Assembly (NCBI RefSeq): GCF_041053105.1
Contig: NZ_CP163444.1
Span: 1-64,000 of the forward strand
Length of the DNA: 64,000 nucleotides
Reading direction: 5' to 3'
DNA from: Streptomyces sp. R44
GTDB lineage: Bacteria; Actinomycetota; Actinomycetes; Streptomycetales; Streptomycetaceae
The position numbers and the translations under genes are program-made. Shown here one piece after another: positions 1 through 64,000 of the stretch (its first letter is position 1; the number at the start of each line of letters is the position of its first letter). The notes under the pieces were generated by a model that saw nothing but the letters and a program-made list of their open reading frames with translations, made no database searches and was not told where the DNA came from.

Positions 1-32
1 TAGCGCTCCATGAGACTGCGCAGGTGCGCCAT

Positions 33-122
33 GGGATCATCCCCGGGCGGGGGTGGAGCAGGCCGCCCAGTCCGCCGGCTACTCCGCCCAGTCGGGTCCA
101 TCCACGCGCGAACGGGGAGCAG
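33..122 (+). CRISPR. Two degenerate type I-E-like CRISPR repeats
   Basis: Two 29-bp units (33-61 and 94-122) share the pattern GGGAyCATCCmCG...GGGGAGCAG seen at six other loci here. Their starts are exactly 61 bp apart, so the spacer is 32 bp (62-93), the usual type I-E geometry. Read as a crRNA the repeat runs on the minus strand (CTGCTCCCC...GATGATCCC). The array may continue to the left outside the window. To the right it stops where the transposase homology begins. No cas gene is visible. Confidence 0.7.
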
Positions 123-130
123 TCGGAGCC

Positions 131-890
131 GTACCCGCTGGCCGACGAGGTCGATGGCCGCGGCGACAGGCATGTCTCAGTCGACCATCTCGCGGATCTG
201 GCGGGCATTTGCGCTGATGCCGCACCGGTCACAGACGTTCAAGCTGTCGACGGATCCGCTGTTCATCGACAAGGGCCGCGATGTCGTCGGCCTCTATCTC
301 GACCCGCCGGAGAAGGCGCTTGTTCTCTGCGTGGACGAGAAGTCGCAGATCCAGGCCCTGGACCGGTCCCCGCCGGTGCTGCCGATGGTGCCCGGTGTTC
401 CCGAACGCCGCAGCCACGACTACGTCCGGGCCGGCACCACGACCCTGTTCGCCGCCCTCGAAGTCGCCATGGCAAGGTCATCGGCTCCCTCCACCGCCGT
501 CACCGGGCGACGGAGTTCAAGAAGTTCCTCGCGAAGCTGGACAAGGAAGTCCCGGCCGACCTGCAGGTTCACCTGATCCTGGACAACTACGCGACCCACA
601 AGACGCCCGACATCAAGAAGTGGCTGCCGGGCCACCCGCGGTTCCACCTGCACTTCACACCGACCAGCGTGTCCTGGCTGAACCTGGTCGAGCGGTGGTT
701 CGCCGAGCTGACCCAGAAGGGGCTCAAGCGCGGCGTCCACCGCTCGGTTCAGGCCCTCGAACGCGACATCCAGGCCTGGCTCGCCGACTGGAACGAGCAC
801 TCCAGACCATTCGTCTGGACGAAGACAGCCGACGGGACCCTCGACAAAGTCGCCGCCTACTGCCGACGAATCTCTGACTCAGATCACTAG
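131..890 (+). pseudogene. IS630-family transposase, truncated and frameshifted
   Basis: The reading frame holds the middle and C-terminal part of an IS630/Tc1-like DDE transposase: the HTH end ([13 protein letters not shown]), the first catalytic Asp region ([20 protein letters not shown]), then after a frame change [14 protein letters not shown], the second Asp ([10 protein letters not shown]) and the region of the last acidic residue (WLNLVERWFAELTQK). The frame changes near base 470, between CVDEK and GKVIGSL, by loss of one base compared with the family. The N-terminal HTH half is missing. The homology starts about 10 bp after a CRISPR repeat, so the element was cut or inserted at the array edge. 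The copy is inactive. Confidence 0.85.
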
Positions 891-906
891 CCGTAACGTC
901 CCTGAT

Positions 907-943
907 CGATTCGGTTCGCCTACGGATCCGGCGAATCGAATCG
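907..943. terminator. Bidirectional stem-loop between convergent genes
   Basis: Arms CGATTCGGTTCGCC (907-920) and GGCGAATCGAATCG (930-943) pair over 13 of 14 positions around a 9-base loop. It lies between the transposase remnant and the convergent oxygenase gene. It is followed by a G-rich run, not a T-tract, as is common in Streptomyces. Confidence 0.6.
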
Positions 944-978
944 GGTGGGGGAGGCAGCGCGCCGTCCCCGCAGCTCGG

Positions 979-1917
979 TCAGCCGCTGGTCGGCCCGCGA
1001 TCTGACGCGTCACGGCTGTCGAACGGCTTCGGAGGGATTGGAGACGTCACCCAGCGGATCGCTGCCGTGACCGCCCGGCCGCCAGGTCTCGCGAAAGGGA
1101 GGAGAAGCCTGATACGCCGGGGCACGGGCAGAACGGCCTGAGCCCACGGCGGCAGGAGATCCACAGCCGCTGTCGCCAGCAGAAGGTAGGGAAGCCGTGC
1201 CGGCCACGGCAGCGGCGGTGTCACCAGCAGGTACCGGGCCGTGGCCGACGACTCGTCCGTCGCCCGCAGCTCAGGGCGCCGGCCGCCGAGCTCCGTGACC
1301 AGGGCGGCTAGGGTCTCGGGTGGGTCGGGTATGCCCAGTCGAACGGCGACCGATGCCATGTCCTCGACGTACGCGTCCTGTTGCCCGGCGGTCAGGGCCT
1401 GCAGCCCGTAGCGCTGATGTGCCTCCAGGAAGCAGTAGGCCTCGGCCATGTGGACCCACGACAACAGCGAGGGATCAGAGGCGCGGTAGGCCACTCCGTC
1501 GGGCGTGCGCCCGGCCACCCGCGCATGCACCCCTCGTACCCGCTCCACTGCCCGCTCGGCATCCCGCGCCGTACCGAATGTCGTCTCCGCCAGGAAGGTA
1601 CTGGTCCGCTGCAGGCGGCCCCAGGGATCGCCGCGGAAGCCCGAGTGCGCCCAGACAGCTGCCATGGCGATCGGATGCAGTGACTGCAGCAGAAGTGCGG
1701 CGAGCCCTCCGATGTACATCGAGGCATCGGAGTGCACGGTTCGCACCGGCCTGTCCGGCGCGAACCAGCGAGGCCCAGGTGTGTGATGGATCCTGTCGCG
1801 CTTTTGTTCCGCTTCCGGACCGGCCACGCGCCGCATGAGCGCATCGCCTGCCTTCGCTCGCAGCCTTCCGACCAGGGGCACCGCGATCGCACTCCTCTCC
1901 GTGGGCTTCTCGGACAC
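979..1917 (-). CDS. MpaB/rubber-oxygenase-like (DUF2236) protein
   Basis: The 312-residue product belongs to the DUF2236 / MpaB oxygenase family: helical, probably heme-binding proteins related to latex-clearing and ER-bound oxygenases. Visible family features are the block SDASMYIGGLAALLLQSLHP near residue 60, with its conserved His and following WAHSGF, the central SLLSWVHMAEAYCFLEAHQRY with another His, and the C-terminal LLPFARP segment. I chose the GTG at 1917 because homology starts just after it. The open frame extends upstream to 2103, but that stretch is Arg/Pro-rich and unlike the family. The substrate cannot be inferred. The gene stands alone between a transposase remnant and a divergent secreted-protein gene. 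Confidence 0.75.
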   Translation of the reverse strand: MSEKPTERSAIAVPLVGRLRAKAGDALMRRVAGPEAEQKRDRIHHTPGPRWFAPDRPVRTVHSDASMYIGGLAALLLQSLHPIAMAAVWAHSGFRGDPWGRLQRTSTFLAETTFGTARDAERAVERVRGVHARVAGRTPDGVAYRASDPSLLSWVHMAEAYCFLEAHQRYGLQALTAGQQDAYVEDMASVAVRLGIPDPPETLAALVTELGGRRPELRATDESSATARYLLVTPPLPWPARLPYLLLATAAVDLLPPWAQAVLPVPRRIRLLLPFARPGGRAVTAAIRWVTSPIPPKPFDSRDASDRGPTSG

Positions 1918-2382
1918 TGCACCGTAAGGCTGCCTACCCCGAGAACCAGTCCGTACTGCGCAGCCGCTGTCGGCGCCGATCCGAGCGACCACATGCGGGC
2001 GACGCGAACCCGGCCGGTCGGGGCCGGGCGGAGTCGTGTCGTATGCGCGTACAGGCATCGAGCCACGAAAGACAGCGCCTACGCCGAGTTTCCGTCGATC
2101 CACTGTGCGTCACCGGTCACGCGCACCCTGCCATGACGCCGCATCCCTGCAGAATGCCGTCTGCGGGACCTCCGCGCCGACAGCGGATGGCGACCGTGTC
2201 AAACCGGGACAAAGCCGTCGCGTGCGGCCTTCATTCCAAGGATCTGGGAACCGTTCAACCTCTGCAGCGCGGCGAGCGCATCTCACGGTTTCCCACGATC
2301 ACCTCGCGAGTCGGACTGTCTCCTCATACGTCGGCTGTCGCCGCGCACTCCCCCGTCGGCTCGCTCGAAGGAGGTGTGTTCC

Positions 2383-2751
2383 ATGACCAGGACCATGCGA
2401 GTCCGACGGTTGGTGGCGGGTGGCGCCGCGTCCGGCCTGCTGGGAAGTGGCGCCGCGCTCGGGATGGCCGGCTCGGCGACCGCTGCTCCGGCCCCGACGT
2501 CCGTCGCCACGACTGTCGTGCACCATGACGACGGCGACCGGCACGGCCATCACGACCGGTGCGAGTGGAAGAAGGGGCACTGGGAGAAGAAGCGTGTCAA
2601 GCACGACACCTGGCACGCGGACCGGCACGACCACCACGGGAAGTGGCTCCCCGGCTACGGGGAGCACCACCACTCCTACAAGTGGGTCTACGTTTCCGGG
2701 CACTGGGACCACGTCTGGGTGAAGGGCCACTGGGACTGCCACCACTCGTGA
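2383..2751 (+). CDS. Secreted His/Trp-rich small protein
   Basis: The 122-residue product has a signal peptide (MTRTMRVRRLVAGGAASGLL, cleavage near AGSATAAPA). The mature part is very rich in His, Lys, Trp and Tyr, with repeats of the type KGHW, GHWDH and HDRHDHH. The composition suggests metal binding (Zn, Cu or Ni) or a cell-wall role, but no named family is recognised. The ATG at 2383 is preferred to the one at 2374 because AAGGAGG sits about 8 bases upstream of it. It is transcribed divergently from the oxygenase gene. Confidence 0.7.
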   Translation: MTRTMRVRRLVAGGAASGLLGSGAALGMAGSATAAPAPTSVATTVVHHDDGDRHGHHDRCEWKKGHWEKKRVKHDTWHADRHDHHGKWLPGYGEHHHSYKWVYVSGHWDHVWVKGHWDCHHS

Positions 2752-2895
2752 AACACCTGCCGGGCGCTGCAGACCGGCTTGGGCAGCCGGCTGGGCTGGA
2801 GACCGGCTCGGCCGGAGGCGCGCTCGATGGTCGGGTCGTCTGTGAAGTGAGACGCTGAAGAGCAGGGTCCGTGCCGACGAGTCTCGGGAGGACCG

Positions 2896-4374
2896 ATGGG
2901 ACGTGACGTCCCGGCGCTGGAGTTCACCCGTGACGACCGTCGCCGGTTCCGGAACAAGATGCACACGTGCCTCGATGTGTTCGCCCAGATGCTGAGGGAG
3001 TCACGGTTCGACTTCGAACGGCCGCAGGTCGGGTTGGAGATCGAACTGAACCTCGTGGACGAAACCGCGGAACCCGCCATGCGCGGCTCGGACGTCCTGG
3101 AAGCGCTGGCCGACCCGTCCTGGTCGACCGAGCTGGGACGGTTCAATCTGGAGATCAACATCGATCCGCGGCAGCTCACCGCGGGCGGCCCCGGGGCCTG
3201 GGAACAGGAGATACGGGACGCGCTCAACCACGCCGAGGAAAAGGCCGCGGCGATCGGGGCGCACCTGGTCATGATCGGAATCCTGCCGACGCTGGAACTG
3301 AAGGACGTGGGTCCGGCGTCGCTTTCCGAGAATCCGCGGTACCACCTGCTGAACGAGCAAATCTTCGCCGCACGCGGTGAGGACCTGTTGATCGCGGTGG
3401 ACGGGGTGGAGCGGCTGCGCACCTACGCGGACACGATCACGCCGGAGGCGGCGTGTACCAGCACTCAGTTCCACCTGCAGGTGTCGCCGGACGAGTTCGC
3501 GGACTACTGGAACGCCGCGCAGGCCGTCGCCGGGGTGCAGGTGGCACTGGCGGCGAACTCTCCGTTCCTCTTCTCCAAGGAGCTGTGGCACGAGACGCGT
3601 ATTCCGCTGTTCGAGCAGGCCACCGACACCCGGCCCGCGGAGATCAAGGTGCAGGGGGTCCGGCCCCGGGTGTGGTTCGGCGAGAGGTGGATCACCAGCG
3701 TCTTCGATCTCTTCGAAGAGAATGCGCGGTACTTCCCGGCGCTGCTGCCGCTCTGCGACGACGAGGACCCGCAGAAGACGCTCGATGACGGAGGGATCCC
3801 CGAGCTTGCCGAGCTGACGCTGCACAACGGGACGGTCTACCGGTGGAACCGTCCCGTCTATGCCGTCGTCGACGGCGTGCCGCACCTGCGGGTGGAGAAC
3901 CGTGTGCTGCCCGCGGGACCCACGGTGGCCGACGTGCTGTCGAACGGCGCCTTCTACTACGGGCTGGTGCGCGCCCTGGTCGACGAGGACCGACCGGTCT
4001 GGTCGCGGATGTCGTTCTCGGCGGCCGAGGACAATCTGGAGGCCGCAGCCCGGCATGGAATCGATGCGCAGCTGTACTGGCCCGGTATGGGTGAGGTCCC
4101 CGTGACCGAACTGGTACTGCGCCGCCTGCTGCCGCTCGCGGACCGCGGGCTGGAGCGGTGGGCCATGGACAGCGCCTGGCGGGAGCCGCTGCTGGGGATC
4201 ATCGAGCAGCGGTGCGTCAGCGGCCGGAACGGCGCGGTGTGGCAGTCGGAGATGTTCCACCATATCCAGGACATCGACCACGTGGACCGGCATCAGGCGC
4301 TGCGGCGGATGACGCAGCAGTATCTCGACTACATGCACATGAATGTTCCGGCGCACACCTGGCCGGTCGAATGA
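2896..4374 (+). CDS. Glutamate-cysteine ligase-like (GCS2-type) protein
   Basis: This 492-residue protein resembles the carboxylate-amine/glutamate-cysteine ligase superfamily (GCS2-like). The N-terminal block QVGLEIELNLVDE carries the acidic metal-binding residues, and STELGRFNLEINIDP and AACTSTQFHLQVSP are the second and third conserved blocks. Members make gamma-glutamyl amides by an ATP-dependent step. In mycothiol producers such proteins often do not make glutathione and their substrate is unknown. A GGGAGGACCG ribosome site precedes the ATG. No partner gene is adjacent. The family call is good and the reaction is only inferred. Confidence 0.8.
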   Translation: MGRDVPALEFTRDDRRRFRNKMHTCLDVFAQMLRESRFDFERPQVGLEIELNLVDETAEPAMRGSDVLEALADPSWSTELGRFNLEINIDPRQLTAGGPGAWEQEIRDALNHAEEKAAAIGAHLVMIGILPTLELKDVGPASLSENPRYHLLNEQIFAARGEDLLIAVDGVERLRTYADTITPEAACTSTQFHLQVSPDEFADYWNAAQAVAGVQVALAANSPFLFSKELWHETRIPLFEQATDTRPAEIKVQGVRPRVWFGERWITSVFDLFEENARYFPALLPLCDDEDPQKTLDDGGIPELAELTLHNGTVYRWNRPVYAVVDGVPHLRVENRVLPAGPTVADVLSNGAFYYGLVRALVDEDRPVWSRMSFSAAEDNLEAAARHGIDAQLYWPGMGEVPVTELVLRRLLPLADRGLERWAMDSAWREPLLGIIEQRCVSGRNGAVWQSEMFHHIQDIDHVDRHQALRRMTQQYLDYMHMNVPAHTWPVE

Positions 4375-4432
4375 GTCAGGGGCCCGGCCGGCCGCTGACC
4401 GGATACGGGCCCCTACCCGACGACGGCGCCGC

Positions 4433-4569
4433 CTACGCGCAGACGTGCTTGAAGGCACTCGCGCCCGGCCGGGGGCATGGAACTTCACCATGTGGCCGGC
4501 GTCGTGGGTGAAGACGGCCCCCGTGTCCGACTTCAAGGTCATCGTGCCGTGCTGGATCGGGTTGGACAT
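4433..4569 (-). pseudogene. Possible frameshifted small gene (about 45 residues)
   Basis: On the minus strand an ATG reads MSNPIQHGTMTLKSDTGAVF followed by THDAGHMVKFHAPG. A shift by one base then gives GASAFKHVCA and a stop. The peptide looks protein-like, but I do not recognise it and the frame is broken. It is tail-to-tail with the GCS2-like gene. This could be chance. Confidence 0.25.
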
Positions 4570-4654
4570 GATGTGCCCCCACTCTCCCAGCCATGGCCTT
4601 TCGACGTACCGGCCGGCTCGCCGGTTCCGCTCCCCACGGCAGTGAGCCGGACGA

Positions 4655-4676
4655 GGGACCGCCCTCATGCGGTCCC
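4655..4676. terminator. Perfect 8-bp stem-loop
   Basis: GGGACCGC, a 6-base loop CCTCAT, then GCGGTCCC. It lies between the GCS2-like gene and the convergent hydrolase remnant, where a terminator is expected. No T-tract. Confidence 0.5.
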
Positions 4677-4682
4677 GCGTAC

Positions 4683-5089
4683 TCACGGAAGGAACGTCAC
4701 TGCCGGGAAGGCCGGGGACGGCACGCCGAGCAGGTGGCCCCGACGGTGGCGCAGGTGCTCGTCGAAGAACGCGAGCGGGTACGCCTGCTGGATCTTCACC
4801 GCCTGCTCGGGGTCGAGAGTGCCGATCACGGCCTGGAGCTGCTGCGCGCCCCAGCCGAGAAGCATCGCCACCTGCGGGAACAGCGCCTCATCGTCGCCGT
4901 ACGAGACATGGGAGGCGCCCTGAGCCTCGATGCTCAGCCGCCCGGCCCCACAGGTGCGACCAGAATGCGGCAGCCTCGGGGGCCTTGGCTCGGATGAACT
5001 CGGCGGACATCATCATGAACGGCCGGACCTGGTCGCCAGCCAGTGCCGGCCTCATCTACATCGGGCCGTCGAGGACGAAGCGGAGGTCG
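4683..5089 (-). pseudogene. Alpha/beta hydrolase (PAF-acetylhydrolase-like), C-terminal remnant
   Basis: Joining minus-strand frames gives a protein-like path: MPFDLRFVLDGPM, an in-frame stop, MRPALAGDQVRPFMMMSAEF, AAFWSHLWG, then after a frame change GASHVSYGDDEALFPQVAML, IGTLDPEQAVKIQQAYPLAF and FDEHLRHR...PSPAFPAVTFLP. This looks like the C-terminal third of a Streptomyces secreted alpha/beta hydrolase related to platelet-activating-factor acetylhydrolase, including the SAEF and HVSYGDDEAL blocks near the catalytic Asp and His. There is at least one stop and one frameshift. The nucleophile half is absent, because the homology ends where the CRISPR repeats begin. Confidence 0.55.
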
Positions 5090-5178
5090 AAGGGCATCCC
5101 CAGGAGCGCGGGGAGCAGCTGTAGCCGCTGCGCGCGGCCAGGTCGTCGCGGGGACCATCCCTACAGGCGCGGGAGCAG
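5090..5178 (+). CRISPR. Two degenerate CRISPR repeats next to a leader-like flank
   Basis: Repeat units 5090-5118 (ending GCGCGGGGAGCAG) and 5151-5178 (GGGACCATCCC...GGGAGCAG, one base short) start exactly 61 bp apart. The right-hand unit is followed directly by the conserved leader-like flank. With the repeat read on the minus strand, 5151-5178 would be the leader-proximal repeat and the array would run leftwards into the hydrolase remnant. The left unit lies at the edge of hydrolase-like coding DNA, so it is less certain. Confidence 0.65.
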
Positions 5179-5248
5179 ACTCTGTGACCTGCAGTTCTAT
5201 CCTGCGAACAAACCATCTGAGCCACTTTCACCGGAACCGGCACACCAG
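5179..5248 (-). promoter_or_regulatory. CRISPR leader-like sequence, copy 1
   Basis: About 70 bp directly right of the repeat match the flank of the isolated repeat at 15.67 kb: both contain GTGACCTGCAGTTCTATCC, ACCATCTGAGCCACT, TCACCG and AACCG with the same spacing to within a base or two. Conservation of a repeat-adjacent flank at two loci is what a CRISPR leader would look like. It lies upstream of the array in crRNA orientation. Confidence 0.55.
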
Positions 5249-5266
5249 ACACCCCTCCCCCACAGC

Positions 5267-5517
5267 GAACCAACCCCACCGACGCAGGGAGCAGTGGCGC
5301 ACCATGCCCATAGAGGTCTTATGGCCGGGACCATCCCCCCTGTTGCGGGGAGCAGCGGATGCCACCGTTCTCGCAGGAGAAGCCCTTGGGGCCATCCCCG
5401 AGCAGGCAGGGAGCAGTCGAGCGGCGTCTGGTCGGCCTCGTAGACGTAGGGACCATCCGCGCGCGCGGGACGCAGTTCGTCAGCTCGTTCGGGGAGCCGT
5501 CGAGGGACGGGACGCAG
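5267..5517 (+). CRISPR. Decayed CRISPR array of four repeats plus a fragment
   Basis: Units at 5267-5294, 5327-5355, 5388-5416 and 5449-5475, with a stub at 5508-5517, share the CCATCC...GGGAGCAG pattern with substitutions and short deletions. Ends of the first three units are 61 bp apart (5294, 5355, 5416) and the start of the fourth is 61 bp after the third. The array stops one base before the terD stop codon, so its leader side has been replaced by the terD gene. Confidence 0.75.
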
Positions 5518-5518
5518 C

Positions 5519-6907
5519 CTAGGCGAGGGGCAGCGGGTCGAGGGTGAGTTCCCAGTGGTGGCGGCTCTTGTCGATGGCGAGCAGGAGGGGGCCGTCGGGG
5601 ATGCGGACCTTCTCCTTGACGCGGCGGCCGTTCCAGGCGTGGACGAGCTGTTCGGCGGGGCGGCGTAGGTCGTCGGGGGTGTCGCCCTGGTATTGGTTCA
5701 GTTGGAACCAGCCGCTGTGGGGGTCTTTGGCACGGACTTTCAGGTCGGCGGCGGTGCCTGTGTGGACCAAGATCTCGCGGCCGCTGCCCTGGATGGTTCC
5801 GGGTCCGATGGGGAGCGCGGCGGTCAGAGGGAGGAGGGTGAGCTCCCAGGTCCCGGACTGGCGCACCACCAGCTTGATCGGACCGCCCTTGCGCGGGGGA
5901 TTGAGCAGGGCGCGCCCGTAGTGACCGGGCAGGTCGTTGCAGAAGACGTCCGTGGAGCGGCCGGCGATCTGGACGCTGAGGAAGTGGTACTGCGGCCCGA
6001 CCCGGGCTTCGAGGATCACCGGTGCCGAGTCCTGGGGGAACGGCAGGTCCACCGTGACGGTCTTCGCGCCCTTGCCGCTGAAGACGAGCGGTTCGAAGTG
6101 GAACAGGCCGGCGCCCCAGGAGGGCATGGCGGCCGGGGTGGCCAGGGTGGCGGCCGGGGTGGCGATGGACGAGGTCTGCTGTACGGGCACACCTACGGGC
6201 ACAGCTACGGGCACCGGCTTCGCCATCGGGGGCACGGCCACCCCTCCCGGCGCCGAGTCCGACTTGCCTACCCCCTGCAGCGCCACAGGTCCCGACGGCG
6301 GCGGTGTGACCGCGGCGGTGGGCAGGAGCGGCGGTGTGACCGCGGCGGTGGGCAGGAGCGGTGGTGCCGCCAGTGCCGGGGCCTGCGCCACCTCGACTCC
6401 GAAGTCCGTCGCCAGCCCCGCCAGGCCGGAGTCGTAGCCCTGGCCGACCGCGCGGAACTTCCAGGCGCCGTCGCGGCGGTAGAACTCCCCGAGGACGAAG
6501 GCGGTCTCGCTGGAGGCGTCCGTGACGTCATAGTGGGTCAGGATGGTGCCGTCGGCGTAGGTGACCTGGGCGTACAGGCCGGGGACCTGTCCGAAGGTGC
6601 CGTCGTCGCAGGAGCCGGCGACGACGACGCGCTGAACGGCCGGCTCGATGCGGGGGAGGTCCAGTTCCAGCCACTCGGCGAACTGGCCGGCGCCTTCGCC
6701 CGTGCCGACGTGGCGCACGGCGCCGGACGGGTGGACGGGCTGGCCGTGGAAGACGATGTCAGCGTCGCCGCGCACCGTGCCGGCCGCGTCGAGCAGTACG
6801 GCGGAGGCTTCGACGGCCGGCACGCCGGGCGCTTGATGCCGGCCCACGGCGATCCGGAGCGGTGCCGTCGGGACGGGAACGTTGGCGCCTTTGGCGAGGT
6901 GCGTCAT
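5519..6907 (-). CDS. TerD-domain protein with Ala/Pro-rich linker
   Basis: The 462-residue protein starts with a TerD (tellurium-resistance / stress) domain: about residues 1-180 include LPRIEPAVQRVVVAGSCDD, YADGTILTHYDVTDASSETA, EFYRRDGAWKFRAVGQGY and GLAGLATDFGVEV, typical of Ca2+-binding TerD folds. A low-complexity linker (about 185-290) holds a tandem duplication of PPLLPTAAVT. The C-terminal half is a second beta-rich domain (FHFEPLVFSGKGAKTVTVDL; VVRQSGTWELTLLP), as in other Streptomyces TerD proteins with an extra C-terminal domain. The ATG at 6907 matches the family start (MTHLAKGANVPVP). Role: stress or signalling; the exact function is unknown. Its stop codon touches the CRISPR remnant. 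Confidence 0.85.
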   Translation of the reverse strand: MTHLAKGANVPVPTAPLRIAVGRHQAPGVPAVEASAVLLDAAGTVRGDADIVFHGQPVHPSGAVRHVGTGEGAGQFAEWLELDLPRIEPAVQRVVVAGSCDDGTFGQVPGLYAQVTYADGTILTHYDVTDASSETAFVLGEFYRRDGAWKFRAVGQGYDSGLAGLATDFGVEVAQAPALAAPPLLPTAAVTPPLLPTAAVTPPPSGPVALQGVGKSDSAPGGVAVPPMAKPVPVAVPVGVPVQQTSSIATPAATLATPAAMPSWGAGLFHFEPLVFSGKGAKTVTVDLPFPQDSAPVILEARVGPQYHFLSVQIAGRSTDVFCNDLPGHYGRALLNPPRKGGPIKLVVRQSGTWELTLLPLTAALPIGPGTIQGSGREILVHTGTAADLKVRAKDPHSGWFQLNQYQGDTPDDLRRPAEQLVHAWNGRRVKEKVRIPDGPLLLAIDKSRHHWELTLDPLPLA

Positions 6908-7258
6908 AGGGCCATGGTGACAGCGGGCAGGGTGTGAAGAAAAGATCTTCTCGACCAAGGCGAGCGTTGCGGCGGGGAACGCGCCCCAGGACCACACCTC
7001 ACCCCCTCCAGGAGCGCCAGGCACCGCGGAGCCGTGACCAAGTGCCGCCCTGCCGGGCTTCGTCGCCGGATCGTCCCGGCAGCCATGCTCTCGCGGATGC
7101 CGCGGGCGGTCCGGCGCAGAAGGATGCGGCCGACGACATCGACTGGCCGGGTGTCGGCCGACTGGCCATCGTGCGAGCCCACCAGCACGTCCTGGAGGGC
7201 TTCCGAGCGCACCTCGGATCGGTCACCATGGAGGTCCGTCCGAGATTCGGGGGTGGGG
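6908..7258. other. Divergent intergenic region
   Basis: About 350 bp between the divergent terD-like gene and a membrane-protein gene. It must hold both promoters, but I see no clear -10/-35 pair, operator or RNA. Translations of the region give no protein-like segment. Confidence 0.4.
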
Positions 7259-7750
7259 ATGAGCAAGGGTGGGAACGTTCCGGACGGGCAATGGAGCAGG
7301 CAGGAGCAGGTCGGAGCCGCCCCGTGGCTGGCACTGGCCTGTCTGGTCGGGCTGTTTCTGGCCTACGTCGTACTGACGAACTTCACCGCAGAGCTGCGGA
7401 CGGCGCTGTGGGGCGAGCCCGGCACCGTGACCGAAGCCGACTGCCGGACGTACGACAACACCGTGGCCAATGCGGGAACGTCGACGTCCTGCTCGGGCAC
7501 CTTCACCCCGGACGACGGCGGCTCGTCGTTCGACGTCCCCGTCGAGGGCAACAGCGATTCGCTACCGGTCCGCGCGTGGCTGGTGGACGGTACATCCGGC
7601 ACCGCGTACGTCTCACCAACGGTGTGGGCGGGGGTGCTCCCGGTGGGGCTGTCCCTCCTCCTGGCCGGTGTCCCCGCGGCGGTGACGGTCAAGCGCGTGC
7701 GCCGCGTCCACGCACAACGCCCTGGACGCACTACGCCCACTGTGTGGTGA
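7259..7750 (+). CDS. Small membrane protein, unknown function
   Basis: 163 residues with two predicted membrane segments: about 20-40 (WLALACLVGLFLAYVVL) and about 115-140 (WAGVLPVGLSLLLAGVPAAV). They flank an outside loop with two Cys (ADCRTYDN and TSTSCSGTF) and a short beta-like stretch GSSFDVPVEG. The start ATG follows a GGGGTGGGG purine run. The topology is common among unnamed Streptomyces proteins. No family is recognised, and the neighbours give no functional clue. Confidence 0.6.
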   Translation: MSKGGNVPDGQWSRQEQVGAAPWLALACLVGLFLAYVVLTNFTAELRTALWGEPGTVTEADCRTYDNTVANAGTSTSCSGTFTPDDGGSSFDVPVEGNSDSLPVRAWLVDGTSGTAYVSPTVWAGVLPVGLSLLLAGVPAAVTVKRVRRVHAQRPGRTTPTVW

Positions 7751-7810
7751 ACCGCGGAGAACCGCACGCCGCAGGCGTGAAAGACGGGCATGGCTTGTTG
7801 TACTGGCGCA

Positions 7811-8314
7811 ATGGACACAGCCCTAGCCACTCTGCTAGTCGGCGTCGCTGGCGTGGGCGGAACCGTGACGTCGGGCTATCTGGCTCAACGTGCCGCCCAC
7901 CGGTCGCTGCGCTGGGAGCACGAGCGGCAGCAGCATCGAAACCTTCGTGACTGCTACATCGCTATCAATAGCCGGGCACGCAGCTGCCGCTATGCGCTGG
8001 CCGACTACGTCCAGGCGATGGCGACCAATACCTTGACAGACGAGATTCGCGAGAGGGCCAACAGCGCGGTGAATGTTCATCGAGCGCAGTACGACGAAGC
8101 TCAGATGGTGGTCTCGGACAGCGTCCTCGCCCATGCCCGTAGAGTGAGCGACAAGATCAGTGTCCTGTATGCGGTGCTGCGACGCATTGATTGCGGTGAC
8201 CTTCGGGAAGGCGACACCATCGAGGAAGCCAAGCGTCTGTCGAAAGACCTGTGGACCCCCCTGCAAGCGATGCGGGAAGCCATGCGCCTAGACCTCGGGG
8301 TGAGCAGGGGCTAA
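7811..8314 (+). CDS. Membrane-anchored helical protein, unknown function
   Basis: 167 residues with one N-terminal hydrophobic segment (TALATLLVGVAGVGGTVTSG) and a cytoplasmic, mostly helical remainder (RWEHERQQHRNLRDCYIAIN and later helices). This is a frequent architecture in Streptomyces, of unknown role. The ATG at 7811 is preferred; an ATG at 7790 would add MACCTGA. Codon use is less GC-biased than in neighbouring genes (many GTT, ACC and GAT codons), which may mark it as imported. Confidence 0.6.
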   Translation: MDTALATLLVGVAGVGGTVTSGYLAQRAAHRSLRWEHERQQHRNLRDCYIAINSRARSCRYALADYVQAMATNTLTDEIRERANSAVNVHRAQYDEAQMVVSDSVLAHARRVSDKISVLYAVLRRIDCGDLREGDTIEEAKRLSKDLWTPLQAMREAMRLDLGVSRG

Positions 8315-8649
8315 TCGACCGCTCACATACCTCGTGGAGCCGTGGGACCGGTCCGTATTCGGGACCTTCGTGCCCCGCCTTCACCACTAACCTCACTCAC
8401 CACTCACCTCAGCTCCCATCCCGTCCGCCGTCGACCCACACACCGTGGAGCGGACGTGGTTCCTGGCGTCCAGGTGGAGCGCGCCACTGTACGAACGAGT
8501 TTGGACGCCATGGGCCGCGTCTGCTCGGCTCTGCCTGGGTCGATGGTGGACGGGATGGGAGCACCCGGCGCACGCCACTACGGGCCCGCAGGCGGAAACG
8601 GCGCCCCCTCCATCCCGATACCGGCGCGGGTGCCAGCCGGTCGAGACGC

Positions 8650-8978
8650 TCGTAGAGGGCGCGAACCTGGCCGGCGCGGTTCTGGACACAGGTCGTGCCG
8701 TCGACGACGGTGGTGGCGGGGCAGTCCTCAGCGAGCCCGAGGAGGGCCTGGCGCTCGTTCTCGTCGACGGCCAGGTCCCAGCCGAGCTCGGTGCCGACCC
8801 AGATCGCGGCGTAGGTGCAGTGGGCCTTGCACCTGTTGGCGGCCGCGGTGACTGCGATCAGAGTATCGGGGCTGTCCTGGTCGTTCGCGTACGCTACCGG
8901 CCACGCCGGGCCCCACCACGTCTGCTCCGAGTCGTGCACCTCCGCGAAAGGCCGAAGTGGTCCACAGGGCAGCGACAT
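8650..8978 (-). pseudogene. HNH endonuclease (DUF1524-like), C-terminal fragment
   Basis: The minus-strand peptide contains WPVAYANDQDSPDTLIAVTA, AANRCKAHCTYAAIWVGTEL, GWDLAVDENERQALLGLAED and CPATTV. It resembles the C-terminal part of secreted Streptomyces HNH nucleases: the AANR.K motif, then a CTYA.WV.TK block and a Cys that may pair with the earlier one. The N-terminal signal peptide and catalytic His are missing. The expected stretch between AANR.K and HCTY is also shortened. I regard it as a remnant. The frame runs on to 8409 as low-complexity sequence. Confidence 0.5.
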
Positions 8979-9207
8979 CTGGTGCGGTGTATCGCAAGGC
9001 GGCGGAGCGTCCTCATAGCGACACTTTGGGAACGGTTCGGCTCAGGGTCACCCCAGACCCTCTGGGCCTGGGACCGACTGCTGGACTGCGGCGGGCCGCA
9101 TCCCGGGACATCCCGGGGACCTTCAGGTCCTCGCCGGGACGGCGGGGCGTGCAAGGCTTCTCTCGGCCGGGGACGCAATCCCGCCACCACAAGAGCCAGG
9201 GGGAAAC

Positions 9208-9681
9208 ATGTCCATCAGCATGCGCCGCGCCACGGCGAAAGCACTGGTCGCCGCGGCCATGGCCGCCGTCGCCGTGACCGGAACAGCAGGCAGTGCCTCG
9301 GCCGCGCACACGTACCCGGACAAGCTCGTGAAGGGCGAGTACCTCGGATTCGGCGAGTTCATCCAGCGCCCGACGTACTCGGGGGACGGCTACTTCCGGC
9401 TGATCATGCAGTCCGACGGCAACCTGGTGCTCTACTACCTCAAGAACTCGGGGGCCGTGAAGGTCTGCTGGGCGTCGAACACACAGAACGCCGGGGGCAG
9501 TTACGTCACCTACCAGCAGGACGGCAACTTCGTCATGTACCCCCAGTGGAGCACCCGCGCCGTGTGGCACAGCAACACGTACCTCGGCGCGGGCACTACG
9601 GTCGACATCAACAAGTTCGGCGTCCTGTACGTCGGCACGACGCAGATCAGCTCCCAAGCCGCCTGCACGTCAAACTTCTAG
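9208..9681 (+). CDS. Secreted B-lectin (mannose-binding) domain protein
   Basis: 157 residues. A signal peptide ([20 protein letters not shown]...; cleavage near GSASAAHT) is followed by one bulb-type lectin domain. Two QxDGNxVxY-type sugar-binding motifs are intact ([10 protein letters not shown] and [10 protein letters not shown]) and the third is degenerate (INKFGVLYV). Two Cys residues (VCWAS and AACTS) may form the fold's disulfide. It is likely exported and may bind mannose-type glycans on cell surfaces or polysaccharides. A purine-rich AGGGGGAAAC ribosome site precedes the ATG. It is convergent with a transposase fragment. Confidence 0.85.
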
Positions 9682-9684
9682 TCC

Positions 9685-9748
9685 GTTGGGATCACGGCGA
9701 GGGCGAGTGATGCCGGCGACTCTCTGATGGCACCCTGATGCGATGCGA
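9685..9748. repeat. 64-bp element, copy 1 (partner near 47.97 kb)
   Basis: This stretch contains GGATCACGGCG.GGGCGAGTGATG and GGCACCCTG.TGCGATGCGA in the same order and spacing as bases 47939-48002, about three quarters identical. Here it adjoins the broken end of an IS5 transposase; there it precedes a DUF1871-like gene. It may be an IS end or a mobile intergenic element. Confidence 0.5.
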
Positions 9749-9756
9749 GGGGCGGG

Positions 9757-10335
9757 TTCCCCGAGGGGCGGGCGTCTGATCGGTGTGGTCACCCGGGGGC
9801 CGGCGCCGATGTAGGCGCGGTCGGCGAGGATCGGAACACCCTGGCGTTCGCAGATCCGGATGATGCGGTGGGTGCGGGCCGCGGTCAGGTCGTGGGTGCG
9901 GCCGGGTAGCGCGGGCGAGATCCACAGCAGCTTTCCCGCGGGATCGGTCACGACCTGCACGTTCACTCCGTGCCGACGGTGCTTCTGGGAGAAGTCGGCC
10001 CGGCTGTCACCGACGCGGTCACACTCGGCGAGGGTCCCGTCGAGCAGGACGTGATCGGGATCGGTCTCGCGCAGGACACGCAGGAGGCCGGGCGCCCTTC
10101 GGGACAGGTGCTCGACGACGGCCGTGACGTAGGCGTGGGCGATGCCGACGGATATGCCGAAGCCGGCAGCGATCTGTGCGAGCGTGTCGTGCCGGCGGAG
10201 GTACACCAGGCCGACGAGGGCACGCTGGTGGGGCGGGAGTTTGCAGCGGCGGTCACCCTCACGGGTGACGATGAGCATCGATACCCACTCGACCAGGGTG
10301 TGCGGCAGGTCGAGTGGGGCAGGATAGGGGACCAA
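9757..10335 (-). pseudogene. IS5-family (DDE_Tnp_4) transposase lacking its C-terminus
   Basis: The minus-strand frame encodes the HTH and first two DDE blocks of an IS5-type transposase: [55 protein letters not shown] (first Asp), [32 protein letters not shown] and [11 protein letters not shown] (second Asp). The frame is open to 9670. After PPLGE, family homology stops and is replaced by the 64-bp repeated element. The missing C-terminal type of sequence (TQRTVNRALAAARAPVERGM) occurs in the small derivative at 13.4 kb. Confidence 0.8.
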
Positions 10336-10360
10336 CGAGGCCTTCGGTCGTAGCGGTTGA

Positions 10361-10564
10361 GACGTCAGACATCTCGAACCACTGCCCGAAGCCCTCGCCT
10401 GCTATCCGCAGTTGGCCGCCACCCGATCGGTGACCACTCTGAAAATCCTTATTGAGGCAGTCCTCACCTTCGACCCGTACGGAGCCTGGCAAGCAAGGTT
10501 TCCAGGGCTCAGGTTCCCGTGGAGACCGGAGGATGCCTTGCTTCGCCACGTCGACGACGAGTAA
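10361..10564 (+). pseudogene. Unrecognised coding remnant of about 65 residues
   Basis: An open frame without a start codon reads LAATRSVTTLKILIEAVLTF, DPYGAWQARFPGLRFPW, RPEDALLRHVDDE and stop. It has protein-like composition and locally low GC (the stretch encoding KILIEA), unlike surrounding DNA. It sits between the truncated IS5 transposase and the PQQ gene. I do not recognise the family. It is probably the tail of a disrupted gene. Confidence 0.35.
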
Positions 10565-10633
10565 GGCCCGCGTCTCGGCACACCCAGCTCAACCCGAACG
10601 AGCAGATAACGGGATTGACGGCAGAGATGGGTG

Positions 10634-11104
10634 TCAGCGTGCCTTGAGTGCGATGAGTGTGCTCTTGCCTGACTTCTCGCCGGCGCAGACGAAGGCAACC
10701 TCTTCGGATACGACTGGTGCCGAGTGCCAGAAGCCACCGTCGAGCGTCGCCGTCCATAGTTGTCGGCCGGAGGAGGGGTCTACCGCGTGCAGGACACTGG
10801 GACCTCCGTTCCCGCTGCTGAAGTAGACGGCCTTGTCGGAGGGGACCATCGTGGAGCGTACGGCGCGGTCGGTGCGGAGCTTCCACCGCTGCTGACCGGA
10901 CCTGGCGTCGACCGCGTAGAGCGTGCTGCCGTAACTGCTTCCGTCGGATACGGCGGTGTAGATGGTTCCGGCATGCTCGGACAGCGACTTGCTCAGCCCG
11001 TCGCTGCCCACGGGGAACTTCGTCTGCGGTGTGCCGGTGGCCGCGTCCAAGAAGTGCAGCCCGTCCGTGGCATGGGCGTACACCAACCCGCCTGCGACAA
11101 CTAG
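10634..11104 (-). pseudogene. PQQ-like beta-propeller protein, C-terminal part cut off by an IS
   Basis: The fragment reads LVVAGGLVYAHATDGLHFLD, AATGTPQTKFPV, TIYTAVSDGSSYGSTLYAVD, VYFSSGNGGPSVLHAVD and VAFVCAGEKSGKSTLIALKA. This is a series of PQQ/BamB-type blades with the A(V/L)DA.tG motif. Removing the IS (11105-12160) joins it in frame to the N-terminal part at the codon CTA, so one gene was split by insertion. The end of the propeller is intact up to a TGA stop. Confidence 0.85.
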
Positions 11105-12160
11105 GGCCTGTGTGACGTTGTGATCAGTTGCTGGGTTCTGTCCTCTCCGTGGGGTGGAACCCGGTAGGACATTGGTCGTGACGCGCAGGCAACTCACCGA
11201 TGCCCAGTGGAAGTTCATCGAGCCCTACCTGCCGATCGGCAGGTTCGGCCCGTACCCGGAACGACTGCGGGAACAGTTGGAAGGGGTGATCTGGCGGTTC
11301 CGGTCCAGCGCACAGTGGCGCGAGATGCCCTCCGAGTTCGGCCCGTGGGCCACCGTCTACGGGCGCTTCAGGGTCTGGCGGGACGCCGGCGTCTTCTCCA
11401 CTCTGCTCGAAGGCCTGATCGCCGAGGCGGCCCGCGCGGGAAGAACGGACTTGTCGCTGGTCAGCGTGGACTCCACCACGACGCCGCCGGGATGCGTATC
11501 GGCAAGGACCTCATGGAGGCCCTGGAAGAGGCTGCACGCGAGCAGGAGGAGGCCCGGCAAAAGGGGGCGGTCCGGAGGAACAGAACGGACACGCCGAGCG
11601 TCGACGCGTCCGACGCCGACGCAAGCTTCGCCTCAAGGAAGCCCTGCTCGGCAGATCCCGGGGCGGGTTGACCAGCAAGGTCCATCTCGCCGCGGACCGC
11701 AAATGCCGTCCGCTCGCGTTCGTCCTGACCGCCGGGCAGGCCGCTGACAGCCCGCAGTTCATCCCCGTGCTGGGCAGGGTGCGGGTCCGTCTGCCCGTCG
11801 GCCGCCCCCGCACCAGGCCCGGCGCGGTCGCCGCGGACAAGGCCTACTCATCCCGCGGCAACCGCGCCTACCTGCGCAAACGCAACATCAAGGCGGTCAT
11901 CCCGGAGAAGAAGGACCAGGCCGCCAACCGGAAGAAGAAGGGCGCGAGGGGTGGCCGACCCGTCGGCCACGATGCCGATCTCTACAAGGAGCGGAACACC
12001 GTCGAGCGGCTGATCAACAAGCTGAAGGCCTGGCGCGGGATCGCCACCCGCTACGACAAATCACCCGAGAGCTACCTCGCAGGCCTCCACCTCCGCGCCG
12101 CGATGATCTGGATCGACGACCTCCTGAAGACCGCCAACTGATCACAACGTCACACAGGCC
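11105..12160 (+). mobile_element. IS427-group (IS5 family) insertion sequence
   Basis: The 1056-bp element is bounded by perfect 26-bp terminal inverted repeats (11105-11130 and 12135-12160, each starting GGCCTGTGTGACG inward). It is flanked by the palindromic target CTAG on both sides (11101-11104 and 12161-12164), consistent with TA/CTAG-type target duplication in the IS427 group. It carries one transposase region on the plus strand and interrupts the PQQ propeller gene on the minus strand. Perfect repeats and clean target copies indicate a recent insertion. Confidence 0.92.
11178..12141 (+). pseudogene. IS427-group transposase, two frame changes
   Basis: Frame 1 gives the N-terminal DUF4096-like region (RRQLTDAQWKFIEPYLPIGR; FRSSAQWREMPSEFG) and the first Asp (SVDST). 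Frame 2 gives HHDAAGMRIGKDLMEALEEA. Frame 3 gives LTSKVHLAADRKCRPLAFVL, the second Asp (AVAADKAYSSRGNRAYL) and the Glu block (YKERNTVERLINKLKAWRGI). Both changes are of the -1 type. The second lies close to AAAAGGGGG (11559-11567), a plausible programmed slip site used by two-frame IS427 elements. The first looks like a small deletion after SVDST, which would inactivate the enzyme. Confidence 0.75.
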
Positions 12161-13292
12161 CTAGCGGCGGGACGGGTGAGTCGGTGGACGTCTGGAATAC
12201 CCATCGTTGTTGGCGTGTCGCAATGTCGACCGCATAGACGGATCCGCTGACGACTCGGAAGTACACGGTGCCCTCGGAGACCACAGGTGCCTGGACCGAC
12301 TCGTCGACGGGGAACCTCCACCGTACCTGCCCTGTCGCGGCATCGAACGCAAACAAGAAGTCCTCGCGCAGACCGTCGCGCATAGTGAAGCTGCCCGCAT
12401 ACGCGGTTCCGCTGCCGACCGTGAGCCCGGTGAAGGAGAAGCCCGGGGCGGGCACGTTCCAGAGGGTCCGGCCTGATCCGGCATCGAGCGCGTACAAACG
12501 ACCGTCGAGGCCAAGCTGGGAGTCGCTCGACCGTACGTACACGGCGCCGTCCGAAACCACTGGAGTGGAAAGACTGATTCCATCGAGGCCGGTGCTCCAG
12601 ACCATCTGCCCAGTTGTGGCATTCACCGCGCGCAGATGCGAGCGGTCCACATACTGAACGCTGTCGCTGGCGATGTACACGACCCCGTCGGCGAAGGCCA
12701 GCTGCGCATCCCCTGCTTCGAAGGGGAACGCCCAGAGCCGCTGGCCCACAGTAGTCCCGGAACCTCCAGCGCTGCCGACTGTGGCTGATGGAGCCCCCGT
12801 CCCACCCGGGACGGTACCGCCGAGTGCGCCCCCGGACGAGAGAACGCGCACCCCGCCGTACGCCAGCAGCGCCAGGAGCGAGAGGACCAGGGCTCCGGCC
12901 AAGACCAGGACCAGTCGACCGGAGCGGGTGTTGTTCACCGTGATAGGACCGAGCGAGATCTGACTGCGGGAAATCGTGCTCCCTGCGATCAAAACACTGC
13001 CAGTATTCTGCGACCGGGAGTTACTGAGATGAATCTGCAGCTGCTGACGCAAGTCGGGATCAGCATCGATCTCCGCCTGCAGAGCTTCCACTGCGGCCTG
13101 TCGCGCACCAGGATCCTCAGGCGCTGCGACCAGACCGGCTAACGCCCCCCGGCCGCGCTCCGTGGAGGACAAACGGCTGCGCACCAGATCGGCCACCAGT
13201 CCCGCGACCCCAGCACCCACAGCTCCCGCCGCACTGCTCACGGCCGTGCCGACCATTCCGACCGCCAAGCGTGCAAGATCCGCTGATTCCAT
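12161..13292 (-). pseudogene. PQQ-like beta-propeller membrane protein, N-terminal part
   Basis: The start at 13292 has a GGGGGAG ribosome site. The N-terminus is helical and Gly/Ala-rich (ESADLARLAVGMVGTAVSSA). It is followed by a DPDLRQQLQIHL stretch, a beta segment (SVLIAGSTISRSQISLGPIT), one membrane helix (VLVLAGALVLSLLALLAYGG, about residue 135) and then external PQQ-type blades (VYIASDSVQYVD, LRAVNATTGQMVWS, LYALDAGSGRTLWNVPA, AFDAATGQVRWRFP). The repeated VN/LD/FDA.TG..W motifs define the propeller. The reading frame enters the IS and stops after GPV. With the IS removed the protein would be about 530 residues. Likely role: extracytoplasmic sensing or scaffolding; no enzymatic residues are seen. 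Confidence 0.85.
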
Positions 13293-13397
13293 CGCTCCCC
13301 CATCCCGGTGCGGCCATGTGCACGCCATGCTGGCATGTTGCATCAACCCATGCAGGACAGACGAGCGCGCCATCCGTGGCCTGTGCCGGATTAAGGA

Positions 13398-13612
13398 CCA
13401 CCAGGCCTTGAACTCACCCTCACCCAGCGCACCGTCAACCGGGCCCTGGCCGCCGCGAGGGCACCGGTCGAACGCGGCATGGCACGGCTGCAGTCCTGGC
13501 AGATCTGCCGCAGATCCCGCATCAGCCCCAACCGCATGACCGTCATCACCAAAGCTGTACTCACCCTGGAGAGACAACGCTGAACACGCTCACTCACCCC
13601 AAGGCCTGGTGG
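13398..13612 (+). mobile_element. 215-bp internally deleted IS5 derivative (MITE-like)
   Basis: Perfect 13-bp inverted repeats CCACCAGGCCTTG (13398-13410) and CAAGGCCTGGTGG (13600-13612) bound a segment that encodes only the C-terminus of an IS5 transposase: ELTLTQRTVNRALAAARAPV, ERGMARLQSWQICRRSRISP, NRMTVITKAVLTLERQR and stop (13407-13583). The left repeat leads straight into this C-terminal coding, so most of the transposase has been lost while both ends remain. Such derivatives can be moved in trans by a full copy. Confidence 0.65.
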
Positions 13613-13613
13613 C

Positions 13614-13934
13614 TCAGCCATCCTCGAATGGTTCGTCACTCCACCTGAACCAAGCACGATCGTCACTGATGTGCAGAAGAAACTCCGCGACCGGACTTGA
13701 CGGGGCCACGAGCGACAAGGTGTCCGCGATCCGGTCGTAGGCGTCGTCGAACTGCTCGTACTCCTCCGCCTCCAGACGACCCAGCGATTCGTCGAACCAC
13801 GGCTTCATCTCTATGAACGTCGGCGTCGGAACGAAGCGACCGTTCAGCCAGGGAAAGTCGGCCTCGTCGATGACGATCTCGCCGAACAGTTGCTCCTGCC
13901 GCATCAGTCGCCAGACTTCGCCCTCGAAACCCAT
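13614..13934 (-). CDS. Hypothetical acidic protein, 106 residues
   Basis: The product MGFEGEVWRLMRQEQLFGEI... is soluble and acidic (many Asp/Glu and Trp) and ends DDRAWFRWSDEPFEDG. I do not recognise a family. Its size and composition would fit a small immunity or regulatory protein, but nothing proves it. The start has a GGAG/GGCGGG purine stretch upstream. Its stop codon is two bases from the right end of the small IS derivative, so the 3' end may have been altered by that insertion. Confidence 0.55.
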   Translation of the reverse strand: MGFEGEVWRLMRQEQLFGEIVIDEADFPWLNGRFVPTPTFIEMKPWFDESLGRLEAEEYEQFDDAYDRIADTLSLVAPSSPVAEFLLHISDDRAWFRWSDEPFEDG

Positions 13935-14045
13935 CCCGCCAGCTCTCCATCCGTGTCCGGGTGTCGCCGGGCAGCGTCTCCCGCGGCAAGGACGACGAGG
14001 CAGGAGCGCCGTCGTTGAATGGACTCCGCCGAAAAGGCCTGCCGC

Positions 14046-14442
14046 GACCCGCGGACGGGCGCACCTGGGCAGGGGCCGCTCTACAACGGATCGATCTTCC
14101 ATCGCGTGATCGACGGCTTCATGATCCAGGGTGGCGACCCTCAGGGAGACGGGCATGGCGGCCCGGGCTACGAGTTCAAGGACGAATTCCACCCCGCGCT
14201 GAAGCTCGACCGGCCCTATCTGGCTCGCCATGGCCAATGCCGGCCCGGGCACCAACGGCTCGCAGTTCTTCTTCACAGTCGGGCCGACGCCGCACCTCGA
14301 CAACCGGCACACGATCTTCGGCGAGGTGGTGCAGGGCCAAGACGTCGTCGACGCCATCGCCAAGAGCCCTACCGGCAGGGGCGACCGCCCCCTCACGGAC
14401 GTCACCGTCCAGTCCGTCACCATCGACCGACGACAGTCCTGA
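14046..14442 (+). pseudogene. Cyclophilin-type peptidyl-prolyl isomerase, broken
   Basis: Frame 1 reads [41 protein letters not shown] shift then gives [40 protein letters not shown] and [10 protein letters not shown], with a normal C-terminal stop. These are the active-site blocks of bacterial cyclophilins (FHRV with the catalytic Arg, NGSQFF, HTIFG). The first 40-50 residues are absent and the frame breaks near 14225. It is a remnant of a short cytosolic PpiB-like gene. Confidence 0.85.
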
Positions 14443-14577
14443 GTCCATCTCCCTGAGCGCAGTGGCTTTCCACATGGCCAACGAATGCGCTCAGCCGAGA
14501 GTGGAAAGCCACCACCTGCTCGCAAACTGCGACGGCCGGGAAGAACCGCTGCAGCCGTGGGCCGAGTGCTGCTCGGC

Positions 14578-14785
14578 AGGACCATCCCCGCGAGAGCAGG
14601 GAACAGAACCCCTTCTCCTCGCGCGTCGCCTCGGTCTTGCGAACATCCCCCGCGCGAGAAGCGGACGCCGGTCGAGCCGCTGAGCTCGCCGGCCTTGGGA
14701 CCATCCCCACGCAAGCAGGGAACACAGACCTGGCACGCGGTGGCGGCGGGGGCGGTGGGACCATCCCCGCGCAAGCAGCGAGCAG
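14578..14785 (+). CRISPR. Decayed CRISPR array, four repeats
   Basis: Units 14578-14606, 14639-14667, 14697-14725 and 14757-14785 follow the pattern GGACCATCCCCgCG...AGCAGGGAACAG. Start-to-start distances are 61, 58 and 60 bp, so the spacers are 30-32 bp. The outer units are the best preserved and the second is the most decayed. The orientation equals that of all other repeats in the window. It lies between the cyclophilin fragment and the exonuclease gene. Confidence 0.8.
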
Positions 14786-14906
14786 GGCCGACCACCGACC
14801 CAGCAAGGTGTTCGGCGGGGGAGCACAACGCCGGCCTTCGTCTCCATGGACACGGCGGCCTACAGGGCCCGGAGGGCGGACGGCTAGCTGCTGGGGACGG
14901 ACTTCC

Positions 14907-15509
14907 TTACGACGGTGTCGACGACAAGCTCAACCCCCAGGCCGTCCAGGCCCCGCGCTCTACAAGGTCCAGGACGAGGGCGGCGATGTTCCACGCGTCG
15001 TCCTCGCCCCGGTGGTGGCGGCCCTCCAGCGGCAGCCCCGCGAGCTGCAGGGCACGTGCCATGCCGGGCCGCTTACGCAGGCCGTACGCCTCGGTGAACA
15101 CGGCCTTGGCGTTGGTGTGCCCCTGCTCGGCCGGCCGCCCGAACGGATAGGGCGCGCGGGCCGCCCGGCACTGCCTTTCGAACTGTTTGCGGTCGTAGTC
15201 TCCCCAGCTCGCCCAGGGGCGGCTGCGCGCGTCATGGACGTCGGCAAGTATGCGGCACGCCTCGACGAAGCCAACGCCGCCGACGACCTCGGCCGGGGTG
15301 AGCCCGGTCAGCTCGGTGCAAAAACCGCTCACCTCCGAGCGCTCGGGCCGCACGAGGATCCGGTGCCGTCCCTCGCGCCGTCGGGCCGTCAGATCCACGA
15401 CGGTGAGCCCGATCTCGATAATCTCGCTCACCGCGCCGGGTGGCGGCTGCCCCTCCCAGCAGGTGGCCTCGACGTCAATGACGTTCAAAAGGGCGGATCC
15501 GTGTTCCAT
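14907..15509 (-). CDS. DEDDh 3'-5' exonuclease (ERI-1/KapD-like)
   Basis: The 200-residue protein has the RNase T/DnaQ-like exonuclease motifs in order: NVIDVEATCW (first Asp and Glu, about residues 10-16), SWGDYDRKQFERQC (middle acidic motif) and HHRGEDDAWNIAAL (last His and Asp). The layout matches short ERI-1-type 3'-5' exoribonucleases or exodeoxyribonucleases. The start at 15509 is chosen because homology begins there; upstream sequence is unrelated. It lies between two CRISPR remnants (14785 and 15666), which makes a link with array processing or spacer trimming tempting but unproven. Confidence 0.85.
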   Translation of the reverse strand: MEHGSALLNVIDVEATCWEGQPPPGAVSEIIEIGLTVVDLTARRREGRHRILVRPERSEVSGFCTELTGLTPAEVVGGVGFVEACRILADVHDARSRPWASWGDYDRKQFERQCRAARAPYPFGRPAEQGHTNAKAVFTEAYGLRKRPGMARALQLAGLPLEGRHHRGEDDAWNIAALVLDLVERGAWTAWGLSLSSTPS

Positions 15510-15622
15510 GGCGGCACAGTAGGGATGAGCAGCGGAGCGGGTCACCCGGTTTTCCGCCCGCCGGGCGGCCTCGGGCACGGCGAACGCCCGGACGCAGGAC
15601 GCAATGCGGCGTCCGCGCCGAG

Positions 15623-15650
15623 CAGCTGGGCAGCTGGGCAGCTGGGCAGC
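15623..15650. repeat. 8-bp tandem repeat CAGCTGGG, 3.5 copies
   Basis: Direct copies at 15623, 15631 and 15639 plus a partial CAGC. It lies just left of the isolated CRISPR repeat, where a spacer and further repeats would be expected, so it may be replication-slippage damage of the array. Confidence 0.8.
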
Positions 15651-15665
15651 GCACGGTCACAGCAC

Positions 15666-15694
15666 GGGACCATCCCCGCGCATGCGGGGAGCAG
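15666..15694 (+). CRISPR. Single well-preserved CRISPR repeat
   Basis: This unit (GGGACCATCCCCGCG followed by CATGCGGGGAGCAG) appears closest to the ancestral repeat: its inner CCCCGCGCATGCGGGG is a perfect palindrome, as in type I-E repeats that form the crRNA hairpin. It is followed on the right by the leader-like flank. No second repeat is recognisable 61 bp to the left. Confidence 0.75.
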
Positions 15695-15764
15695 ACTCAG
15701 TGACCTGCAGTTCTATCCCATGAGCAACACCATCTGAGCCACTCTCACCGAAACCGACAAACCA
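15695..15764 (-). promoter_or_regulatory. CRISPR leader-like sequence, copy 2
   Basis: Homologous to 5179-5248 over about 70 bp, beginning immediately after the repeat. It is AT-richer than the surrounding DNA. In crRNA orientation (minus strand) it precedes the repeat, where a leader with promoter and IHF-like or adaptation signals would be. Confidence 0.55.
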
Positions 15765-15931
15765 CCCATGGCAAGGCTCGGCACGCGGGCCGACAGCGGC
15801 AGCGCCGGAGCAGCAGGCCCTGCCAGACGGCAGCAGACAGGCCGGCGCACGGGCAGCGGCAAGCAGTGGGCCCTTCGCCGGGGCGGACCGACCGGCACGC
15901 AGCCCGGGTGCTGGCTTTGTTCGCGGGAAGT

Positions 15932-16069
15932 GGTTCTGGCGCAACTTCTGTGATGCCGGGCCGAGCCTTTCCCGAGGCCGGAGCACGCCGGGAACCTATC
16001 GGTCAGCGGTAGGCCCTGAGAAAGAAACAAGCCCGGTCCGCGCAGCTCCACAGAAGTTGTGCCAGAACC
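15932..16069. mobile_element. Possible 138-bp MITE or IS relic
   Basis: Inverted arms at 15932-15952 and 16049-16069 (GGTTCTGGCGCAACTTCTGTG inward from each side) match at 20 of 21 bases. The interior is non-coding. The arm sequence and compact size suggest a miniature inverted-repeat element or the two ends of a deleted IS. The rest of 15765-16257 shows no gene. Confidence 0.45.
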
Positions 16070-16257
16070 CGTTCTCGTGGACAAAGCCACCCCGGGATCT
16101 CCGCCGCGCTGTGGCTGTGCCATCGCGGTCTCGGTTTGGGGCAGTGCGGGGTGTGCGGCCGGGCCCCAACCGACCAGGCACTTAGCGCAGTTGGCTTCTT
16201 CACCGTAGGGTCTGCCCCCGAGGGGGAACCCCTCGCTCGGCAGGGGAAGGGGGAACC

Positions 16258-17562
16258 ATGGAGATCTATGCCCACTGGCTTGATGGTGAGCACCTGCGCG
16301 TGTCCGGGTGGGGTCCGCAGGACACGTCATTGGCCGTCATGCTGAAGATCCAAGCCCTGTTGGGGCACACGGTGGTGCTGAGCGACGTGCAGCTCATCGA
16401 CAGCCATGCGGTACAGGCGCTGTTCGAGACGGAGGACTTCCGGTCCTTCGTGCGCGGCTGCCCGTCGTTCCTGCGCTGTACCACCGCCGCTCCGGCCGGC
16501 AGCGACCCCTTCGCCCTGGTCACCACCGGCCTGCACCGCGCCCTGGAGCCCGGCTGGCTCTCGTCTTCGTTCGACACGGCGGAGCCGCTGGTCAGACTGT
16601 CCGAAGCCGTTCTGGAGCGTGGGGAGGCGAATCCCGGGCCGTTGTTCGCGCGGGGTACCGCGCTGGGCGCACGGTACGAGGAGGGCGGGGTGATCCGGCG
16701 CAGGCTGGAGGCCGTGGCCTGGACCCTGCATCACTTCTCCCGCGAGGCGGGAGTGCCGCTGGGCACGAGCGCCGTGACGCGCCCCTGCTCGTACCGCGAT
16801 GTGTTGGAGGAGGTGGCGGAGCTGCCGGGGCTCCCCGGCCACGACTACGCCCCGGTGGAACGCACCCTTGCCTATCTCGACGAGCACGTGGAGCCGTCGA
16901 ACGGGCACCGCAGGGCCGTGCTCTTCGCCCAGCTCGACGCGACGGACCCGCCACACAGGACGGCGATGTGGAACACCGCGACGCAGGCCTGGAACGCAGC
17001 GGTACAGCGGACGCTGGGCACCGACGGGGCGTCCCCGCGGTCGCTCCCGAAAGCGGCCGACATCGGGCTCTACCTCGGGCGTCCGACGGACGCGCTCTTC
17101 GAGCCCGCCGGCCCCGGGGCCACAGCCCCTGCGGAACACGGGATGGCCCCGGGCAACCTGGCGGCGGTCGCCGAACTGGGCTGGCAGGACATCGCGAAGA
17201 TCCATCAGGACGAGGTCGTGACCCGTCGGCGCGACGCCTTCCAGGCGGCGCTGCGCGCCGGGGACGCGGCCGCGGCCGACGACGCCCTGCCCGCACTGCT
17301 GCGGGCGGTCCGGCGAAAGCTGCCGGCCTCCGCAGAACGGCCCGGGCGGATCGCCTGGGCCGCGGCCGAGACCGGCCTCGGGCTCGCCGGCGCGGGGCTG
17401 GCGCTCGGCACCGGCGAGACCCTCGGTCTCGTGGGCCCTGCGCTGGCGTTCGGCCTGGCCGCCGAGCGGCTGCTCCGGGGCGGCCGCAACCGGTCGCACA
17501 TCGTCAACACGCTGATGACGGCGGGTGGAAGAGGGACCTGGGCCCGGCGCGGCGAAGCCTGA
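16258..17562 (+). CDS. Hypothetical protein, 434 residues
   Basis: No family is recognised. The N-terminal third resembles a swapped alpha/beta domain (MEIYAHWLDGEHLRVSGWG; VVLSDVQLIDSHAVQALFET) with LSDVQLIDSHAV possibly a buried beta-alpha unit. The middle is helical and charged. The C-terminal 90 residues contain two Gly/Ala-rich hydrophobic stretches (AAAETGLGLAGAGLALGTGE; VGPALAFGLAAERLL) separated by a short turn, which could be a membrane hairpin or an amphipathic bundle. A GGAAGGGGGAACC ribosome site precedes the ATG. The gene is alone between repeat elements, so context gives no function. Such architecture recurs in phage-defence and effector proteins, but that is only a guess. Confidence 0.6.
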   Translation: MEIYAHWLDGEHLRVSGWGPQDTSLAVMLKIQALLGHTVVLSDVQLIDSHAVQALFETEDFRSFVRGCPSFLRCTTAAPAGSDPFALVTTGLHRALEPGWLSSSFDTAEPLVRLSEAVLERGEANPGPLFARGTALGARYEEGGVIRRRLEAVAWTLHHFSREAGVPLGTSAVTRPCSYRDVLEEVAELPGLPGHDYAPVERTLAYLDEHVEPSNGHRRAVLFAQLDATDPPHRTAMWNTATQAWNAAVQRTLGTDGASPRSLPKAADIGLYLGRPTDALFEPAGPGATAPAEHGMAPGNLAAVAELGWQDIAKIHQDEVVTRRRDAFQAALRAGDAAAADDALPALLRAVRRKLPASAERPGRIAWAAAETGLGLAGAGLALGTGETLGLVGPALAFGLAAERLLRGGRNRSHIVNTLMTAGGRGTWARRGEA

Positions 17563-17887
17563 CAGAGCACTGGGTGCCGGGCGATCGAGCGGTCGGCGCC
17601 TCTGCCCTGATACACGCCTCAGGCGGCGCTGAACCGGTGGGCACGGCCGCCGCGCCCCCTACGAGAGGCAGGGGACGTTGTCGGTGGCGGCCGGTACGTT
17701 GCCGATCACGGGTGTCCATCTGGTGAGCGTCACCGCGCAGGACTGGTCACACCTCGGGGAGGACGGGAACGGGGACGTCGCCGCCGCGCCGAACACCGAG
17801 CTGGAGCGGCGCGGGCTGCCCCCCCCGTTACCTTTTCACGGCTCCGCAATGGAGCCTCCGACCTCGGGTCCGGCATGACTTCCCCCT
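17563..17887. other. Intergenic region before IS110
   Basis: About 325 bp. It holds a weak hairpin (GGCTCC loop GGAGCC near 17840) and short open frames without family resemblance. No RNA gene or operator was seen. Confidence 0.35.
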
Positions 17888-18060
17888 CCTGTTGTTGATG
17901 ATCCGGGGGGTGGTGTCACCGGGTCCGGAGGCATCGACGGACCGCTATCGAGGGGCTTGAGCACCGGCTTCACCCGAGCCGGAAGAGCTCTCCGTAACGT
18001 GGATGTGGCAGCTCGGTGCCGAGGCAAGGCCGGACGAAAGCGTGATGGAGGGGCCTGCAC
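17888..18060 (+). ncRNA. IS110 left-end non-coding region; candidate bridge RNA
   Basis: IS110-group elements encode a structured bridge RNA in the non-coding end upstream of the recombinase. These 170 bp are conserved with 37606-37774 in front of the second copy, although that copy's coding part has decayed. The conserved part includes a hairpin CCGGCT/AGCCGG with loop TCACCCG and the run GAAGAGCTCTCCG. Conservation begins at TGTTGTT.ATGATCCGGGG, which probably marks the element's left end. The RNA boundaries and guide loops cannot be set from sequence alone. Confidence 0.5.
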
Positions 18061-19263
18061 GTGATCGACATCGGCGACATCGACGTATTCCTCGGCCTGG
18101 ACGTCGGCAAGGGCGAACACCACGCCACCGCCGTCACCCCGGCCGGGAAGAAGGCGTTCGACAAGCGGCTGCCCAACACCGAACCCAGGCTCCGCGAGCT
18201 GTTCGCGAAACTCCAGGCCAAGCACGGAACGGGGCTGGTCGTGGTCGACCAGCCGGCCTCGATCGGGGCCCTGCCGCTGGCGGTCGCGAGGGACATGGGC
18301 TGCCCTGTCGCCTACTTGCCCGGCCTGACGATGCGGCGAATCGCCGACCTCTACGCAGGCGAGGCCAAGACCGACGCGAAGGACGCGTTCATCATCACCG
18401 ACGCCGCCCGAGCGATGCCCCACACCCTGCGGGCCATCGACGGCGAGGACGAGACAGTCGCCGAGCTGGAGATGATCGTCGGCTTCGACGACGACCTGGC
18501 CGGCGAGGCAACCCGGGTCGCCAACCGGCTGCACGGCCTGCTCACCCAGATCCATCCGTCGCTGGAACGGGTCCTGGGGCCGCGGTTGCAGCACCCAGCC
18601 GTCCTCGCCCTGCTGGAGCGGTTCGGCTCACCCGCCCAGATCCGCAAGGCGGGCAGGCGCCGACTGGTCACGTTGTTACGGCCGAAGGCGCCGCGGATGG
18701 CCGAGCGGCTGGTTGAAGAGATCTTCGCGGCCCTGGACGAGCAGACCGTCACCGTTCCCGGCACGGACGCGGCCTCACTGATCGTCCCGAGCCTGGCCAG
18801 CTCACTGACGGCCGTCCTGGACCAGCGCAAACTACTGGCCGGGCGAATCGAGGAACTGCTGGAGGCACACCCTCTTTCGAAGGTCCTGATCTCGATGCCG
18901 GGAGTCGGCGTCAGGACCGGAGCCAGGATCCTGATCGAGGTCGGCGACGGCAGCACCTTCCCGACCGCCGGCCACCTCGCCGCCTACGCCGGTCTTGCCC
19001 CGGCAACCCGCAGTTCGGGGTCGTCGATCCGCGGCGAACAGCCGTCCCGAAGGGGAAACAAGCAGCTCAAACGGGCCTTCTTCCTCTCCGCGTTCGCTGC
19101 CTTGGGCGACCCGGCGTCGCGGGCCTACTACGACAAGAAGATCGCCCAGGGAAAGCACCACACCCAGGCCCTGCTCTGCCTCGCCCGACGCCGGGCCGAC
19201 GTCCTCTTCGCAATGCTCCGCGACGGAACCTTCTACGAGTCCCGGCCTACCGCAGTGGCATGA
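18061..19263 (+). CDS. IS110-family transposase (recombinase)
   Basis: The 400-residue GTG-start protein has the DEDD RuvC-like domain of IS110: FLGLDVGKGEHHATAV (first Asp, about residues 10-25), LVVVDQPASIGALPLAVARD (Glu-equivalent region), IADLYAGEAKTDAKDAFIIT (closing Asp pair). It also has the C-terminal Transposase_20 domain with the HhH-like VLISMPGVGVRTGARILIEV and the catalytic-Ser region LAPATRSSGSS. Length and motifs are complete, so it is likely functional. IS110 enzymes cut and rejoin DNA without terminal repeats, guided by the upstream bridge RNA. A damaged relative lies at 37.8 kb. Confidence 0.92.
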   Translation: MIDIGDIDVFLGLDVGKGEHHATAVTPAGKKAFDKRLPNTEPRLRELFAKLQAKHGTGLVVVDQPASIGALPLAVARDMGCPVAYLPGLTMRRIADLYAGEAKTDAKDAFIITDAARAMPHTLRAIDGEDETVAELEMIVGFDDDLAGEATRVANRLHGLLTQIHPSLERVLGPRLQHPAVLALLERFGSPAQIRKAGRRRLVTLLRPKAPRMAERLVEEIFAALDEQTVTVPGTDAASLIVPSLASSLTAVLDQRKLLAGRIEELLEAHPLSKVLISMPGVGVRTGARILIEVGDGSTFPTAGHLAAYAGLAPATRSSGSSIRGEQPSRRGNKQLKRAFFLSAFAALGDPASRAYYDKKIAQGKHHTQALLCLARRRADVLFAMLRDGTFYESRPTAVA

Positions 19264-19269
19264 GATCGC

Positions 19270-19605
19270 TCACGAGTCGCGCTGCATGGACGTCGAGAGG
19301 GGCGACTCGCAGTCGAAATCGAAAGTCTCTACGGCGGCGTCAGCGGGAAAGTCTGGGTGGTCGTGCCAGATTCCAGCCAAGGCGACCAGCAGGTTCCACG
19401 AGGCGGTTGCATGCAGCTCCGTCTCCCCTGAGTGCTCAGCCGGTGAGTTTCGGTGGAAGATCACCGCCGCGATCTGTTTGTTCGCGGCCAGGCGCAGGGC
19501 TGCGGCCGTGCGGCGGGCTTCGCCTTGAAGCGGAGCGGTTTCGGGGATGCGTGCCGACACGAAGCCAGCCAGCCGTGCGACCTGGTCCTCAGTGATCCGT
19601 TCCAC
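19270..19605 (-). CDS. Hypothetical protein, 111 residues
   Basis: MERITEDQVARLAGFVSARI..., helical, with SGETELHATASWNLLVALAG and WHDHPDFPADAAVETFDFDC. It is soluble and acidic. The upstream AGGGG is a weak ribosome site. Similar small proteins without assigned function are common in Streptomyces. It converges on the IS110 transposase with only 6 bp between stop codons, which suggests that IS110 inserted beside or within its 3' region. Confidence 0.55.
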   Translation of the reverse strand: MERITEDQVARLAGFVSARIPETAPLQGEARRTAAALRLAANKQIAAVIFHRNSPAEHSGETELHATASWNLLVALAGIWHDHPDFPADAAVETFDFDCESPLSTSMQRDS

Positions 19606-19682
19606 TCATACCCCTGCGGCTAGCAACCCTATTCACCTGCGACGGCGCCAACTATCGCACCGGGCTGACACCGCCATGGGCG

Positions 19683-20509
19683 ATGGAAGGCCTAGACAGC
19701 TTGACCAAAGACATAGGGGCACACCCCCTTTACGAGCTGCGGCAGGTCGCAGGGGAGGCGCCGGGCTGGTTCGAGGAGAAGGCCAGCCCGTCCATGGACG
19801 GCTTCGTGGCGCTGTGCAGGACACGGCTGACCAACGCGGAGCTGTCGGCCGTGATCGGACACGGCTCCCTGCGCTGGACGCCCGTCCTGGTCCTGCCCGC
19901 GCTCGCCGACGCCGCTCTGTGTGTGCCCGTGCTCCGGATGCTCGCCCGGCCCGAGGCCGGCGCGTCCAAGACGGAGGCACCGCGGGGCGCCGCTGATGTG
20001 GCCTCGTTCGTGAAGCTGTCCCTGGCGGTCGTCTTCCGCTCCATCGTCTTCACCGGCGTATGCACCTTCATCTCCCTCTACGCCCAGCAGCGCATGCAGG
20101 GCAGCACCACCGCGGGCACCATCGCCTGGTCCTGCTGTTCCTGGGCGGCGCAGGCGGCTCGGTCCTGGGAGGGTCCCTGGTCAACCGCTACGACCGCGTC
20201 CATGTCTCCCGCTGGTCCTACCTGCTCTCCATCGCCGCCGTGACCGGAATGATCTACGCACCCGGCCCGGCCATGTTCCTCCTCGTGGCCCTCACCTCCG
20301 TCGGCCTGTACGTCCCCTTCTCCCTCCAGGTCACCCTGGGCCAGGATTACCTGACCTCCCGTATCGCTACTGCCAGCGGCGTCACCCTCGGCCTCACCGT
20401 CAGCATCGGCGGCCTCATCAGCCCCCTGCTGGGACACCTGGCCGACTCCACCTCCCTGAAGACAGCCCACACCCCCCTGATCGCCATGCCTGCCCTGAGC
20501 TGGCTCCTC
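19683..20509 (+). pseudogene. MFS transporter remnant (fosmidomycin-resistance-like)
   Basis: From about 19865 the translation holds middle and late MFS segments: LRWTPVLVLPALADAALCVP, SLAVVFRSIVFTGVCTFISL YAQ, and after a one-base frame change near 20125 GGSVLGGSLVNRYDRVHVSR (MFS signature loop), WSYLLSIAAVTGM, MFLLVALTSVGLYVPFSLQV, TASGVTLGLTVSIGGLISPL. The first half of the transporter is missing and replaced by unrelated DNA. The C-terminus ends exactly where the 55-bp direct repeat starts. Inactive. Confidence 0.75.
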
Positions 20510-20564
20510 GGCCGACGGTCGACCGCGTTTCGTCACCTGGGCAAGCCCATTCCGTCGGTGGCAC
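20510..20564 (+). repeat. 55-bp direct repeat, left copy
   Basis: Begins GGCCGACGGTCGACCGCG and ends CCATTCCGTCGGTGGCAC. It is identical at 54 of 55 positions to 21783-21837. It lies at the broken 3' end of the MFS gene and flanks the quinone oxidoreductase gene. Confidence 0.9.
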
Positions 20565-20670
20565 CCTTCTCCCACGTGGGCACGAGACGGCTACGACACC
20601 TCACCGCGAGCGGGAATCGGATCGCCACGACCGGAGTTGGTGAGGGAAGTTAGCCGTTTCAGGAGGGGTC

Positions 20671-21642
20671 ATGCGAGCGATACAGGTTTCCGAAGTGGGC
20701 GGTCCCGAGGTGCTGCGACTGGTCGACATTGATCAACCGATGCCGGGCCCGGGCCAGGCGGTCGTGGAGGTCGCCGCGTCCGGCGTCAACTTCCTCGACG
20801 TATACCACCGCCAGGGCCGGTACACCCTCCCGCTGCCCTTCACCCCGGGCACTGAGGGCGCGGGCACGGTCCTCGAGGTTGGACCCGGCGTCACCCACGT
20901 CGCTGTGGGAGACCGGGTCGGCTGGGTGGAGATTCCCGGCACCTATGCCGAGCAGGCAGTCGTGGACTCCTCCCGGCTCGTGCCCCTGCCCGACGGCGTC
21001 GACTTCGAGGCCGCCGCCGCCGTGCTGCTGCAGGGCATGACGGCGCACTACCTCGTCAAGGACGCCTACCCGGTCCAGCCAGGCGACACGGTGCTCGTGC
21101 ACGCTGCTGCCGGCGGCATGGGGCTTGTGCTGACCCAGCTCATCACCCACCTCGGCGGCAGAGTGATCGGCACAACCTCGACACCGGAGAAAGCCCAGCT
21201 GGCGCGGCGCGCCGGGGCCGCCGAGGTGATCCTCTACTCCGCAGTGGACGATCTCGCCGCCGAGGTGAAGCGGCTCCATGGCGGCCAGGGCCTGCCTGTC
21301 GTCTTCGACGGCGTCGGCAGGGACACCTTCGATGCGAGCCTCGCCAGCCTGCGAACCCGCGGCCACCTGGTGCTCTTCGGCGCCGCGAGTGGTGCAGTGC
21401 CGCCCTTCGACCCCATCCGGCTCGCCCACGGCGGTTCGCTGACCCTGATCCGGCCAAGCCTCGGGGACTTCATCGCCGATCGGTCCGAGCTGCTCCGGCG
21501 CGCCGCCGACGTGCTCGAATTGGTGCGCACCAAGGTCCTTGAGACCAGCGTGACGGCCCGCTACCCGCTCGCCGAGGTCGCCCAAGCTCACCGCGATCTG
21601 GAGGCCCGGCGTACCACCGGCAAGCTACTCGTCATCCCCTAG
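20671..21642 (+). CDS. NADPH:quinone oxidoreductase (zeta-crystallin type MDR)
   Basis: 323 residues, complete, with an AGGAGGGG ribosome site. The N-terminal GroES-like domain (VEVAASGVNFLDVYHRQGRY, PFTPGTEGAGTVLEVGPGVT) is followed by the Rossmann domain with VLVHAAAGGMGLVLTQLITH (nucleotide-binding Gly motif, about residues 143-162), then VIGTTSTPEKAQLARRAGA and GRDTFDASLASLRTRGHLVL. The Cys/His zinc ligands of alcohol dehydrogenases are absent, as expected for the quinone oxidoreductase branch. It reduces quinones or related carbonyls using NADPH. It lies alone between the two 55-bp direct repeats, so it may have arrived as a unit. Confidence 0.9.
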   Translation: MRAIQVSEVGGPEVLRLVDIDQPMPGPGQAVVEVAASGVNFLDVYHRQGRYTLPLPFTPGTEGAGTVLEVGPGVTHVAVGDRVGWVEIPGTYAEQAVVDSSRLVPLPDGVDFEAAAAVLLQGMTAHYLVKDAYPVQPGDTVLVHAAAGGMGLVLTQLITHLGGRVIGTTSTPEKAQLARRAGAAEVILYSAVDDLAAEVKRLHGGQGLPVVFDGVGRDTFDASLASLRTRGHLVLFGAASGAVPPFDPIRLAHGGSLTLIRPSLGDFIADRSELLRRAADVLELVRTKVLETSVTARYPLAEVAQAHRDLEARRTTGKLLVIP

Positions 21643-22044
21643 GGCAACCGACGGAATTGACTGACCTGCAGGAATGTGGCTTCCGCCGGGCGTCGATCCC
21701 GCGCAGGTGTGTCCGCGATCCCGGGTGATGACCGCTAACGGGAGCCAGCTGCGGTGCGAGCGCAGGCAGAGCCGAGATGCCCGGCCGACCGTCGACCGCG
21801 TTTCGTCACCTGGGCAAGCCCATTCCGTCGGTGGCACAACAAGGCCCGCACAGCGAACGAGGGCGTGCCCGCACTCCAGATCGCTTCCCTCATCGGCTGG
21901 TTCGGTGAGCTTGTCCAAGATCAACCCAGACACGACCCGCAGCCTCCCACCGCCCGACCCGCCCGGACAGTCCGCTGTCAAGCACAGTGGACCCGGGCGA
22001 CCGGATGAAGCCGGCCCGGCCTGTCGGCAAACGATCGCCTGACA
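21643..22044. other. Intergenic region containing the second 55-bp repeat
   Basis: About 400 bp without a convincing gene. Apart from the repeat at 21783-21837 it contains GAGCTTGTCC and AGATCGCTTCC stretches that do not translate into known families. Confidence 0.35.
21783..21837 (+). repeat. 55-bp direct repeat, right copy
   Basis: Second copy of 20510-20564, same orientation, one mismatch (position 8). The unit from copy to copy is 1273 bp and contains only the quinone oxidoreductase gene and short flanks. Confidence 0.9.
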
Positions 22045-22134
22045 GGGACCATCCCCGCGCAGGCTGGGAGCAGGAGCTCGACCCCGAGTCGGGGCTCTAC
22101 GAGTGGCGACCAACCCCCCAGGCGCGGGGAACAG
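22045..22134 (+). CRISPR. Two CRISPR repeats with exact 61-bp period
   Basis: Units 22045-22073 (GGGACCATCCCCGCG...CTGGGAGCAG) and 22106-22134 (GCGACCAACCCCCC...GCGGGGAACAG) start 61 bp apart with a 32-bp spacer. The second unit ends six bases before the stop of the small membrane-protein gene. Confidence 0.75.
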
Positions 22135-22140
22135 GTTGTG

Positions 22141-22404
22141 TCAGGTGCGGGCCTGATCAGGCTTCCGTCCCGTGAATCCCTGGGTCGCTTTCGCCAAAAG
22201 ACCGGTTGACCACGAGGCCAGAGTCTTGATCAGTGACAGAGTGTTCTTCTGCTTGTGATCGGCCATCCATGGCCACGCCATCCAGGCGGGCAGCAGGCCC
22301 ACGGTCACGATCAGTAGAGGCACCATGCCCACAAGGGCGCACAGCACCAGACACAGGGGGATGATCGTGCGGGAAGAGATCCACGAGAACACGTCTTGAA
22401 GCAT
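22141..22404 (-). CDS. Small membrane protein, about 87 residues
   Basis: MLQDVFSWISSRTIIPLCLV... The product carries one long or two short membrane helices (IIPLCLVLCALVGMVPLLIV and TVGLLPAWMAWPWM) followed by a basic tail (KQKNTLSLIKTLASWSTGLL AK). The start could be nine codons upstream (22431). The family is unknown. The gene lies between CRISPR repeats on its right-hand (5') side (weak units at 22410-22500) and left-hand side (22134), as if it sits inside a former array. Small hydrophobic proteins of this type can be toxins or membrane effectors, but no direct evidence is visible. Confidence 0.5.
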   Translation of the reverse strand: MLQDVFSWISSRTIIPLCLVLCALVGMVPLLIVTVGLLPAWMAWPWMADHKQKNTLSLIKTLASWSTGLLAKATQGFTGRKPDQART

Positions 22405-22409
22405 CGTGA

Positions 22410-22500
22410 AGGCACCATCCGTCGCCCCCAAGGGGGCTTACCCTCGCAGCGGCTCTCGCCGCGAGACGGAGTTGGCACCATCACCGGACGGGCAGGGCCG
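22410..22500 (+). CRISPR. Two very weak CRISPR-like units
   Basis: GGCACCATCCGTCGCCCCC (from 22411) and GGCACCATCACCGGACGGGC (from 22474) are 63 bp apart and share the CACCATC core with the repeats elsewhere. Their 3' halves are poorly conserved. They are listed only because of position and spacing. Confidence 0.3.
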
Positions 22501-22850
22501 TCCTTTCCATGGGCATCAAATGGCCATGGCAGAGGGTTGCCGGAGCTTCAACGGGCCGTATCCCTCAGCTCCTCTTCAAGGTGCGCGAGCATCCGACTCG
22601 CGCACCGACAGATTACCCATCAGCGAGGGTCTAAACCACTCTCGATGGACACCTGGTGAAGCGTGGTCACCTTGTCCGCCCGGGGCGCCCACGCCAGGAC
22701 GAGGGCCTGCCGGGGGTCACACACCACGGCAAGGCCGCGGGCCAGCACGACGCCCTGGCCGGCCACTGGACGCGTCCGACGAGCAGCTGAAGGACGAGCG
22801 GGGCGCCAGGGCCCAGGACGTGGACGCCGTCGGCCTCAGTCGGGCCCTGG
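22501..22850. other. Intergenic region without a supported gene
   Basis: About 350 bp between the CRISPR-like units and the VOC gene. Translations give low-complexity Arg/Gly peptides. I see no promoter or RNA structure worth naming. Confidence 0.35.
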
Positions 22851-23486
22851 TCAGATCGTGACCGGGCCGTGGGCGGTGGCGAACTCAACCGAGACCAGGC
22901 CCGGTTCCTCATCCTCGACCCAGGTGACGTCAATCTGGTCAAGGGGGTGGTCGGCCGGTTCGCCAAGGAATTCGGCGATGGAGGCGGCGTCGCCGGCGAT
23001 GGAGACCCCGTGGATGGTGGTGGAGGTGCGCGGGTCGGCGCTCGGGCGCTCCTCGATGGGGACCAGCCATTCGAGGAAGTACGGCAGTTGCGGGTCCTCC
23101 ATCAGTTCCAGCAGGCCGATCTGCTTCCACCTCAGGTCGAACCCGTCGGGGCGGACGCGATGACCCTCGGCCGACGTGCGGCCGAGGCGGGTCTCGACCG
23201 GGGCCATGTCGTCGACGGAGACCACCCAACCGAGCCAACCGCCGCCCTCGGCGGCACGGTGCGCGACCGCCCGGCCGAAGGGTGCACGGTCGGCGGCGGG
23301 GTGGTCGAGTGTGGTGACGACCTCGACGTAGGTACCGCCGCTCAGCGGGAGAACGAAATTACGGGTGCCGAATCGCGGATGCACACCCCCGTCGACGAAC
23401 CCGGCGCCGAGGGCCGATCCGATCCACTGCACGGTCGAGACGAAACTGTCGCGGGCCACCGCATAGGACACATGATCAAGTCGCAC
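22851..23486 (-). CDS. VOC-superfamily (glyoxalase-like) protein
   Basis: 211 residues with two related halves. The first opens RLDHVSYAVARDSFVSTVQW and continues FVDGGVHPRFGTRNFVLPLS, GGTYVEVVTTLDHPAADRAP. The second contains LEWLVPIEERPSADPRTST and TIHGVSIAGDAASIAEFLGE. The HV and YVE positions match metal-ligand sites of vicinal-oxygen-chelate enzymes of the Glyoxalase_3-like group. The GTG at 23486 is chosen since family homology starts there (VRLDHVSYAV). The substrate is unknown. No operon partner. Confidence 0.8.
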   Translation of the reverse strand: MRLDHVSYAVARDSFVSTVQWIGSALGAGFVDGGVHPRFGTRNFVLPLSGGTYVEVVTTLDHPAADRAPFGRAVAHRAAEGGGWLGWVVSVDDMAPVETRLGRTSAEGHRVRPDGFDLRWKQIGLLELMEDPQLPYFLEWLVPIEERPSADPRTSTTIHGVSIAGDAASIAEFLGEPADHPLDQIDVTWVEDEEPGLVSVEFATAHGPVTI

Positions 23487-23628
23487 CGCCCCATCATCAC
23501 CCGACAACCCGCACAAAACCCCGACGCCACGCCCGCCACCCCGGCCGCGTCCGCTGTTGCTTCAGCCGTGGAGCGGACCGATCATCTTTATCCCGGCGGG
23601 GGACGCCCACCGCCCCCATTCAGACGGT

Positions 23629-23657
23629 GGGACCATCCCCACACAGGCGGGGAGCAG
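23629..23657 (+). CRISPR. Isolated CRISPR repeat
   Basis: GGGACCATCCCCACACAGGC followed by GGGGAGCAG, 29 bp, close to the best copy at 15666. No convincing neighbour unit lies at plus or minus 61 bp. It marks the left edge of the arsenic island. Confidence 0.6.
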
Positions 23658-23919
23658 TCGAACCCCATACGAACCCGCAGGTCAGAGGCTCGCGCCGGAG
23701 CTCCCCTGGAACGCCTCCTCTGGATTCTGGGAACGCGTAGGGGATCTTCGCAGGTCACCGTGGGTACGTCCGGTGACTGACGACTGAGGTCTCTCCTCCC
23801 TCAATGCATGTCTCCGCGTCGGCTGCGGTCGGGGCGTCTCGTCCTGCTGCCAGCTGCTCTCGTCTCGTCTCGTCGATGGAGGCTGTCGGCTGGCCGTGCG
23901 CGCAGTTGCCTCGACCTGC

Positions 23920-25143
23920 TCAGGTGTGGGGGCGGACGGTGGTGCCGAGGGCGATGAGTGCGGCTGCGGCTCCGAGCCCGGCGAGCAGGCCGAAGAGCTG
24001 GGGTGTGCCGCCGAGTGGCGGGGCGAGGACGGCGCTGGTGAAGGGGGCGAGGGCGGACGCTGTCATGGCAGGGGCGCTGAGGATGCCGGAGAGGCGTCCG
24101 TAGTGGGTGGCGCCCCAGCGGTCGGTGATGGCGGTGGCCTGGAGGAGGGTGAGGTTGCCGCGGACCATGCCCGCGACGACCGACACCACGATCAGCAGGC
24201 CGTACGGCCCGGGGACGACAGCGAACGCGGCGGTGGTCAGGGCGCCGAGGGCGACGAGGGCGGCGGTGCGGGTGATGGTGCCGGTGTTCCGGGCGAGGCC
24301 GGCGTAGAGGGTGCGGCCGAGGGTCTGGCCGGCGCCGCCGAGTCCGAGGGCCCAGGCGGCCTGGCTGGTGGTGTAGCCGCGTTCGAGCAGGAGGGGGACG
24401 AGGGTGACGACGACGGCGTACATCGCGAACGCCGAGAGCGTGAAAGCCAGTCCGAGCAGCAGGAACGGGCTGCTGCGCACGACCTCTTGCGGCGTTGAGG
24501 TCACGCCGGTGGGCGTGGGTGGGGCTGGTGGCCAGGGGGCGCGCAGGGCGAGAGCATGGGCCGGGATCGTGATCGCGGCGAGGATGCCCGCGAGGACGAG
24601 GTAGGTGGTGCGCCAGGTGAGGTGGTCGGCGAGGGTGGCGGTGAGGGGTGCGAAGGCGGTGGAGGCGAGGCCGCCGGCGAGGGTGACGATGGTCAGGGCG
24701 CGGACGTGATCAGGCGCGAAGTAGCGGGTGAGCGTGGCGAAGGCGGGCTGGTAGAACGTCGCGGCCATGGCGAACCCCGCCAGCATCCAACCCGCGAAGA
24801 ACACCGGCAGGTTCGGTGCCAGGGCCACGACCACCAGACTCGCGGCGCCCGCGGCAGAGCCGGCGGTCATCACAGTGCGGGGACCGTGGTGGTCGATGAT
24901 CCGACCGACCCGGATCCCGGCGATGCCGGAGACGACGAGGGCGAGGGAGAACGCGGCCATCGTGGCGGTGGTCGGCCAGCCGGTCGCGGCGGTGATCTGG
25001 GGGTTGAGGACGGGGAAGGCGTAGTAGACGATCCCCCAGCTGGTGATCTGCGTCGCGCACAGGGCGGGCAGTACGGCGCGGGGCCGCGACTGGACCCCCG
25101 TCCCGGTCGCGGCCCCGTCGTTGTGGGTGTTGAGGTCGGTCAC
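23920..25143 (-). CDS. MFS transporter of the arsenic island
   Basis: 407 residues with about 12 membrane helices. MFS landmarks are GIRVGRIIDHHGPRTVMTAG (loop 2-3 signature), AATFYQPAFATLTRYFAPDH and RGNLTLLQATAITDRWGATH YGRLSG. Its ATG overlaps the stop of the upstream flavoprotein gene by four bases (25140-25143), so the two are translationally coupled. Given the island it may export an organoarsenical or a modified arsenic compound (ArsJ- or ArsQ-like role), but specificity cannot be read from sequence. The gene is long and complete. Confidence 0.85.
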   Translation of the reverse strand: MTDLNTHNDGAATGTGVQSRPRAVLPALCATQITSWGIVYYAFPVLNPQITAATGWPTTATMAAFSLALVVSGIAGIRVGRIIDHHGPRTVMTAGSAAGAASLVVVALAPNLPVFFAGWMLAGFAMAATFYQPAFATLTRYFAPDHVRALTIVTLAGGLASTAFAPLTATLADHLTWRTTYLVLAGILAAITIPAHALALRAPWPPAPPTPTGVTSTPQEVVRSSPFLLLGLAFTLSAFAMYAVVVTLVPLLLERGYTTSQAAWALGLGGAGQTLGRTLYAGLARNTGTITRTAALVALGALTTAAFAVVPGPYGLLIVVSVVAGMVRGNLTLLQATAITDRWGATHYGRLSGILSAPAMTASALAPFTSAVLAPPLGGTPQLFGLLAGLGAAAALIALGTTVRPHT

Positions 25144-26516
25144 GAGCCGCAGGACGGTGCCGGGGCTGCAGTGCCGAGCTGGATCAGGGCCGGGTTCGGC
25201 GCGCAGCAGCCGCCGCCGTCGGCCGCCTGCTCGGTGGCGGGCTGGTCGAAGAGGCCCGCGCCGCCGCAGACGCCGGTCTCCGGCAGGACGAGTTCGACGC
25301 GCTCGGCGGACTCACGGTCGCCGGCGATGGCGGCGACGACGGAGCGGACCTGCTCGTAGCCGGTGAGGACGAGGAACGTCGGCGCGCGGCCGTAGGACTT
25401 CATCCCGACGAGGTAGACGCCCTCTTCCGGGTGGGAGAGTTCGTTGACGCCGTGGGGGTAGACGGTGCCGCAGGAGTGCTGGTTGGGGTCGATGAGCGGG
25501 GCGAGTTCGACGGGGGCCTGGAGGCGCTCGTCGAGGCCGAGGCGGAGCTCGTCGAGGAAGGTGAGGTCGGGGCGGAAGCCGGTGAGGACGATGACCTCGT
25601 CGACCGGGTCGAGGCGCCGTCCGTCCTCCGCCACCAGGATCAGGCGGCCGTCTTCGCCGCGCTCGATCGCCTCGGTGCGGAAGCCGGTGACCGCGTCGGC
25701 GTGGCCTTCGTCGACGGCGGCCTTGGCCGCGAGGCCGAGGGCGCCGCGGGCGGGCAGCTGGTCGGCGGTGCCGCCGCCGAAGGTGGAGCCGGAGATGCCG
25801 CGGCGCAGGATCCAGGTGGTGTGCGTGCCGGTGCCGTCCTCGGACTTCGCGAGGTCGGCGAGAGTGGCCAGGGCGGTGAACGCGGAGGCGCCGGAGCCGA
25901 TCACGGCGGTGCGCTTGCCCGCGTACCGGGCGCGGGTGGCGGGGTCGTTCAGGTCGGGGACGCGGTAGGAGATCCGGTCGGCCGCGGCGCGCTCGCCGAG
26001 GGCGGCCAGGCCGTCGCCGCCGGCGGGGCTAGGGAGGGCCCAGGTGCCGGAGGCGTCGATGACCGCTGCCGCGAGGATCTTCTCCTCACGGCCGTCGGTG
26101 TAGGTGACGTGGACGGTGAAGGGCTGCTTCTCGCGGTCGGCGTCGACGATCCGGTCACGGCCACTGCGGGAGACGCCGGTGACCGTGGCGCCGGTGCGGA
26201 CGCGGTGGCCGAGGACGTCGGCGAGCGGCTGGAGGTACTGCTCGGCCCAGTCCCCGCCGGTCGGGTAGGTCTTCGCGTCGGGCTTCACCCAGCCGGTGGG
26301 GGCCAGGAGCTTCTCGGCCGTGGGGTCGGTGACCTCGCCCCAGGTGGAGAAGAGCCGCACGTGCGCCCACTCGCGCACCGCCGCACCCGCCCGTGCGCCG
26401 GCCTCCAGCACCAGCGGCTCAAGGCCCCGGTCGGTGAGGTGGGCGGCCGCGGCCAGGCCGGCGGGGCCGGCCCCGATGACCACGACGGGCAGCTGCTCGG
26501 TGGCGGTGGCGTTCAT
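25140..26516 (-). CDS. FAD/NAD(P)-binding oxidoreductase with Cys-rich tail
   Basis: 458 residues. It has the N-terminal FAD motif VVVIGAGPAGLAAAAHL (about residues 11-27), the second dinucleotide motif TAVIGSGASAFTALATL (about 205-221), and a flavin-monooxygenase-like core (ALPSPAGGDGLAALGERA, VIVLTGFRPDLTFLDEL). The C-terminus carries VCGGAGLF, GGGCCAPN and PSCGS, five Cys residues in a short tail that could bind As(III) or act as a redox shuttle. It is divergent from the ArsR gene and shares its operator region. Likely an arsenic-island flavoenzyme (ArsO- or ArsT-like); the exact reaction is uncertain. Confidence 0.8.
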   Translation of the reverse strand: MNATATEQLPVVVIGAGPAGLAAAAHLTDRGLEPLVLEAGARAGAAVREWAHVRLFSTWGEVTDPTAEKLLAPTGWVKPDAKTYPTGGDWAEQYLQPLADVLGHRVRTGATVTGVSRSGRDRIVDADREKQPFTVHVTYTDGREEKILAAAVIDASGTWALPSPAGGDGLAALGERAAADRISYRVPDLNDPATRARYAGKRTAVIGSGASAFTALATLADLAKSEDGTGTHTTWILRRGISGSTFGGGTADQLPARGALGLAAKAAVDEGHADAVTGFRTEAIERGEDGRLILVAEDGRRLDPVDEVIVLTGFRPDLTFLDELRLGLDERLQAPVELAPLIDPNQHSCGTVYPHGVNELSHPEEGVYLVGMKSYGRAPTFLVLTGYEQVRSVVAAIAGDRESAERVELVLPETGVCGGAGLFDQPATEQAADGGGCCAPNPALIQLGTAAPAPSCGS

Positions 26517-26586
26517 GACGAGTCCCCTTGCTTCGACACTTGTCGATCTCTTGTGCCCTCAGCATGGCACGCGATATCGATAAGCG

Positions 26587-26606
26587 TCAACATAGACATT
26601 CATCGA
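26587..26606. promoter_or_regulatory. Candidate ArsR operator 1
   Basis: TCAACATAGACATTCATCGA shares the first half (TCAACATAGA) and GTCAAC context with the second site 74 bp away. It lies about 70 bp upstream of the flavoprotein start, where it would control leftward transcription. Confidence 0.5.
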
Positions 26607-26660
26607 ATCTGCATGGTGAGGGACACCCGCGCACACCTCCCCATCTTGGTTCGACGTGTG

Positions 26661-26680
26661 TCAACATAGATGCATGTCGA
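26661..26680. promoter_or_regulatory. Candidate ArsR operator 2, overlapping the arsR start
   Basis: TCAACATAGATGCATGTCGA is an imperfect palindrome (8 of 10 positions per half) that covers the ATG of the ArsR gene. An operator placed on the start codon implies short-leader or leaderless autoregulation. Confidence 0.6.
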
Positions 26681-27039
26681 ATGCCACCGTGCTGCCGCTC
26701 CTTGAGCCCGCCGAGGTCGCCCCCTGCTGCCCGCCGCTCACCGAGCGCCCGCTGAACGCCGAGGAGGCCGAGCGGACCGCGAAGATGTTCAAGGCCCTCG
26801 GCGATCCGGTCCGGCTGCGCCTGTTCTCCGCGGTCGCCTCGCACGAGGGCGGCGAGGCATGCGTCTGCGACATCTCCGACGTCGGCGTCTCCCAGCCGAC
26901 CGTCTCCCACCACCTGAAGAAGCTGAAGGAGGCGGGTCTGCTCTCCTCCGAGCGGCGCGGCACCTGGGTCTACTACCGGGTCGAGCCGGCCGTCCTCGCC
27001 GCCATGGGCGCGCTCCTCACCAAGGCTGCCGCCGCGTGA
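26674..27039 (+). CDS. arsR: ArsR/SmtB-family arsenite-responsive repressor
   Basis: 121 residues. Winged-helix protein with MFKALGDPVRLRLFSAVASH, EACVCDISDVGVSQPTVSHH LKKLKEAGLL and RGTWVYYRVEP. Cys residues in CVCD of the alpha-3 recognition region plus the N-terminal APCCPP pair are typical As(III)-binding sites of actinobacterial ArsR. It releases the operators when arsenite binds. The start is the ATG at 26674 inside the operator. Its stop overlaps the acetyltransferase GTG start (GTGA), so the two form an operon. Confidence 0.92.
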   Translation: MSNATVLPLLEPAEVAPCCPPLTERPLNAEEAERTAKMFKALGDPVRLRLFSAVASHEGGEACVCDISDVGVSQPTVSHHLKKLKEAGLLSSERRGTWVYYRVEPAVLAAMGALLTKAAAA

Positions 27040-27536
27040 CCGCCTCCACCATCGTGGTCCCGCTCGCCGCGGAGCATGCCGACGAGGTCGTCGCGATCTA
27101 CCAGGCCGGAATCGACGAGGGCAACGCCACCTTCGAGACCACTGCCCCCACCTGGGCCGAGTTCGACGCGGCCAAGCTGCCCGAGCACCGCTTCGCCGCG
27201 CTCGACGAGACCGGGCGCGTGCTCGGCTGGGTCGCCGCTACCAAGGTCTCCGACCGGTGCGCGTACGCCGGCGTCGTCGAGCACTCCGTCTACGTTCACC
27301 CCGACGCCCGCGGCCGAGGCGTCGCCTCCATACTGCTCAAGGCACTGGTCGACTCGACCGAGGCGGCCGGCATCTGGACCATCCAGTCCGGGATCTTCCC
27401 CGAGAACACCGCGAGCCTGGCCGTCCACGAGCGGGCCGGCTTCCGGATCATCGGCACCCGCGAGCGCATCGGTCGCCACCACGGCGTCTGGCGCGACACC
27501 GTCCTCGTCGAACGCCGCAGCCCTCACATCGACTGA
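27036..27536 (+). CDS. arsN1: ArsN1-like GNAT acetyltransferase
   Basis: 166 residues, GTG start overlapping the arsR stop. The sequence matches the phosphinothricin/arsinothricin acetyltransferase branch of GNAT proteins: YQAGIDEGNATFETTAPTW, HRFAALDETGRVLGWVAATK, VEHSVYVHPDARGRGVASIL (acetyl-CoA-binding Q/RxxGxG/A loop), TIQSGIFPENTASLAVHERA GFR and the C-terminal GVWRDTVLVERRS. Members of this group acetylate the alpha-amino group of phosphinothricin, methionine sulfoximine or arsinothricin. The arsenic context favours arsinothricin detoxification. The substrate is an inference from family and neighbours. Confidence 0.82.
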   Translation: MTASTIVVPLAAEHADEVVAIYQAGIDEGNATFETTAPTWAEFDAAKLPEHRFAALDETGRVLGWVAATKVSDRCAYAGVVEHSVYVHPDARGRGVASILLKALVDSTEAAGIWTIQSGIFPENTASLAVHERAGFRIIGTRERIGRHHGVWRDTVLVERRSPHID

Positions 27537-27542
27537 CGGGCG

Positions 27543-28085
27543 TCAGCCGCCCTCGCCGAGGGTGAGCTGGCGCTGATGGAAGTCGAAGTGCCGGGTGGGA
27601 TACCGGTAGAGGTCCGCGACGGTCATGAAGTCCTTGAAGAACGGGTCCCATCGGACCGGATAGTGCATCCCCCGCGCCAGATCGCGTTCGGACTCCTTCG
27701 CGAGCCGCCGCGCCAGCGAACCGGTGATCCAGTCGAACGCCGTGCCCATCCTGCGGGGCCCGAACACCTTCACGGCCCCGCACGGCCCGAGGTAGTTGAT
27801 CACGTCGAAGGGCCGCGTTCCTGCATCGAGTACCCGGGCGAATGACTTGCTCGCGCCCCGGGGCAGGCGTCCGAAGCCCCGTACGAGGACCAGCAGGACG
27901 CGGGTGACGAGGTAGCCGAAGAGCATGTGCCACAGCAGCTGCTGATTGGTCCAGCGAGTACCGCTGGTCGGGCGTGCGAGGTCGGACGGCGTGGCGCCGC
28001 CCAGGAGCGCGTGGAAGGTCCGGCGGGCCGTGGCGTAGCCGGCGAGGACGGCCTGCCTGTCCGGCGCGGAACGACCGTCTGGCAT
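27543..28085 (-). CDS. DinB-superfamily protein
   Basis: 180 residues, start supported by AGGGAGCGG. The four-helix DinB/MDMPI pattern is visible: FHALLGGATPSDLARPTSGT, RWTNQQLLWHMLFGYLVTRV, FFKDFMTVADLYRYPTRHFD FHQRQLTL, with His residues (HML, HFDFH) placed like the metal ligands of mycothiol-dependent enzymes. It could be a thiol-dependent transferase linked to arsenic stress, but may be an unrelated passenger. It converges on the acetyltransferase gene. Confidence 0.65.
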   Translation of the reverse strand: MPDGRSAPDRQAVLAGYATARRTFHALLGGATPSDLARPTSGTRWTNQQLLWHMLFGYLVTRVLLVLVRGFGRLPRGASKSFARVLDAGTRPFDVINYLGPCGAVKVFGPRRMGTAFDWITGSLARRLAKESERDLARGMHYPVRWDPFFKDFMTVADLYRYPTRHFDFHQRQLTLGEGG

Positions 28086-28182
28086 CACACCGCTCCCTTC
28101 GGAGGGTGAGTCCCCCGGGGTCTGGATGATTCCCGCCGGGATCGGCCCCAGAACCCAGGTCTCCCTCACACGCTCCGCGGGC

Positions 28183-29241
28183 TCACACCGCCCCGAGCAG
28201 TGCGGCGATCCCGCGAGCCGCTTCGCGGGCAGGGCGGCCGACGCCGATGAGAGTGGCGGAGGCGGGGCCGGTCCAGTCGCCGTAGCCGAGCAGATGGAGG
28301 CGGGGCTCGCCGATCGCCTGGGTGCCGGACGTGGGGATGTGGCCACGGGGGCCGCGCAGGCCCAGTGGGGCGAGGTGGGAGAGGGCGGGGCGGAAGCCGG
28401 TGCACCAGATGATCACGTCCGCCTCCGCAGTCGCCCCATCGGCCCAGGCGACCCCACTGGGAGTGACCTGGTCGAACATCGGCTGGGCCTTGAGCCGGCC
28501 AGCGTCACGGGCGGCGCGGACGGGCGGAACGGCGACGATGTCGCCGAGCGAGGCGACGCCGCCGGTGTCGCTGCGGCCTTCGTCGAGGGCGCGGCGGCGG
28601 GCGGTGGCGTGGTCGAAGAGGGCGCGGCCGTCGATGTCGTCGGCGAGGTAGCGGGGCTCGCGCAGGGTGACCCAGGTCAGGTCGGTGTCGTACGCGAGGT
28701 CGGAGGCGATCTGTGCGCCCGAGTTGCCGCCGCCGACCACGATCACCTTCTGTCCGGCGAAGTCGCGCGGGCCGCGGTACTCCACGGTGTGGAGCTGGGT
28801 GCCCTGGAAGTCCGTACGGCCGGGGACGGCGGGGACGAAGGGCCGTGACCAGGTGCCGGTGGCGCTGATGACCGCACGGGCGAGCCAGGTGGCGGAGTCG
28901 GTCTCGACGCGCAGGAGTTCGCCGTCGCGGTGCACGCCGGCCACGCGTACGCGGCGGTGGACGGGGAGTTCGTACCGCTGCTCGTAGTCGGTGAGATACG
29001 AGACCACGTGGGCGGCGTCCGGGTACGTCTCACCCGGCTGCGGCGGCATCAGCCTTCCCGGCAGTGAGGAGAAGGCGGCCGGGGAGAACAGGTGCAGGGA
29101 GTCCCAGGTGTGCTGCCAGGCACCGCCCGGGGCGCGCTCGGCGTCCAGGATGACGAAGTCCAGGCCGAGGCGGCGCAGGTGGTAGCCGGCGGCGAGCCCG
29201 GCCTGGCCGCCGCCGATCACCACCACATCCGTACGGCTCAT
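28183..29241 (-). CDS. arsO: ArsO-type flavin-dependent monooxygenase
   Basis: 352 residues. FAD motif VVVIGGGQAGLAAGYHLRRL at the N-terminus, family block WQHTWDSLHLFSPAAFSSLP, NADPH motif VIVVGGGNSGAQIASDLAYD and the ATG-like VISATGTWSRPFVP. This matches the ArsO family found beside arsR and aqp genes in actinobacterial arsenic islands. The proposed role is oxidation of arsenic species or redox support of ArsC. The start ATG overlaps the aquaporin stop by four bases (29238-29241), so the two are coupled. Confidence 0.85.
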   Translation of the reverse strand: MSRTDVVVIGGGQAGLAAGYHLRRLGLDFVILDAERAPGGAWQHTWDSLHLFSPAAFSSLPGRLMPPQPGETYPDAAHVVSYLTDYEQRYELPVHRRVRVAGVHRDGELLRVETDSATWLARAVISATGTWSRPFVPAVPGRTDFQGTQLHTVEYRGPRDFAGQKVIVVGGGNSGAQIASDLAYDTDLTWVTLREPRYLADDIDGRALFDHATARRRALDEGRSDTGGVASLGDIVAVPPVRAARDAGRLKAQPMFDQVTPSGVAWADGATAEADVIIWCTGFRPALSHLAPLGLRGPRGHIPTSGTQAIGEPRLHLLGYGDWTGPASATLIGVGRPAREAARGIAALLGAV

Positions 29242-30020
29242 CCCTTGGTGGTCTCGCTGTCCGTCTTGCCACGCATGAAGATCACGGCGAGGAGGGCCAG
29301 GCCCACGACGACGCCGATCAGCTGCATGCCGATGAACGCGGGCACCGAGGCGGGGGCGATGCCGGCGAAGGTGTCGGTGAACGCGCGGCCGATCGTCACG
29401 GCCGGGTTCGCGAAGGAGGTGGAGGAGGTGAACCAGTAGGCCGCGCCAATGTACGAGGCGATCGCGACGGGCGCGAAGCGGAGCCGGTCCGTGCGGGCCA
29501 GGCCGAAGATCAGCAGGATCAGGCCGGCTGTCGCGACGACCTCGCCGAGCAGGAGGTTCCCGGCGGATCGGTCGTGGGTGGACCACTTCACCAGCGGCTC
29601 GCCGAACATCGCGTCCGCCAGGATCGCGCCGAGGATCCCGCCGACGATCTGCGACGGGACGTAGACGGCGAGCTCGCGCCCCGTCACACCCGCGCCGCCG
29701 CGCCGGGCGGTCCACCACTCGGCCAGGCTGACCGCCGGATTGAAGTGGGCGCCGGAGACCGGCCCGAGCAGGGCGATCAGGACGCCGAGGCCGAAGACCG
29801 TGGCCGTGGAGTTGGCGAGCAGCTGCAGCGCCACGTCGTCGGTCAGCTCGGTGGCCTGGATCCCGGAGCCGACGACGATCGCCACGAGCGCGGCGGTGCC
29901 GACGAGCTCGGCTGCGGCCCGGGCGACGAGCGGGGTACGGGGCGGGGTGGCGCCGGGCGCGGGCTGCGGCGACGTGTCGGCGGCTATGGCATCCCTCGCG
30001 GCGGACTCGGTGGCGGTCAC
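29238..30020 (-). CDS. Aquaporin / glycerol facilitator (AqpS-like)
   Basis: 260 residues, GTG start with a GAGGAGC ribosome site. Six membrane segments plus two NPA half-helices are present: GAHFNPAVSLAEWW and SFANPAVTIGRAFTDTF. A long Ala/Pro-rich cytoplasmic N-terminus precedes helix 1 (ELVGTAALVAIVVGSG). Aquaglyceroporins next to arsC let As(OH)3 flow out down its gradient. This fits here because the island has no Acr3 or ArsB pump. It is in one operon with the upstream ArsR and downstream ArsO. Confidence 0.88.
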   Translation of the reverse strand: MTATESAARDAIAADTSPQPAPGATPPRTPLVARAAAELVGTAALVAIVVGSGIQATELTDDVALQLLANSTATVFGLGVLIALLGPVSGAHFNPAVSLAEWWTARRGGAGVTGRELAVYVPSQIVGGILGAILADAMFGEPLVKWSTHDRSAGNLLLGEVVATAGLILLIFGLARTDRLRFAPVAIASYIGAAYWFTSSTSFANPAVTIGRAFTDTFAGIAPASVPAFIGMQLIGVVVGLALLAVIFMRGKTDSETTKG

Positions 30021-30064
30021 GGACAAAAGCTCCTCGGCAGGTGAGGCACAGGGGAAAGGGAGGG

Positions 30065-30376
30065 TCAGGGGCAGGAACGCTTGAAGTTCGCCTCGGCGGT
30101 CAGGCGCGCGCTCTGCGCGAGTGCGGTGAACTGGTCGGCGATCTGCTCGATGACGTCCGGGCGCAGACGGTAGTAGGTGAACCGGCCGCAGGGCTCGGTC
30201 TCCACAAGCCCGGCCTCGCGCAGCACTCTCAGATGGTTGGAGAGGTTGGTCTGCTTGGCTCCGGTCTCCTCCACGAGGTGTGTGGTGCACAGCGTCTCGC
30301 GGGCGAGGAGGGTGACGATCTGGAGCCGTAGGGGGTCGGCCAGCACCCGCATCAGATCAGTGTCGGCTGACGTCAT
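30065..30376 (-). CDS. arsR: ArsR/SmtB-family repressor 2
   Basis: 103 residues. Winged helix with LMRVLADPLRLQIVTLLARE, LCTTHLVEETGAKQTNLSNH LRVLREAGLV and PCGRFTYYRLRP. Cys residues at ETLCTTH, EPCGRF and the terminal RSCP could form an As(III)/metal site of a different layout from the first ArsR. The start may be 30376 or 30379. It heads the aqp-arsO operon and is divergent from arsC across a palindromic operator. Confidence 0.9.
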   Translation of the reverse strand: MTSADTDLMRVLADPLRLQIVTLLARETLCTTHLVEETGAKQTNLSNHLRVLREAGLVETEPCGRFTYYRLRPDVIEQIADQFTALAQSARLTAEANFKRSCP

Positions 30377-30410
30377 CATGAACTGATAATCTCACATCAC
30401 CCTGCGCTGA

Positions 30411-30428
30411 TATCAGTCTAGACTGATA
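30411..30428. promoter_or_regulatory. Perfect 18-bp palindrome: ArsR operator between arsR and arsC
   Basis: TATCAGTCTAGACTGATA is self-complementary over all 18 bases and AT-rich in a GC-rich setting. A half-site ACTGATAA lies at 30382. Its place between the divergent ArsR operon and arsC makes control of both directions likely. It differs from the TCAACATAGA operators, so the two ArsR proteins probably have separate targets. Confidence 0.8.
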
Positions 30429-30529
30429 CATCTGGAGGGAGTCGAAACCTGACACCGGGCCCGCCGCCCTGCGACACCCGGCCCCTGCGGCCTTTCCCCC
30501 TGCACCACTCCCGCCCCGAGGATGAACCG

Positions 30530-30946
30530 ATGTCCGAGACCCCGCTCGCGTCCGTGCTGTTCGTCTGCATCCACAACGCCGGCCGCTCCCAGATGGCCGC
30601 CGGGTTTCTGCGCCACCTCGCGGGCGACCGGGTCGAGGTCCGCTCCGCGGGCTCACTCCCGGGCGACCAGATCAACCCCTCCGCCGTGGCCGCCATGGCC
30701 GAGCTGGGCATCGACATCTCCGACCAGAAGCCCAAGGTCCTCACCACCGAGGCCGCCCAGGCGTCCGACTACATCATCACCATGGGCTGCGGCGACGCCT
30801 GCCCGTACTTCCCCGGCAAGACCTACCTCGACTGGACCCTGGAGGACCCGGCCGGCCAGGGAGTCGAGGCCGTCCGCCCCATCCGCGACAAGATCAAGAG
30901 CCTCATCGAGGGCCTGATCGCCGACATCGACGCCAAGAAGGCATAG
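30530..30946 (+). CDS. arsC: Arsenate reductase, LMW-phosphatase type
   Basis: 138 residues. The P-loop CIHNAGRS (Cys13 to Arg19) follows beta strand VLFVC. Later GSLPGDQINPSAVAAMAELG, DYIITMGCGDACPYFPGKTY (two further Cys) and LDWTLEDPAGQG carry the phosphatase-like Asp. The extra Cys pair suggests relay chemistry with thioredoxin or mycothiol/mycoredoxin. It reduces arsenate to arsenite. It is transcribed away from the ArsR2-aquaporin-ArsO operon. A transposase remnant begins directly behind its stop. Confidence 0.93.
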   Translation: MSETPLASVLFVCIHNAGRSQMAAGFLRHLAGDRVEVRSAGSLPGDQINPSAVAAMAELGIDISDQKPKVLTTEAAQASDYIITMGCGDACPYFPGKTYLDWTLEDPAGQGVEAVRPIRDKIKSLIEGLIADIDAKKA

Positions 30947-30954
30947 GCGCCCCG

Positions 30955-31660
30955 CCGCAGGGCATCCGGTACAGGTCGCGCTGAGCAACATAAAGCTCCA
31001 CCCAAGCGTGCGCTCCACCATCCAGCGCCTCGGCAGCACCACCAACCCCGTGACGTCGTCTGAGCGTTTGACGATCTGAATGGTGAGGTGCAGCTTCTCG
31101 GCCGCCCATGCGACCAGGCGGCCCGCGTAGCCGCCGTCCGCCCACACCAGGGCGATGCGAGGGAAACGGGCCCGCAGCTGTTCCAGCAGCGGCATGGCCG
31201 CTTGCCGATCCGTAGTGTTGGCGGCGGTGACCGTCACGGCCAGCAGCAGGCCGAGGCAGTCGATCACGACGTGCCGCTTGCGCCCGTTGATCTCCTTGCC
31301 CGCGTCGTAGCCGCGGCTCGAGGAGGACACCGTCGCATCCGCCTTGACGGACCGGGAGTCGACGAGGGCGGCGGTCGGCTCCGGGTCCCGGCCGGCGTCC
31401 TCGCGGACCAGACCGCACAGCCGGTCGTGCAGCTCGGCGAGCAAGCCCTTCACACGCCGGCGCTTCGCGAAGGCGTAGACGCGGTCCCAGGCGGGGTAGT
31501 CCGCCGGCATCGCCCGCCAAGTGCTTCCACCCGTAAGCAGGTAGCGCACGGCGTCAAGCATCTGCCGGTGGCAGTGGCCCTCCAGCTGCCCGTCACGGCC
31601 CTCCAGCCCCGACGGCACTGGCATCGCGTCCCGCACGACCGCCCACTCCGCGTCCGTCAT
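30955..31660 (-). pseudogene. IS5-family transposase lacking its C-terminus
   Basis: The frame holds DMTDAEWAVVRDAMPVPSGL, YLLTGGSTWRAMPADYPAWD, ALVDSRSVKADATVSSSSRG (first Asp), GRKRHVVIDCLGLLLAVTVT, LVWADGGYAGRLVAWA (second Asp) and LPRRWMVERTLG (Glu). Family homology stops there, about 45 residues short, right at the 3' side of arsC. The element end and part of the C-terminus were deleted. Confidence 0.85.
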
Positions 31661-31789
31661 GTCGGAGGGGTGGAAGGGCTCGCGATCCGGACGGTCGCCG
31701 GCATTCCCGAGCCGGTGAGCGAGGCAATCACACGACCGGCCAGCCGAGCTGGACTCCACCGGCAACACAGCGCGCTGATCCCGGTCCGT

Positions 31790-32212
31790 GACCGGAAGAC
31801 CGACGCGTCCTCGCGTAACTACAGGTTCTCGGCGAACGTGCAGGTCATCATCGATGCCGACACCAAGCTGGCGGTCGCCGCGGCCCGCCCGGTGCCGGGC
31901 AACACCGCTGACGCGAGGGCATGGCGGGACTCCGGCCTGGCCCAGAGCCGCGAAAGCGTCACCGTGCTTGCCGACGGCGCCTACATCAACACCGGGCTCG
32001 TCGTCCCGCACCGCAGACGCCCCGGACGAGCCCTCCTTCCCCGTGAGGAAGAGGACAACGCCGAACACCGCCGAGTCCCGGCCCGCGTCGAGCACGCCTT
32101 CGCCCGGATGAAGCACTTCAAGATCCTCCGCGACTGCCGGCAGCGCGGCAACGGCCTCCACCACGCTGTCCAAGCGGTCGCCCACATGCACCACCTCGCC
32201 ATGGCCGCGTGA
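31790..32212 (+). pseudogene. IS5-family (DDE_Tnp_4) transposase, C-terminal half
   Basis: The translation reads RKTDASSRNYRFSANVQVII, DADTKLAVAAARPVPGNTAD, VTVLADGAYINTGLVVPHRR, RVEHAFARMKHFKILRDCRQ and AVQAVAHMHHLAMAA. The DGAY and EHAFARMK blocks are the second Asp and Glu of the DDE domain. The N-terminal HTH half is missing. It lies back to back with the other IS5 remnant, so two different elements were fused by deletion. Confidence 0.8.
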
Positions 32213-32542
32213 GCAGGCCAGCCCCGAAACCCCCCCTGACCTGCCCGGACACAACCTTCTGCAACACCCTTTAGGCCGAGGAGCGGTTCCCGTCGCCCCA
32301 GTGCAGATCGGCCGGAAGCAGGGCGTCGCCGAGGGGTGGAGCAGCCCGGGGCGCTCGCGGGCGCGAAGCCCGAGCTTCCCGACGGCTGCCTCCCCCGTGC
32401 GGTCGAGCGCTTTTGCGGAGCGGGACGTAAAGGAGCGAGCGCAAGGTCGCCGTCGGCCCGGGGGGCGGGCGTGCCCCCGCCCTGACAGAGCGCGCGGGGA
32501 GGGCGGCCCCAGCTCTGCGGCCCCCTCCCCCGTTTCGGATGC
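32213..32542. other. Intergenic region after the IS remnants
   Basis: About 330 bp. No gene, hairpin or operator that I can support. Confidence 0.4.
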
Positions 32543-33160
32543 CTATGACGGCTTGCGTCCGCACCACGCCACGAGGCGGTCGATGGCCGGCGCGTCCGCA
32601 TCGACGTCCACGGCGGCCCCGAACGGCGCACCGTCACGCGGCCCGGCGGGCAGTCCCCGCCTCATCGCAGCGTATGAAATCGCCACGAGCTCGGGATCCC
32701 ACTCCGGGAGCTGGCCAGTCGCAGTGGCCACGTCCCAGGTGTGCACCGTGAATTCCGACGTCCACACGGCTGCGGCGACAGCGCCCGGAACACTGCCGAA
32801 CGGCAGGGCCAGCGTCCGGTGCAGGACCGCGGGATCCGCCCACGCCGCCTCAACCTCTCGCACGGCAGCGTCCCACGCCTCCTGCCATTCGGTGCCTGCG
32901 AGGTCGTCGGCGAGCGTGGGCAGACTCATCACATCGCCGCCGCGCCCGGCGACGGCGATCCGGCGCAGGACGGCGACGAGGTGCCCGGCCAGCCGCCGGA
33001 CGGTGAATTCGGTGCAGGGCGTGGGCCCGTCGAACTGCTCGGGCCGGACTGCGGCCACGGTACGCCCGGCCAGTGCGATTGCCTTCAGCAGGCCCTGGCG
33101 GGGGTCGTCGGTGGCGTCAGGGGTGGCAGCGGACCGTGGGGTGTTCTGGGTGTGTGTCAT
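32543..33160 (-). CDS. DinB-like mycothiol-dependent enzyme (TIGR03086 type)
   Basis: 205 residues. Pattern of the maleylpyruvate-isomerase-like/TIGR03086 family: VRPEQFDGPTPCTEFTVRRL AGHLV (first metal His), AVWTSEFTVHTWDVATATGQ LPEWD (second and third ligands H/D) and LVAWCGRKPS. Such proteins use mycothiol or bind a metal to modify small molecules; the substrate is unknown. It is divergent from a WYL regulator with a 53-bp gap that contains an inverted repeat, so it is the probable target of that regulator. Confidence 0.85.
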   Translation of the reverse strand: MTHTQNTPRSAATPDATDDPRQGLLKAIALAGRTVAAVRPEQFDGPTPCTEFTVRRLAGHLVAVLRRIAVAGRGGDVMSLPTLADDLAGTEWQEAWDAAVREVEAAWADPAVLHRTLALPFGSVPGAVAAAVWTSEFTVHTWDVATATGQLPEWDPELVAISYAAMRRGLPAGPRDGAPFGAAVDVDADAPAIDRLVAWCGRKPS

Positions 33161-33179
33161 GGCCTCATCCTGTAAGCCG

Positions 33180-33202
33180 AATAGGTCATCCTCTGGCCTA
33201 TT
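33180..33202. promoter_or_regulatory. Candidate operator of the WYL regulator
   Basis: AATAGG, 11 bases, CCTATT: inverted hexamers in the 53-bp divergent gap. It is AT-rich and placed to control both genes. Confidence 0.55.
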
Positions 33203-33213
33203 TCCTGAAGAAG

Positions 33214-34182
33214 ATGACCGGCATGAGAGCCGATCGACTGGTGGCGACCCTGCTGTTCCTCCAAACGCGCACCCGTGTGACCGTGGCCGAGGTCGCCGCC
33301 GAACTCGAAGTGTCGCCGCGCACCGCCCGCCGTGACCTGGAAGCCCTGTCCACAGCGGGAATCCCCGTCTACTCCCAGCGCGGCCGCGGCGGCGGCTGGT
33401 CCCTGGTCGGCGGCGCCCGCACCGAGCTCACCGGGCTGACCGCCCAGGAGATCCGGGCACTGTTCCTGCTCGCGGGCCCTTCGTCCACCACACCCGAACT
33501 CCGCACCGCACTACGCAAGCTGGTACGCGCGCTGCCCGCACCCCTGCGTCCCGGCGCCGAGGCGGCATCGCGAGCCGGTCTCGTCGACGGCACCCACTGG
33601 ACTCGAGTCGACGCCACGGCCACCGCGCCACACCTCGACGCACTCAGGCGAGCCGTGGTCGACGGAATCCAGGTGCGGCTCGGATACGCCGGGCCCGGCA
33701 AACCCGCCGGCATACGCACCGTCCATCCCCTCGGGCTCGTGGCCAAAGCGGGCCACGACTACCTCGTCGCCGAGACGGAACAGGGCCTGCGGACCTTCCG
33801 CCTCAGCCGCGTCATCTCCGTCGAGCCGACCGGCGAACCCGTTGCCCGGCCCGACGGCTTCGACCTCGCCACCGTCTGGCGCTCGTTCGCCGCACGCCTG
33901 GAAGAACGGCTGCACGCCGTGACGGTTCGGGCCCGGGCCGAGCCCGGTGCCCTGCCCATCCTGGAGCGACTGTTCGACGGACGCCTGCACATCGGCCTGT
34001 CACTCCCCGACGACGGGTGGACGGAGATACGGGTCGACGGGCCGACGCCGGAAGTCGTCGCGACACAACTGGCCGGGCTAGGGGCACGCATCGAAGTGCT
34101 GGACCCGCCGGAAGCAAGGCAGCGGCTGGCATGCCTGGCAGTTGAGCTGGCCAGAGTGTACGGACCACCGAGATCCCGCTGA
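33214..34182 (+). CDS. YafY-type HTH/WYL transcriptional regulator
   Basis: 322 residues from the ATG at 33214; an ATG at 33223 is equally possible. The DeoR-like HTH is at about residues 5-60 (RADRLVATLLFLQTRTRVTV, VSPRTARRDLEALSTAGIPV). The WYL domain spans about 150-230 (VHPLGLVAKAGHDYLVAETE, TFRLSRVISVEPTGEPVARP). A WCX-like C-terminal extension ends WTEIRVDGPTPEVVATQLAG. WYL proteins sense ligands, often nucleotides or nucleic acids. Its most likely job is control of the divergent DinB-like gene. Confidence 0.9.
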   Translation: MTGMRADRLVATLLFLQTRTRVTVAEVAAELEVSPRTARRDLEALSTAGIPVYSQRGRGGGWSLVGGARTELTGLTAQEIRALFLLAGPSSTTPELRTALRKLVRALPAPLRPGAEAASRAGLVDGTHWTRVDATATAPHLDALRRAVVDGIQVRLGYAGPGKPAGIRTVHPLGLVAKAGHDYLVAETEQGLRTFRLSRVISVEPTGEPVARPDGFDLATVWRSFAARLEERLHAVTVRARAEPGALPILERLFDGRLHIGLSLPDDGWTEIRVDGPTPEVVATQLAGLGARIEVLDPPEARQRLACLAVELARVYGPPRSR

Positions 34183-34736
34183 GCAAGGGCCGGCGGGCCG
34201 ACCCACGGGTAAATCTCCAGCGCGATCGGGGTGATCGCCGCGCGCTCGTGCCGGGTACCGCCGCTGATCGCCTGCGCCCGCCCGACGAGACCGGCGCCGG
34301 TGACGCCGAACAGCGCGGGACGGCGCCACGATCCCGTCGACCGGCCTGCAAGGAACCCCACGGCAGGGGCAAGCACCGGCATCCGCAGGCACGCAATCAC
34401 CCGCCGGGCCCGCTGCGCGGCGACCCCGCGTTCGCCGCCCTGCGGGCGGAGCTGGCGGCGGCGACGTGTCGCGCAGACGTCGGTGACAGTGGGCGCCGGA
34501 GTGCCGTGTGTCGACGAACAGGCGGGCGGTCGCTCCGGGGCCCCCGGGAGTACGCCGGACCTCCGGGACCTCCGCGGTCGCCCACCGGGCCGCATCCACG
34601 GCCGTGGCCGCCCGCACGATCGACTCGTCCAGGACGGTGGTGTCCACGACGGCCCGGTCACGGCCGGTGAATCGGGATCGTCCCCGGTACGTGGGGGGCA
34701 GCGGCGGGCAGCAGGTGACCGCCCGCATACCGCCCG
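34183..34736. other. Gene-poor 550-bp stretch
   Basis: Minus-strand translation gives SRFTGRDRAVVDTTVLDESI and, in another frame, TPIALEIYPWVGPPALAQRD. These look like scraps of coding DNA, possibly from a transposase, but no continuous gene or named family can be supported. A 28-bp sequence at 34674-34701 resembles the CRISPR repeat loosely. Confidence 0.3.
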
Positions 34737-36857
34737 TCACGTGTGGCTGGGCGGGGACGGGTGGCGGCTGCCCTGGCCGATGGCGGCGATGACGGCGCGC
34801 GCCCATACGCCGGGCGTCGGCGCGGCCAACAGACCGGCAAGACGGGCGGTGTGGGCCCGTCGTTGTGCGGGAGTCATCGCAAGGGCGGCGTGTAGCTTGT
34901 CGACCAGGTCGTGCGGGGAGTGTGGGTCGGTGAGGAGGGCGTGGCCCTTGACGTAGTCCGCGACACCGGCATAGCGCGAGAGGACCAGTACACCTGACCT
35001 GCCGGTGGCCGTGTGCGCAGTGATGTATTCCTGGGCGGTGAGATTCATTCCGTCGGCCAGGGATGTCACCCAGAAGACGTCGGCCGCCAGGTAGTGGTCG
35101 ACGACTTCCTCGAACGGCAGGGGGCTGGTGATGTATTCGACCGGCATCCAGCCGTGCCTGCGCCAGTACCCGTTGAGTTCGGCGATGGCCTCTTCGAGTT
35201 CGGCGCGGGTGGTGTCGTAGGCGTGTATCCCCTTCTCCGGCGGCGGGCATACGAGGCGGTAGTGCACTCTTCCGCGCAGCGCGGGATACAGGTTCAGGAG
35301 CTGTCCCAGGGCGTTGATCTTGTGCACGGGAGCCTTGGCGTAGTCGAGCCGTTCTACGGAGAGGATCGTCCTCTCCTCTCTGTCCTCCCCTGCGTCCGTC
35401 CCGGTCGCGGCATCGGCGCGGGCCCGGGCGAGGAGCGTGACGGCCTTGCGGTCGATGCCCAGTGGGTGCACGCCGATGCGGGGTATCCGGGCGGCGGTGC
35501 CGGCCAGGAGACTGCGGAAGTTCTGGGCGAACCCAGCGGTGTGGAAACCGGCCCAGTCCAGCTGTTCGAGGGAGGCGCGCAGCTGGTCGGCCATCGGAAG
35601 CCGTTGGAATGTCCACGGGTCGGGGAAGGGGGTGTGGTGGAACAGGCCGATCGTCAGATCGGGCCGGTGCTGTCTGAGCAGAGCGGGGACCAGCCACAGG
35701 TTGTAGTCATGCAGCCACACTGTCCCTCCGTATTCGGCCTGGCTGCTGACATGCTGGGCGAAGGCGGCGTTGACGGCCTCGTAGTCCGCCCAAGCGGCCG
35801 GGTCGTGGCGGATGAGGTGCGCTTGGGAGGTCAGGGCCGGCCACAGCGTCTCCTTGCAGGCGCGGTGGAAGTACCCGGCCCACTGGTCGGGCGGCAACGG
35901 AAGCAGCGCCAGGGGCAGTCCCGGCGGGACTGTGGCTGCCGTGGAAGCGTCCTCGGTCGTGGCGGCCGCCCATACGGCATCCAGTTCGCCCGCGTCGGTC
36001 CCGAGGGCGGACACCAGGGTCGGCAGGATCCCATTGGGGCTCGCCGGCGGCCGCCAGCGGCCTTCGCGCCGCTGCCACGGCGGACGGTGGTACCCGATCA
36101 CCACGCGCCGGGGTGACCGCACCCAGCTGAGCCGCTCCAGGGCGTCCAACACGGCCGCGGCGCCGTCCAGTGCTGGGTGGTGGACCAGCGGGTCGCCGGC
36201 TACCTGCACGACGAGTGCCGGTTCGGCGTTGCCGACGACAACTCCGTGCGCGCCGAGATGAAAGAGCGACAGGTCGTTGAGGGAGTCTCCTGCTACGAGG
36301 AGGTCTGCCCGCGGCCAGTGGAGACGGCGCATGAGTTCCCTCAGGGCGGGGCCCTTGCCCGCGTGCGGCGGGAGCACGTCGAAGTAGCGTTCCGCGGAGT
36401 GTGTCCAGGAGCATCCCAACGCCGCGACGGCGGCGGTGATCTCGTCCGACGGCCGGCCCGCGGCCAGGTAGTAGGAGCACCGGCCTTCCTGCGCAACGGT
36501 GTCCTGGTAGACGAGTTCCGTGAAGCGGTGCAATGCCTGGCGGACTCGGTGCTCTCCCGGCCATCCGGTGCGCAGCGCCGTTTCGAGCGGCTCGGCATGG
36601 GACATGTCCGTGGTGTCGATGACACTCGCCCCGACGTCCGCGATGATCCATTGCGGCCAGGGGACGTAGAGATCCGCGTTCAGCAGGGTTCGGACCGAGG
36701 CGAGGTTGCGGCCCGTCGCGTAAACCACGGTGATGTCGCGGTGCCGGTCCAGTGCGCGGCGCAGTCGGTGGCGGCTGTCCTCGTCGCCTCCCAAGAGCGT
36801 GCCGTCAAGGTCGGTGACCAGGACTTTCTCCACCGGAGCTGCCTCGGTGCCGGACAT
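34737..36857 (-). CDS. Fused HAD phosphatase and GT20 synthase (glucosylglycerol-phosphate or trehalose-phosphate type)
   Basis: 706 residues, AGGAAGGA ribosome site. The N-terminal 260 residues form a HAD phosphatase of the sucrose-phosphatase type: VLVTDLDGTLLGGDED (DxD at 16-18), VVYATGRNLASVRTLL, and ADLLVAGDSLNDLSLF with GHAD-like Asp. The C-terminal 430 residues are a GT20 synthase: VWLHDYNLWLVPALLRQHRP, IGLFHHTPFPDPWTFQRLP, AGFHTAGFAQNFRSLL, GVHPLGIDRKAV, ERTILSVERLDYAKAPVHKI and VTSLADGMNLTAQEYITAHT. The phosphatase-first order matches fused glucosylglycerol-phosphate synthase/phosphatases. The usual OtsA-OtsB order is different. The product is probably a compatible solute such as glucosylglycerol or trehalose. 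No operon partner is certain. Confidence 0.85.
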   Translation of the reverse strand: MSGTEAAPVEKVLVTDLDGTLLGGDEDSRHRLRRALDRHRDITVVYATGRNLASVRTLLNADLYVPWPQWIIADVGASVIDTTDMSHAEPLETALRTGWPGEHRVRQALHRFTELVYQDTVAQEGRCSYYLAAGRPSDEITAAVAALGCSWTHSAERYFDVLPPHAGKGPALRELMRRLHWPRADLLVAGDSLNDLSLFHLGAHGVVVGNAEPALVVQVAGDPLVHHPALDGAAAVLDALERLSWVRSPRRVVIGYHRPPWQRREGRWRPPASPNGILPTLVSALGTDAGELDAVWAAATTEDASTAATVPPGLPLALLPLPPDQWAGYFHRACKETLWPALTSQAHLIRHDPAAWADYEAVNAAFAQHVSSQAEYGGTVWLHDYNLWLVPALLRQHRPDLTIGLFHHTPFPDPWTFQRLPMADQLRASLEQLDWAGFHTAGFAQNFRSLLAGTAARIPRIGVHPLGIDRKAVTLLARARADAATGTDAGEDREERTILSVERLDYAKAPVHKINALGQLLNLYPALRGRVHYRLVCPPPEKGIHAYDTTRAELEEAIAELNGYWRRHGWMPVEYITSPLPFEEVVDHYLAADVFWVTSLADGMNLTAQEYITAHTATGRSGVLVLSRYAGVADYVKGHALLTDPHSPHDLVDKLHAALAMTPAQRRAHTARLAGLLAAPTPGVWARAVIAAIGQGSRHPSPPSHT

Positions 36858-36902
36858 GGCGGATCCTTCCTAGGCCCCCTTGGCTGGGAGTTGCTTGGGA
36901 GT

Positions 36903-37373
36903 TCACCAGCCAGGGTCGTGGGTCACTGGGTCGAGCGCGGTGAAGTCGGAACGGGAGGAGCCGGCGTCGTGGGGGCCGTCGGTGTTCCGCTCGGTCCGCA
37001 GCAGCTCTTCTTGGATGGCGTGTATCGCCCTGCCCAGTCTGGCCAGGTGAAAGTCGGGGCTTGCCAGAAGGCGGGCGACCGTCCCGTGCGGCGCGTCGAC
37101 CGCAGAGCCGAGCAGGTCGTCCACCAGGCGGGCGTGCCCGAGCACCAGGTCCGCGTCTCGTGTGTCCGGTGGCACTACGCCGGCGGCCTTTGAGCCGTGC
37201 GGAAGACTGAACGCGAACGAGACGTCCCGCGTCTCACCGGCGACGGCGTCCTGGCCCGGGCACCCGTCTGTAGTCCGATCGGCCGACGGGTGCTGCGTCA
37301 CGGTGACCTGCACGTGCGTGTACCCGTGGCGGGGCCTGGGCTTGGACCTGATGCGCTCGATCCTCGGTGACAC
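36903..37373 (-). CDS. Hypothetical protein, 156 residues
   Basis: GTG start with AAGGAGC upstream. The first 60 residues are polar. The rest is helical (ADLVLGHARLVDDLLGSAVD, ARLLASPDFHLARLGRAIHA). I recognise no family. It is 45 bp upstream of the phosphatase-synthase gene on the same strand and could be co-transcribed with it. Confidence 0.5.
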   Translation of the reverse strand: MSPRIERIRSKPRPRHGYTHVQVTVTQHPSADRTTDGCPGQDAVAGETRDVSFAFSLPHGSKAAGVVPPDTRDADLVLGHARLVDDLLGSAVDAPHGTVARLLASPDFHLARLGRAIHAIQEELLRTERNTDGPHDAGSSRSDFTALDPVTHDPGW

Positions 37374-37605
37374 GGAAGTGCTCCTTCCTGCGGGCAGGCG
37401 GCGTCCCCAGCATTGCCTCCGGGCCGGGACCCGGGCACTCGGGGCTCTGCCATTGGAGTGACGCTCCTGCTGGGGGTATTCAGGCGAATCGGGATGTCCG
37501 CATCAGGCCTGACCAGGCGAAACCCGCCCGCCGCGTGATCACTGTCCAGCCACGTGCCCGCAGAGTTGGCGAGCCGAGGCAGCGCTGATCGTCCCGAGCC
37601 TCATC

Positions 37606-38705
37606 CCTGTTGTTCATGATCCGGGGGGGGCACCGGGCCCGGCGGCATCGACGGACCGCAGATGAGGAGCTTGAGCACCGGCTTCACCCGAGCCGGAAGA
37701 GCTCTCCGAAACGTGGATGTGGCAGCTCGGTGCCCAGGCAAGGCCGGACGAAAGCGTGATGGAGGGGCCTGCATGTGATCGACACCGGCGACATCTGCGT
37801 CTTCCTCGGCCTGGACGTCGGCAAAGGCGAACACCACGCCACCGGCGTCGCCCAAGCCGGGAAGAAGGCCTTCGACAGGTGCCTGCCCAACACCGAACCC
37901 AAACTCCGCGAGCTGTTCGCCAAGTTGCAGGCCATGCACGGAACCGTGCTGGTCGTGGTCGGCCAGCCGGCGTCGATCGGCGCCCTGCCGCCGGCGGTCG
38001 GCAGGGACATGGGCTGCCCGGTCGCCTATCTGCCGGGGCTGACGGTGCGGCGGATCGCCGACCTCTATCCAGGGGAGGCGAAGACGCACACGAAGGACGC
38101 GTTCGTCATTGCGGACGCGGCCCGTGCGATGCCGCACACCCTGCGGGCTATCGACGGCGAGGACGAGACGATCGCCGAGCTGGAGATGATCGTCGGGGTT
38201 CGACGACGACCTCGCAGGGGAGGCCACCCGCGTCGCCAACCGGATGCACGGCCTGCTGATCCAGATCCATCCCTCGCTGGAACGGGTGCTGCGGCCGCGG
38301 CTGCAGCACCCGGCCGTCCTGACCTTGCTGGAACGGTTCGGGTCACCGGCACAGATACACAAGGCGGGCCGTCGGCGGCTGGTCACGCTGCTGCGGCCGA
38401 AGGAGCCGAGGATGGCCGAGCGGCCTGGTCGGTGAGATCTTCGCCAGGCTGGACGAGCAGACCGTGACGGTCCCGGGGACCGAGGCGGCCGCGCTGATCG
38501 TCCCGAGCCTGGCCGCATCACTGACCCGCAGTTCCGGGTCATCGATCCGCGGCGAGCAGCCCTCCAGAAGGGAGACAAGCAGCTCAAACGAGCCTTCTTC
38601 CTCTCCGTGTTCGCCGCCCTGGCCGACCCGGCATCCCGTACCTACTACGACAAGAAGATCCCCCGGGGCAAGCACCACACCCAGGTCGACCGGCAGATCG
38701 GGTAA
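37606..38705 (+). mobile_element. Decayed IS110 copy with intact left end
   Basis: The non-coding left end (37606-37774) matches 17888-18060 closely, including the hairpin CCGGCT/AGCCGG. The transposase starts at GTG 37775 (DTGDICVFLGLDVGKGEHHA) but shifts frame near 38196, again near 38428, and has lost about 70 codons between SLAASLT and RSSGSSIRGEQ. It ends early after KKIPRGKHHTQ. The left flank (37585-37600, GCTGATCGTCCCGAGCCT) repeats an internal piece of the same transposase (38496-38512), so this copy probably sits in or beside another IS110 scrap. Inactive. Confidence 0.85.
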
Positions 38706-38800
38706 CGCCCGGGAAACGTCTTGTCGGTTCGAATGGCCGCGGCGGGTCACGGTGGCCCGCCGCGGCCATCGGGTCCGCGTCGTGATCGCGAGGTTTCGCC

Positions 38801-39649
38801 ATGAGTTCAGCCAGTCGCCCACGAGTGTCGCGAAGGACCCTGCTCGCTGCCGGTACCGCCCTCGGGCTTTCCGGTCCGGTGTCGGGGTCGGCGGCTGCCG
38901 TGCCGAAGCTCGGGGACCCGGCCGGCGGGCACCTTGTGCTTGATTACGGACCGAGTCAGCCCACCGGCTGGCCGGAGATGCCGGGCAAACCGATCGGGAC
39001 TCTGGGCGGGCACACCGCCTCCAAGGACTTCACCTTCAACGGCGTCCCGCACCGCATCACCCTCCTCCCCTCCGGGCAGCACGGAGCCTCCACCGAACCC
39101 GTCTACCAGGCCCTTCCCACGGACCTGACCGTCGGCTTCGAGCAGACCCTCGCCGCCGCGTTCGGCGCGCACTACGCGTTCCGCTACGTCGGCGGCTTTC
39201 GGGGAAAGGGAGAGTTCCGCGTCCAGTCGTACAGCGTCTTCGCCACCGAGGCGACGGAGGAGCGGTCGGCAACGACCTTCGGAGGCGGGCTCTACGTCGT
39301 GTACGAGCCCGACCTGCGCGCAGGCGATCCGGGCATCCACGAGACCCTGCGCTGGATCCAGGTGGTCCGTCAGTCCGGGACCGTCGAGAACAGGCACGAG
39401 GTCGACAACATCGGCAGGGCGAACCCCTTCTACATGGACGGCGGGCTGACCTCGATCCATGGCATCGAGGTCAGCAACTTCCACGACACCTCTCAGATCT
39501 CGTTCGATGGCAGGGCCGACCTCGACGAGGAGTTCGCGGCCGAGACCTTCCTGACGCATGACACCGGGACCAGAGACCGGTCGGGTCGGGCCGTCGTGCG
39601 CGTTCTCGGCGGGATCAGGTGGGGATGGCGGGTGCGTCCGGTGGGGTGA
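38801..39649 (+). CDS. Tat-exported protein, unknown function
   Basis: 282 residues. The N-terminus RVSRRTLLAAGTALGLSGPV is a twin-arginine signal, with cleavage near GSAAAVP. The mature part is beta-rich (LVLDYGPSQPTGWPEMPGKP, SKDFTFNGVPHRITLLP, GKGEFRVQSYSVFATEATEE). It contains no motif I know. Folded export by Tat suggests a cofactor or a fast-folding enzyme. It starts about 100 bp after the decayed IS110 copy and is followed by a strong terminator. Confidence 0.65.
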   Translation: MSSASRPRVSRRTLLAAGTALGLSGPVSGSAAAVPKLGDPAGGHLVLDYGPSQPTGWPEMPGKPIGTLGGHTASKDFTFNGVPHRITLLPSGQHGASTEPVYQALPTDLTVGFEQTLAAAFGAHYAFRYVGGFRGKGEFRVQSYSVFATEATEERSATTFGGGLYVVYEPDLRAGDPGIHETLRWIQVVRQSGTVENRHEVDNIGRANPFYMDGGLTSIHGIEVSNFHDTSQISFDGRADLDEEFAAETFLTHDTGTRDRSGRAVVRVLGGIRWGWRVRPVG

Positions 39650-39668
39650 CCGTCCCTCGCACCGCCTT

Positions 39669-39705
39669 CGGCCTGCCGCTTCGCTCCACGCGAGGCGGCA
39701 GGCCG
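39669..39705. terminator. Strong bidirectional stem-loop
   Basis: CGGCCTGCCGC and GCGGCAGGCCG form a perfect 11-bp stem around a 15-base loop. It is followed by TTTGG. It separates the Tat protein gene from the convergent ABC operon. Confidence 0.85.
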
Positions 39706-39726
39706 CTTTGGTCGGTCCGTGGCCGG

Positions 39727-40932
39727 TCAGGGGGTGGCCAGGGCCTCTGTGGGCGAGAGGCGGGAGGCGCGGACGGCCGGATAGAGGCCGGCCAGGGTGC
39801 CGATGGCCAGGGTGGCGGCGATGCCGCCGAGGATCGCCCAGGCGGGTATCACCGCGGGCCAGCCCTGGGAGACGGCGTACCCGGTGGTCACAGCCGCCCC
39901 GAGCAACGCGCCGCCCGCCCCGCCCAGGGCGGACAGCAGCAGGGATTCCGCCAGGAACTGGGTGCGGATGTGTCCGCGGGTGGCGCCCAGGGAGCGGCGC
40001 AGGCCGATCTCGGCGCGGCGTTCCAGAACGGAGATGACCATCGTGTTGGCCACGCCGACGCCGCCGACGAGCAGGGCCACCGCGCCGAGGCCGAGGAGAA
40101 GGCCGGTGAAGGCTTTGCTCGCGGCCTGTTTGGCGACCAGGGCGTCGGAGGGCCGGGAGACCTTGACCTCGTTCGGCGCCGCGGGATTCGCGGTGGTGCC
40201 GAGGACGGACCTGACCGCTTCCACGTCGGCGTCCGCGCTGCGGACGTACACACGGGTGGGCCGGCCGTCGAAGCCCAGGGCAGTCTCGGCGGCCGGCCAG
40301 CCGACGAGGGCCGCGGAGTCCAGCTCCGGGGCGAGGGCGACCGGTTCGAGGATTCCGATGACGGTGACCCATCGTCCGCCGATCAGTACGCGGGTGTCCG
40401 GGCGGGCTTCGCCGATGCCCAGTCGCTGGGCGGCCTCGGCGCCGAGCACGGTCGCCGGGTATCTGCCGGTCGCCGCGTTGAGCCATGTGCCGTTGCGCAG
40501 CCTGGCCCCGGTGGCGGCGGGGAGGCTCGTCCGTACCGCGTACGTGGTGATGCCGCCGTTCTCCGCTTCGGGGATCTTCCCGGTGCGGAAGACGTCGGTG
40601 TCGGGGAGCTTGCCGATGGCCGATGTGGAGGTCACCGGCCGGATTCGCGAGATCATCCTTTCGGCGGTGGCCGGGAGTCGGGCCGTTCCTCCGGTCAGGG
40701 TGTCGCCCGGGGCCACGGTGAGCAGGTTGGTTCCGAGGGTGTCGAGGGTGCGGTCGAGCTCTGCGCGGGAGGACGAGGAGACCCCGACCACGGAGACCAT
40801 CGCGGCGATGCCGATGGCGATGCCCAGCGCGGAGAGCACAGCGCGTGTCGGGCGGGTTCGCAGGCCCACGGCGCCGACCGTGACCAGGTCGCCGGGTCTG
40901 ATCCGGGCCGGCCGCAGGGTGTCGGTGGTCAT
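39727..40932 (-). CDS. MacB/FtsX-type ABC transporter permease
   Basis: 401 residues with four membrane helices: one near the N-terminus ([24 protein letters not shown]), then a large outside domain, then three at the end ([81 protein letters not shown]). This is the classic MacB layout with the periplasmic-type core domain and the C-terminal FtsX motif. Its ATG overlaps the ATPase stop (ATGA). It works with the adaptor and ATPase encoded upstream. Confidence 0.93.
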
Positions 40933-41633
40933 CGGCTCACCTCCCCTGCCGGTACCTGTGCCGACTTCTGTTGGCGTACGTCGTCGGTGACCCGGCCGTC
41001 GCGCATGCGTACCTGCCGGGGCAGGGACGCGGCGAGCTCCCGGTCGTGGGTGATGATCACGACCGTGGTGCCAGTGGCATGCAGCTCGTGAAGCAGCTGC
41101 ATCACCTCCTGCCCGGACACCGAGTCCAGTGCCCCGGTCGGCTCGTCGGCGAGCAGTAGCGCCGGGTCGCCGGCCACCGCACGGGCGATGGCCACGCGCT
41201 GGCGCTCGCCGCCCGACAGCTCGTGCGGGTGGTGGTCCGTGCGGTGGCCGAGCCCGACGCGTTCGAGGACCGCAGTCGCGCGGCGCCTGCGCTCGGCGGG
41301 CCGCAGCCCGCTGTAGAGGAGACCGTCGGCGACGTTGTCCAGCGCGGAGGTGCCGGCGGCGAGGTGGAACTGCTGAAAGACGAACCCGATCCGGGAGGCG
41401 CGCAGGGCGGACAGCTCGCTGTCGGACAGAGCGCCGACGTCGTGGCCTGCTACGTGTACGCGACCGGTGGTGGGCCGGTCCAGGGTGCCGAGCAGATTCA
41501 GCATGGTGGACTTGCCGGAGCCCGAGGGGCCGACGATGGCGGCGAGTTCGCCGGGGCCGATGGTCAGGGACACCCCGTCGAGGGCGGTCACCCCACCGGG
41601 GTAGGTCTTGGTCACATTCGTGAGGGTGATCAC
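40929..41633 (-). CDS. MacB/LolD-type ABC transporter ATPase
   Basis: 234 residues, GTG start overlapping the adaptor stop (GTGA). Walker A is [10 protein letters not shown] (about 38-47), Q-loop FVFQQFHL, signature [14 protein letters not shown], Walker [14 protein letters not shown], and switch IITHD. The sequence is a typical LolD/MacB ATPase that drives mechanotransmission rather than substrate translocation through a pore. Confidence 0.95.
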
Positions 41634-42778
41634 TTGGGTATCCCCACCTTGACACCCTGGGAGATGCCGCTGCCGGAGATCTCCACCCGGCCTTCGGCGA
41701 ACAGCCCCGTGGTGACGGGGACGTACGTCGAGGTCGAGCCCTTGACCACCTCCACCCCGAAGCCGCCCTCGGCGAGGGCGAGCAGCGCGGAGACCGGCAC
41801 GGTGAGGACGTTCTCGCGGGTGTCCGCGGTGAAGGTCACGTGGGCACCGGCCTCGTCGTACCCTCGGACGGCCGCGCGGGCCTTGGCGTCCGTGAGCCCG
41901 ACGACCACCTTGATCTTCGTCTCGGCCTTCTTCTGTCCCTCGGCGGGCTTGGAGACGCTGGAGACCTCGGTGATCGTGCCCCGGACCACGGCTCCGTCCG
42001 GGAGTGTGACCTCGACGGGCCCGCCCTGCTTGGCGAGCCGCCGGTCGGCGGTGTCCAGCTCCGCAGTGACGGCCTTGGCGGTGCCGGTGTACGACAGCAC
42101 GTTCTGGCCTGGTCCTGTCTGGTCTCCCGGCTCGGTCTTCAGGCCGGCGACGCGGATCGCGCCGGTGGTGAAGACGACCCGGCCGGGCTCCACGGTCCCG
42201 GTCTTCTTCAGGCCGAGGTCGTCCTGCCACCGCCGTACGGCTCTGACCGTGGCGTCGGTGTACTCCTCGTCGGGCGTGAACCCTGTGTAGCCGAGCGCGG
42301 CGAGGTTCTCCTCCAGTTGCCTGACGTCGGTTCCCTCGGAGCCCTTCGCCAGGGCGCGATAGGCCGGGAGCGATCCGTACAGCACTACGACGGGCTGGTT
42401 GTCCACTGCGTAAAGGGCCTTGCCACGGGTGATTTCCGCGCCCGGCGCAGGGAGTCGGGTGAGCGTGCCCGGAAGTCGGCCGACCGCGGTGCGCTCCGTA
42501 CCGAAACCGAGCCGGGCGTCGGCGCTCCTGGTGTCCTTGAGCGTCTGTCGGAGCACTTCGGCCGTTGCCGGGGGTAGCCCGTTCGCCGCCTTGCTCGCGT
42601 CCTTGCTGTTGCTGTCCGGGGCGAGGACGACCGCCGTGCCCGCGCCGGCCGCGGCCAGGACGAGGACGGCGGCCGTCATCTTCGTGACGCGTCGCGTACG
42701 GTGTCGCCGACGGCCGCGCTGGGGCGATGGATCCGCCTGCTGCTCGTCGAAGGGCTCATCGGGGTCCGTGACCGTCAC
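41630..42778 (-). CDS. Efflux adaptor with peptidoglycan-binding domain
   Basis: 382 residues, GTG start overlapping the lipoprotein gene's stop. One membrane helix near the N-terminus ([20 protein letters not shown]). A peptidoglycan_binding_1 repeat follows ([40 protein letters not shown]). A membrane-fusion/HlyD-like beta domain comes last ([40 protein letters not shown]). Such adaptors link a MacB pump to the cell wall in Gram-positives. Confidence 0.9.
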
Positions 42779-43308
42779 TGGGCGCTCCCCGCCTGCTCGC
42801 GCTCGCCCTGGGCGCCGCCGCACTTCTTCCACGCCTTCTCGAAGTCCGGGTCCTCGGCCTGCGCGGGGCCGATGTCGATGCCCTGGCCCTCCTTGGGGTC
42901 GGCGAAGTCCGCCACGTCGTTCTCGCGCATGCACCGCGCGAGGTCGAGCATGGCCTTGCGGTCCTTGGAGTCGTCCTGGTCGGCAGGCGCCGGCGGTGCG
43001 ACCGAGCGGCACGCCTCGATGGCCTTGTCGGCCTTCTCCTTGTTCGCGCCGTCGACGGAGAGCCCGATGCCCTGCCCAGGCTTGGGGTCCGCCACGTCCA
43101 GGCCCTGCTGGCGCAGGCACCGCGCGTACCTCACGTTCATTTCGTCCCGGCTCAGGCCGGGAGCGGCGCTGGTGGTCGCGCTCCTGGTGCCGCCGTTGGC
43201 GGAGGCCACCCCGGTGCCGTCGGCCCCGGACCCACATCCGGTGAGTGTCAGGGTCAGGGCGGCCAGGGGCAGCGCAGCAAACCAGGCGGGGGTGCGTGTA
43301 CGAGGCAT
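42775..43308 (-). CDS. Lipoprotein of the efflux operon
   Basis: 177 residues with AAGGAG before the ATG. Signal peptide with lipobox LTLTGCGS. The mature part has two similar halves: NVRYARCLRQQGLDVADPKP GQG and DLARCMRENDVADFADPKEG QGIDIG, each with one central Cys and a CxxxxG/N-D-F/V-DP motif. This repeat is seen in unnamed lipoproteins encoded next to actinobacterial MacB-like pumps. It is probably an extracellular partner that senses or delivers substrate. First gene of the four-gene operon. Confidence 0.85.
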   Translation of the reverse strand: MPRTRTPAWFAALPLAALTLTLTGCGSGADGTGVASANGGTRSATTSAAPGLSRDEMNVRYARCLRQQGLDVADPKPGQGIGLSVDGANKEKADKAIEACRSVAPPAPADQDDSKDRKAMLDLARCMRENDVADFADPKEGQGIDIGPAQAEDPDFEKAWKKCGGAQGEREQAGSAQ

Positions 43309-43528
43309 GTGGGGCGTCTCCTTGCCGAAGGGCCGGCGGGGTGCCGACCGACGGAAGGGATGCAACTCCCGGTGCCGTTACCTCGCTGTTTCCCCGTCGG
43401 GCGCCGGCCTCGAACGAACCCGGTGGGCGATCGCTTACGGGAAGGAAACGGCCCCCTGTACGACCATGGACCCGAGAAATTCACCGCCCGCCGGACGGGC
43501 GGCGGCCCCGAGGAAAGGACGGCAACGG

Positions 43529-44181
<653 letters not shown>

Positions 44182-44185
<4 letters not shown>

Positions 44186-45387
44186 AGAAGCACCCCGTGA
44201 AGAAGAAGCGCCGCATCACCCTGCGCGCCCGGCTCACCCTCGTCTACGGCGGCCTGTTCTTCGCCGCCGGCATCGTCCTGCTCGGCGTCACCTACGTCCT
44301 GTTCGCCCAGCAGCTCGACCGGGGCGGGGACCTCAGCGTCCATTCCGACTCCAGCGGCAACACCTCCTCGCGGCAGGACACCCCGTCCGACAGCCTCAAC
44401 TGGGTCGCCGACGAGCAGAAAAGACTGCACGACGCCGCCACGGCCTCGCTCATCACCCAGGGCGGCGTCGCGCTGACCCTCGTCGGCGGCGTCGCTGCGG
44501 GCCTCGGCTGGCTCATCGCCGGCCGGGTTCTGGCTCCCCTGCACCGGGTCACCGACACCGCCCGCCGCATCGCCTCCGCGCCCGCCGCCGACCGCGGCCT
44601 GCACGAGCGCATCGCGCTCGACGGCTGCGACGACGAGGTGAAGGACCTCGCCGACAGCTTCGACCTCATGGTCGAACAGCTCGACCGCTCCTTCGACAGC
44701 CAGCGCCGCTTCGTCGCCAACGCCTCCCACGAACTGCGCACCCCGCTGACCGTGGGCCGTGCCCTCGTCGAACTGGCCATGCACCGCACGACCGCCTCCG
44801 CCGACGTGAAGCGGCTCGGCGCGGACCTCCTGGACATCAACGACCGGCACGAGCGGCTCATCAGCGGACTCCTGCTGTTGGCCGGCGCGGAGAACCACAT
44901 CCCCGAACGGCAGAGCGTCGACCTCGCGGACGTGGTCACGCATGTGACCGCCCAGAGAGCTCCAGAGGCCGAGAAGGCCGGGATCAGCCTGCATGAGGAA
45001 GCCGGCCCGGCACTCACCACCGGAGACGCTCTGCTGCTCGAACGGATCGTCCAGAACCTCGTGGAAAACGGCATCCGACACAACACCGGCGAAGGCGGAT
45101 GGGTGCGAGTCACGAGCCGCACCCTTGAGGACGGCCGGGCCGCGATCGAAGTAAGCAACACCGGCCCCGACGTGCCGCCCTACGAGGTCCCCACCCTGTT
45201 CGAACCGTTCCGCCGCCTCGGCACCGAGCGCCTCGTCACCGCCAAGGGCGCCGGCCTCGGCCTGTCCATCGTCCGCTCGGTTGCCCGCGCCCACGGCGGC
45301 AATGTGACCGCGCGCCCCCGGCCCGACGGAGGCCTGACGGTCACCGTGACCGTGCCCCACGAGAGTCGGCATCCTCCGCAGCGGTGA
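44182..45387 (+). CDS. Sensor histidine kinase
   Basis: 401 residues. Membrane helices are at about 20-42 and 90-113, with a short 45-residue outside sensor loop between them, then a HAMP segment (RVLAPLHRVTDTARRIASAP). H-box FVANASHELRTPLT has His183. N-box is LVENGIRHN. G-boxes are LFEPFRRLG and GAGLGLSIVRSVARAHGG. The small sensor loop fits intramembrane-type sensing of envelope damage or peptide antibiotics, as in other kinases paired with MacB pumps. Start coupled to the regulator (ATGA). Confidence 0.95.
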
Positions 45388-45627
45388 CCAAGCGCACGTG
45401 TGCTCCCGGCAGCCGACGCCGAGGCCCACGCCTCCGCAGGCACGGCCCCGAACACAGCGGCCGGAACAACAACTGCGGCCCGTCAGATCCCAGCACCGCT
45501 GACACGCCCGTCGGTGAGCACCGGGCCGCCTTGCTTTGACGGCAGTCAGGGCTGTGCAGTGGGAGCCTGGGGGTGCTCCTCCCACGGGAGGCCGTCCAGG
45601 CAGGTCGCAGAGAATGGGTGCCGTGTG

Positions 45628-46308
45628 GTGAGTACGTTCGTGTTGATCCACGGTGCCGGGGATGTCGGGTCGTACTGGCACCTGGTCGAGAATGAGCTTC
45701 GGGCGCGCGGGCACGGTGTGGTGGCTCCGGACCTGCCCGGCGACGATGACTCGCTGACGCTCGACGACTACGCCGACGCCGTGGTCGAGGCGGTCGGTGA
45801 CCGCCACGGCCTCGTGGTCGTGGGGCAGTCATTCGGCGCATTCACCGCGCCCTTGGTCTGCGTGCGCCGCCCGGTCGAAGCGCTGGTGCTGGTTGCCGGG
45901 ATGGTCCCCAGGCCCGGCGAATCACCCGACCAGTGGTGGAGCAACACCGGCCACACCGAGGCCGTAAGGCGCCAGGCCGCCCGGGACGGCGTCACCGGCA
46001 GCGACGACCCCTACATCGCGTTTTACCACGATGTACCACGAGATCTCGCCCAGGAAGCGATGAGCAAGGAACGGGCGCACCCGTCGTCGGCTGCGTCAGC
46101 CCAGCCATGGCCGCTCAACGCCTGGCCGGCCGTGCCGACCAGATTCGTGCTGTGTACCGAGGACCGCTTGTTTCCTCCCGACTTCCTGCGTCGGCTCGTG
46201 CTGGAACGGCTCGGTGTGGTCCCCCACGAAATCGCCGCAAGTCACTGCGTCGCGCTCAGCCGACCCGTCGAGCTGGCCGACATCCTGGTGGATGCGGCCA
46301 AGAGCTGA
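45628..46308 (+). CDS. Alpha/beta hydrolase
   Basis: 226 residues. STFVLIHGAGDVGSYWHLVE is the oxyanion HG block. LVVVGQSFGAFTAPL is the nucleophile elbow (G-Q-S-F-G). TRFVLCTEDRLFPPDFL supplies the Asp, and PHEIAASHCVALSRPVELAD the His. Small esterases and salicylate-methylesterase-like proteins have this layout. The start is one of two adjacent GTG codons (45625 or 45628). No partner genes. Confidence 0.9.
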   Translation: MSTFVLIHGAGDVGSYWHLVENELRARGHGVVAPDLPGDDDSLTLDDYADAVVEAVGDRHGLVVVGQSFGAFTAPLVCVRRPVEALVLVAGMVPRPGESPDQWWSNTGHTEAVRRQAARDGVTGSDDPYIAFYHDVPRDLAQEAMSKERAHPSSAASAQPWPLNAWPAVPTRFVLCTEDRLFPPDFLRRLVLERLGVVPHEIAASHCVALSRPVELADILVDAAKS

Positions 46309-46958
46309 CGCCATTCAGCGGACGCTGCAGGCGCTGGTCCTGACCGAGGCTCTCCCCACCCAGGACCTCGCCCCCATGGTGAGTACCCGCCTCTCACCTT
46401 CCAGCCCACCCTCCACCAGGACGAACAGCCCGAGAGCCTCACAGAACAGGCCTGACCACAGAACCCTGGTGAGGCCAACGCACCACAGCGAAAGGACCAG
46501 CCCGAACAGCCAGATGGGCGCACTACGGGCGGGGCATGGCCGAGGCCCCTGCCCAAGGATCCCCGACGCCTTCCCCCAGCATCGGCAGAGGCCCACGCTG
46601 CCGCCCGAAATCCCATGGCAGAACCCCCTGCCTTCCCTTCGTTCGCAAGACGTCGGGGCGCGGTGCTGCCTTCGATTGGGCAAGGTGTTGCCCTGCAGGC
46701 TCACTCAGAGTCTTGAGGTCTCCTGTCCGTCCACCGCCAGGGCAGGAGTCCGGGCACCGGCTCGGCTGGTGGTAGGACTGCCGTGCGAGTCGGCATCGAC
46801 GCTGCCGGCTCCGTCGGGTCCGCCTCGGTCGGCGCGGGCGGGAAGTCGGGTAGTGCCGCCGCGAGAGCACCGTCGCCCTGGTCAGCGTGGTGGTCGTCGG
46901 TGCCGGCTGCAGCGGTAGGCGGCACCGCGGTGTTCCCGGGGCGGGGACACCGCGGGTT
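46309..46958. other. Degraded region with one possible membrane-protein scrap
   Basis: About 650 bp. A minus-strand frame (46315-46704) encodes APIWLFGLVLSLWCVGLTRV LWSGLFCEALGLFVLVEG, which looks like two membrane helices, but the rest of that frame is low complexity. It may be the relic of a small membrane protein. Nothing else is supportable. Confidence 0.3.
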
Positions 46959-47145
46959 TCAGGGGGTGCCGGAGCGCCGGCAGTCGGCGAGCAGGCGTGC
47001 GGTCTCACCCCAGGTTCCCCGGGGATACGCCGGATCTGCGGTGCACCCCCGGGGTCGCCCGCCGAGAGGCGGCCTCGGCCGCGACGGCCCGCACGGACTC
47101 TTCGTCCTTGCCGGTGATGTCCAGAACGACGAGGCCGGGCTCGTC
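46959..47145 (-). pseudogene. DUF6207-like small protein, frameshifted
   Basis: The minus strand reads DEPGLVVLDITGKDEESVRA VAAEAASRRATPGVHRRSGV SPGNLG, then in the next frame ETARLLADCRRSGTP. The EPGLVVLDITG.DE start and the closing ARLLADCRR match a very common Streptomyces small protein (DUF6207 type) of unknown function. The initiator and the frame are lost. Confidence 0.5.
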
Positions 47146-47515
47146 GCGGGCGGGCCGGGCCGATCGGGTTGCCGCGCAGTTCGCGGCGCTCGCTGGACAG
47201 TGCGTAGCGGCCGGGCGGCGAGGGCCTGTTTGAAGGGCTCGCCGATCTGGTCGCACAGCAGCGTGAGAATGTCGGCGGTTTCAGAGGTCGAGGTACTCCT
47301 CCGCGGGCCAGTCGGCGAGGACGCCCGCCATGCGTGGTGACGTACGGCGCGGGCCCGGTGCGCAGCACGCAGGGGGTATCCCGTGCGGAAGGGGGACCTG
47401 GCGGGGCGCACACGGCGCGAACCAGGGGCGTGCAGATCGAATACTCGCTCCTGTTCCCCGGCGTCTGGGCCGTGTCCCCTGGGTTTGTCCACCCCTGTCC
47501 GGAACGGTGACGTCC
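47146..47515. other. Intergenic, no supported gene
   Basis: About 370 bp upstream of the secreted-protein gene. No clear promoter or hairpin. Confidence 0.35.
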
Positions 47516-47854
47516 ATGACCACCACACGCCTGACCTCGGCGCGCGTCGGCCGCGCGACCCTGGCCGCCGCGGCCGCCCTCGCCGTCTTCACCGCCCTGC
47601 CCGCCAGCACCGCTCACGCCGCCACCGGCACCTTCTTCTACCACTCCTCACAGTCCGGCGACCTGGAGATCGAAGACCCGGACAACGGCGAGTGCTACCT
47701 CCTGCTCCAAGGCGCGACCAGCGTGCACAACCGCACGGACGCCGTCGCCCGGGTGTACTACGACCAGGGCTGCGAGAAACTCGCGGACACCCTGGTTCCT
47801 GGGGACGGCCGCACGTTCACCGACCCCCTGGCGCGCAGCGTGACGTTCGGCTGA
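47516..47854 (+). CDS. Small secreted beta protein
   Basis: 112 residues. Signal peptide RATLAAAAALAVFTALPAST, cleavage near AHA-AT. The mature domain is about 75 residues with two Cys (GECYLLL and DQGCEKL) and pattern ATGTFFYHSSQSGDLEIEDP, ARVYYDQGCEKLADTLVPGD. It resembles small exported Streptomyces proteins with a single disulfide. No function is known. A GTG nine bases upstream is an alternative start. Confidence 0.7.
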   Translation: MTTTRLTSARVGRATLAAAAALAVFTALPASTAHAATGTFFYHSSQSGDLEIEDPDNGECYLLLQGATSVHNRTDAVARVYYDQGCEKLADTLVPGDGRTFTDPLARSVTFG

Positions 47855-47938
47855 CCCCCTCCCCGGGGACGGCGGGGCCACCCTCTCCTTGGCCCTGCCG
47901 TCCCCCGGCGCGCGACGGCGACTTCCCTGGGCGGCTGC

Positions 47939-48002
47939 GTTTGGATCACGGCGGGGGCGAGTGATGACAGCGGTTTTGGGGTGGCACCCTGGTGCGATGC
48001 GA
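47939..48002. repeat. 64-bp element, copy 2 (partner at 9.69 kb)
   Basis: Same ordered blocks as 9685-9748. It overlaps the start codon of the DUF1871-like gene by a few bases, so it may supply part of that gene's 5' region. Confidence 0.5.
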
Positions 48003-48287
48003 CCTGGAACCGCCGCCACCGAGAACGGCCTGCGGCATCTGCTCAATGAGTGGGATCCGGTCGGCGTCGCCGACGAAGTGCAGAACGAGTACGACTGCAT
48101 GCTCGCCGCTGTGCTCCAGCGCCTTCGTGGCGGCGCGGACCAGGCGGAGCTTGGTGCGCTTCTGCGGCAAGAGCTTGCGGATCACGTCGGTCTCGACCCG
48201 CTGGGCCTGCGACCGGACGCGATGGCAGCCCGGGTGATCGACTGGTGGACAACTGTCGGCAGGGCTGACGGCACCAGCTGCGTGTAG
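47997..48287 (+). CDS. DUF1871-like small protein
   Basis: 96 residues. LRHLLNEWDPVGVADEVQNE YDCMLAAVLQRL and ELGALLRQELADHVGLDPLG follow the DUF1871-type pattern (LLNEWDPIGV...DEYD). Small helical proteins of this family are often encoded next to effectors or immunity genes. Function unknown. The ATG at 47997 is inside the 64-bp repeat. An upstream in-frame GTG exists, but it would lie in the repeat. Confidence 0.65.
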   Translation: MRPGTAATENGLRHLLNEWDPVGVADEVQNEYDCMLAAVLQRLRGGADQAELGALLRQELADHVGLDPLGLRPDAMAARVIDWWTTVGRADGTSCV

Positions 48288-48321
48288 CCGCTCCTTCGGC
48301 ATCGCCTGATCGTTTTTCCTG

Positions 48322-48396
48322 GTGTGCCGTTTGACCGACGCGCGGTGGGCGCGGATCGAGCCATTCCTTGCGGACCGGAAGCCGAAGCGGAGGCCG
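48322..48396 (+). pseudogene. IS5-family transposase, N-terminal scrap
   Basis: CRLTDARWARIEPFLADRKP KRR matches the conserved first 25 residues of IS5-type transposases (LTDAQWARIEPFLPDR.PKRG). Nothing of the rest remains. Confidence 0.65.
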
Positions 48397-48509
48397 GCTC
48401 CTGCCGGCTCACCTCCGCCCGGGTCCGGGCCGAGGAACCCGCCGGGACCGGCTGACTTACGCCCGTCCCCCCAGCCGGGGGCCGGCCATACCTGCGGACC
48501 CCGGCCCTC

Positions 48510-48830
48510 TCAAGATCCGTTCCACATTCCCAGACGCTTGAGCCGGCGCTGCCTAAGACGCTCCGAGATGGCCGTGAGACCGAAGATGAGCCCCATGAGC
48601 AGCCCGGACATCACAGCGAACAGGGGATCATCCGGCTCCTCCTCACGCGACAGCAGCAAGAGGAAGAGGGTCGAGGGAACAGCGGCACACAGGCCGGTGC
48701 CGACCGGGTGTCGGGCCGCCCATTTCTGGATCCGCGTCGGAGGCCGCTGCCCGCCCAGGGCCCGGTCCCAAGCCCAGAACCCATCCGTCAGAGATCGCCG
48801 CCAGTTCGCCACGGCAGAAGGGTATGTCAC
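48510..48830 (-). CDS. Small membrane protein, unknown function
   Basis: About 106 residues from GTG at 48830; an ATG at 48884 is the alternative. AVANWRRSLTDGFWAWDRAL and AARHPVGTGLCAAVPSTLFL LLL are followed by a second hydrophobic stretch, LFAVMSGLLMGLIFGLTAIS, and a basic tail (ERLRQRRLKRLGM). Two membrane helices are likely. Similar unnamed proteins occur widely in Streptomyces. Confidence 0.55.
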   Translation of the reverse strand: MTYPSAVANWRRSLTDGFWAWDRALGGQRPPTRIQKWAARHPVGTGLCAAVPSTLFLLLLSREEEPDDPLFAVMSGLLMGLIFGLTAISERLRQRRLKRLGMWNGS

Positions 48831-49067
48831 CCGATCGGCCGCCCCGGCCGAGAGCTCACCTCCGGGCAACGGCCTGCTGACCACCCCGCCCCGGCAGCGA
48901 CGTCATTTCCCGTGGACATCGATGATCCTCAAGATCATCACCTGCTGCCCAAACAACCTGGCACACGAACGCTGCTGCTTGAAGTGAACGAAGCCGAGAT
49001 GCGTGACATCGGCCGCGGGTCAGCGCACCGGCCGGGCGGGGTTCCCGGCCGGTCTCCGGCCGAAGGC

Positions 49068-50267
49068 TCACCAGTAGGCGTGGGTGTTCCAGGGCCGGAA
49101 GTCCGCGAGCTCGACAGGGTCGTCCTCCTCGTCCAGGACGGCGAACCCATTCGTGACCAGTGTGCCGCGCTGCCAGTCGAGGAGGGTGTCGATCAGGCCG
49201 CCCTCGAGCGGCGGTCCCTGGTCCGCGTGGCGGGGCCAGACGATCAGCGGCCATGCGTCGGGATCCTCGCCCTCGGTGAGCCAGCCGAGGTAGTCGCCGT
49301 CGATGGAGTTGGCAAAGGGAAGGAAGCCGCCGGGCTCGGGCCAGATGGCCAGCGGGTACCAGCTCGGCCGGCCTTCCTTGAGCTGCCGGTAGGCGTCCGC
49401 TGTCTCCTCGACGTGCGTCAGGAAACGCCGCTCGCCGGTCCGCAGCGGAGTGTGGAAACGCAGCCACCCGCTCCAGATGCCGGCACCGTACTCGTCCATC
49501 AGCCGCACGTACTGACCGGGCAGCGATGTGCCCAGCTCGGCGAACAGCCCCTCCCAGGAGCCGTCACCGAGGTAAGGCCGCTCAGGGGGCGGCGCCAGCA
49601 GCCGCAGACCGTCCAGCCCTGTGCCGCTCTCCAGCGCGATGCAGCGCTCGGCCCCGGTGAGCCGAGGCGGGACCGGTGCCGGCGGCGTCCACACCTCAGC
49701 CTCGGAAAGGAACGCGGTACGCGCCACGGTGCCCGGCAGCGGGCCAAGCAGCGGGCCCGGAGGAGAAGGGAGCTCCCAGGTGTCCCGGACGGTGTGCCGC
49801 AGATAGTCGGTGAGTGTCAGGTCGTATTGGTGCCACCGGAGCAGGCCACTGCCCGGCACCGCCCCTGAGTGCTGCACCACCACGGTCCACTTGTCGGGGT
49901 CGACGCATGCCGACGTGTCCCAGAACAGTACGTCGCCGCCCCGCGTGCGCCCCCAGGCCAACAGGCCGCCGGGCTCGGGGTGGAACACGGGCCGCTCGGC
50001 CTCGGGCAGCCCCCGTGCTCCGATCCGCGCCTGCCGGTGCGTCGCTCGCAGCCACTCGCCGTAGTCGAAGCGGTCCCGCTGGACGCACGGCACGTGAATC
50101 CACACGTACTCACCGAAATCCAGCGGCCCGTACCCGTCGGCAAGCCGCTTGTAGTCAGCCGGCAGCCGCAGTCCGAGCCAGTCCTCCACAGCCGCCCAGT
50201 CGATGGGTACGCAGGAAGGCGGGCGCCCGGTGGAAGGGGTGACGAATGTGCTGATGTCCGATGTCAA
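49068..50267 (-). CDS. Tandem SMI1/KNR4-domain protein (possible immunity protein)
   Basis: 399 residues. Two SMI1/KNR4 domains are visible. The first opens DWAAVEDWLGLRLPADYKRL ADGYGPLDFGEYVWI and includes GGLLAWGRTRGGDVLFWDTS. The second includes SWEGLFAELGTSLPGQYVRL MDEYGAGIWSGWLRFHTPL and GGFLPFANSIDGDYLGWLTE. I choose a TTG start at 50267 because GGAAGGG lies seven bases upstream and the fold begins right after it. SMI1 proteins are common immunity proteins of polymorphic toxin systems. No toxin gene is adjacent, so its role is open. Confidence 0.85.
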   Translation of the reverse strand: MTSDISTFVTPSTGRPPSCVPIDWAAVEDWLGLRLPADYKRLADGYGPLDFGEYVWIHVPCVQRDRFDYGEWLRATHRQARIGARGLPEAERPVFHPEPGGLLAWGRTRGGDVLFWDTSACVDPDKWTVVVQHSGAVPGSGLLRWHQYDLTLTDYLRHTVRDTWELPSPPGPLLGPLPGTVARTAFLSEAEVWTPPAPVPPRLTGAERCIALESGTGLDGLRLLAPPPERPYLGDGSWEGLFAELGTSLPGQYVRLMDEYGAGIWSGWLRFHTPLRTGERRFLTHVEETADAYRQLKEGRPSWYPLAIWPEPGGFLPFANSIDGDYLGWLTEGEDPDAWPLIVWPRHADQGPPLEGGLIDTLLDWQRGTLVTNGFAVLDEEDDPVELADFRPWNTHAYW

Positions 50268-50786
50268 TTGTCGCCCTTCCAGCGTGCGCCATGTGCTCGG
50301 CAGATTCTTGCGTCTGTGCGGGCCAAGGCGGAAATCGGGGCGGCTGGTGTGCCGGGAGGGGCGGACCGGCGCGCTTGGAGGACGCGACTGCCCGCAGGAT
50401 GGCGGACTGGACGCGGAGTGGGTCGACCGAGGTAGTCGAGGAGGCGCGACATGCGCTGGTTGACCTGGCCTTGGTGACAACAAGCTCGCCTGCACGGCAA
50501 CTGCCCTGCTTCGGCTCAACACACTGCGCCGAAGCGCGATGGGTGTCACCACCGGCGTCCACTGACGTGGCAGGTTCGGCCGCACAAGCACGACAGTCGC
50601 CACCGGATTGGCGCGCTGCCTACCTGGCGTCAAGCACACGCGAAGCAGGGTAGGTGTCACCGGCCCGGTGCCGCATCGGCACCCCTGGGCGGTGCAGTTG
50701 TCTCGCCCCGTTCCAAAACGGGCAGGGAGCGCGGGCCGCGCGTCGCGCTGCCCCGGCGAGCAGGTCCGAGGCTAACGTCAAACGCC
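50268..50786. other. Intergenic region with a repeated 51-bp element
   Basis: About 520 bp. It contains the first copy of a 51-bp repeat (50469-50519) and no supportable gene. Confidence 0.4.
50469..50519. repeat. 51-bp intergenic repeat, copy 1
   Basis: CCTTGGTGACAACAAGCTCG CC at the left and CCCTGCTTCGGCTCAA at the right are identical to 51323-51373. The 13 central bases differ. The total length is the same. Confidence 0.8.
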
Positions 50787-51173
50787 ATGACGGAGCCCAT
50801 CTTCTACATCGACCGCTCGGACATTCTCGACGGCAGCATCGAGGAGGTCAGGGTCAGGATGCGCGATCTGGCCGCGTTCGCCAGGGAGCGTGAGCCGCAG
50901 CTGATCGCCTACCACTTCTACATCGACGAGTCCGAGTCGACGATGAGCGTCATCGCCGTCCATCCCGACACGGCGTCAATAGAGCTCCACCTGGAGATCG
51001 GCGGGCCGAAGTTCCGCGGCTTCGGTCCGTTCATCCGGATGAGGTCCATCGACCTGTACGGCAGACCGAGCCCGGCAGTCGTGAACCAGCTCCGTCACAA
51101 GGCCCAGATGCTCGGCGGTGCTACCGTCACGGTCCACACCATCCAGGCCGGCTTCAGCCACCTGAACGGCTGA
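50787..51173 (+). CDS. Hypothetical ferredoxin-like-fold protein
   Basis: 128 residues. EVRVRMRDLAAFAREREPQL IAYHFYIDESESTMSVIAVH PDTASIELHLEIGG and QLRHKAQMLGGATVTVHTIQ AGFSHLNG resemble the alpha/beta barrel of ABM-type monooxygenases and related stress proteins, with helix-strand-strand order. No catalytic residues can be assigned. The gene lies between the two 51-bp repeats. Confidence 0.6.
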   Translation: MTEPIFYIDRSDILDGSIEEVRVRMRDLAAFAREREPQLIAYHFYIDESESTMSVIAVHPDTASIELHLEIGGPKFRGFGPFIRMRSIDLYGRPSPAVVNQLRHKAQMLGGATVTVHTIQAGFSHLNG

Positions 51174-51322
51174 AGACCCAGAGCGATGTTTCCCCCACAG
51201 TCTGGCTGGACCAAAGCAATCTCACAGCACTACACGTCTGCTCGCCGTGCGGTACGAGCACAGTGCGGTCCCGACAGCCCGCCCTGCGCGCTCCGCTCGA
51301 GGATCCGGCGACAACACACCTG

Positions 51323-51373
51323 CCTTGGTGACAACAAGCTCGCCCGCGTGCCAGCCACCCTGCTTCGGCTCAA
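51323..51373. repeat. 51-bp intergenic repeat, copy 2
   Basis: Second copy, same orientation, about 850 bp from the first. It lies 21 bp from the stop of the lipoprotein gene. Confidence 0.8.
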
Positions 51374-51394
51374 TGGGCGGTGTGCTTGAGCGCC

Positions 51395-52078
51395 TCAGTT
51401 GACGGGGCTCGCCTGGTGTGGCGCTCGGGAGGCCGGGGAGCAGGTGCGGTCGCCGGCGTCGCCGAGCGCGAGGGGGGCCTTGGACGTCGTGCCGCCGTGG
51501 CTCAGTGACAGTTCGATGCTGCCCTTCGTGTAGTCGGGGAACCATGCCGCATAGAGCGTCCGAGCCCCGCCCGCCACGGTTCCGACCCTGCGCACTTCCA
51601 GGGGTGCGCCACCGCAGGTCGCGGAGGTCACCTGCTGGTGGTCGGCGCCGAAGAGACGAACCCAGCCGTCGGTGAAGAGGGTGAAGATCGGTTGAAGGCC
51701 TCTGGGGGAGGTGACGGGTGGGTCCAGGGGATTGGTGGCGCAGGACTTCTCCCGGACCATGGTCGCGGTGACTGTGGCCGAGCAAAGCCGTTGGTCGCGG
51801 GTCTCCCAGGCGTAGGCGGCGCCGGCCGGCCACACCTCAACCAGCATCAGCCCTTGCGGGCCTGGGGCGTCGGGGCTCCGTGCCACCGACTTCGTGAGGG
51901 TGCCGTGGGTCTTGCCGGCCACTTCGTTCAAGGCTGGAGGCGAGGAAGACGGCGCAGCGGTCGAGGCGGAGGCACGGGAGACGGACGGCACCGCAGGACT
52001 CCCGTCTCCGCCCGAGCAGCCCGTTGAGGTCGTGACCAGCAGTACCGCCCCGAAGGCAGTACGAAGTCCGTAGCGCAT
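51395..52078 (-). CDS. Lipoprotein, unknown function
   Basis: 227 residues. The ATG is preceded by GGGGAGGAA. Signal peptide with lipobox TSTGCSGG, then a Ser/Ala/Pro-rich linker. The folded domain has four Cys (RLCSATV, KSCATN, ATCGGAP, RTCSPAS) and beta-like strands (LMLVEVWPAGAAYAWETRDQ; FTLFTDGWVRLFGADHQQV). Probably on the outer membrane face or in the wall. No named family. Confidence 0.65.
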   Translation of the reverse strand: MRYGLRTAFGAVLLVTTSTGCSGGDGSPAVPSVSRASASTAAPSSSPPALNEVAGKTHGTLTKSVARSPDAPGPQGLMLVEVWPAGAAYAWETRDQRLCSATVTATMVREKSCATNPLDPPVTSPRGLQPIFTLFTDGWVRLFGADHQQVTSATCGGAPLEVRRVGTVAGGARTLYAAWFPDYTKGSIELSLSHGGTTSKAPLALGDAGDRTCSPASRAPHQASPVN

Positions 52079-52254
52079 AGTGTTCCTCCCCCGTGCGCGC
52101 CCTGAGACCGGGGCGCACGCAGAGGATTGCAGAAGCCTGACCGGACGGCCACTCTGCCTGCCGACTCAAGCACACAGCCCAGCCGAGTCAACGGCACAGT
52201 CGCCAGGTGAAGTGCTCAGTCACAGGCGGGGATCCGCAAAGACGCTAGTCCTCT

Positions 52255-52809
52255 TCAGTAGTCGAGATCCAGGTAATCGATGTCGTTGATTTCTACGTCC
52301 GACAGCCCCATAGCGCGGGCGCCGCCGTCCTGGAAATACACTTCCTTGAATCCTTCGGCGATGATTCTGCGCATGTCCTGGTCGCCGGCTCCCGCGTCGC
52401 GGGCGTCGAACAGGCGCTGCGCGTACGTCGGGGGGAGGTGCACGGTGAGCCGGCGGAACCTTCCGTCATCGGTCGTGCCGACCGGGGCCGTGTATCCGAA
52501 ACGGGCGCGGGTCTCCACAGTGATCCCGCCCGTGGCGGCGGCGTGCTTGCGCCGGCGTCCACGGACACGGGGCTGCCAGCGGGCCCGTACCGCCGCGTCG
52601 ATCCGCGCGGCGATGTCCCCGGGCGGGTGCTTGCGGGCACCGCGGCGGTACCTGTTCACGGAATCGGCGGTGACGCCGATCTCCTGGCCGATCTCCTTCG
52701 TGCTCAGGTGTTTGAGCAGGAAGTTGATACGGCCCTGGAGCGTCCTGGGAGGCTCCTTGGTGACGTGCTCTTGGTCGGCCCGCTCCAGGGCATCGTCGAT
52801 CTGTCCCAC
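52255..52809 (-). CDS. tpg: Telomere-protecting terminal protein Tpg
   Basis: 184 residues, GTG start. The sequence follows the Tpg family from end to end: QIDDALERADQEHVTKEPPR, an HTH (STKEIGQEIGVTADSVNRYR RGARKHP, about 36-62), AVRARWQPRVRGRRRKHAAA, ETRARFGYTAPVGTTDDGRF RRLTVHLPPTYAQRLFDA, EGFKEVYFQDGGARA and the closing DLDY motif. Tpg is covalently linked to the 5' ends of linear Streptomyces replicons and primes end patching. It lies downstream of tap, as in known telomere operons. Confidence 0.95.
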   Translation of the reverse strand: MGQIDDALERADQEHVTKEPPRTLQGRINFLLKHLSTKEIGQEIGVTADSVNRYRRGARKHPPGDIAARIDAAVRARWQPRVRGRRRKHAAATGGITVETRARFGYTAPVGTTDDGRFRRLTVHLPPTYAQRLFDARDAGAGDQDMRRIIAEGFKEVYFQDGGARAMGLSDVEINDIDYLDLDY

Positions 52810-53018
52810 GGGGCGTCAGTTCCCTTCCACAGGTGAGGTCTGGACCGTCACGGTCGACGAAGCGGAGTCCGCCTCGCGCAGATCATGCCGGAGCAGCGGC
52901 TGGGGGCATGATGCTGAGCTGTGGCTGTGCACGGAGCAGTGTCTCGGTTCCATGCGTGCTTGCCGGGGGTGGCGCGTGTGTTCCCGTTCGGCGGCGCCCG
53001 GGGTGCTGGGAGGCATGG

Positions 53019-55094
53019 CTACTCGCCCTCGTCGAAGACGGCGTCGCCGCCCTTGATGTGGCGGGCGGGGTTGTAGCCCTGTTCCATCAGGTCGACCGCC
53101 CATGTCATGGGCTGCGCGCCTTCCAGCTTCGCCCGGCCCGGTGTGGAGCCGAGGCGGAAGGCACCAGGGATCGGCTTGCCCGACTCGGCGTAGGGGAGGA
53201 AGTCCAGCGGGCTGGCGCTCACGGCGGGGTAGACGACGCAGTCGGAGAGGACCGCGAGCGGGTACATGCCGGTGAACTTGGCCATGTTGGCAAGCTTGCG
53301 GTGCATGTTGACCCTGGTCTTGGAGATGATCGCGTTGCGGATCCAGGGGGCCCAAGTGGGGCGCTGCATGGCCGGCCACTCCTCGCCGTCCTTGTAGCCC
53401 GCGCCCTGGGGTCCCTCGAAGAGCTTGCCGATGCCGCCCTTCACCGTTGCCTTGATCGCCGAAAGTACGGCGGCCATCGCCGGGTCGACCTGTTTGTGTA
53501 CCTCCATCGCCGCGAGAAACTCCGCGTCGGTGAGGTCGGGGGTGACGCCGAGATCGGCCAGGGTCTGGGCGTAGGCGGTCTTGAGCCGGTCGTGCCACGG
53601 GTCGAGGTAGGCACCGGTCTCGCGGCGCAGGTAGGCCTCCAGGATCTCGACGTCACAGCCGAGTTCCTGGGCGTAGGCGACGGTGTGTGTCTGGTACCAG
53701 GCAGGTCCTGTGGGGCGCTGGCCGGTCGGCGTGAACGGCGACGGCAGACGGGGGTCCAGGTCGATGTGGGAGAGGTCGACGAGCCAGGATCCGGGGACCT
53801 TGGGGTAGAACTTCGGGCGCACGAAATGGTCGGGTTCGGACAGGCCGACCATCAGGCGGGCGGTGGAGGCGAGGAAGGCGGTGTTGAGGTCGAGGCCGAC
53901 CGCGTACGGCAGCGCTGCCTCTTCACCGGTGAGCAGATCGATGTCGCGGACCCACTGGTACGCCTCTTCGTTGACGAAGCCGCCCGTCCAGCCGGACGAG
54001 ACGACGACCGGGTGTTCGGGGCGGGCCTCTGGAGGCGCCGGCGGCAGCGGCTCGGTTCCGAGGCTTCCGGCGTGGTGGCCACGGGTCCAGTTGCCGGTCT
54101 CTTCCTCGCGCACCGGGCGGGTCGGCGGGCGCAGCGCGGTCATCAGCTCCAGGCCGGAGACGGCCGTGGATCCGCGGGGGGTGATGACGCGCTGCGCGTA
54201 GATACCGAGGACGCGGGCGATGTCGGCCGGGTGCATCTCCGCCTCGGTGACGCCCGGCCAGGAGCGGGAGTCGAGGGCGTCCCAGGGCAGGATCGCGAGC
54301 TGGACACACTGGCGGTCGCGTCCCTTGGCCTTGCGGTAGATGCGCGGCCAGGGGCCGAAGCCGCGCTGCGTGAGCTGCCACTTGGCCTTCAACACCTGTC
54401 CGACGACCGGGTGATCGGGGGGCAGGCGCAGGCCGCGACGGTCTTCCAGGCGTTCAGGCAGAGCGAACTTCGCGGCCGCGGCCGCGGTCAGGACGATAAG
54501 GGGGTCGGAGTCCGTCCCGTAACGGTGGAGCTTCGGTGCCCCGAGACCGGACTCCCCCAGGGTCCACTCGACCAGGTCCACGATGGTGGTCGCCGGACAG
54601 TCCAGCACGACCCCGCCGATGCCGTACGCGACCCCGTCACCGTCCAGGACGGCAAGCGGCCCATTCGGGAAACGGGGATCGAACCCAGCCGCCGCCATCT
54701 CCTTCACAGCGAGGCGGGGAGGCTGGGGAGCTGGAGCGGAGACTGGTACGGGGGTAGGGGTGTGGGTGGGCACCGCTGGGGGGTGAGCGGTGCCGGCCGG
54801 AGGTGCGGAGTGCGGCCTGTGCGGGGTGGGGGGAACGGGGTGGCGTTGGGCCAGGCCCTCGAGGAGGCGGCGGTAGGCCGGGAGGCGTTCGGGTTTCGGC
54901 TCGGCGCGGCCCTCCTCCCACGCTTGAACGCTGGCGATGCGTACGCCGAGGGCCTGGGCCACCGCGGCCTGGGTGAGGCCGGCCGCTTCACGCAGGCGGA
55001 TTCGTTCCGCTGGGGCCGGCAGGACCTGGCCGGCTTCGACGGCGGCGAGGAGGGCGTCGACGGCGGCAAGGGGGTCGGACGGCTGGTTGCTCAT
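53019..55094 (-). CDS. tap: Telomere-associated protein Tap
   Basis: 691 residues. It has an N-terminal XRE-type HTH (LREAAGLTQAAVAQALGVRI ASVQAWEEGRAEP, about 28-60), a Pro-rich hinge (about 75-105), then the conserved Tap core: GIGGVVLDCPATTIVDLVEW TLGESGLG, LPPDHPVVGQVLKAKWQLTQ RGFGPWPRIYRKAKGRDRQC, LPYAVGLDLNTAFLASTARL, and VKGGIGKLFEGPQGAGYKDG EEW. The core resembles a DNA-polymerase-like fold. Tap binds the telomeric 3' overhang and recruits Tpg. The start at 55094 was chosen because homology begins there. Confidence 0.93.
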   Translation of the reverse strand: MSNQPSDPLAAVDALLAAVEAGQVLPAPAERIRLREAAGLTQAAVAQALGVRIASVQAWEEGRAEPKPERLPAYRRLLEGLAQRHPVPPTPHRPHSAPPAGTAHPPAVPTHTPTPVPVSAPAPQPPRLAVKEMAAAGFDPRFPNGPLAVLDGDGVAYGIGGVVLDCPATTIVDLVEWTLGESGLGAPKLHRYGTDSDPLIVLTAAAAAKFALPERLEDRRGLRLPPDHPVVGQVLKAKWQLTQRGFGPWPRIYRKAKGRDRQCVQLAILPWDALDSRSWPGVTEAEMHPADIARVLGIYAQRVITPRGSTAVSGLELMTALRPPTRPVREEETGNWTRGHHAGSLGTEPLPPAPPEARPEHPVVVSSGWTGGFVNEEAYQWVRDIDLLTGEEAALPYAVGLDLNTAFLASTARLMVGLSEPDHFVRPKFYPKVPGSWLVDLSHIDLDPRLPSPFTPTGQRPTGPAWYQTHTVAYAQELGCDVEILEAYLRRETGAYLDPWHDRLKTAYAQTLADLGVTPDLTDAEFLAAMEVHKQVDPAMAAVLSAIKATVKGGIGKLFEGPQGAGYKDGEEWPAMQRPTWAPWIRNAIISKTRVNMHRKLANMAKFTGMYPLAVLSDCVVYPAVSASPLDFLPYAESGKPIPGAFRLGSTPGRAKLEGAQPMTWAVDLMEQGYNPARHIKGGDAVFDEGE

Positions 55095-55120
55095 GGGAAA
55101 GGGGTGTCTCCTGCCTCGTC

Positions 55121-55534
55121 TTACCGGATGCCCTGGCGGATCTCTTCGAGGCGGGTCATCAGTCGCTGGTAGCGCTGGGATGCGGCCTGGGACGATTTCA
55201 TCCCCTGATGGCGGGCGATCTCCCGCCATTCCATCCCGCGGCGGCGGGCTTCGATGACGACCTGCGTCTCCAACCGGTCGAGAGCGGTGCGCATGTTCTC
55301 GAACAGTCCCAGGGCCGCGGCGACATCCTCGTCGTCGGGGACTGTGTGCTGCCCTGCCGTGCCGGTGGGGGCCACGTGCGCCAGCAGCCCTTCCAGAAGG
55401 GCGACGTCACGCCGCAGGCTCTTGCCGAGAGCGCCTTCGGCCGACGGAGAAGACGCGGCGGTGTCATCAGCAGGAGTGCGGTGCGTGGAAGCGGTTTTCC
55501 TGCGGGGGGCGGGTGTCCCTGTGCCGTCGGACAT
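55121..55534 (-). CDS. Small HTH protein of the telomere operon
   Basis: 137 residues. Disordered N-terminus, helical middle (RRDVALLEGLLAHVAP; LGLFENMRTALDRLETQVVI) and a C-terminal sigma-70-region-4-like or RsiB-like HTH (EARRRGMEWREIARHQGMKS SQAASQRYQRLMTRLEEIRQ). It is 26 bp upstream of tap on the same strand, so it is likely co-transcribed. A strong palindrome lies 24 bp upstream of its start, so it may be an autoregulator of the operon. I know no named family. Confidence 0.7.
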   Translation of the reverse strand: MSDGTGTPAPRRKTASTHRTPADDTAASSPSAEGALGKSLRRDVALLEGLLAHVAPTGTAGQHTVPDDEDVAAALGLFENMRTALDRLETQVVIEARRRGMEWREIARHQGMKSSQAASQRYQRLMTRLEEIRQGIR

Positions 55535-55557
55535 GACACCACCCTATCCCATGACCC

Positions 55558-55584
55558 AATGAAACAACGTTCTGTTGTTTCATT
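55558..55584. promoter_or_regulatory. 27-bp AT-rich palindrome upstream of the telomere operon
   Basis: AATGAAACAAC, 5 bases, GTTGTTTCATT: perfect 11-bp arms, far below local GC. Its place just upstream of the first operon gene makes it a likely operator of the tap-tpg unit. Confidence 0.8.
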
Positions 55585-55764
55585 GGTGGCCGTGTTGCGC
55601 CACCCGCCGACACCTCACCAGCACATCGCGGCCGGGGCACAGCCCGGGCCGTGGTCCACGCCGGCACGACGGCGTCCGGGACTCCGTGGCACCGCAGGGC
55701 GGGTAGTTCCGGAGAGGGTGTACCGCGCGGCTGTGCCGGCAGGCGTTCGGTACACCCTCGGCTG

Positions 55765-58700
55765 CTACACGTCGGTGCCCGTCAGGGGGCGCAGGGTGGA
55801 GCCGTCGCGGTGCTTCCTGACGTTGAGCTGGCTGGGGATGCGGCGGCTGAGTTCGGGGACGTGGCTGACGATCCCGACGGTGCGGTTGCCTGCCCGGAGC
55901 TGGTCGAGGACGTCCATCACGTCCTGGAGGTTCTGTTCGTCGAGGGTGCCGAACCCTTCGTCGATGAAGAGGGTTCCCAGCCGACGTCCGCCGGCTTCCT
56001 GTGTGACGACATCGGCCAGGCCGAGAGCGAGCGCGAGGGAAGCGGTGAAGGTTTCGCCTCCGGAGAGGGTGGAGGTCTCACGTTCGGTGCCGGTCCAGGT
56101 GTCGAGGACCCGCAGGCCGAGGCCGGCCTTCAGACGGCCGCGGCGGCCGGCCTCCTTTTCGTCGCTGTGGACGAGGAGGTAGCGCTCCGAGGTCATGTTC
56201 TGCAGGCGGGTGTTGGCCGCGGCGGCGATCTCCTCCAGGCGTGCGGCCAGGACGTAGGCCTCGAGTTCCATGCTGAGGGTGTTGGCTGTGGAGTTGGCCG
56301 AGGCGATGGAGGCCAGGCGGTCGGTGATGCGGTGACTCTGCTGGAGGGGTTCGATGCCGGCGAGGCGGGTCTCGATACCGGCGGCCAGCTCGGTCAGCGC
56401 CGTGACGCGCTCCTCGGCGCGGCGCAAGGCGCCTGCGGTGTCCTTGAGACGTGCTTCGGCCTGCTGGAGGGCGCGGGCCGCAGCCGTGGGGTCGGCGGCG
56501 GGCTGCAGGCTTGCCTCCACCAGGCCGGGGTCGGTGAGGATGCTGGTGACGATGGCGTCCGCCCTGCCCCACTGTTCGAGGTCCTCGGCCCACTGCTGGA
56601 GGAGTGTGGGGGTTCGCAGTGCTCCGGCTGCGTCGTCGCGGCTGGTGAAGCCGGCGTCGTGGGCGGCCTTGTCAGCCGCGGTGAGTGCCTCGTGGTGGCG
56701 GGCTTCTGCGTCTTGGGTGGCCTGTGCGGCGGCGATCGCGCGGTCGAGGCGCTCGGCCGTACTGGTGAGATCGGCCAGGCGTTCTCGGAGGCTCAGGTGG
56801 CCGGCGCGGGCGTCGTCGAGGGTGCGGGCGAGGTCTGCCTGCTGCTGGGCCAGTGTCCGGCTGCGGGTCTGGCACTCGGTCAGCAGATCCCTTGCTTCCT
56901 GGTGCAGTCGGGTGCGGGTGTCGTGTTCGGTGCGCAGGCGGGCGAGTTCGTCTCGTGCGGCGGGCAGGCCGGCGGCGGTGTCGCAGGCTTCCTGATAAGC
57001 GGTGCGGGCTTGTTCCAGGGTGGTGGCGAGTTCGGCTGCGGGGGTGGTGCCGGCGGAGCCGAGGGCCATGGCGTGTTCTTCGGCCAGCTCCGCATGCTCG
57101 CGGTCCGCTGTCGTGCGGGCTTGTTCGGCCTGCTCGTGCAGGGTGTGGGCCTTGTTCTCGTCCTCTCGTGTGGGCTGGTCGTCCCGGGGGCGGGCGGGGG
57201 CCGGGTGTTCGGGAGAGCCGCAGACGGTGCAGGGCATTCCGGGGCTGAGTCGGGCGGCGAGCTCTCCGGCCATGCCCTCCAGGCGGCTCTCCCGCAGGTC
57301 GAGCCATTCCTGCTTCGCCTTCAGTGCTTGTGCGGCGCGGAGAGTCTTTTCTTCCGAGGCGGCTGCAAGGCGTGTGGCCAGGCTGTCGCGCTGGAGTGCG
57401 GCCCCGTAGCGGGCGGTGGCGTCGCTCACGGTGCGCTCGAGGTGGGCGATGCTGTCCGCCGCCCTGTTCATGTCGCCGACGGCGCCGGCGTGCCGGTCCT
57501 CTGCCGCGGGCCATGCGGCGAGCCACTCTCCGGCCTCGTCGAGGTCCGCGTGTGCCTGCTGTTCCTCGGCGGCGAGGCCGTCGAGCTGGATGCCGAGGTG
57601 GGTGTGGAGCCGTTCGTCGGGAATCAGACCTTCGATCCGGCCTCGTTCGGCGTGCCTGCGCTCGAGATGCGCGCCCAGGTGGTGCAGGTCTTCCTGCTGG
57701 TGTTCCAGGGCGAGCAGGGCCCGGGCCTGCAGTTCGCCGGCGCGGGCTTCCTGCAGTGCTGCAGCGGTGCGGTCCAGGGCGTCGAGCAGGGGCCGCACCG
57801 TCTGGGCGCTTCGGCCGCGGTCGAGTTCTTCGCGCAGCCGGGTATGACCGGCGGCGTGTTCGTCGAGTTCGGTACGGCGGGCGTGGGCATCGCGGTGCCT
57901 GGTCTGCCGTTCGGCCAGGTCGGTCGCCTTGTCGTGGTTGCGCTTGGCCTCGTCGTGTTCGTCGTCGCTGCGGACGGCGTCGGCCTTTGCCGCGGCCGAT
58001 GCTTTCTGGGAGAGGGTGAGGAGCTGCTGGGTCCAGGTGAGGATCGCGGCGGGATCGTCGGCGTCGGGGCGGGTGGGAGTCTCGCCGTCCTGCGCGTGGA
58101 GGGTGCGTGTCTCCTGGTCGGTCCGTTCGGCCAGCTGCCGGATCTCGGTGAGGGCCTCGTCGAGTTTCTTGCGCGTGTCTTTGCTGCGGGTGGTCAGCCA
58201 GGTCTGCAGTTCCTGGAAGCGGCCGGTACCGAAAAGGCGGCGCAGCAGGCCGGCCCGGTCCTTGGCGTCGGAGCGGAGGAACTTGGCGAAGTCGCCCTGG
58301 GGCAGGAGGACGACCTGGCAGAACTGTTCCTTGTTCAGACCCAGGGCGGCTTCGATCTCCCGGGCCGCGTCCTGGACGTTGGCGCTGACAGGGTCCCACT
58401 GGTCGTGGCCGTCGGTGGTTGTGGTGTGCCGGTGGAGCTGGACGGTGGCCTCGTCGGTGACGAAGCCGCTCTTGGCGCGGGTGCTGGGGCGCTCCTGCTT
58501 GGGAGTTCGGGTGATCCTCAGGCGGCGGCCGGCTGCGCTGAAGTCGAGGGTGACGGCGGTGCGGGTGGCTGTGGGGGCGTGGTCGCTGCGCAGGCGGTGG
58601 GTGGGGCGGATTCCGGGCACGGTGCCGTAGAGGGCGAAGCAGACGGCGTCCAGGACGCTGGTCTTGCCGGCTCCGGTGTCGCCGCGCAGGAGGAACAGGC

Positions 58701-58785
58701 CATTGCCGGCCAGGGTGTCGAAGTCGACCGTTTCGGTGCGGGCGAAGGGGCCGAAGGCCTGGACGGTCAGGTGGTGCAGGTGCAT
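55765..58785 (-). CDS. sbcC: SbcC/Rad50-like exonuclease subunit
   Basis: 1006 residues. Walker A RGDTGAGKTSVLDAV (about 34-48) is followed by a long coiled coil with the zinc-hook CTVCGSPEHP near its middle. The C-terminal signature is LSGGETFTASLALALGLADV and Walker B LGTLFIDEGFGTLD. It pairs with SbcD to process DNA ends and hairpins. Its ATG overlaps the sbcD stop by one base (TGATG). It lies 180 bp beyond the telomere operon on the same strand. Confidence 0.95.
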   Translation of the reverse strand: MHLHHLTVQAFGPFARTETVDFDTLAGNGLFLLRGDTGAGKTSVLDAVCFALYGTVPGIRPTHRLRSDHAPTATRTAVTLDFSAAGRRLRITRTPKQERPSTRAKSGFVTDEATVQLHRHTTTTDGHDQWDPVSANVQDAAREIEAALGLNKEQFCQVVLLPQGDFAKFLRSDAKDRAGLLRRLFGTGRFQELQTWLTTRSKDTRKKLDEALTEIRQLAERTDQETRTLHAQDGETPTRPDADDPAAILTWTQQLLTLSQKASAAAKADAVRSDDEHDEAKRNHDKATDLAERQTRHRDAHARRTELDEHAAGHTRLREELDRGRSAQTVRPLLDALDRTAAALQEARAGELQARALLALEHQQEDLHHLGAHLERRHAERGRIEGLIPDERLHTHLGIQLDGLAAEEQQAHADLDEAGEWLAAWPAAEDRHAGAVGDMNRAADSIAHLERTVSDATARYGAALQRDSLATRLAAASEEKTLRAAQALKAKQEWLDLRESRLEGMAGELAARLSPGMPCTVCGSPEHPAPARPRDDQPTREDENKAHTLHEQAEQARTTADREHAELAEEHAMALGSAGTTPAAELATTLEQARTAYQEACDTAAGLPAARDELARLRTEHDTRTRLHQEARDLLTECQTRSRTLAQQQADLARTLDDARAGHLSLRERLADLTSTAERLDRAIAAAQATQDAEARHHEALTAADKAAHDAGFTSRDDAAGALRTPTLLQQWAEDLEQWGRADAIVTSILTDPGLVEASLQPAADPTAAARALQQAEARLKDTAGALRRAEERVTALTELAAGIETRLAGIEPLQQSHRITDRLASIASANSTANTLSMELEAYVLAARLEEIAAAANTRLQNMTSERYLLVHSDEKEAGRRGRLKAGLGLRVLDTWTGTERETSTLSGGETFTASLALALGLADVVTQEAGGRRLGTLFIDEGFGTLDEQNLQDVMDVLDQLRAGNRTVGIVSHVPELSRRIPSQLNVRKHRDGSTLRPLTGTDV

Positions 58786-59936
58786 CAGTGGGCCTCTCGT
58801 GCCGCGGCCTGGATACGGACGCTTTCCAGTCCTTCGCGCAGCAGATCCTGCTCTGCGGCGGTTGCGGGAACGTTGGTCACGTGCTCGACGAAGCCGAGGG
58901 CGATGTCGTGGTCGCTGCGGCCGTTGACACGGGTGCCGTAGGACTCGTCGCTCGTGTGGTGGCCGGCGGTGAAGCTGAGCTTGAGAGTGTGGGGGAAGCG
59001 TTCCTTGAGGCGTTCCATGGCCATGTGCGGGCGGTCGGGATCGGTGAGGGTGATGTGAAGCCAGGAGCTTTCGTGCTCGGTGTGCCGGGGATCGGTGAGC
59101 AGGGCGTCCACGGTTCCGGTGAGCCGGGCAAGGCGCCGGGGCACGGGGCACCGGACCTGCTGTGCGCTCAGGCGGGCCTCACTGTCCAGGTCGATGAGCC
59201 ACATCGCCTTGGGGTGATCTGCTTCGGAGAAGGAGTAGGCCAGAGGCGATCCGCTGTATCGGACACGATCGGTGATCTTCTGGCAGCGGTGCAGGTGTCC
59301 CAGCGCGACGTAGTCGACGCCGTCGAACACCGAGGCGCTGACGGAAGGGACGCCGCCGGCGGTGATGTCGCGTTCGCTCTCACTGGGTTCAGCGCCGGTG
59401 ACGAAGGCATGGGCAAGGACGACGGACCGTGTGTCGCGACGGGTGGCGAGGTCGGCCCGTACCTGGTCCATCGCCGCGTCGAGGACGGCCTGATGGGTGG
59501 GCTTGTCCGCGTCGAAATGGGCCTGGACCAGGCCGGGTTCGAGGTAGGGAAGTCCGTAGAACGCCACCGGCCCGTGCTCGTCGTGCAGCACCGCCGGGCG
59601 GGCGCAGTCATCCACCGCGGTGCGGAGGTGGATTCCAGCGCGTTCGATCAGGCGGGCGTTGACCCCCAGCCGGCGCGGCGAGTCATGGTTGCCGCTGATC
59701 ATCACCAGCGGCACCCGCATGCCGGCGAGTTCTTCCAGGACCTGGTCGAACAGGCCGATCGCATCCAGCGGCGGGATGGCCCGGTCGAACACATCACCCG
59801 CCACCGCCACGACATCGACGCGATACTCCCGGACGGTGTCCAGGAGGAACCGGAGGAAATGGTGCTGCTCGTCGATGAGCGGCACACGGTGAAGCTGACG
59901 GCCCAGATGCCAGTCGGAGGTATGCAGAATCCTCAT
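58785..59936 (-). CDS. sbcD: SbcD/Mre11-like nuclease subunit
   Basis: 383 residues. Metallophosphoesterase motifs are RILHTSDWHLGR (Asp8, His10), VVAVAGDVFDRA, MISGNHDSPRRLG and LAHAFVTG with LGHLHRCQ. The C-terminal capping part ends EGLESVRIQAAAREAH. It cuts DNA ends as a complex with SbcC. The start at 59936 gives the family N-terminus MRILHTSDWH. A palindrome lies 55 bp upstream. Confidence 0.95.
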   Translation of the reverse strand: MRILHTSDWHLGRQLHRVPLIDEQHHFLRFLLDTVREYRVDVVAVAGDVFDRAIPPLDAIGLFDQVLEELAGMRVPLVMISGNHDSPRRLGVNARLIERAGIHLRTAVDDCARPAVLHDEHGPVAFYGLPYLEPGLVQAHFDADKPTHQAVLDAAMDQVRADLATRRDTRSVVLAHAFVTGAEPSESERDITAGGVPSVSASVFDGVDYVALGHLHRCQKITDRVRYSGSPLAYSFSEADHPKAMWLIDLDSEARLSAQQVRCPVPRRLARLTGTVDALLTDPRHTEHESSWLHITLTDPDRPHMAMERLKERFPHTLKLSFTAGHHTSDESYGTRVNGRSDHDIALGFVEHVTNVPATAAEQDLLREGLESVRIQAAAREAH

Positions 59937-60361
59937 GCGCACACACCGTAACCACAAAGGCCAACACTGTGGGCGGATTTCATGACGAATGATCCTTTCG
60001 AAGGATCTCCCTCCCGACAGCGACTCACCGACGCCGAGGTGTCACCGGGCAGGCAAGAGAAGGGAAGGGCACAAGAAGAAGGGAGGTTCGCAGGGCCCGG
60101 CACGGCCACAACCAGGCGCCCACGCCCGGGTCCCCTCGATACCGGCATGGATCTCTACGCCCGCGCGAGGGCGGTGCCCGGCGGCCGGCCCGCCACCGGC
60201 GGCCGGTCCGGAAAGTCCCGCCGTCTACCGCAGGCCAGGGGCTACGGGGTCCCGATGCCGTGCACGCGCACGGCGGGCGTGGGCGGCCCGCCGTCACAGG
60301 GGCCGGAAAATCCCGCCCGCCTGCCCGCGGCGCATGGCCCGCGGGCGTCCTGGCGTGGCGA
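59937..60361. other. Intergenic region upstream of sbcD
   Basis: About 425 bp. It holds the palindrome at 59991-60007 and otherwise Arg/Pro/Gly-coding noise. No gene supported. Confidence 0.4.
59991..60007. promoter_or_regulatory. 17-bp palindrome upstream of sbcD
   Basis: GATCCTTTCGAAGGATC is a perfect inverted repeat with 7-bp arms around TCG (symmetric in TTCGAA). A candidate operator of the sbcDC operon. Confidence 0.55.
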
Positions 60362-60758
60362 TCAGGAGTGCCAGACGTCGCAAGCCAGCCGGGACTTTCC
60401 GGGCTCGGTCCAGGACAGCGGGAGAGTGTCGCCGACCGGGCGGGAACCTGTGCGGGGGCCGGGCACGGTGAGCGCCGGGTGGTCGAGCAGCAGGGTGAGC
60501 GTCCGCGTCTGAGGCGGGTAGCCGCCGGTCAGGCCGGTGAGGAAGTCGGCAGCCTTGATCCGGCGGGTGGGCTTGGTCGTGGCGTCTTCCAGCACGCCAC
60601 TGGCAGCGAGCCTTCCCCGCCACCTCCCCGATGCGCTCCACATCCCGCCAGGCAGCCGCGGCGCCGGCCTCGACCCGCCCGGCGGCCACCGTGACGACCC
60701 GGCTCAGCAGGTAGCTGACCGGGGGGACATCGCCGTCGGGGAACGTGTCCGTGGCCAC
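60362..60758 (-). pseudogene. Hypothetical gene with a frameshift
   Basis: Frame 1 gives MATDTFPDGDVPPVSYLLSR VVTVAAGRVEAGAAAAWRDV ERIGEVAGKA. Frame 2 continues GVLEDATTKPTRRIKAADFL, TGLTGGYPPQTRTLTLLLDH PALTVPG and ends KSRLACDVWHS. The two halves read as one about 125-residue protein broken near 60600. I do not recognise the family. Confidence 0.45.
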
Positions 60759-60995
60759 GGCCCGGCGAGCCGCCTGATTCCTGGCCGCACGGAAAGCGGG
60801 CGGGACTGCGAGCAGGGACCAAAGCAGTCCGACCTCCTAAAGATCACCCATGCGCCAGCTCGAAGTCGCCGAGCATCACAGCCGGAGCGTCGGCAACCAG
60901 GCCGCCGACGGCCGGCAGCGCCGGGTCGGGCCGGGAGCGCCCCTGTGGGAGAACACCGCGGGCCGGGGGGGTGACGCGGGTCCCGTCGATCCCTA

Positions 60996-61011
60996 TACTC
61001 GTAGACGAGTA
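60996..61011. promoter_or_regulatory. Candidate PadR operator
   Basis: TACTCGT AG ACGAGTA, perfect 7-bp arms. It overlaps a TATACT -10-like hexamer (60994-60999) 25 bp before the PadR start. A position over the promoter implies autorepression. Confidence 0.65.
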
Positions 61012-61035
61012 CTCGGATACGACTATGGAGCTGTA

Positions 61036-61683
61036 GTGAAGAGGCGCAAGGTTTCCAATCTGCTCGGGCTGGCGGTGCTCTCCTCACTGATGGAGCGGCC
61101 GATGCACCCCTACGAGGTGGCCTCGGTGCTGCGGGCCCGTGGGAAGGAGGCCGACATGGAGATCAAGATCGGCTCTCTCTACACCGTGGTGGGGAACCTC
61201 GCCCGACACGGCTTCATCGAGGTCGCGGAGTCCGGCCGGGAGGGCGCCCTGCCCGAGCGGACGGTCTACCGGATCACCGACGCGGGCCGCGAGGAGCTGC
61301 TGGACTGGGTGCGGGAGCTGATCTCCACCCCGCAGGCGGAGCCACGCCGGTTCAAGGCGGGCCTGTCGGTGTTCGCGGTCGTGGGCCCCGACCAGGCCGC
61401 AGCCCTGCTGCGGGAGCGCCTCGCGGCTCTGGAGCAGGGCACCGAGGCGCTGCGCGCAGCCGCGGCCGAGCACGCCGCTTTCGTGCCGCGGCTGTTCCTG
61501 GTCGAGGACGAGTACGAGATCGCCATGCGCGAGGCGGAGCAGGCGTGGGTCCGCGCGCTGCTCGAGGAGTTGACGTCCGGATCGTTCCCGGGCCTGGCCG
61601 AGTGGCGGGCCTGGGAGACGACCGGTCAGGCCCCGGCCGCGACACCGGGGCCGAAGGACCGGGGGGCGCCCCCGGCGAACTGA
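61036..61683 (+). CDS. PadR-family transcriptional regulator
   Basis: 215 residues, GTG start with GGAG upstream. The N-terminal winged helix reads SNLLGLAVLSSLMERPMHPY EVASVLRARG, MEIKIGSLYTVVGNLARHGF IEVAES and ERTVYRITDAGREELLDWVR. The C-terminal dimerisation helices (about 110-190) are present, so it is a PadR-s1/AcrR-like long form. It probably senses a phenolic or drug-like ligand and controls the downstream monooxygenase. Confidence 0.9.
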   Translation: MKRRKVSNLLGLAVLSSLMERPMHPYEVASVLRARGKEADMEIKIGSLYTVVGNLARHGFIEVAESGREGALPERTVYRITDAGREELLDWVRELISTPQAEPRRFKAGLSVFAVVGPDQAAALLRERLAALEQGTEALRAAAAEHAAFVPRLFLVEDEYEIAMREAEQAWVRALLEELTSGSFPGLAEWRAWETTGQAPAATPGPKDRGAPPAN

Positions 61684-61865
61684 TCAAAGGGGCCCGGCGC
61701 GGTGTTCCCGCACCGACACCGGGCCCTCGAATCCCGAACCGGTCACCTGGACAGGAGAATCCGGCCACGAGATGGCAACGGCAACGATAGCCGGACTCTC
61801 CACCCGGGCGGTACACCACGCCCCGGTGCGCAGGCGCGCCCCGGAGGCATCTTCCGTGGGGAGAG

Positions 61866-63086
61866 ATGACAGACATGAACAAGGCGAGCAAGGCACGAAC
61901 CGCGCTGGTCATCGGCGGCGGGATCGCCGGGCCTGTGACGGCGATGGCGCTGCGCAAGGCCGGCATCGAGGCGACCGTGTACGAGGCCTACCCCAGCCCC
62001 ACCGAGGGCGTCGGCGGCACCCTGACACTGGCCCCCAACGGCCAGGGAGCACTCGAACTCCTCGGTCTGAAGCAGGAGGTGACGCAGATCGGACTGCCGA
62101 TCGTGGGCACGGCACTGTCCTTCGGCAGCAAGAACATCACCATCCCGCAGCTCGACGGCGTCGCCCCGCCCCTGCAGGTCGACCGCAACGACCTGCACCG
62201 GGTGCTGCACCAGGCCGCCACCGCACAGGGCATCCGCATCGAACACCGCAAGCGCCTGATCGGCGCCGAACAGGACCGGACCGGGGTCACCGCACACTTC
62301 GCGGACGGCAGCACCGCCCGCGCGGACCTACTCATCGGCGCCGACGGCGTCCACTCCACCGTGCGCACGCTGATCGACCCCGACGCACCCGGCCCGCAGT
62401 ACACCGGCGTCCTCGGCTTCGAGGCGTCGGTGGACCACCCCGTCCCCGGGCCGGCCGGCATCACACACTTCGCGTTCGGCCGGCGGGCCTACTACCTCTA
62501 CTGGCGCGAGGCCGACGGCCGCACCCGGATCGGCTTCAACCTCCCGCACGACACCCCCATTCGCCTGAGCCAGGCCCGTACCATCCCCGCGGCACAGTGG
62601 TTGCAGGTCCTGCGCGACACCTACGGCCAGGACAACCCCGGCGGCGCTCTGGTCCGCGCGATCGACCCGGAGCAGCTCCAGGTCAACGGCTCGGTGTGGA
62701 TCATGCCGAGCGTGCCGCGCTGGCACAGCGGCCGGATGGTGCTGGCCGGCGACGCCGTACACGCCCCGTCCAACAGCTCCGGCCAGGGAGCCTCACTGGC
62801 AGCCGAGAGCGCCATCGAGCTGGCCCGGGCCCTTCGCGACCTGCCCCTCGAACAGGCACTGCCCGCCTACGAGCAGGCCCGCCGCCCCCGCGTCGAACAC
62901 ATCGCCGCGCAAGCCAGGAAAGTCAACCGGGTCAAAGCCCCCGGACCCGTCGCAGCCGCCGTCATGCCAGTCATGATGCGGGTACTCGTGAAGGTCGCCA
63001 TGAACCCCGAACGCAACTTCGGCCCCACCTGGCGCCACCACATCGACTGGGATCAGCCAGTCGCCCCGACCGCCGCCAGCCGCTGA
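61866..63086 (+). CDS. FAD-dependent (group A) monooxygenase
   Basis: 406 residues. GGGGAGAG precedes the ATG. ALVIGGGIAGPVTAMALRKA is the dinucleotide motif (about 13-32). ADLLIGADGVHSTVR is the DG motif. MVLAGDAVHAPSNSSGQGAS LAAESAIELARAL is the GD motif with second FAD contacts. It is similar to TetX/PHBH-like hydroxylases. The PadR gene 180 bp upstream suggests inducible drug or aromatic hydroxylation. The substrate is unknown. Confidence 0.92.
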   Translation: MTDMNKASKARTALVIGGGIAGPVTAMALRKAGIEATVYEAYPSPTEGVGGTLTLAPNGQGALELLGLKQEVTQIGLPIVGTALSFGSKNITIPQLDGVAPPLQVDRNDLHRVLHQAATAQGIRIEHRKRLIGAEQDRTGVTAHFADGSTARADLLIGADGVHSTVRTLIDPDAPGPQYTGVLGFEASVDHPVPGPAGITHFAFGRRAYYLYWREADGRTRIGFNLPHDTPIRLSQARTIPAAQWLQVLRDTYGQDNPGGALVRAIDPEQLQVNGSVWIMPSVPRWHSGRMVLAGDAVHAPSNSSGQGASLAAESAIELARALRDLPLEQALPAYEQARRPRVEHIAAQARKVNRVKAPGPVAAAVMPVMMRVLVKVAMNPERNFGPTWRHHIDWDQPVAPTAASR

Positions 63087-63242
63087 ACCCGCCGGGCGTG
63101 CGGGAGGCCCAACCACCCCACCCGCACGCCCACCACCCACCACCCACGACCCACAGCCCAGACAAGCCGAACCAGGACCGCAACCCGCAACCCGCAACAC
63201 CATGGCGCCCACCACCGGGACCCGGCAGCACAGACAGACCAC

Positions 63243-63390
63243 CCCCAAGGCGAAAGAAGCGCGGGGAACAGTCCCTGCCGTTGCACATCACACCGCCGCG
63301 GCCGGAACCATCCCCACGCGGACGGCAAGCAGACCCTGGTGGTGGTCGTCGTACAGCTGACGGGGCCATCCCTGCGCAAGCGGGAAACTC
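63243..63390 (+). CRISPR. Three degenerate CRISPR repeats
   Basis: Units 63243-63271 (right half GCGCGGGGAACAG only), 63304-63332 (GGAACCATCCCCACG...GGCAAGCAG) and 63362-63390 (GGGGCCATCCCTGCG...CGGGAAACTC). The first two start 61 bp apart, the last two 58 bp. The array ends 10 bp before the stop of a small gene. Confidence 0.6.
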
Positions 63391-63400
63391 TATCGATGCG

Positions 63401-63632
63401 TCAGCGGGCAGCGAGCAGCCCCATCAGCCGCTGCATCGTTGCTTCGTCGATCCGGGTCACCGTGTACAGCAGGCTGCTGTCCGGCATCGCGACGCCAATG
63501 TGGACGCCGCACGGGGTGCGGACTGCGCTGTCAGGACCGCCGACGAGGAACACGGCCTCGGACGTGCAGGGGGCCGGCGGCTTGTTGGTCGTCGTGATCT
63601 GCTCGGAACAGGCCGGTACCGCGATGGTCATG
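63401..63632 (-). CDS. Small orphan protein, 76 residues
   Basis: AAGGAG lies at good distance from the ATG. MTIAVPACSEQITTTNKPPA then EAVFLVGGPDSAVRTPCGVH IGVAMPDSSLLYTVTRIDEA TMQRLMGLLAAR. The family is unknown. The beta-rich middle and the C-terminal helix could be a small regulatory or binding domain. It reads towards the CRISPR remnant. Confidence 0.6.
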
Positions 63633-64000
63633 CAGTGGCACTCCTTACTGAAGGTGTACGCCCGCTGCGATGGTACGCGCCACGGGCCCAAAGCAACGGC
63701 GACCTCGTTCGCAGCCGATCGCAATGGGCGCGTATGGCTTCGGCAATGCCGCGACCACCCCGACCCCCCGCTGAATGGGTTGCGTCGGACGCGCAGTTGG
63801 CAGCCGTCCAGGTCGCGGTAATCCGTCAGTGGCTGTGATCCGGATGCGGGCCGCCCTGGAAGGGGACACAGGCGGGCGCATGATTGGGCCAACGCCCGCT
63901 GACGACCCACTGCCGGCACTTGCGAGGCGGCCATCGGCGCGGCCCGGCTTGTTGCACCACAGGAGGCTCCTGCAAGCTCTGGTCTGCCACTACGGAGCCA
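63633..64000. other. Terminal stretch without a supported gene
   Basis: About 370 bp to the window edge. It must hold the promoter of the small gene at its left end. A gene may start beyond the edge. Confidence 0.35.

Follow-up and report, generated by a model that had tools for sequence, protein, structure and literature searches.

Whether the short, related repeats scattered along one chromosome end of Streptomyces sp. R44 are remains of CRISPR arrays or a family of solitary repeats is the question raised by the stretch analyzed here, the first 64,000 nucleotides of NZ_CP163444.1 (the window), which forms the left end of a linear chromosome of 8.89 Mb, assembled as one contig with dnaA in its middle. 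An earlier note on this DNA had left both readings standing. We propose, with a probability of roughly 85%, that the units are remnants of a multi-array type I-E locus at the ends of the linear chromosome, whose core cas genes are gone and whose arrays are being broken up. The earlier interpretation is supported in part, and its two readings fared differently.

Repeat units in the window

A scoring matrix trained on 69 units from the right chromosome end, none of them from the window, recovered 15 window units scoring 20.7 to 44.1 bits, all on the plus strand (15/15), compared with top scores of 14.5 bits in first-order Markov simulations (n = 40) and -2.8 bits on the minus strand. Four weaker units, which carry indels or consist of half a repeat (5151-5178, 5449, 14639, and 63243), bring the total to nineteen, confirming the number of same-strand units first reported; positions 22319 (8.1 bits) and 36349 (6.7 bits) scored at chance level and were left out of this count, and the matrix scan found an additional unit beyond the window at 81612 (27 bits). 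The 61-bp period claimed earlier was recovered in 4 of the 14 steps between strong units (33 to 94, 5266 to 5327, 5327 to 5388, and 22045 to 22106) and in three further steps involving indel-bearing units, the remaining close steps being 60, 58, and 119 bp.

All features lie on the plus strand. Two repeats 61 bp apart occupy the extreme left end of the contig (33..122; starts 33 and 94; 22.6 and 32.7 bits), and matches to plasmid IS630-family transposase regions start at 133-138, ~11 bp past the second. At 5090..5178, a repeat of 20.7 bits (5090) is followed 61 bp later by a damaged one of 28 nt (5151-5178; 1-nt deletion), whose homologue is right-end unit R6935 and which adjoins a leader copy at 5179..5250, identified by alignment with three other leaders, with an approximate end and with its leader side towards the chromosome centre. 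Four repeats in 61-bp steps follow at 5266..5477 (5266, 5327, and 5388, with 23.1, 26.3, and 32.0 bits, and the degenerate 5449). The cluster at 14578..14785 holds three strong repeats (14578, 14697, and 14757; 32.9, 36.1, and 35.9 bits) and, by sequence inspection, a degenerate repeat in register at 14639, 61 bp after 14578. The best-scoring unit is an intact repeat (15666..15694; 44.1 bits), identical to the right-end leader-end repeats R3056 and R3117 and adjacent to a leader copy (15695..15764) that is 90% identical to the leader at R6964 on the right end and shares 83% identity with one in S. gardneri (G305). Further inward lie a pair of repeats spaced by 61 bp, of which the second is degenerate (22045..22134; starts 22045 and 22106; 37.8 and 22.7 bits), one well-kept single repeat (23629..23657; 40.8 bits), and, at 63243..63390, two degenerate repeats 58 bp apart (63304 and 63362; 28.6 and 21.1 bits) with a possible but weak half repeat at 63243, seen by eye as a 3' half only.

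The right chromosome end and the identity of the arrays

Close copies of the repeat are confined to the two chromosome ends: of 35 genome-wide, 31 lie in the last 7 kb on the right and the other 4 in the first 24 kb on the left, and a reversed-pattern control gave none. The last 7.3 kb of the right end carry 81 units, about five times the number in the window, with the same polarity as there, towards the telomere. Of the 80 steps between them, 49 measure exactly 61 bp and 10 more 60 or 62 bp. Two leaders are present at each end, and identical intact repeats occupy three leader-end positions. In one right-end array, mismatches grow with distance from the leader (rho 0.46, p 0.001, 47 units), and the second shows no such rank trend (rho 0.00, 32 units).

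In repeat, leader, and spacer length, these arrays agree with ordinary Streptomyces type I-E arrays. The 29-bp palindromic repeat recurs in Streptomyces arrays of the usual kind that neighbour I-E cas genes, spacers of 32-33 nt accompany the 61-bp period, and arrays of the genus carry the same leader, with cas1-cas2 or cas3 adjoining the leader or array in 9 of the 29 loci fetched from other genomes (at most 3 kb each). Five of the 59 right-end spacers (four distinct sequences) match Streptomyces phages at 97-100% identity, and the motifs at the four protospacers are AAC, AAC, AGC, and GAC. Two points count against our reading: only two of these motifs fit the published AAN, and spacers from the two left-end clusters tested gave no convincing phage match. 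The repeat, the period, the leaders, the phage-matching spacers of the right end, and the spacers shared between the ends support the claim that several type I-E arrays have been broken up here.

The two ends have one 240-bp piece in common, comprising leader, repeats, and two spacers (5152-5390 against R6936-7176; 87% identity), which terminates at a spacer-repeat junction. This piece is what would be expected of a decayed terminal inverted repeat. The right end, with two leaders and about 80 units, holds most of the surviving locus, and the left end is more broken. The junction also fits the proposal that chromosome ends are exchanged with linear plasmids along the arrays, which would act as homology tracks, with polarity kept because only exchanges of matching polarity survive, as do the fixed polarity at both ends and the same-polarity arrays near the ends of the linear plasmids NZ_CP106797 and NZ_CP108189. 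Polarity on plasmids is mixed, however: in the list of best places, H97, H98, and H114, at most ~16 kb from a record end, point the other way. Recombination is also inefficient between strongly diverged repeats, and we regard this proposal as improbable.

One insertion-sequence-like end occurs five times in the terminal sequence, four times fused to a repeat; since two of these fusions are copies of one event, they represent three independent events. A duplicated 650-bp module starts inside a repeat. A comparison with potentially empty sites in relatives revealed no syntenic site, 37 of 41 relatives matching the 63-kb stretch through the neighbouring gene. The other reading in the earlier note, a family of solitary repeats that spread by recombination and provided insertion points for accessory modules, which we considered as a palindromic (REP-like) family, could draw on the fusions and on the single units at 15666 and 23629, and in a weak form the insertion-point idea survives, given those fusions and the 650-bp module. 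As an origin it finds no support: the units occur on one strand with CRISPR-period spacing rather than singly in both orientations without a period, leaders accompany two of the clusters, and the end-shared and phage-matching spacers already contradict a solitary family, making such an origin highly implausible.

Absence of four core cas families and comparison with known systems

We found no match to Cas1, Cas7e, Cse1, or Cas6e anywhere in the genome, so that the reported lack of cas genes holds genome-wide for the four families searched. Searches of the outer 104 and 60 kb yielded no convincing cas remnant (best E 0.028), and the loss itself is therefore not seen. In a sample of 295 genomes of the genus, Cas7e was found in 114, and among the 31 genomes with at least 10 close repeats it is missing only in this one (1/31). 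The sample also bears on whether the units are common in unrelated genomes, which would have argued against a CRISPR origin: 209 of the 295 genomes hold no copy within 3 mismatches, the reversed-pattern control was zero in all 295 rows, and the origin was not refuted.

The locus has the layout of several arrays of one polarity with other genes between them. By analogy with the established type I-E mechanism, the leader, which invariably faces the chromosome centre, would have driven a transcript towards the telomere, Cas6e would have cut it at every repeat hairpin, Cascade and Cas3 would have attacked matching phage DNA, and new spacers would have been inserted beside the leader. We infer that the locus once worked in this way, that it may have arrived on, or been exchanged with, the end of a linear plasmid, and that it lost its cas genes, with insertion sequences, duplication, and point mutation now breaking the arrays up. 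With the core cas genes gone, the arrays would be neither processed nor extended by the genome's own genes. About 100 units at both ends of a linear chromosome would be enough to show how the arrays of a decaying CRISPR locus die without cas.

Arrays that are still functional, served in trans by cas genes on a plasmid that is absent from the assembly or was recently lost, would account for spacers that still match phages at 97-100% and for the identity of R3056, R3117, and 15666, and Streptomyces plasmids commonly carry I-E systems. We nevertheless consider this unlikely, as the assembly is a single contig in which the four cas families are absent, the repeats differ from their own consensus by a mean of 4.45 positions compared with 0.15-0.77 in four well-kept loci, and stem pairing on the crRNA strand of the window units has dropped to 0.87.

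Several known systems resemble our preferred reading of a decaying type I-E locus. For Streptomyces, a review (PMC12231136) counts 46 of 70 genomes with arrays and 26 of 70 with cas genes. It also describes the linear plasmid pSHK1 (Guo et al. 2011), from Streptomyces sp. HK1, as carrying a type I-E system with seven arrays, five of them scattered, and eight cas genes. The locus described here shares with pSHK1 the type I-E arrays on a linear replicon, but lacks the four core families and has arrays at both chromosome ends. The same review describes plasmid SCP1 with a cas-less array of four spacers, likewise on a linear replicon, whereas about 100 units are present here, in the sole such case among the 31 repeat-rich genomes sampled. 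It also mentions Streptomyces I-E variants (Faure et al. 2019, Shmakov et al. 2018) that lack cas1 and cas2 and have tnsB/tnsC and NTPase neighbours. Similar to these variants, NZ_CP027025, NZ_CP106797, G338, and G385 have the layout of our locus, with several one-polarity arrays, and possess Cascade genes; no match to cas1 or cas2 was found in the stretches of them seen, and repeats are variable also in NZ_CP027025, G338, and G385. In contrast to variants that keep Cascade, none of the four searched families remains here. In S. avermitilis (Qiu et al. 2016; PMC4762764), one type I-E array is interrupted by four transposase genes, a parallel to the splitting of arrays seen here, though that species, unlike our genome, has eight active cas genes. 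A literature search by title and abstract found no description of CRISPR at Streptomyces chromosome ends.

Strand-biased decay of the repeats

Read in the GGGACC orientation, G>A changes outnumber C>T by 119 to 14 in right-end repeats and by 25 to 2 in window repeats, and the composition of right-end spacers shows no matching excess of A. Such strand-biased decay was seen in this genome and in some other loci; it is not a rule for all arrays, as 20 cas-adjacent arrays from ten genomes gave 30 G>A against 22 C>T (not significant), and counted by events the bias was not significant in G338, L036, L037, and G345. We tentatively suggest, as a possibility more doubtful than probable, that old repeats of these multi-array loci are eroded by C-to-T changes specific to one strand, the crRNA-sense strand, through a process that targets repeats and leaves the intervening spacers alone, in which case arrays would lose their repeats while spacers stay readable. 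The simplest mechanism would be exposure of single-stranded cytosines in hairpins, on a strand that is here both non-template and lagging-strand template; the boldest would be a dedicated deaminase or base modification. If confirmed, strand-biased decay would give a way to gauge how old an array is, and it would hint at a process acting on repeats, not spacers. A search by title and abstract found no description of strand-biased or age-dependent repeat decay.

Selection for G-U wobble pairs alone does not explain the bias, which is also present at positions beyond the stem (0.072 versus 0.017 per base), with C>T no rarer within the stem; stem pairing at the right end is 0.938 on the crRNA-sense strand against 0.804 on the other. 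Divergence between duplicates gives a mixed picture of whether repeats mutate faster than spacers. In the piece shared by the left and right ends, 16 of 86 positions differ in repeats compared with 14 of 151 in leader and spacers (p 0.044), and single shared spacers have 0-1 differences beside repeats that differ at 1-11 of 29 positions, though spacers may be re-acquired; other segmental duplicates were mixed on repeat versus spacer divergence. We rejected acquisition-coupled deamination, in which the leader-distal repeat would be single-stranded after integration and undergo C to T change, as a general cause because the newest 22 of 32 units in the G345 array are free of G>A and the changes lie in its oldest ten. 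Acquisition-coupled deamination does predict the strand and the intact leader-adjacent repeats.

Type I-E repeats at both chromosome ends

The earlier note had described dispersed CRISPR-like units in the window, and a whole-genome scan with the unit at 15666, run at up to 3 mismatches, showed that they are confined to both chromosome ends: four of the 35 places found lie on the + strand in the outermost 24 kb on the left and 31 on the - strand in the outermost 7 kb on the right, with zero elsewhere in the genome and zero for a reversed-pattern control. The chromosome is a single contig of 8,892,027 bp, of which the window occupies bases 1-64000, and as dnaA lies close to its middle, at 4.35 Mb, we take the contig ends to be the chromosome ends. 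No telomere sequence was recognised at either contig end, and the arrays may therefore reach further out. The right-end stretch analysed spans 60 kb, numbered from the telomere inward (R coordinates; R1 is base 8,892,027).

Using a weight matrix derived from 69 right-end units, we recovered 15 units on the + strand of the window, with scores of 20.7 to 44.1 bits, and none on the - strand, with simulated sequences (40 Markov runs) peaking at 14.5 bits. Four further units, at 5151, 5449, 14639 and 63243 (the last weak), carry indels or consist of half a repeat, and with these the nineteen units originally claimed are accounted for. At the right end, 81 units of at least 8 bits lie inside 7.3 kb, with one on the opposite strand; the 80 steps between units measure 61 bp in 49 cases, 62 in six and 60 in four. 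Four additional units, each of at least 15 bits, occupy R20529-20840.

The window and the right end carry the type I-E repeat customary in Streptomyces, found within 3 mismatches in 86 of 295 genus genomes, in many of them as regular arrays; its matches in named organisms are likewise from Streptomyces. After two left and two right units comes a block of ~70 nt. This block is the leader: 9 of the 29 fetched non-own loci (mostly 3 kb each) also encode Cas1-Cas2 or Cas3. One repeat plus 56 nt of the block matched 184/392 genus genomes, most of the alignments listed stopping 6-25 nt into the block, and a 135-nt query at E<=1e-12 matched 11/392, the own genome counted in. The leader side faces the chromosome centre at both ends. 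Window 5152-5390 and R6936-7176 share a leader, repeats and two spacers at 87% identity, a likeness that identifies this piece as part of a putative decayed terminal inverted repeat.

Probable loss of cas genes and comparable loci

The reported lack of cas genes in the window extends genome-wide for the Cas1, Cas7e, Cse1 and Cas6e families, which gave zero matches, though the Cas7e, Cse1 and Cas6e searches were positive in only 2/14 control genomes; the same Cas7e search was positive in 114/295 genus genomes. No convincing remnants turned up when the outer 104 kb on the left and 60 kb on the right were searched in translation with 14 Cas proteins (best E 0.028); Cas3, Cas5, Cas2 and Cse2 were covered in these outer stretches only. 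Among the same 295 genomes, Cas7e occurs in 30 of 31 with at least 10 repeats, 16 of 55 with 1-9 and 68 of 209 with none, and the sole negative among the 31 repeat-rich genomes is Streptomyces sp. R44. We read the two ends as a terminal type I-E locus, now old, which has probably lost its cas genes and is being dismantled; it may plausibly have arrived on the end of a linear plasmid.

Multi-array layouts of one polarity adjoin Cascade genes in NZ_CP027025, NZ_CP106797 and two further Streptomyces contigs (G338 contig 23 and G385 contig 61). The first two have cas3 to cas6, with no cas1/cas2 in the 32 kb and 17.5 kb examined, respectively. The first 20 kb of G338 contig 23 contain 80 units, and cas3 to cas5 are present up to the point at which the stretch is cut. 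G385 contig 61 (stretches L068-L070) has 164 one-polarity I-E units, several leaders and Cascade genes, with no match to cas1, cas2 or cas3 in its 49 kb. Mean differences from the own repeat consensus are 4.45 at the R44 right end, 2.0-3.1 in NZ_CP027025, G338 and G385, and 0.77 in NZ_CP106797. Scattered one-strand mini-clusters without cas matches occur on S. gardneri contig 39 (100.7 kb; 13 units in six clusters within two 20-kb stretches examined) and on the linear S. zaomyceticus plasmid NZ_CP108189, where they lie 5-8 kb from its end. Type I-E material also lies within about 120 kb of a chromosome end in G347 and G249, which both have cas genes, in G317, where five units occur without cas, and in G012, which has one repeat plus a fragment of cas3; many chromosomal arrays, among those listed, sit megabases inside. 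Genes between the window units encode transposases, a TerD protein, an MpaB-type oxygenase and others, and plasmid near-matches of the window, among those listed, are largely insertion sequences.

Strand-biased decay of the repeats

Changes were counted against the repeat, read in its GGGACC orientation, and neighbouring copies were collapsed to events for p values. G>A exceeded C>T at the right end (80 units, 119 vs 14, p = 1e-10), in the window (15 units, 25 vs 2, p = 9e-4), in G385 (164 units, 131 vs 19, p = 3e-14) and in NZ_CP027025 (65 units, 53 vs 13, p = 3e-4); the comparison was not significant in G338 (47 vs 28), NZ_CP106797 (16 vs 6), NZ_CP120991 (10 vs 5) or G345 (17 vs 4). In a tally excluding three well-kept loci, fifteen leader-adjacent repeats from seven loci had zero G>A changes and 209 other repeats a mean of 0.91. 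Across 23 other arrays (318 units) G>A stood at 59 vs 20 (p 6e-4), and at 44 vs 11 in their leader-far half; 20 arrays beside cas loci gave a non-significant 30 vs 22. Spacers are composed of A 0.145 and T 0.156 at the right end and 0.152 and 0.162 in other spacers pooled, where the repeat rate would by arithmetic give an A of about 0.19. The bias thus belongs to the repeats of some old-array loci. G>A counts did not rise with rank within the right-end arrays, which argues against a simple clock, and wobble-tolerant selection accounts for part of the bias, leaving over that outside the stem.

Spacers and neighbouring elements

Of 59 right-end spacers (31-33 nt) from the 7.3 kb, five, representing four sequences, match Streptomyces phages: R6022 the Picard ssDNA-binding gene (34/34, counting one flanking base per side), R1768 the Sentinel portal gene (97%), R485 and R2963 (one sequence) the phiScoe56 tail assembly chaperone gene (97%), and R424 a Gilgamesh intergenic palindrome (89% over 47 bases, part of the repeat included). 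A match of R6579-6629 to a Microbacterium phage (80%, E 0.05) spans repeat and spacer and was not counted. Read in crRNA sense, the triplets preceding the protospacers are AAC, AGC, AAC and GAC; the S. avermitilis motifs AAG and AAN, as they appear in sections of two published accounts (PMC4762764, PMC12231136), fit 2/4. A phage search with two left-end clusters gave no convincing match.

An insertion-sequence-like end, TGGCT[CT]TGTTC[AG]CG, occurs at R4190, R7179, R20522, R20865 and window 15912 and joins a CRISPR repeat at four of these five places (R4190 and R20865 being duplicates), as if this palindromic repeat were the element's preferred target; after R7179 comes the remnant of an ISL3-type transposase. 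Two copies of a 650-bp module, 93% identical and 16 kb from each other (R3995-4637 and R20669-21316), carry a SnoaL-like gene together with pieces of arrays, and homology in the second copy starts within the final bases of a CRISPR repeat. On each of three Streptomyces plasmids, a CRISPR array has a 'fic family toxin-antitoxin' gene pair no more than about 0.3 kb away (pairs at 5797-6431, 7461-8077 and 6127-6761 in the fetched stretches L037, L084 and L086), perhaps an addiction module tied to the arrays; none was recognised near the window units. IS5-like transposase regions lie in adjacent copies at R13899-15025 and R15020-16146 (99.9% identity), and an IS110-family transposase region is present twice in the window, at 17888-19168 and 37606-38685 (87-88% identity).
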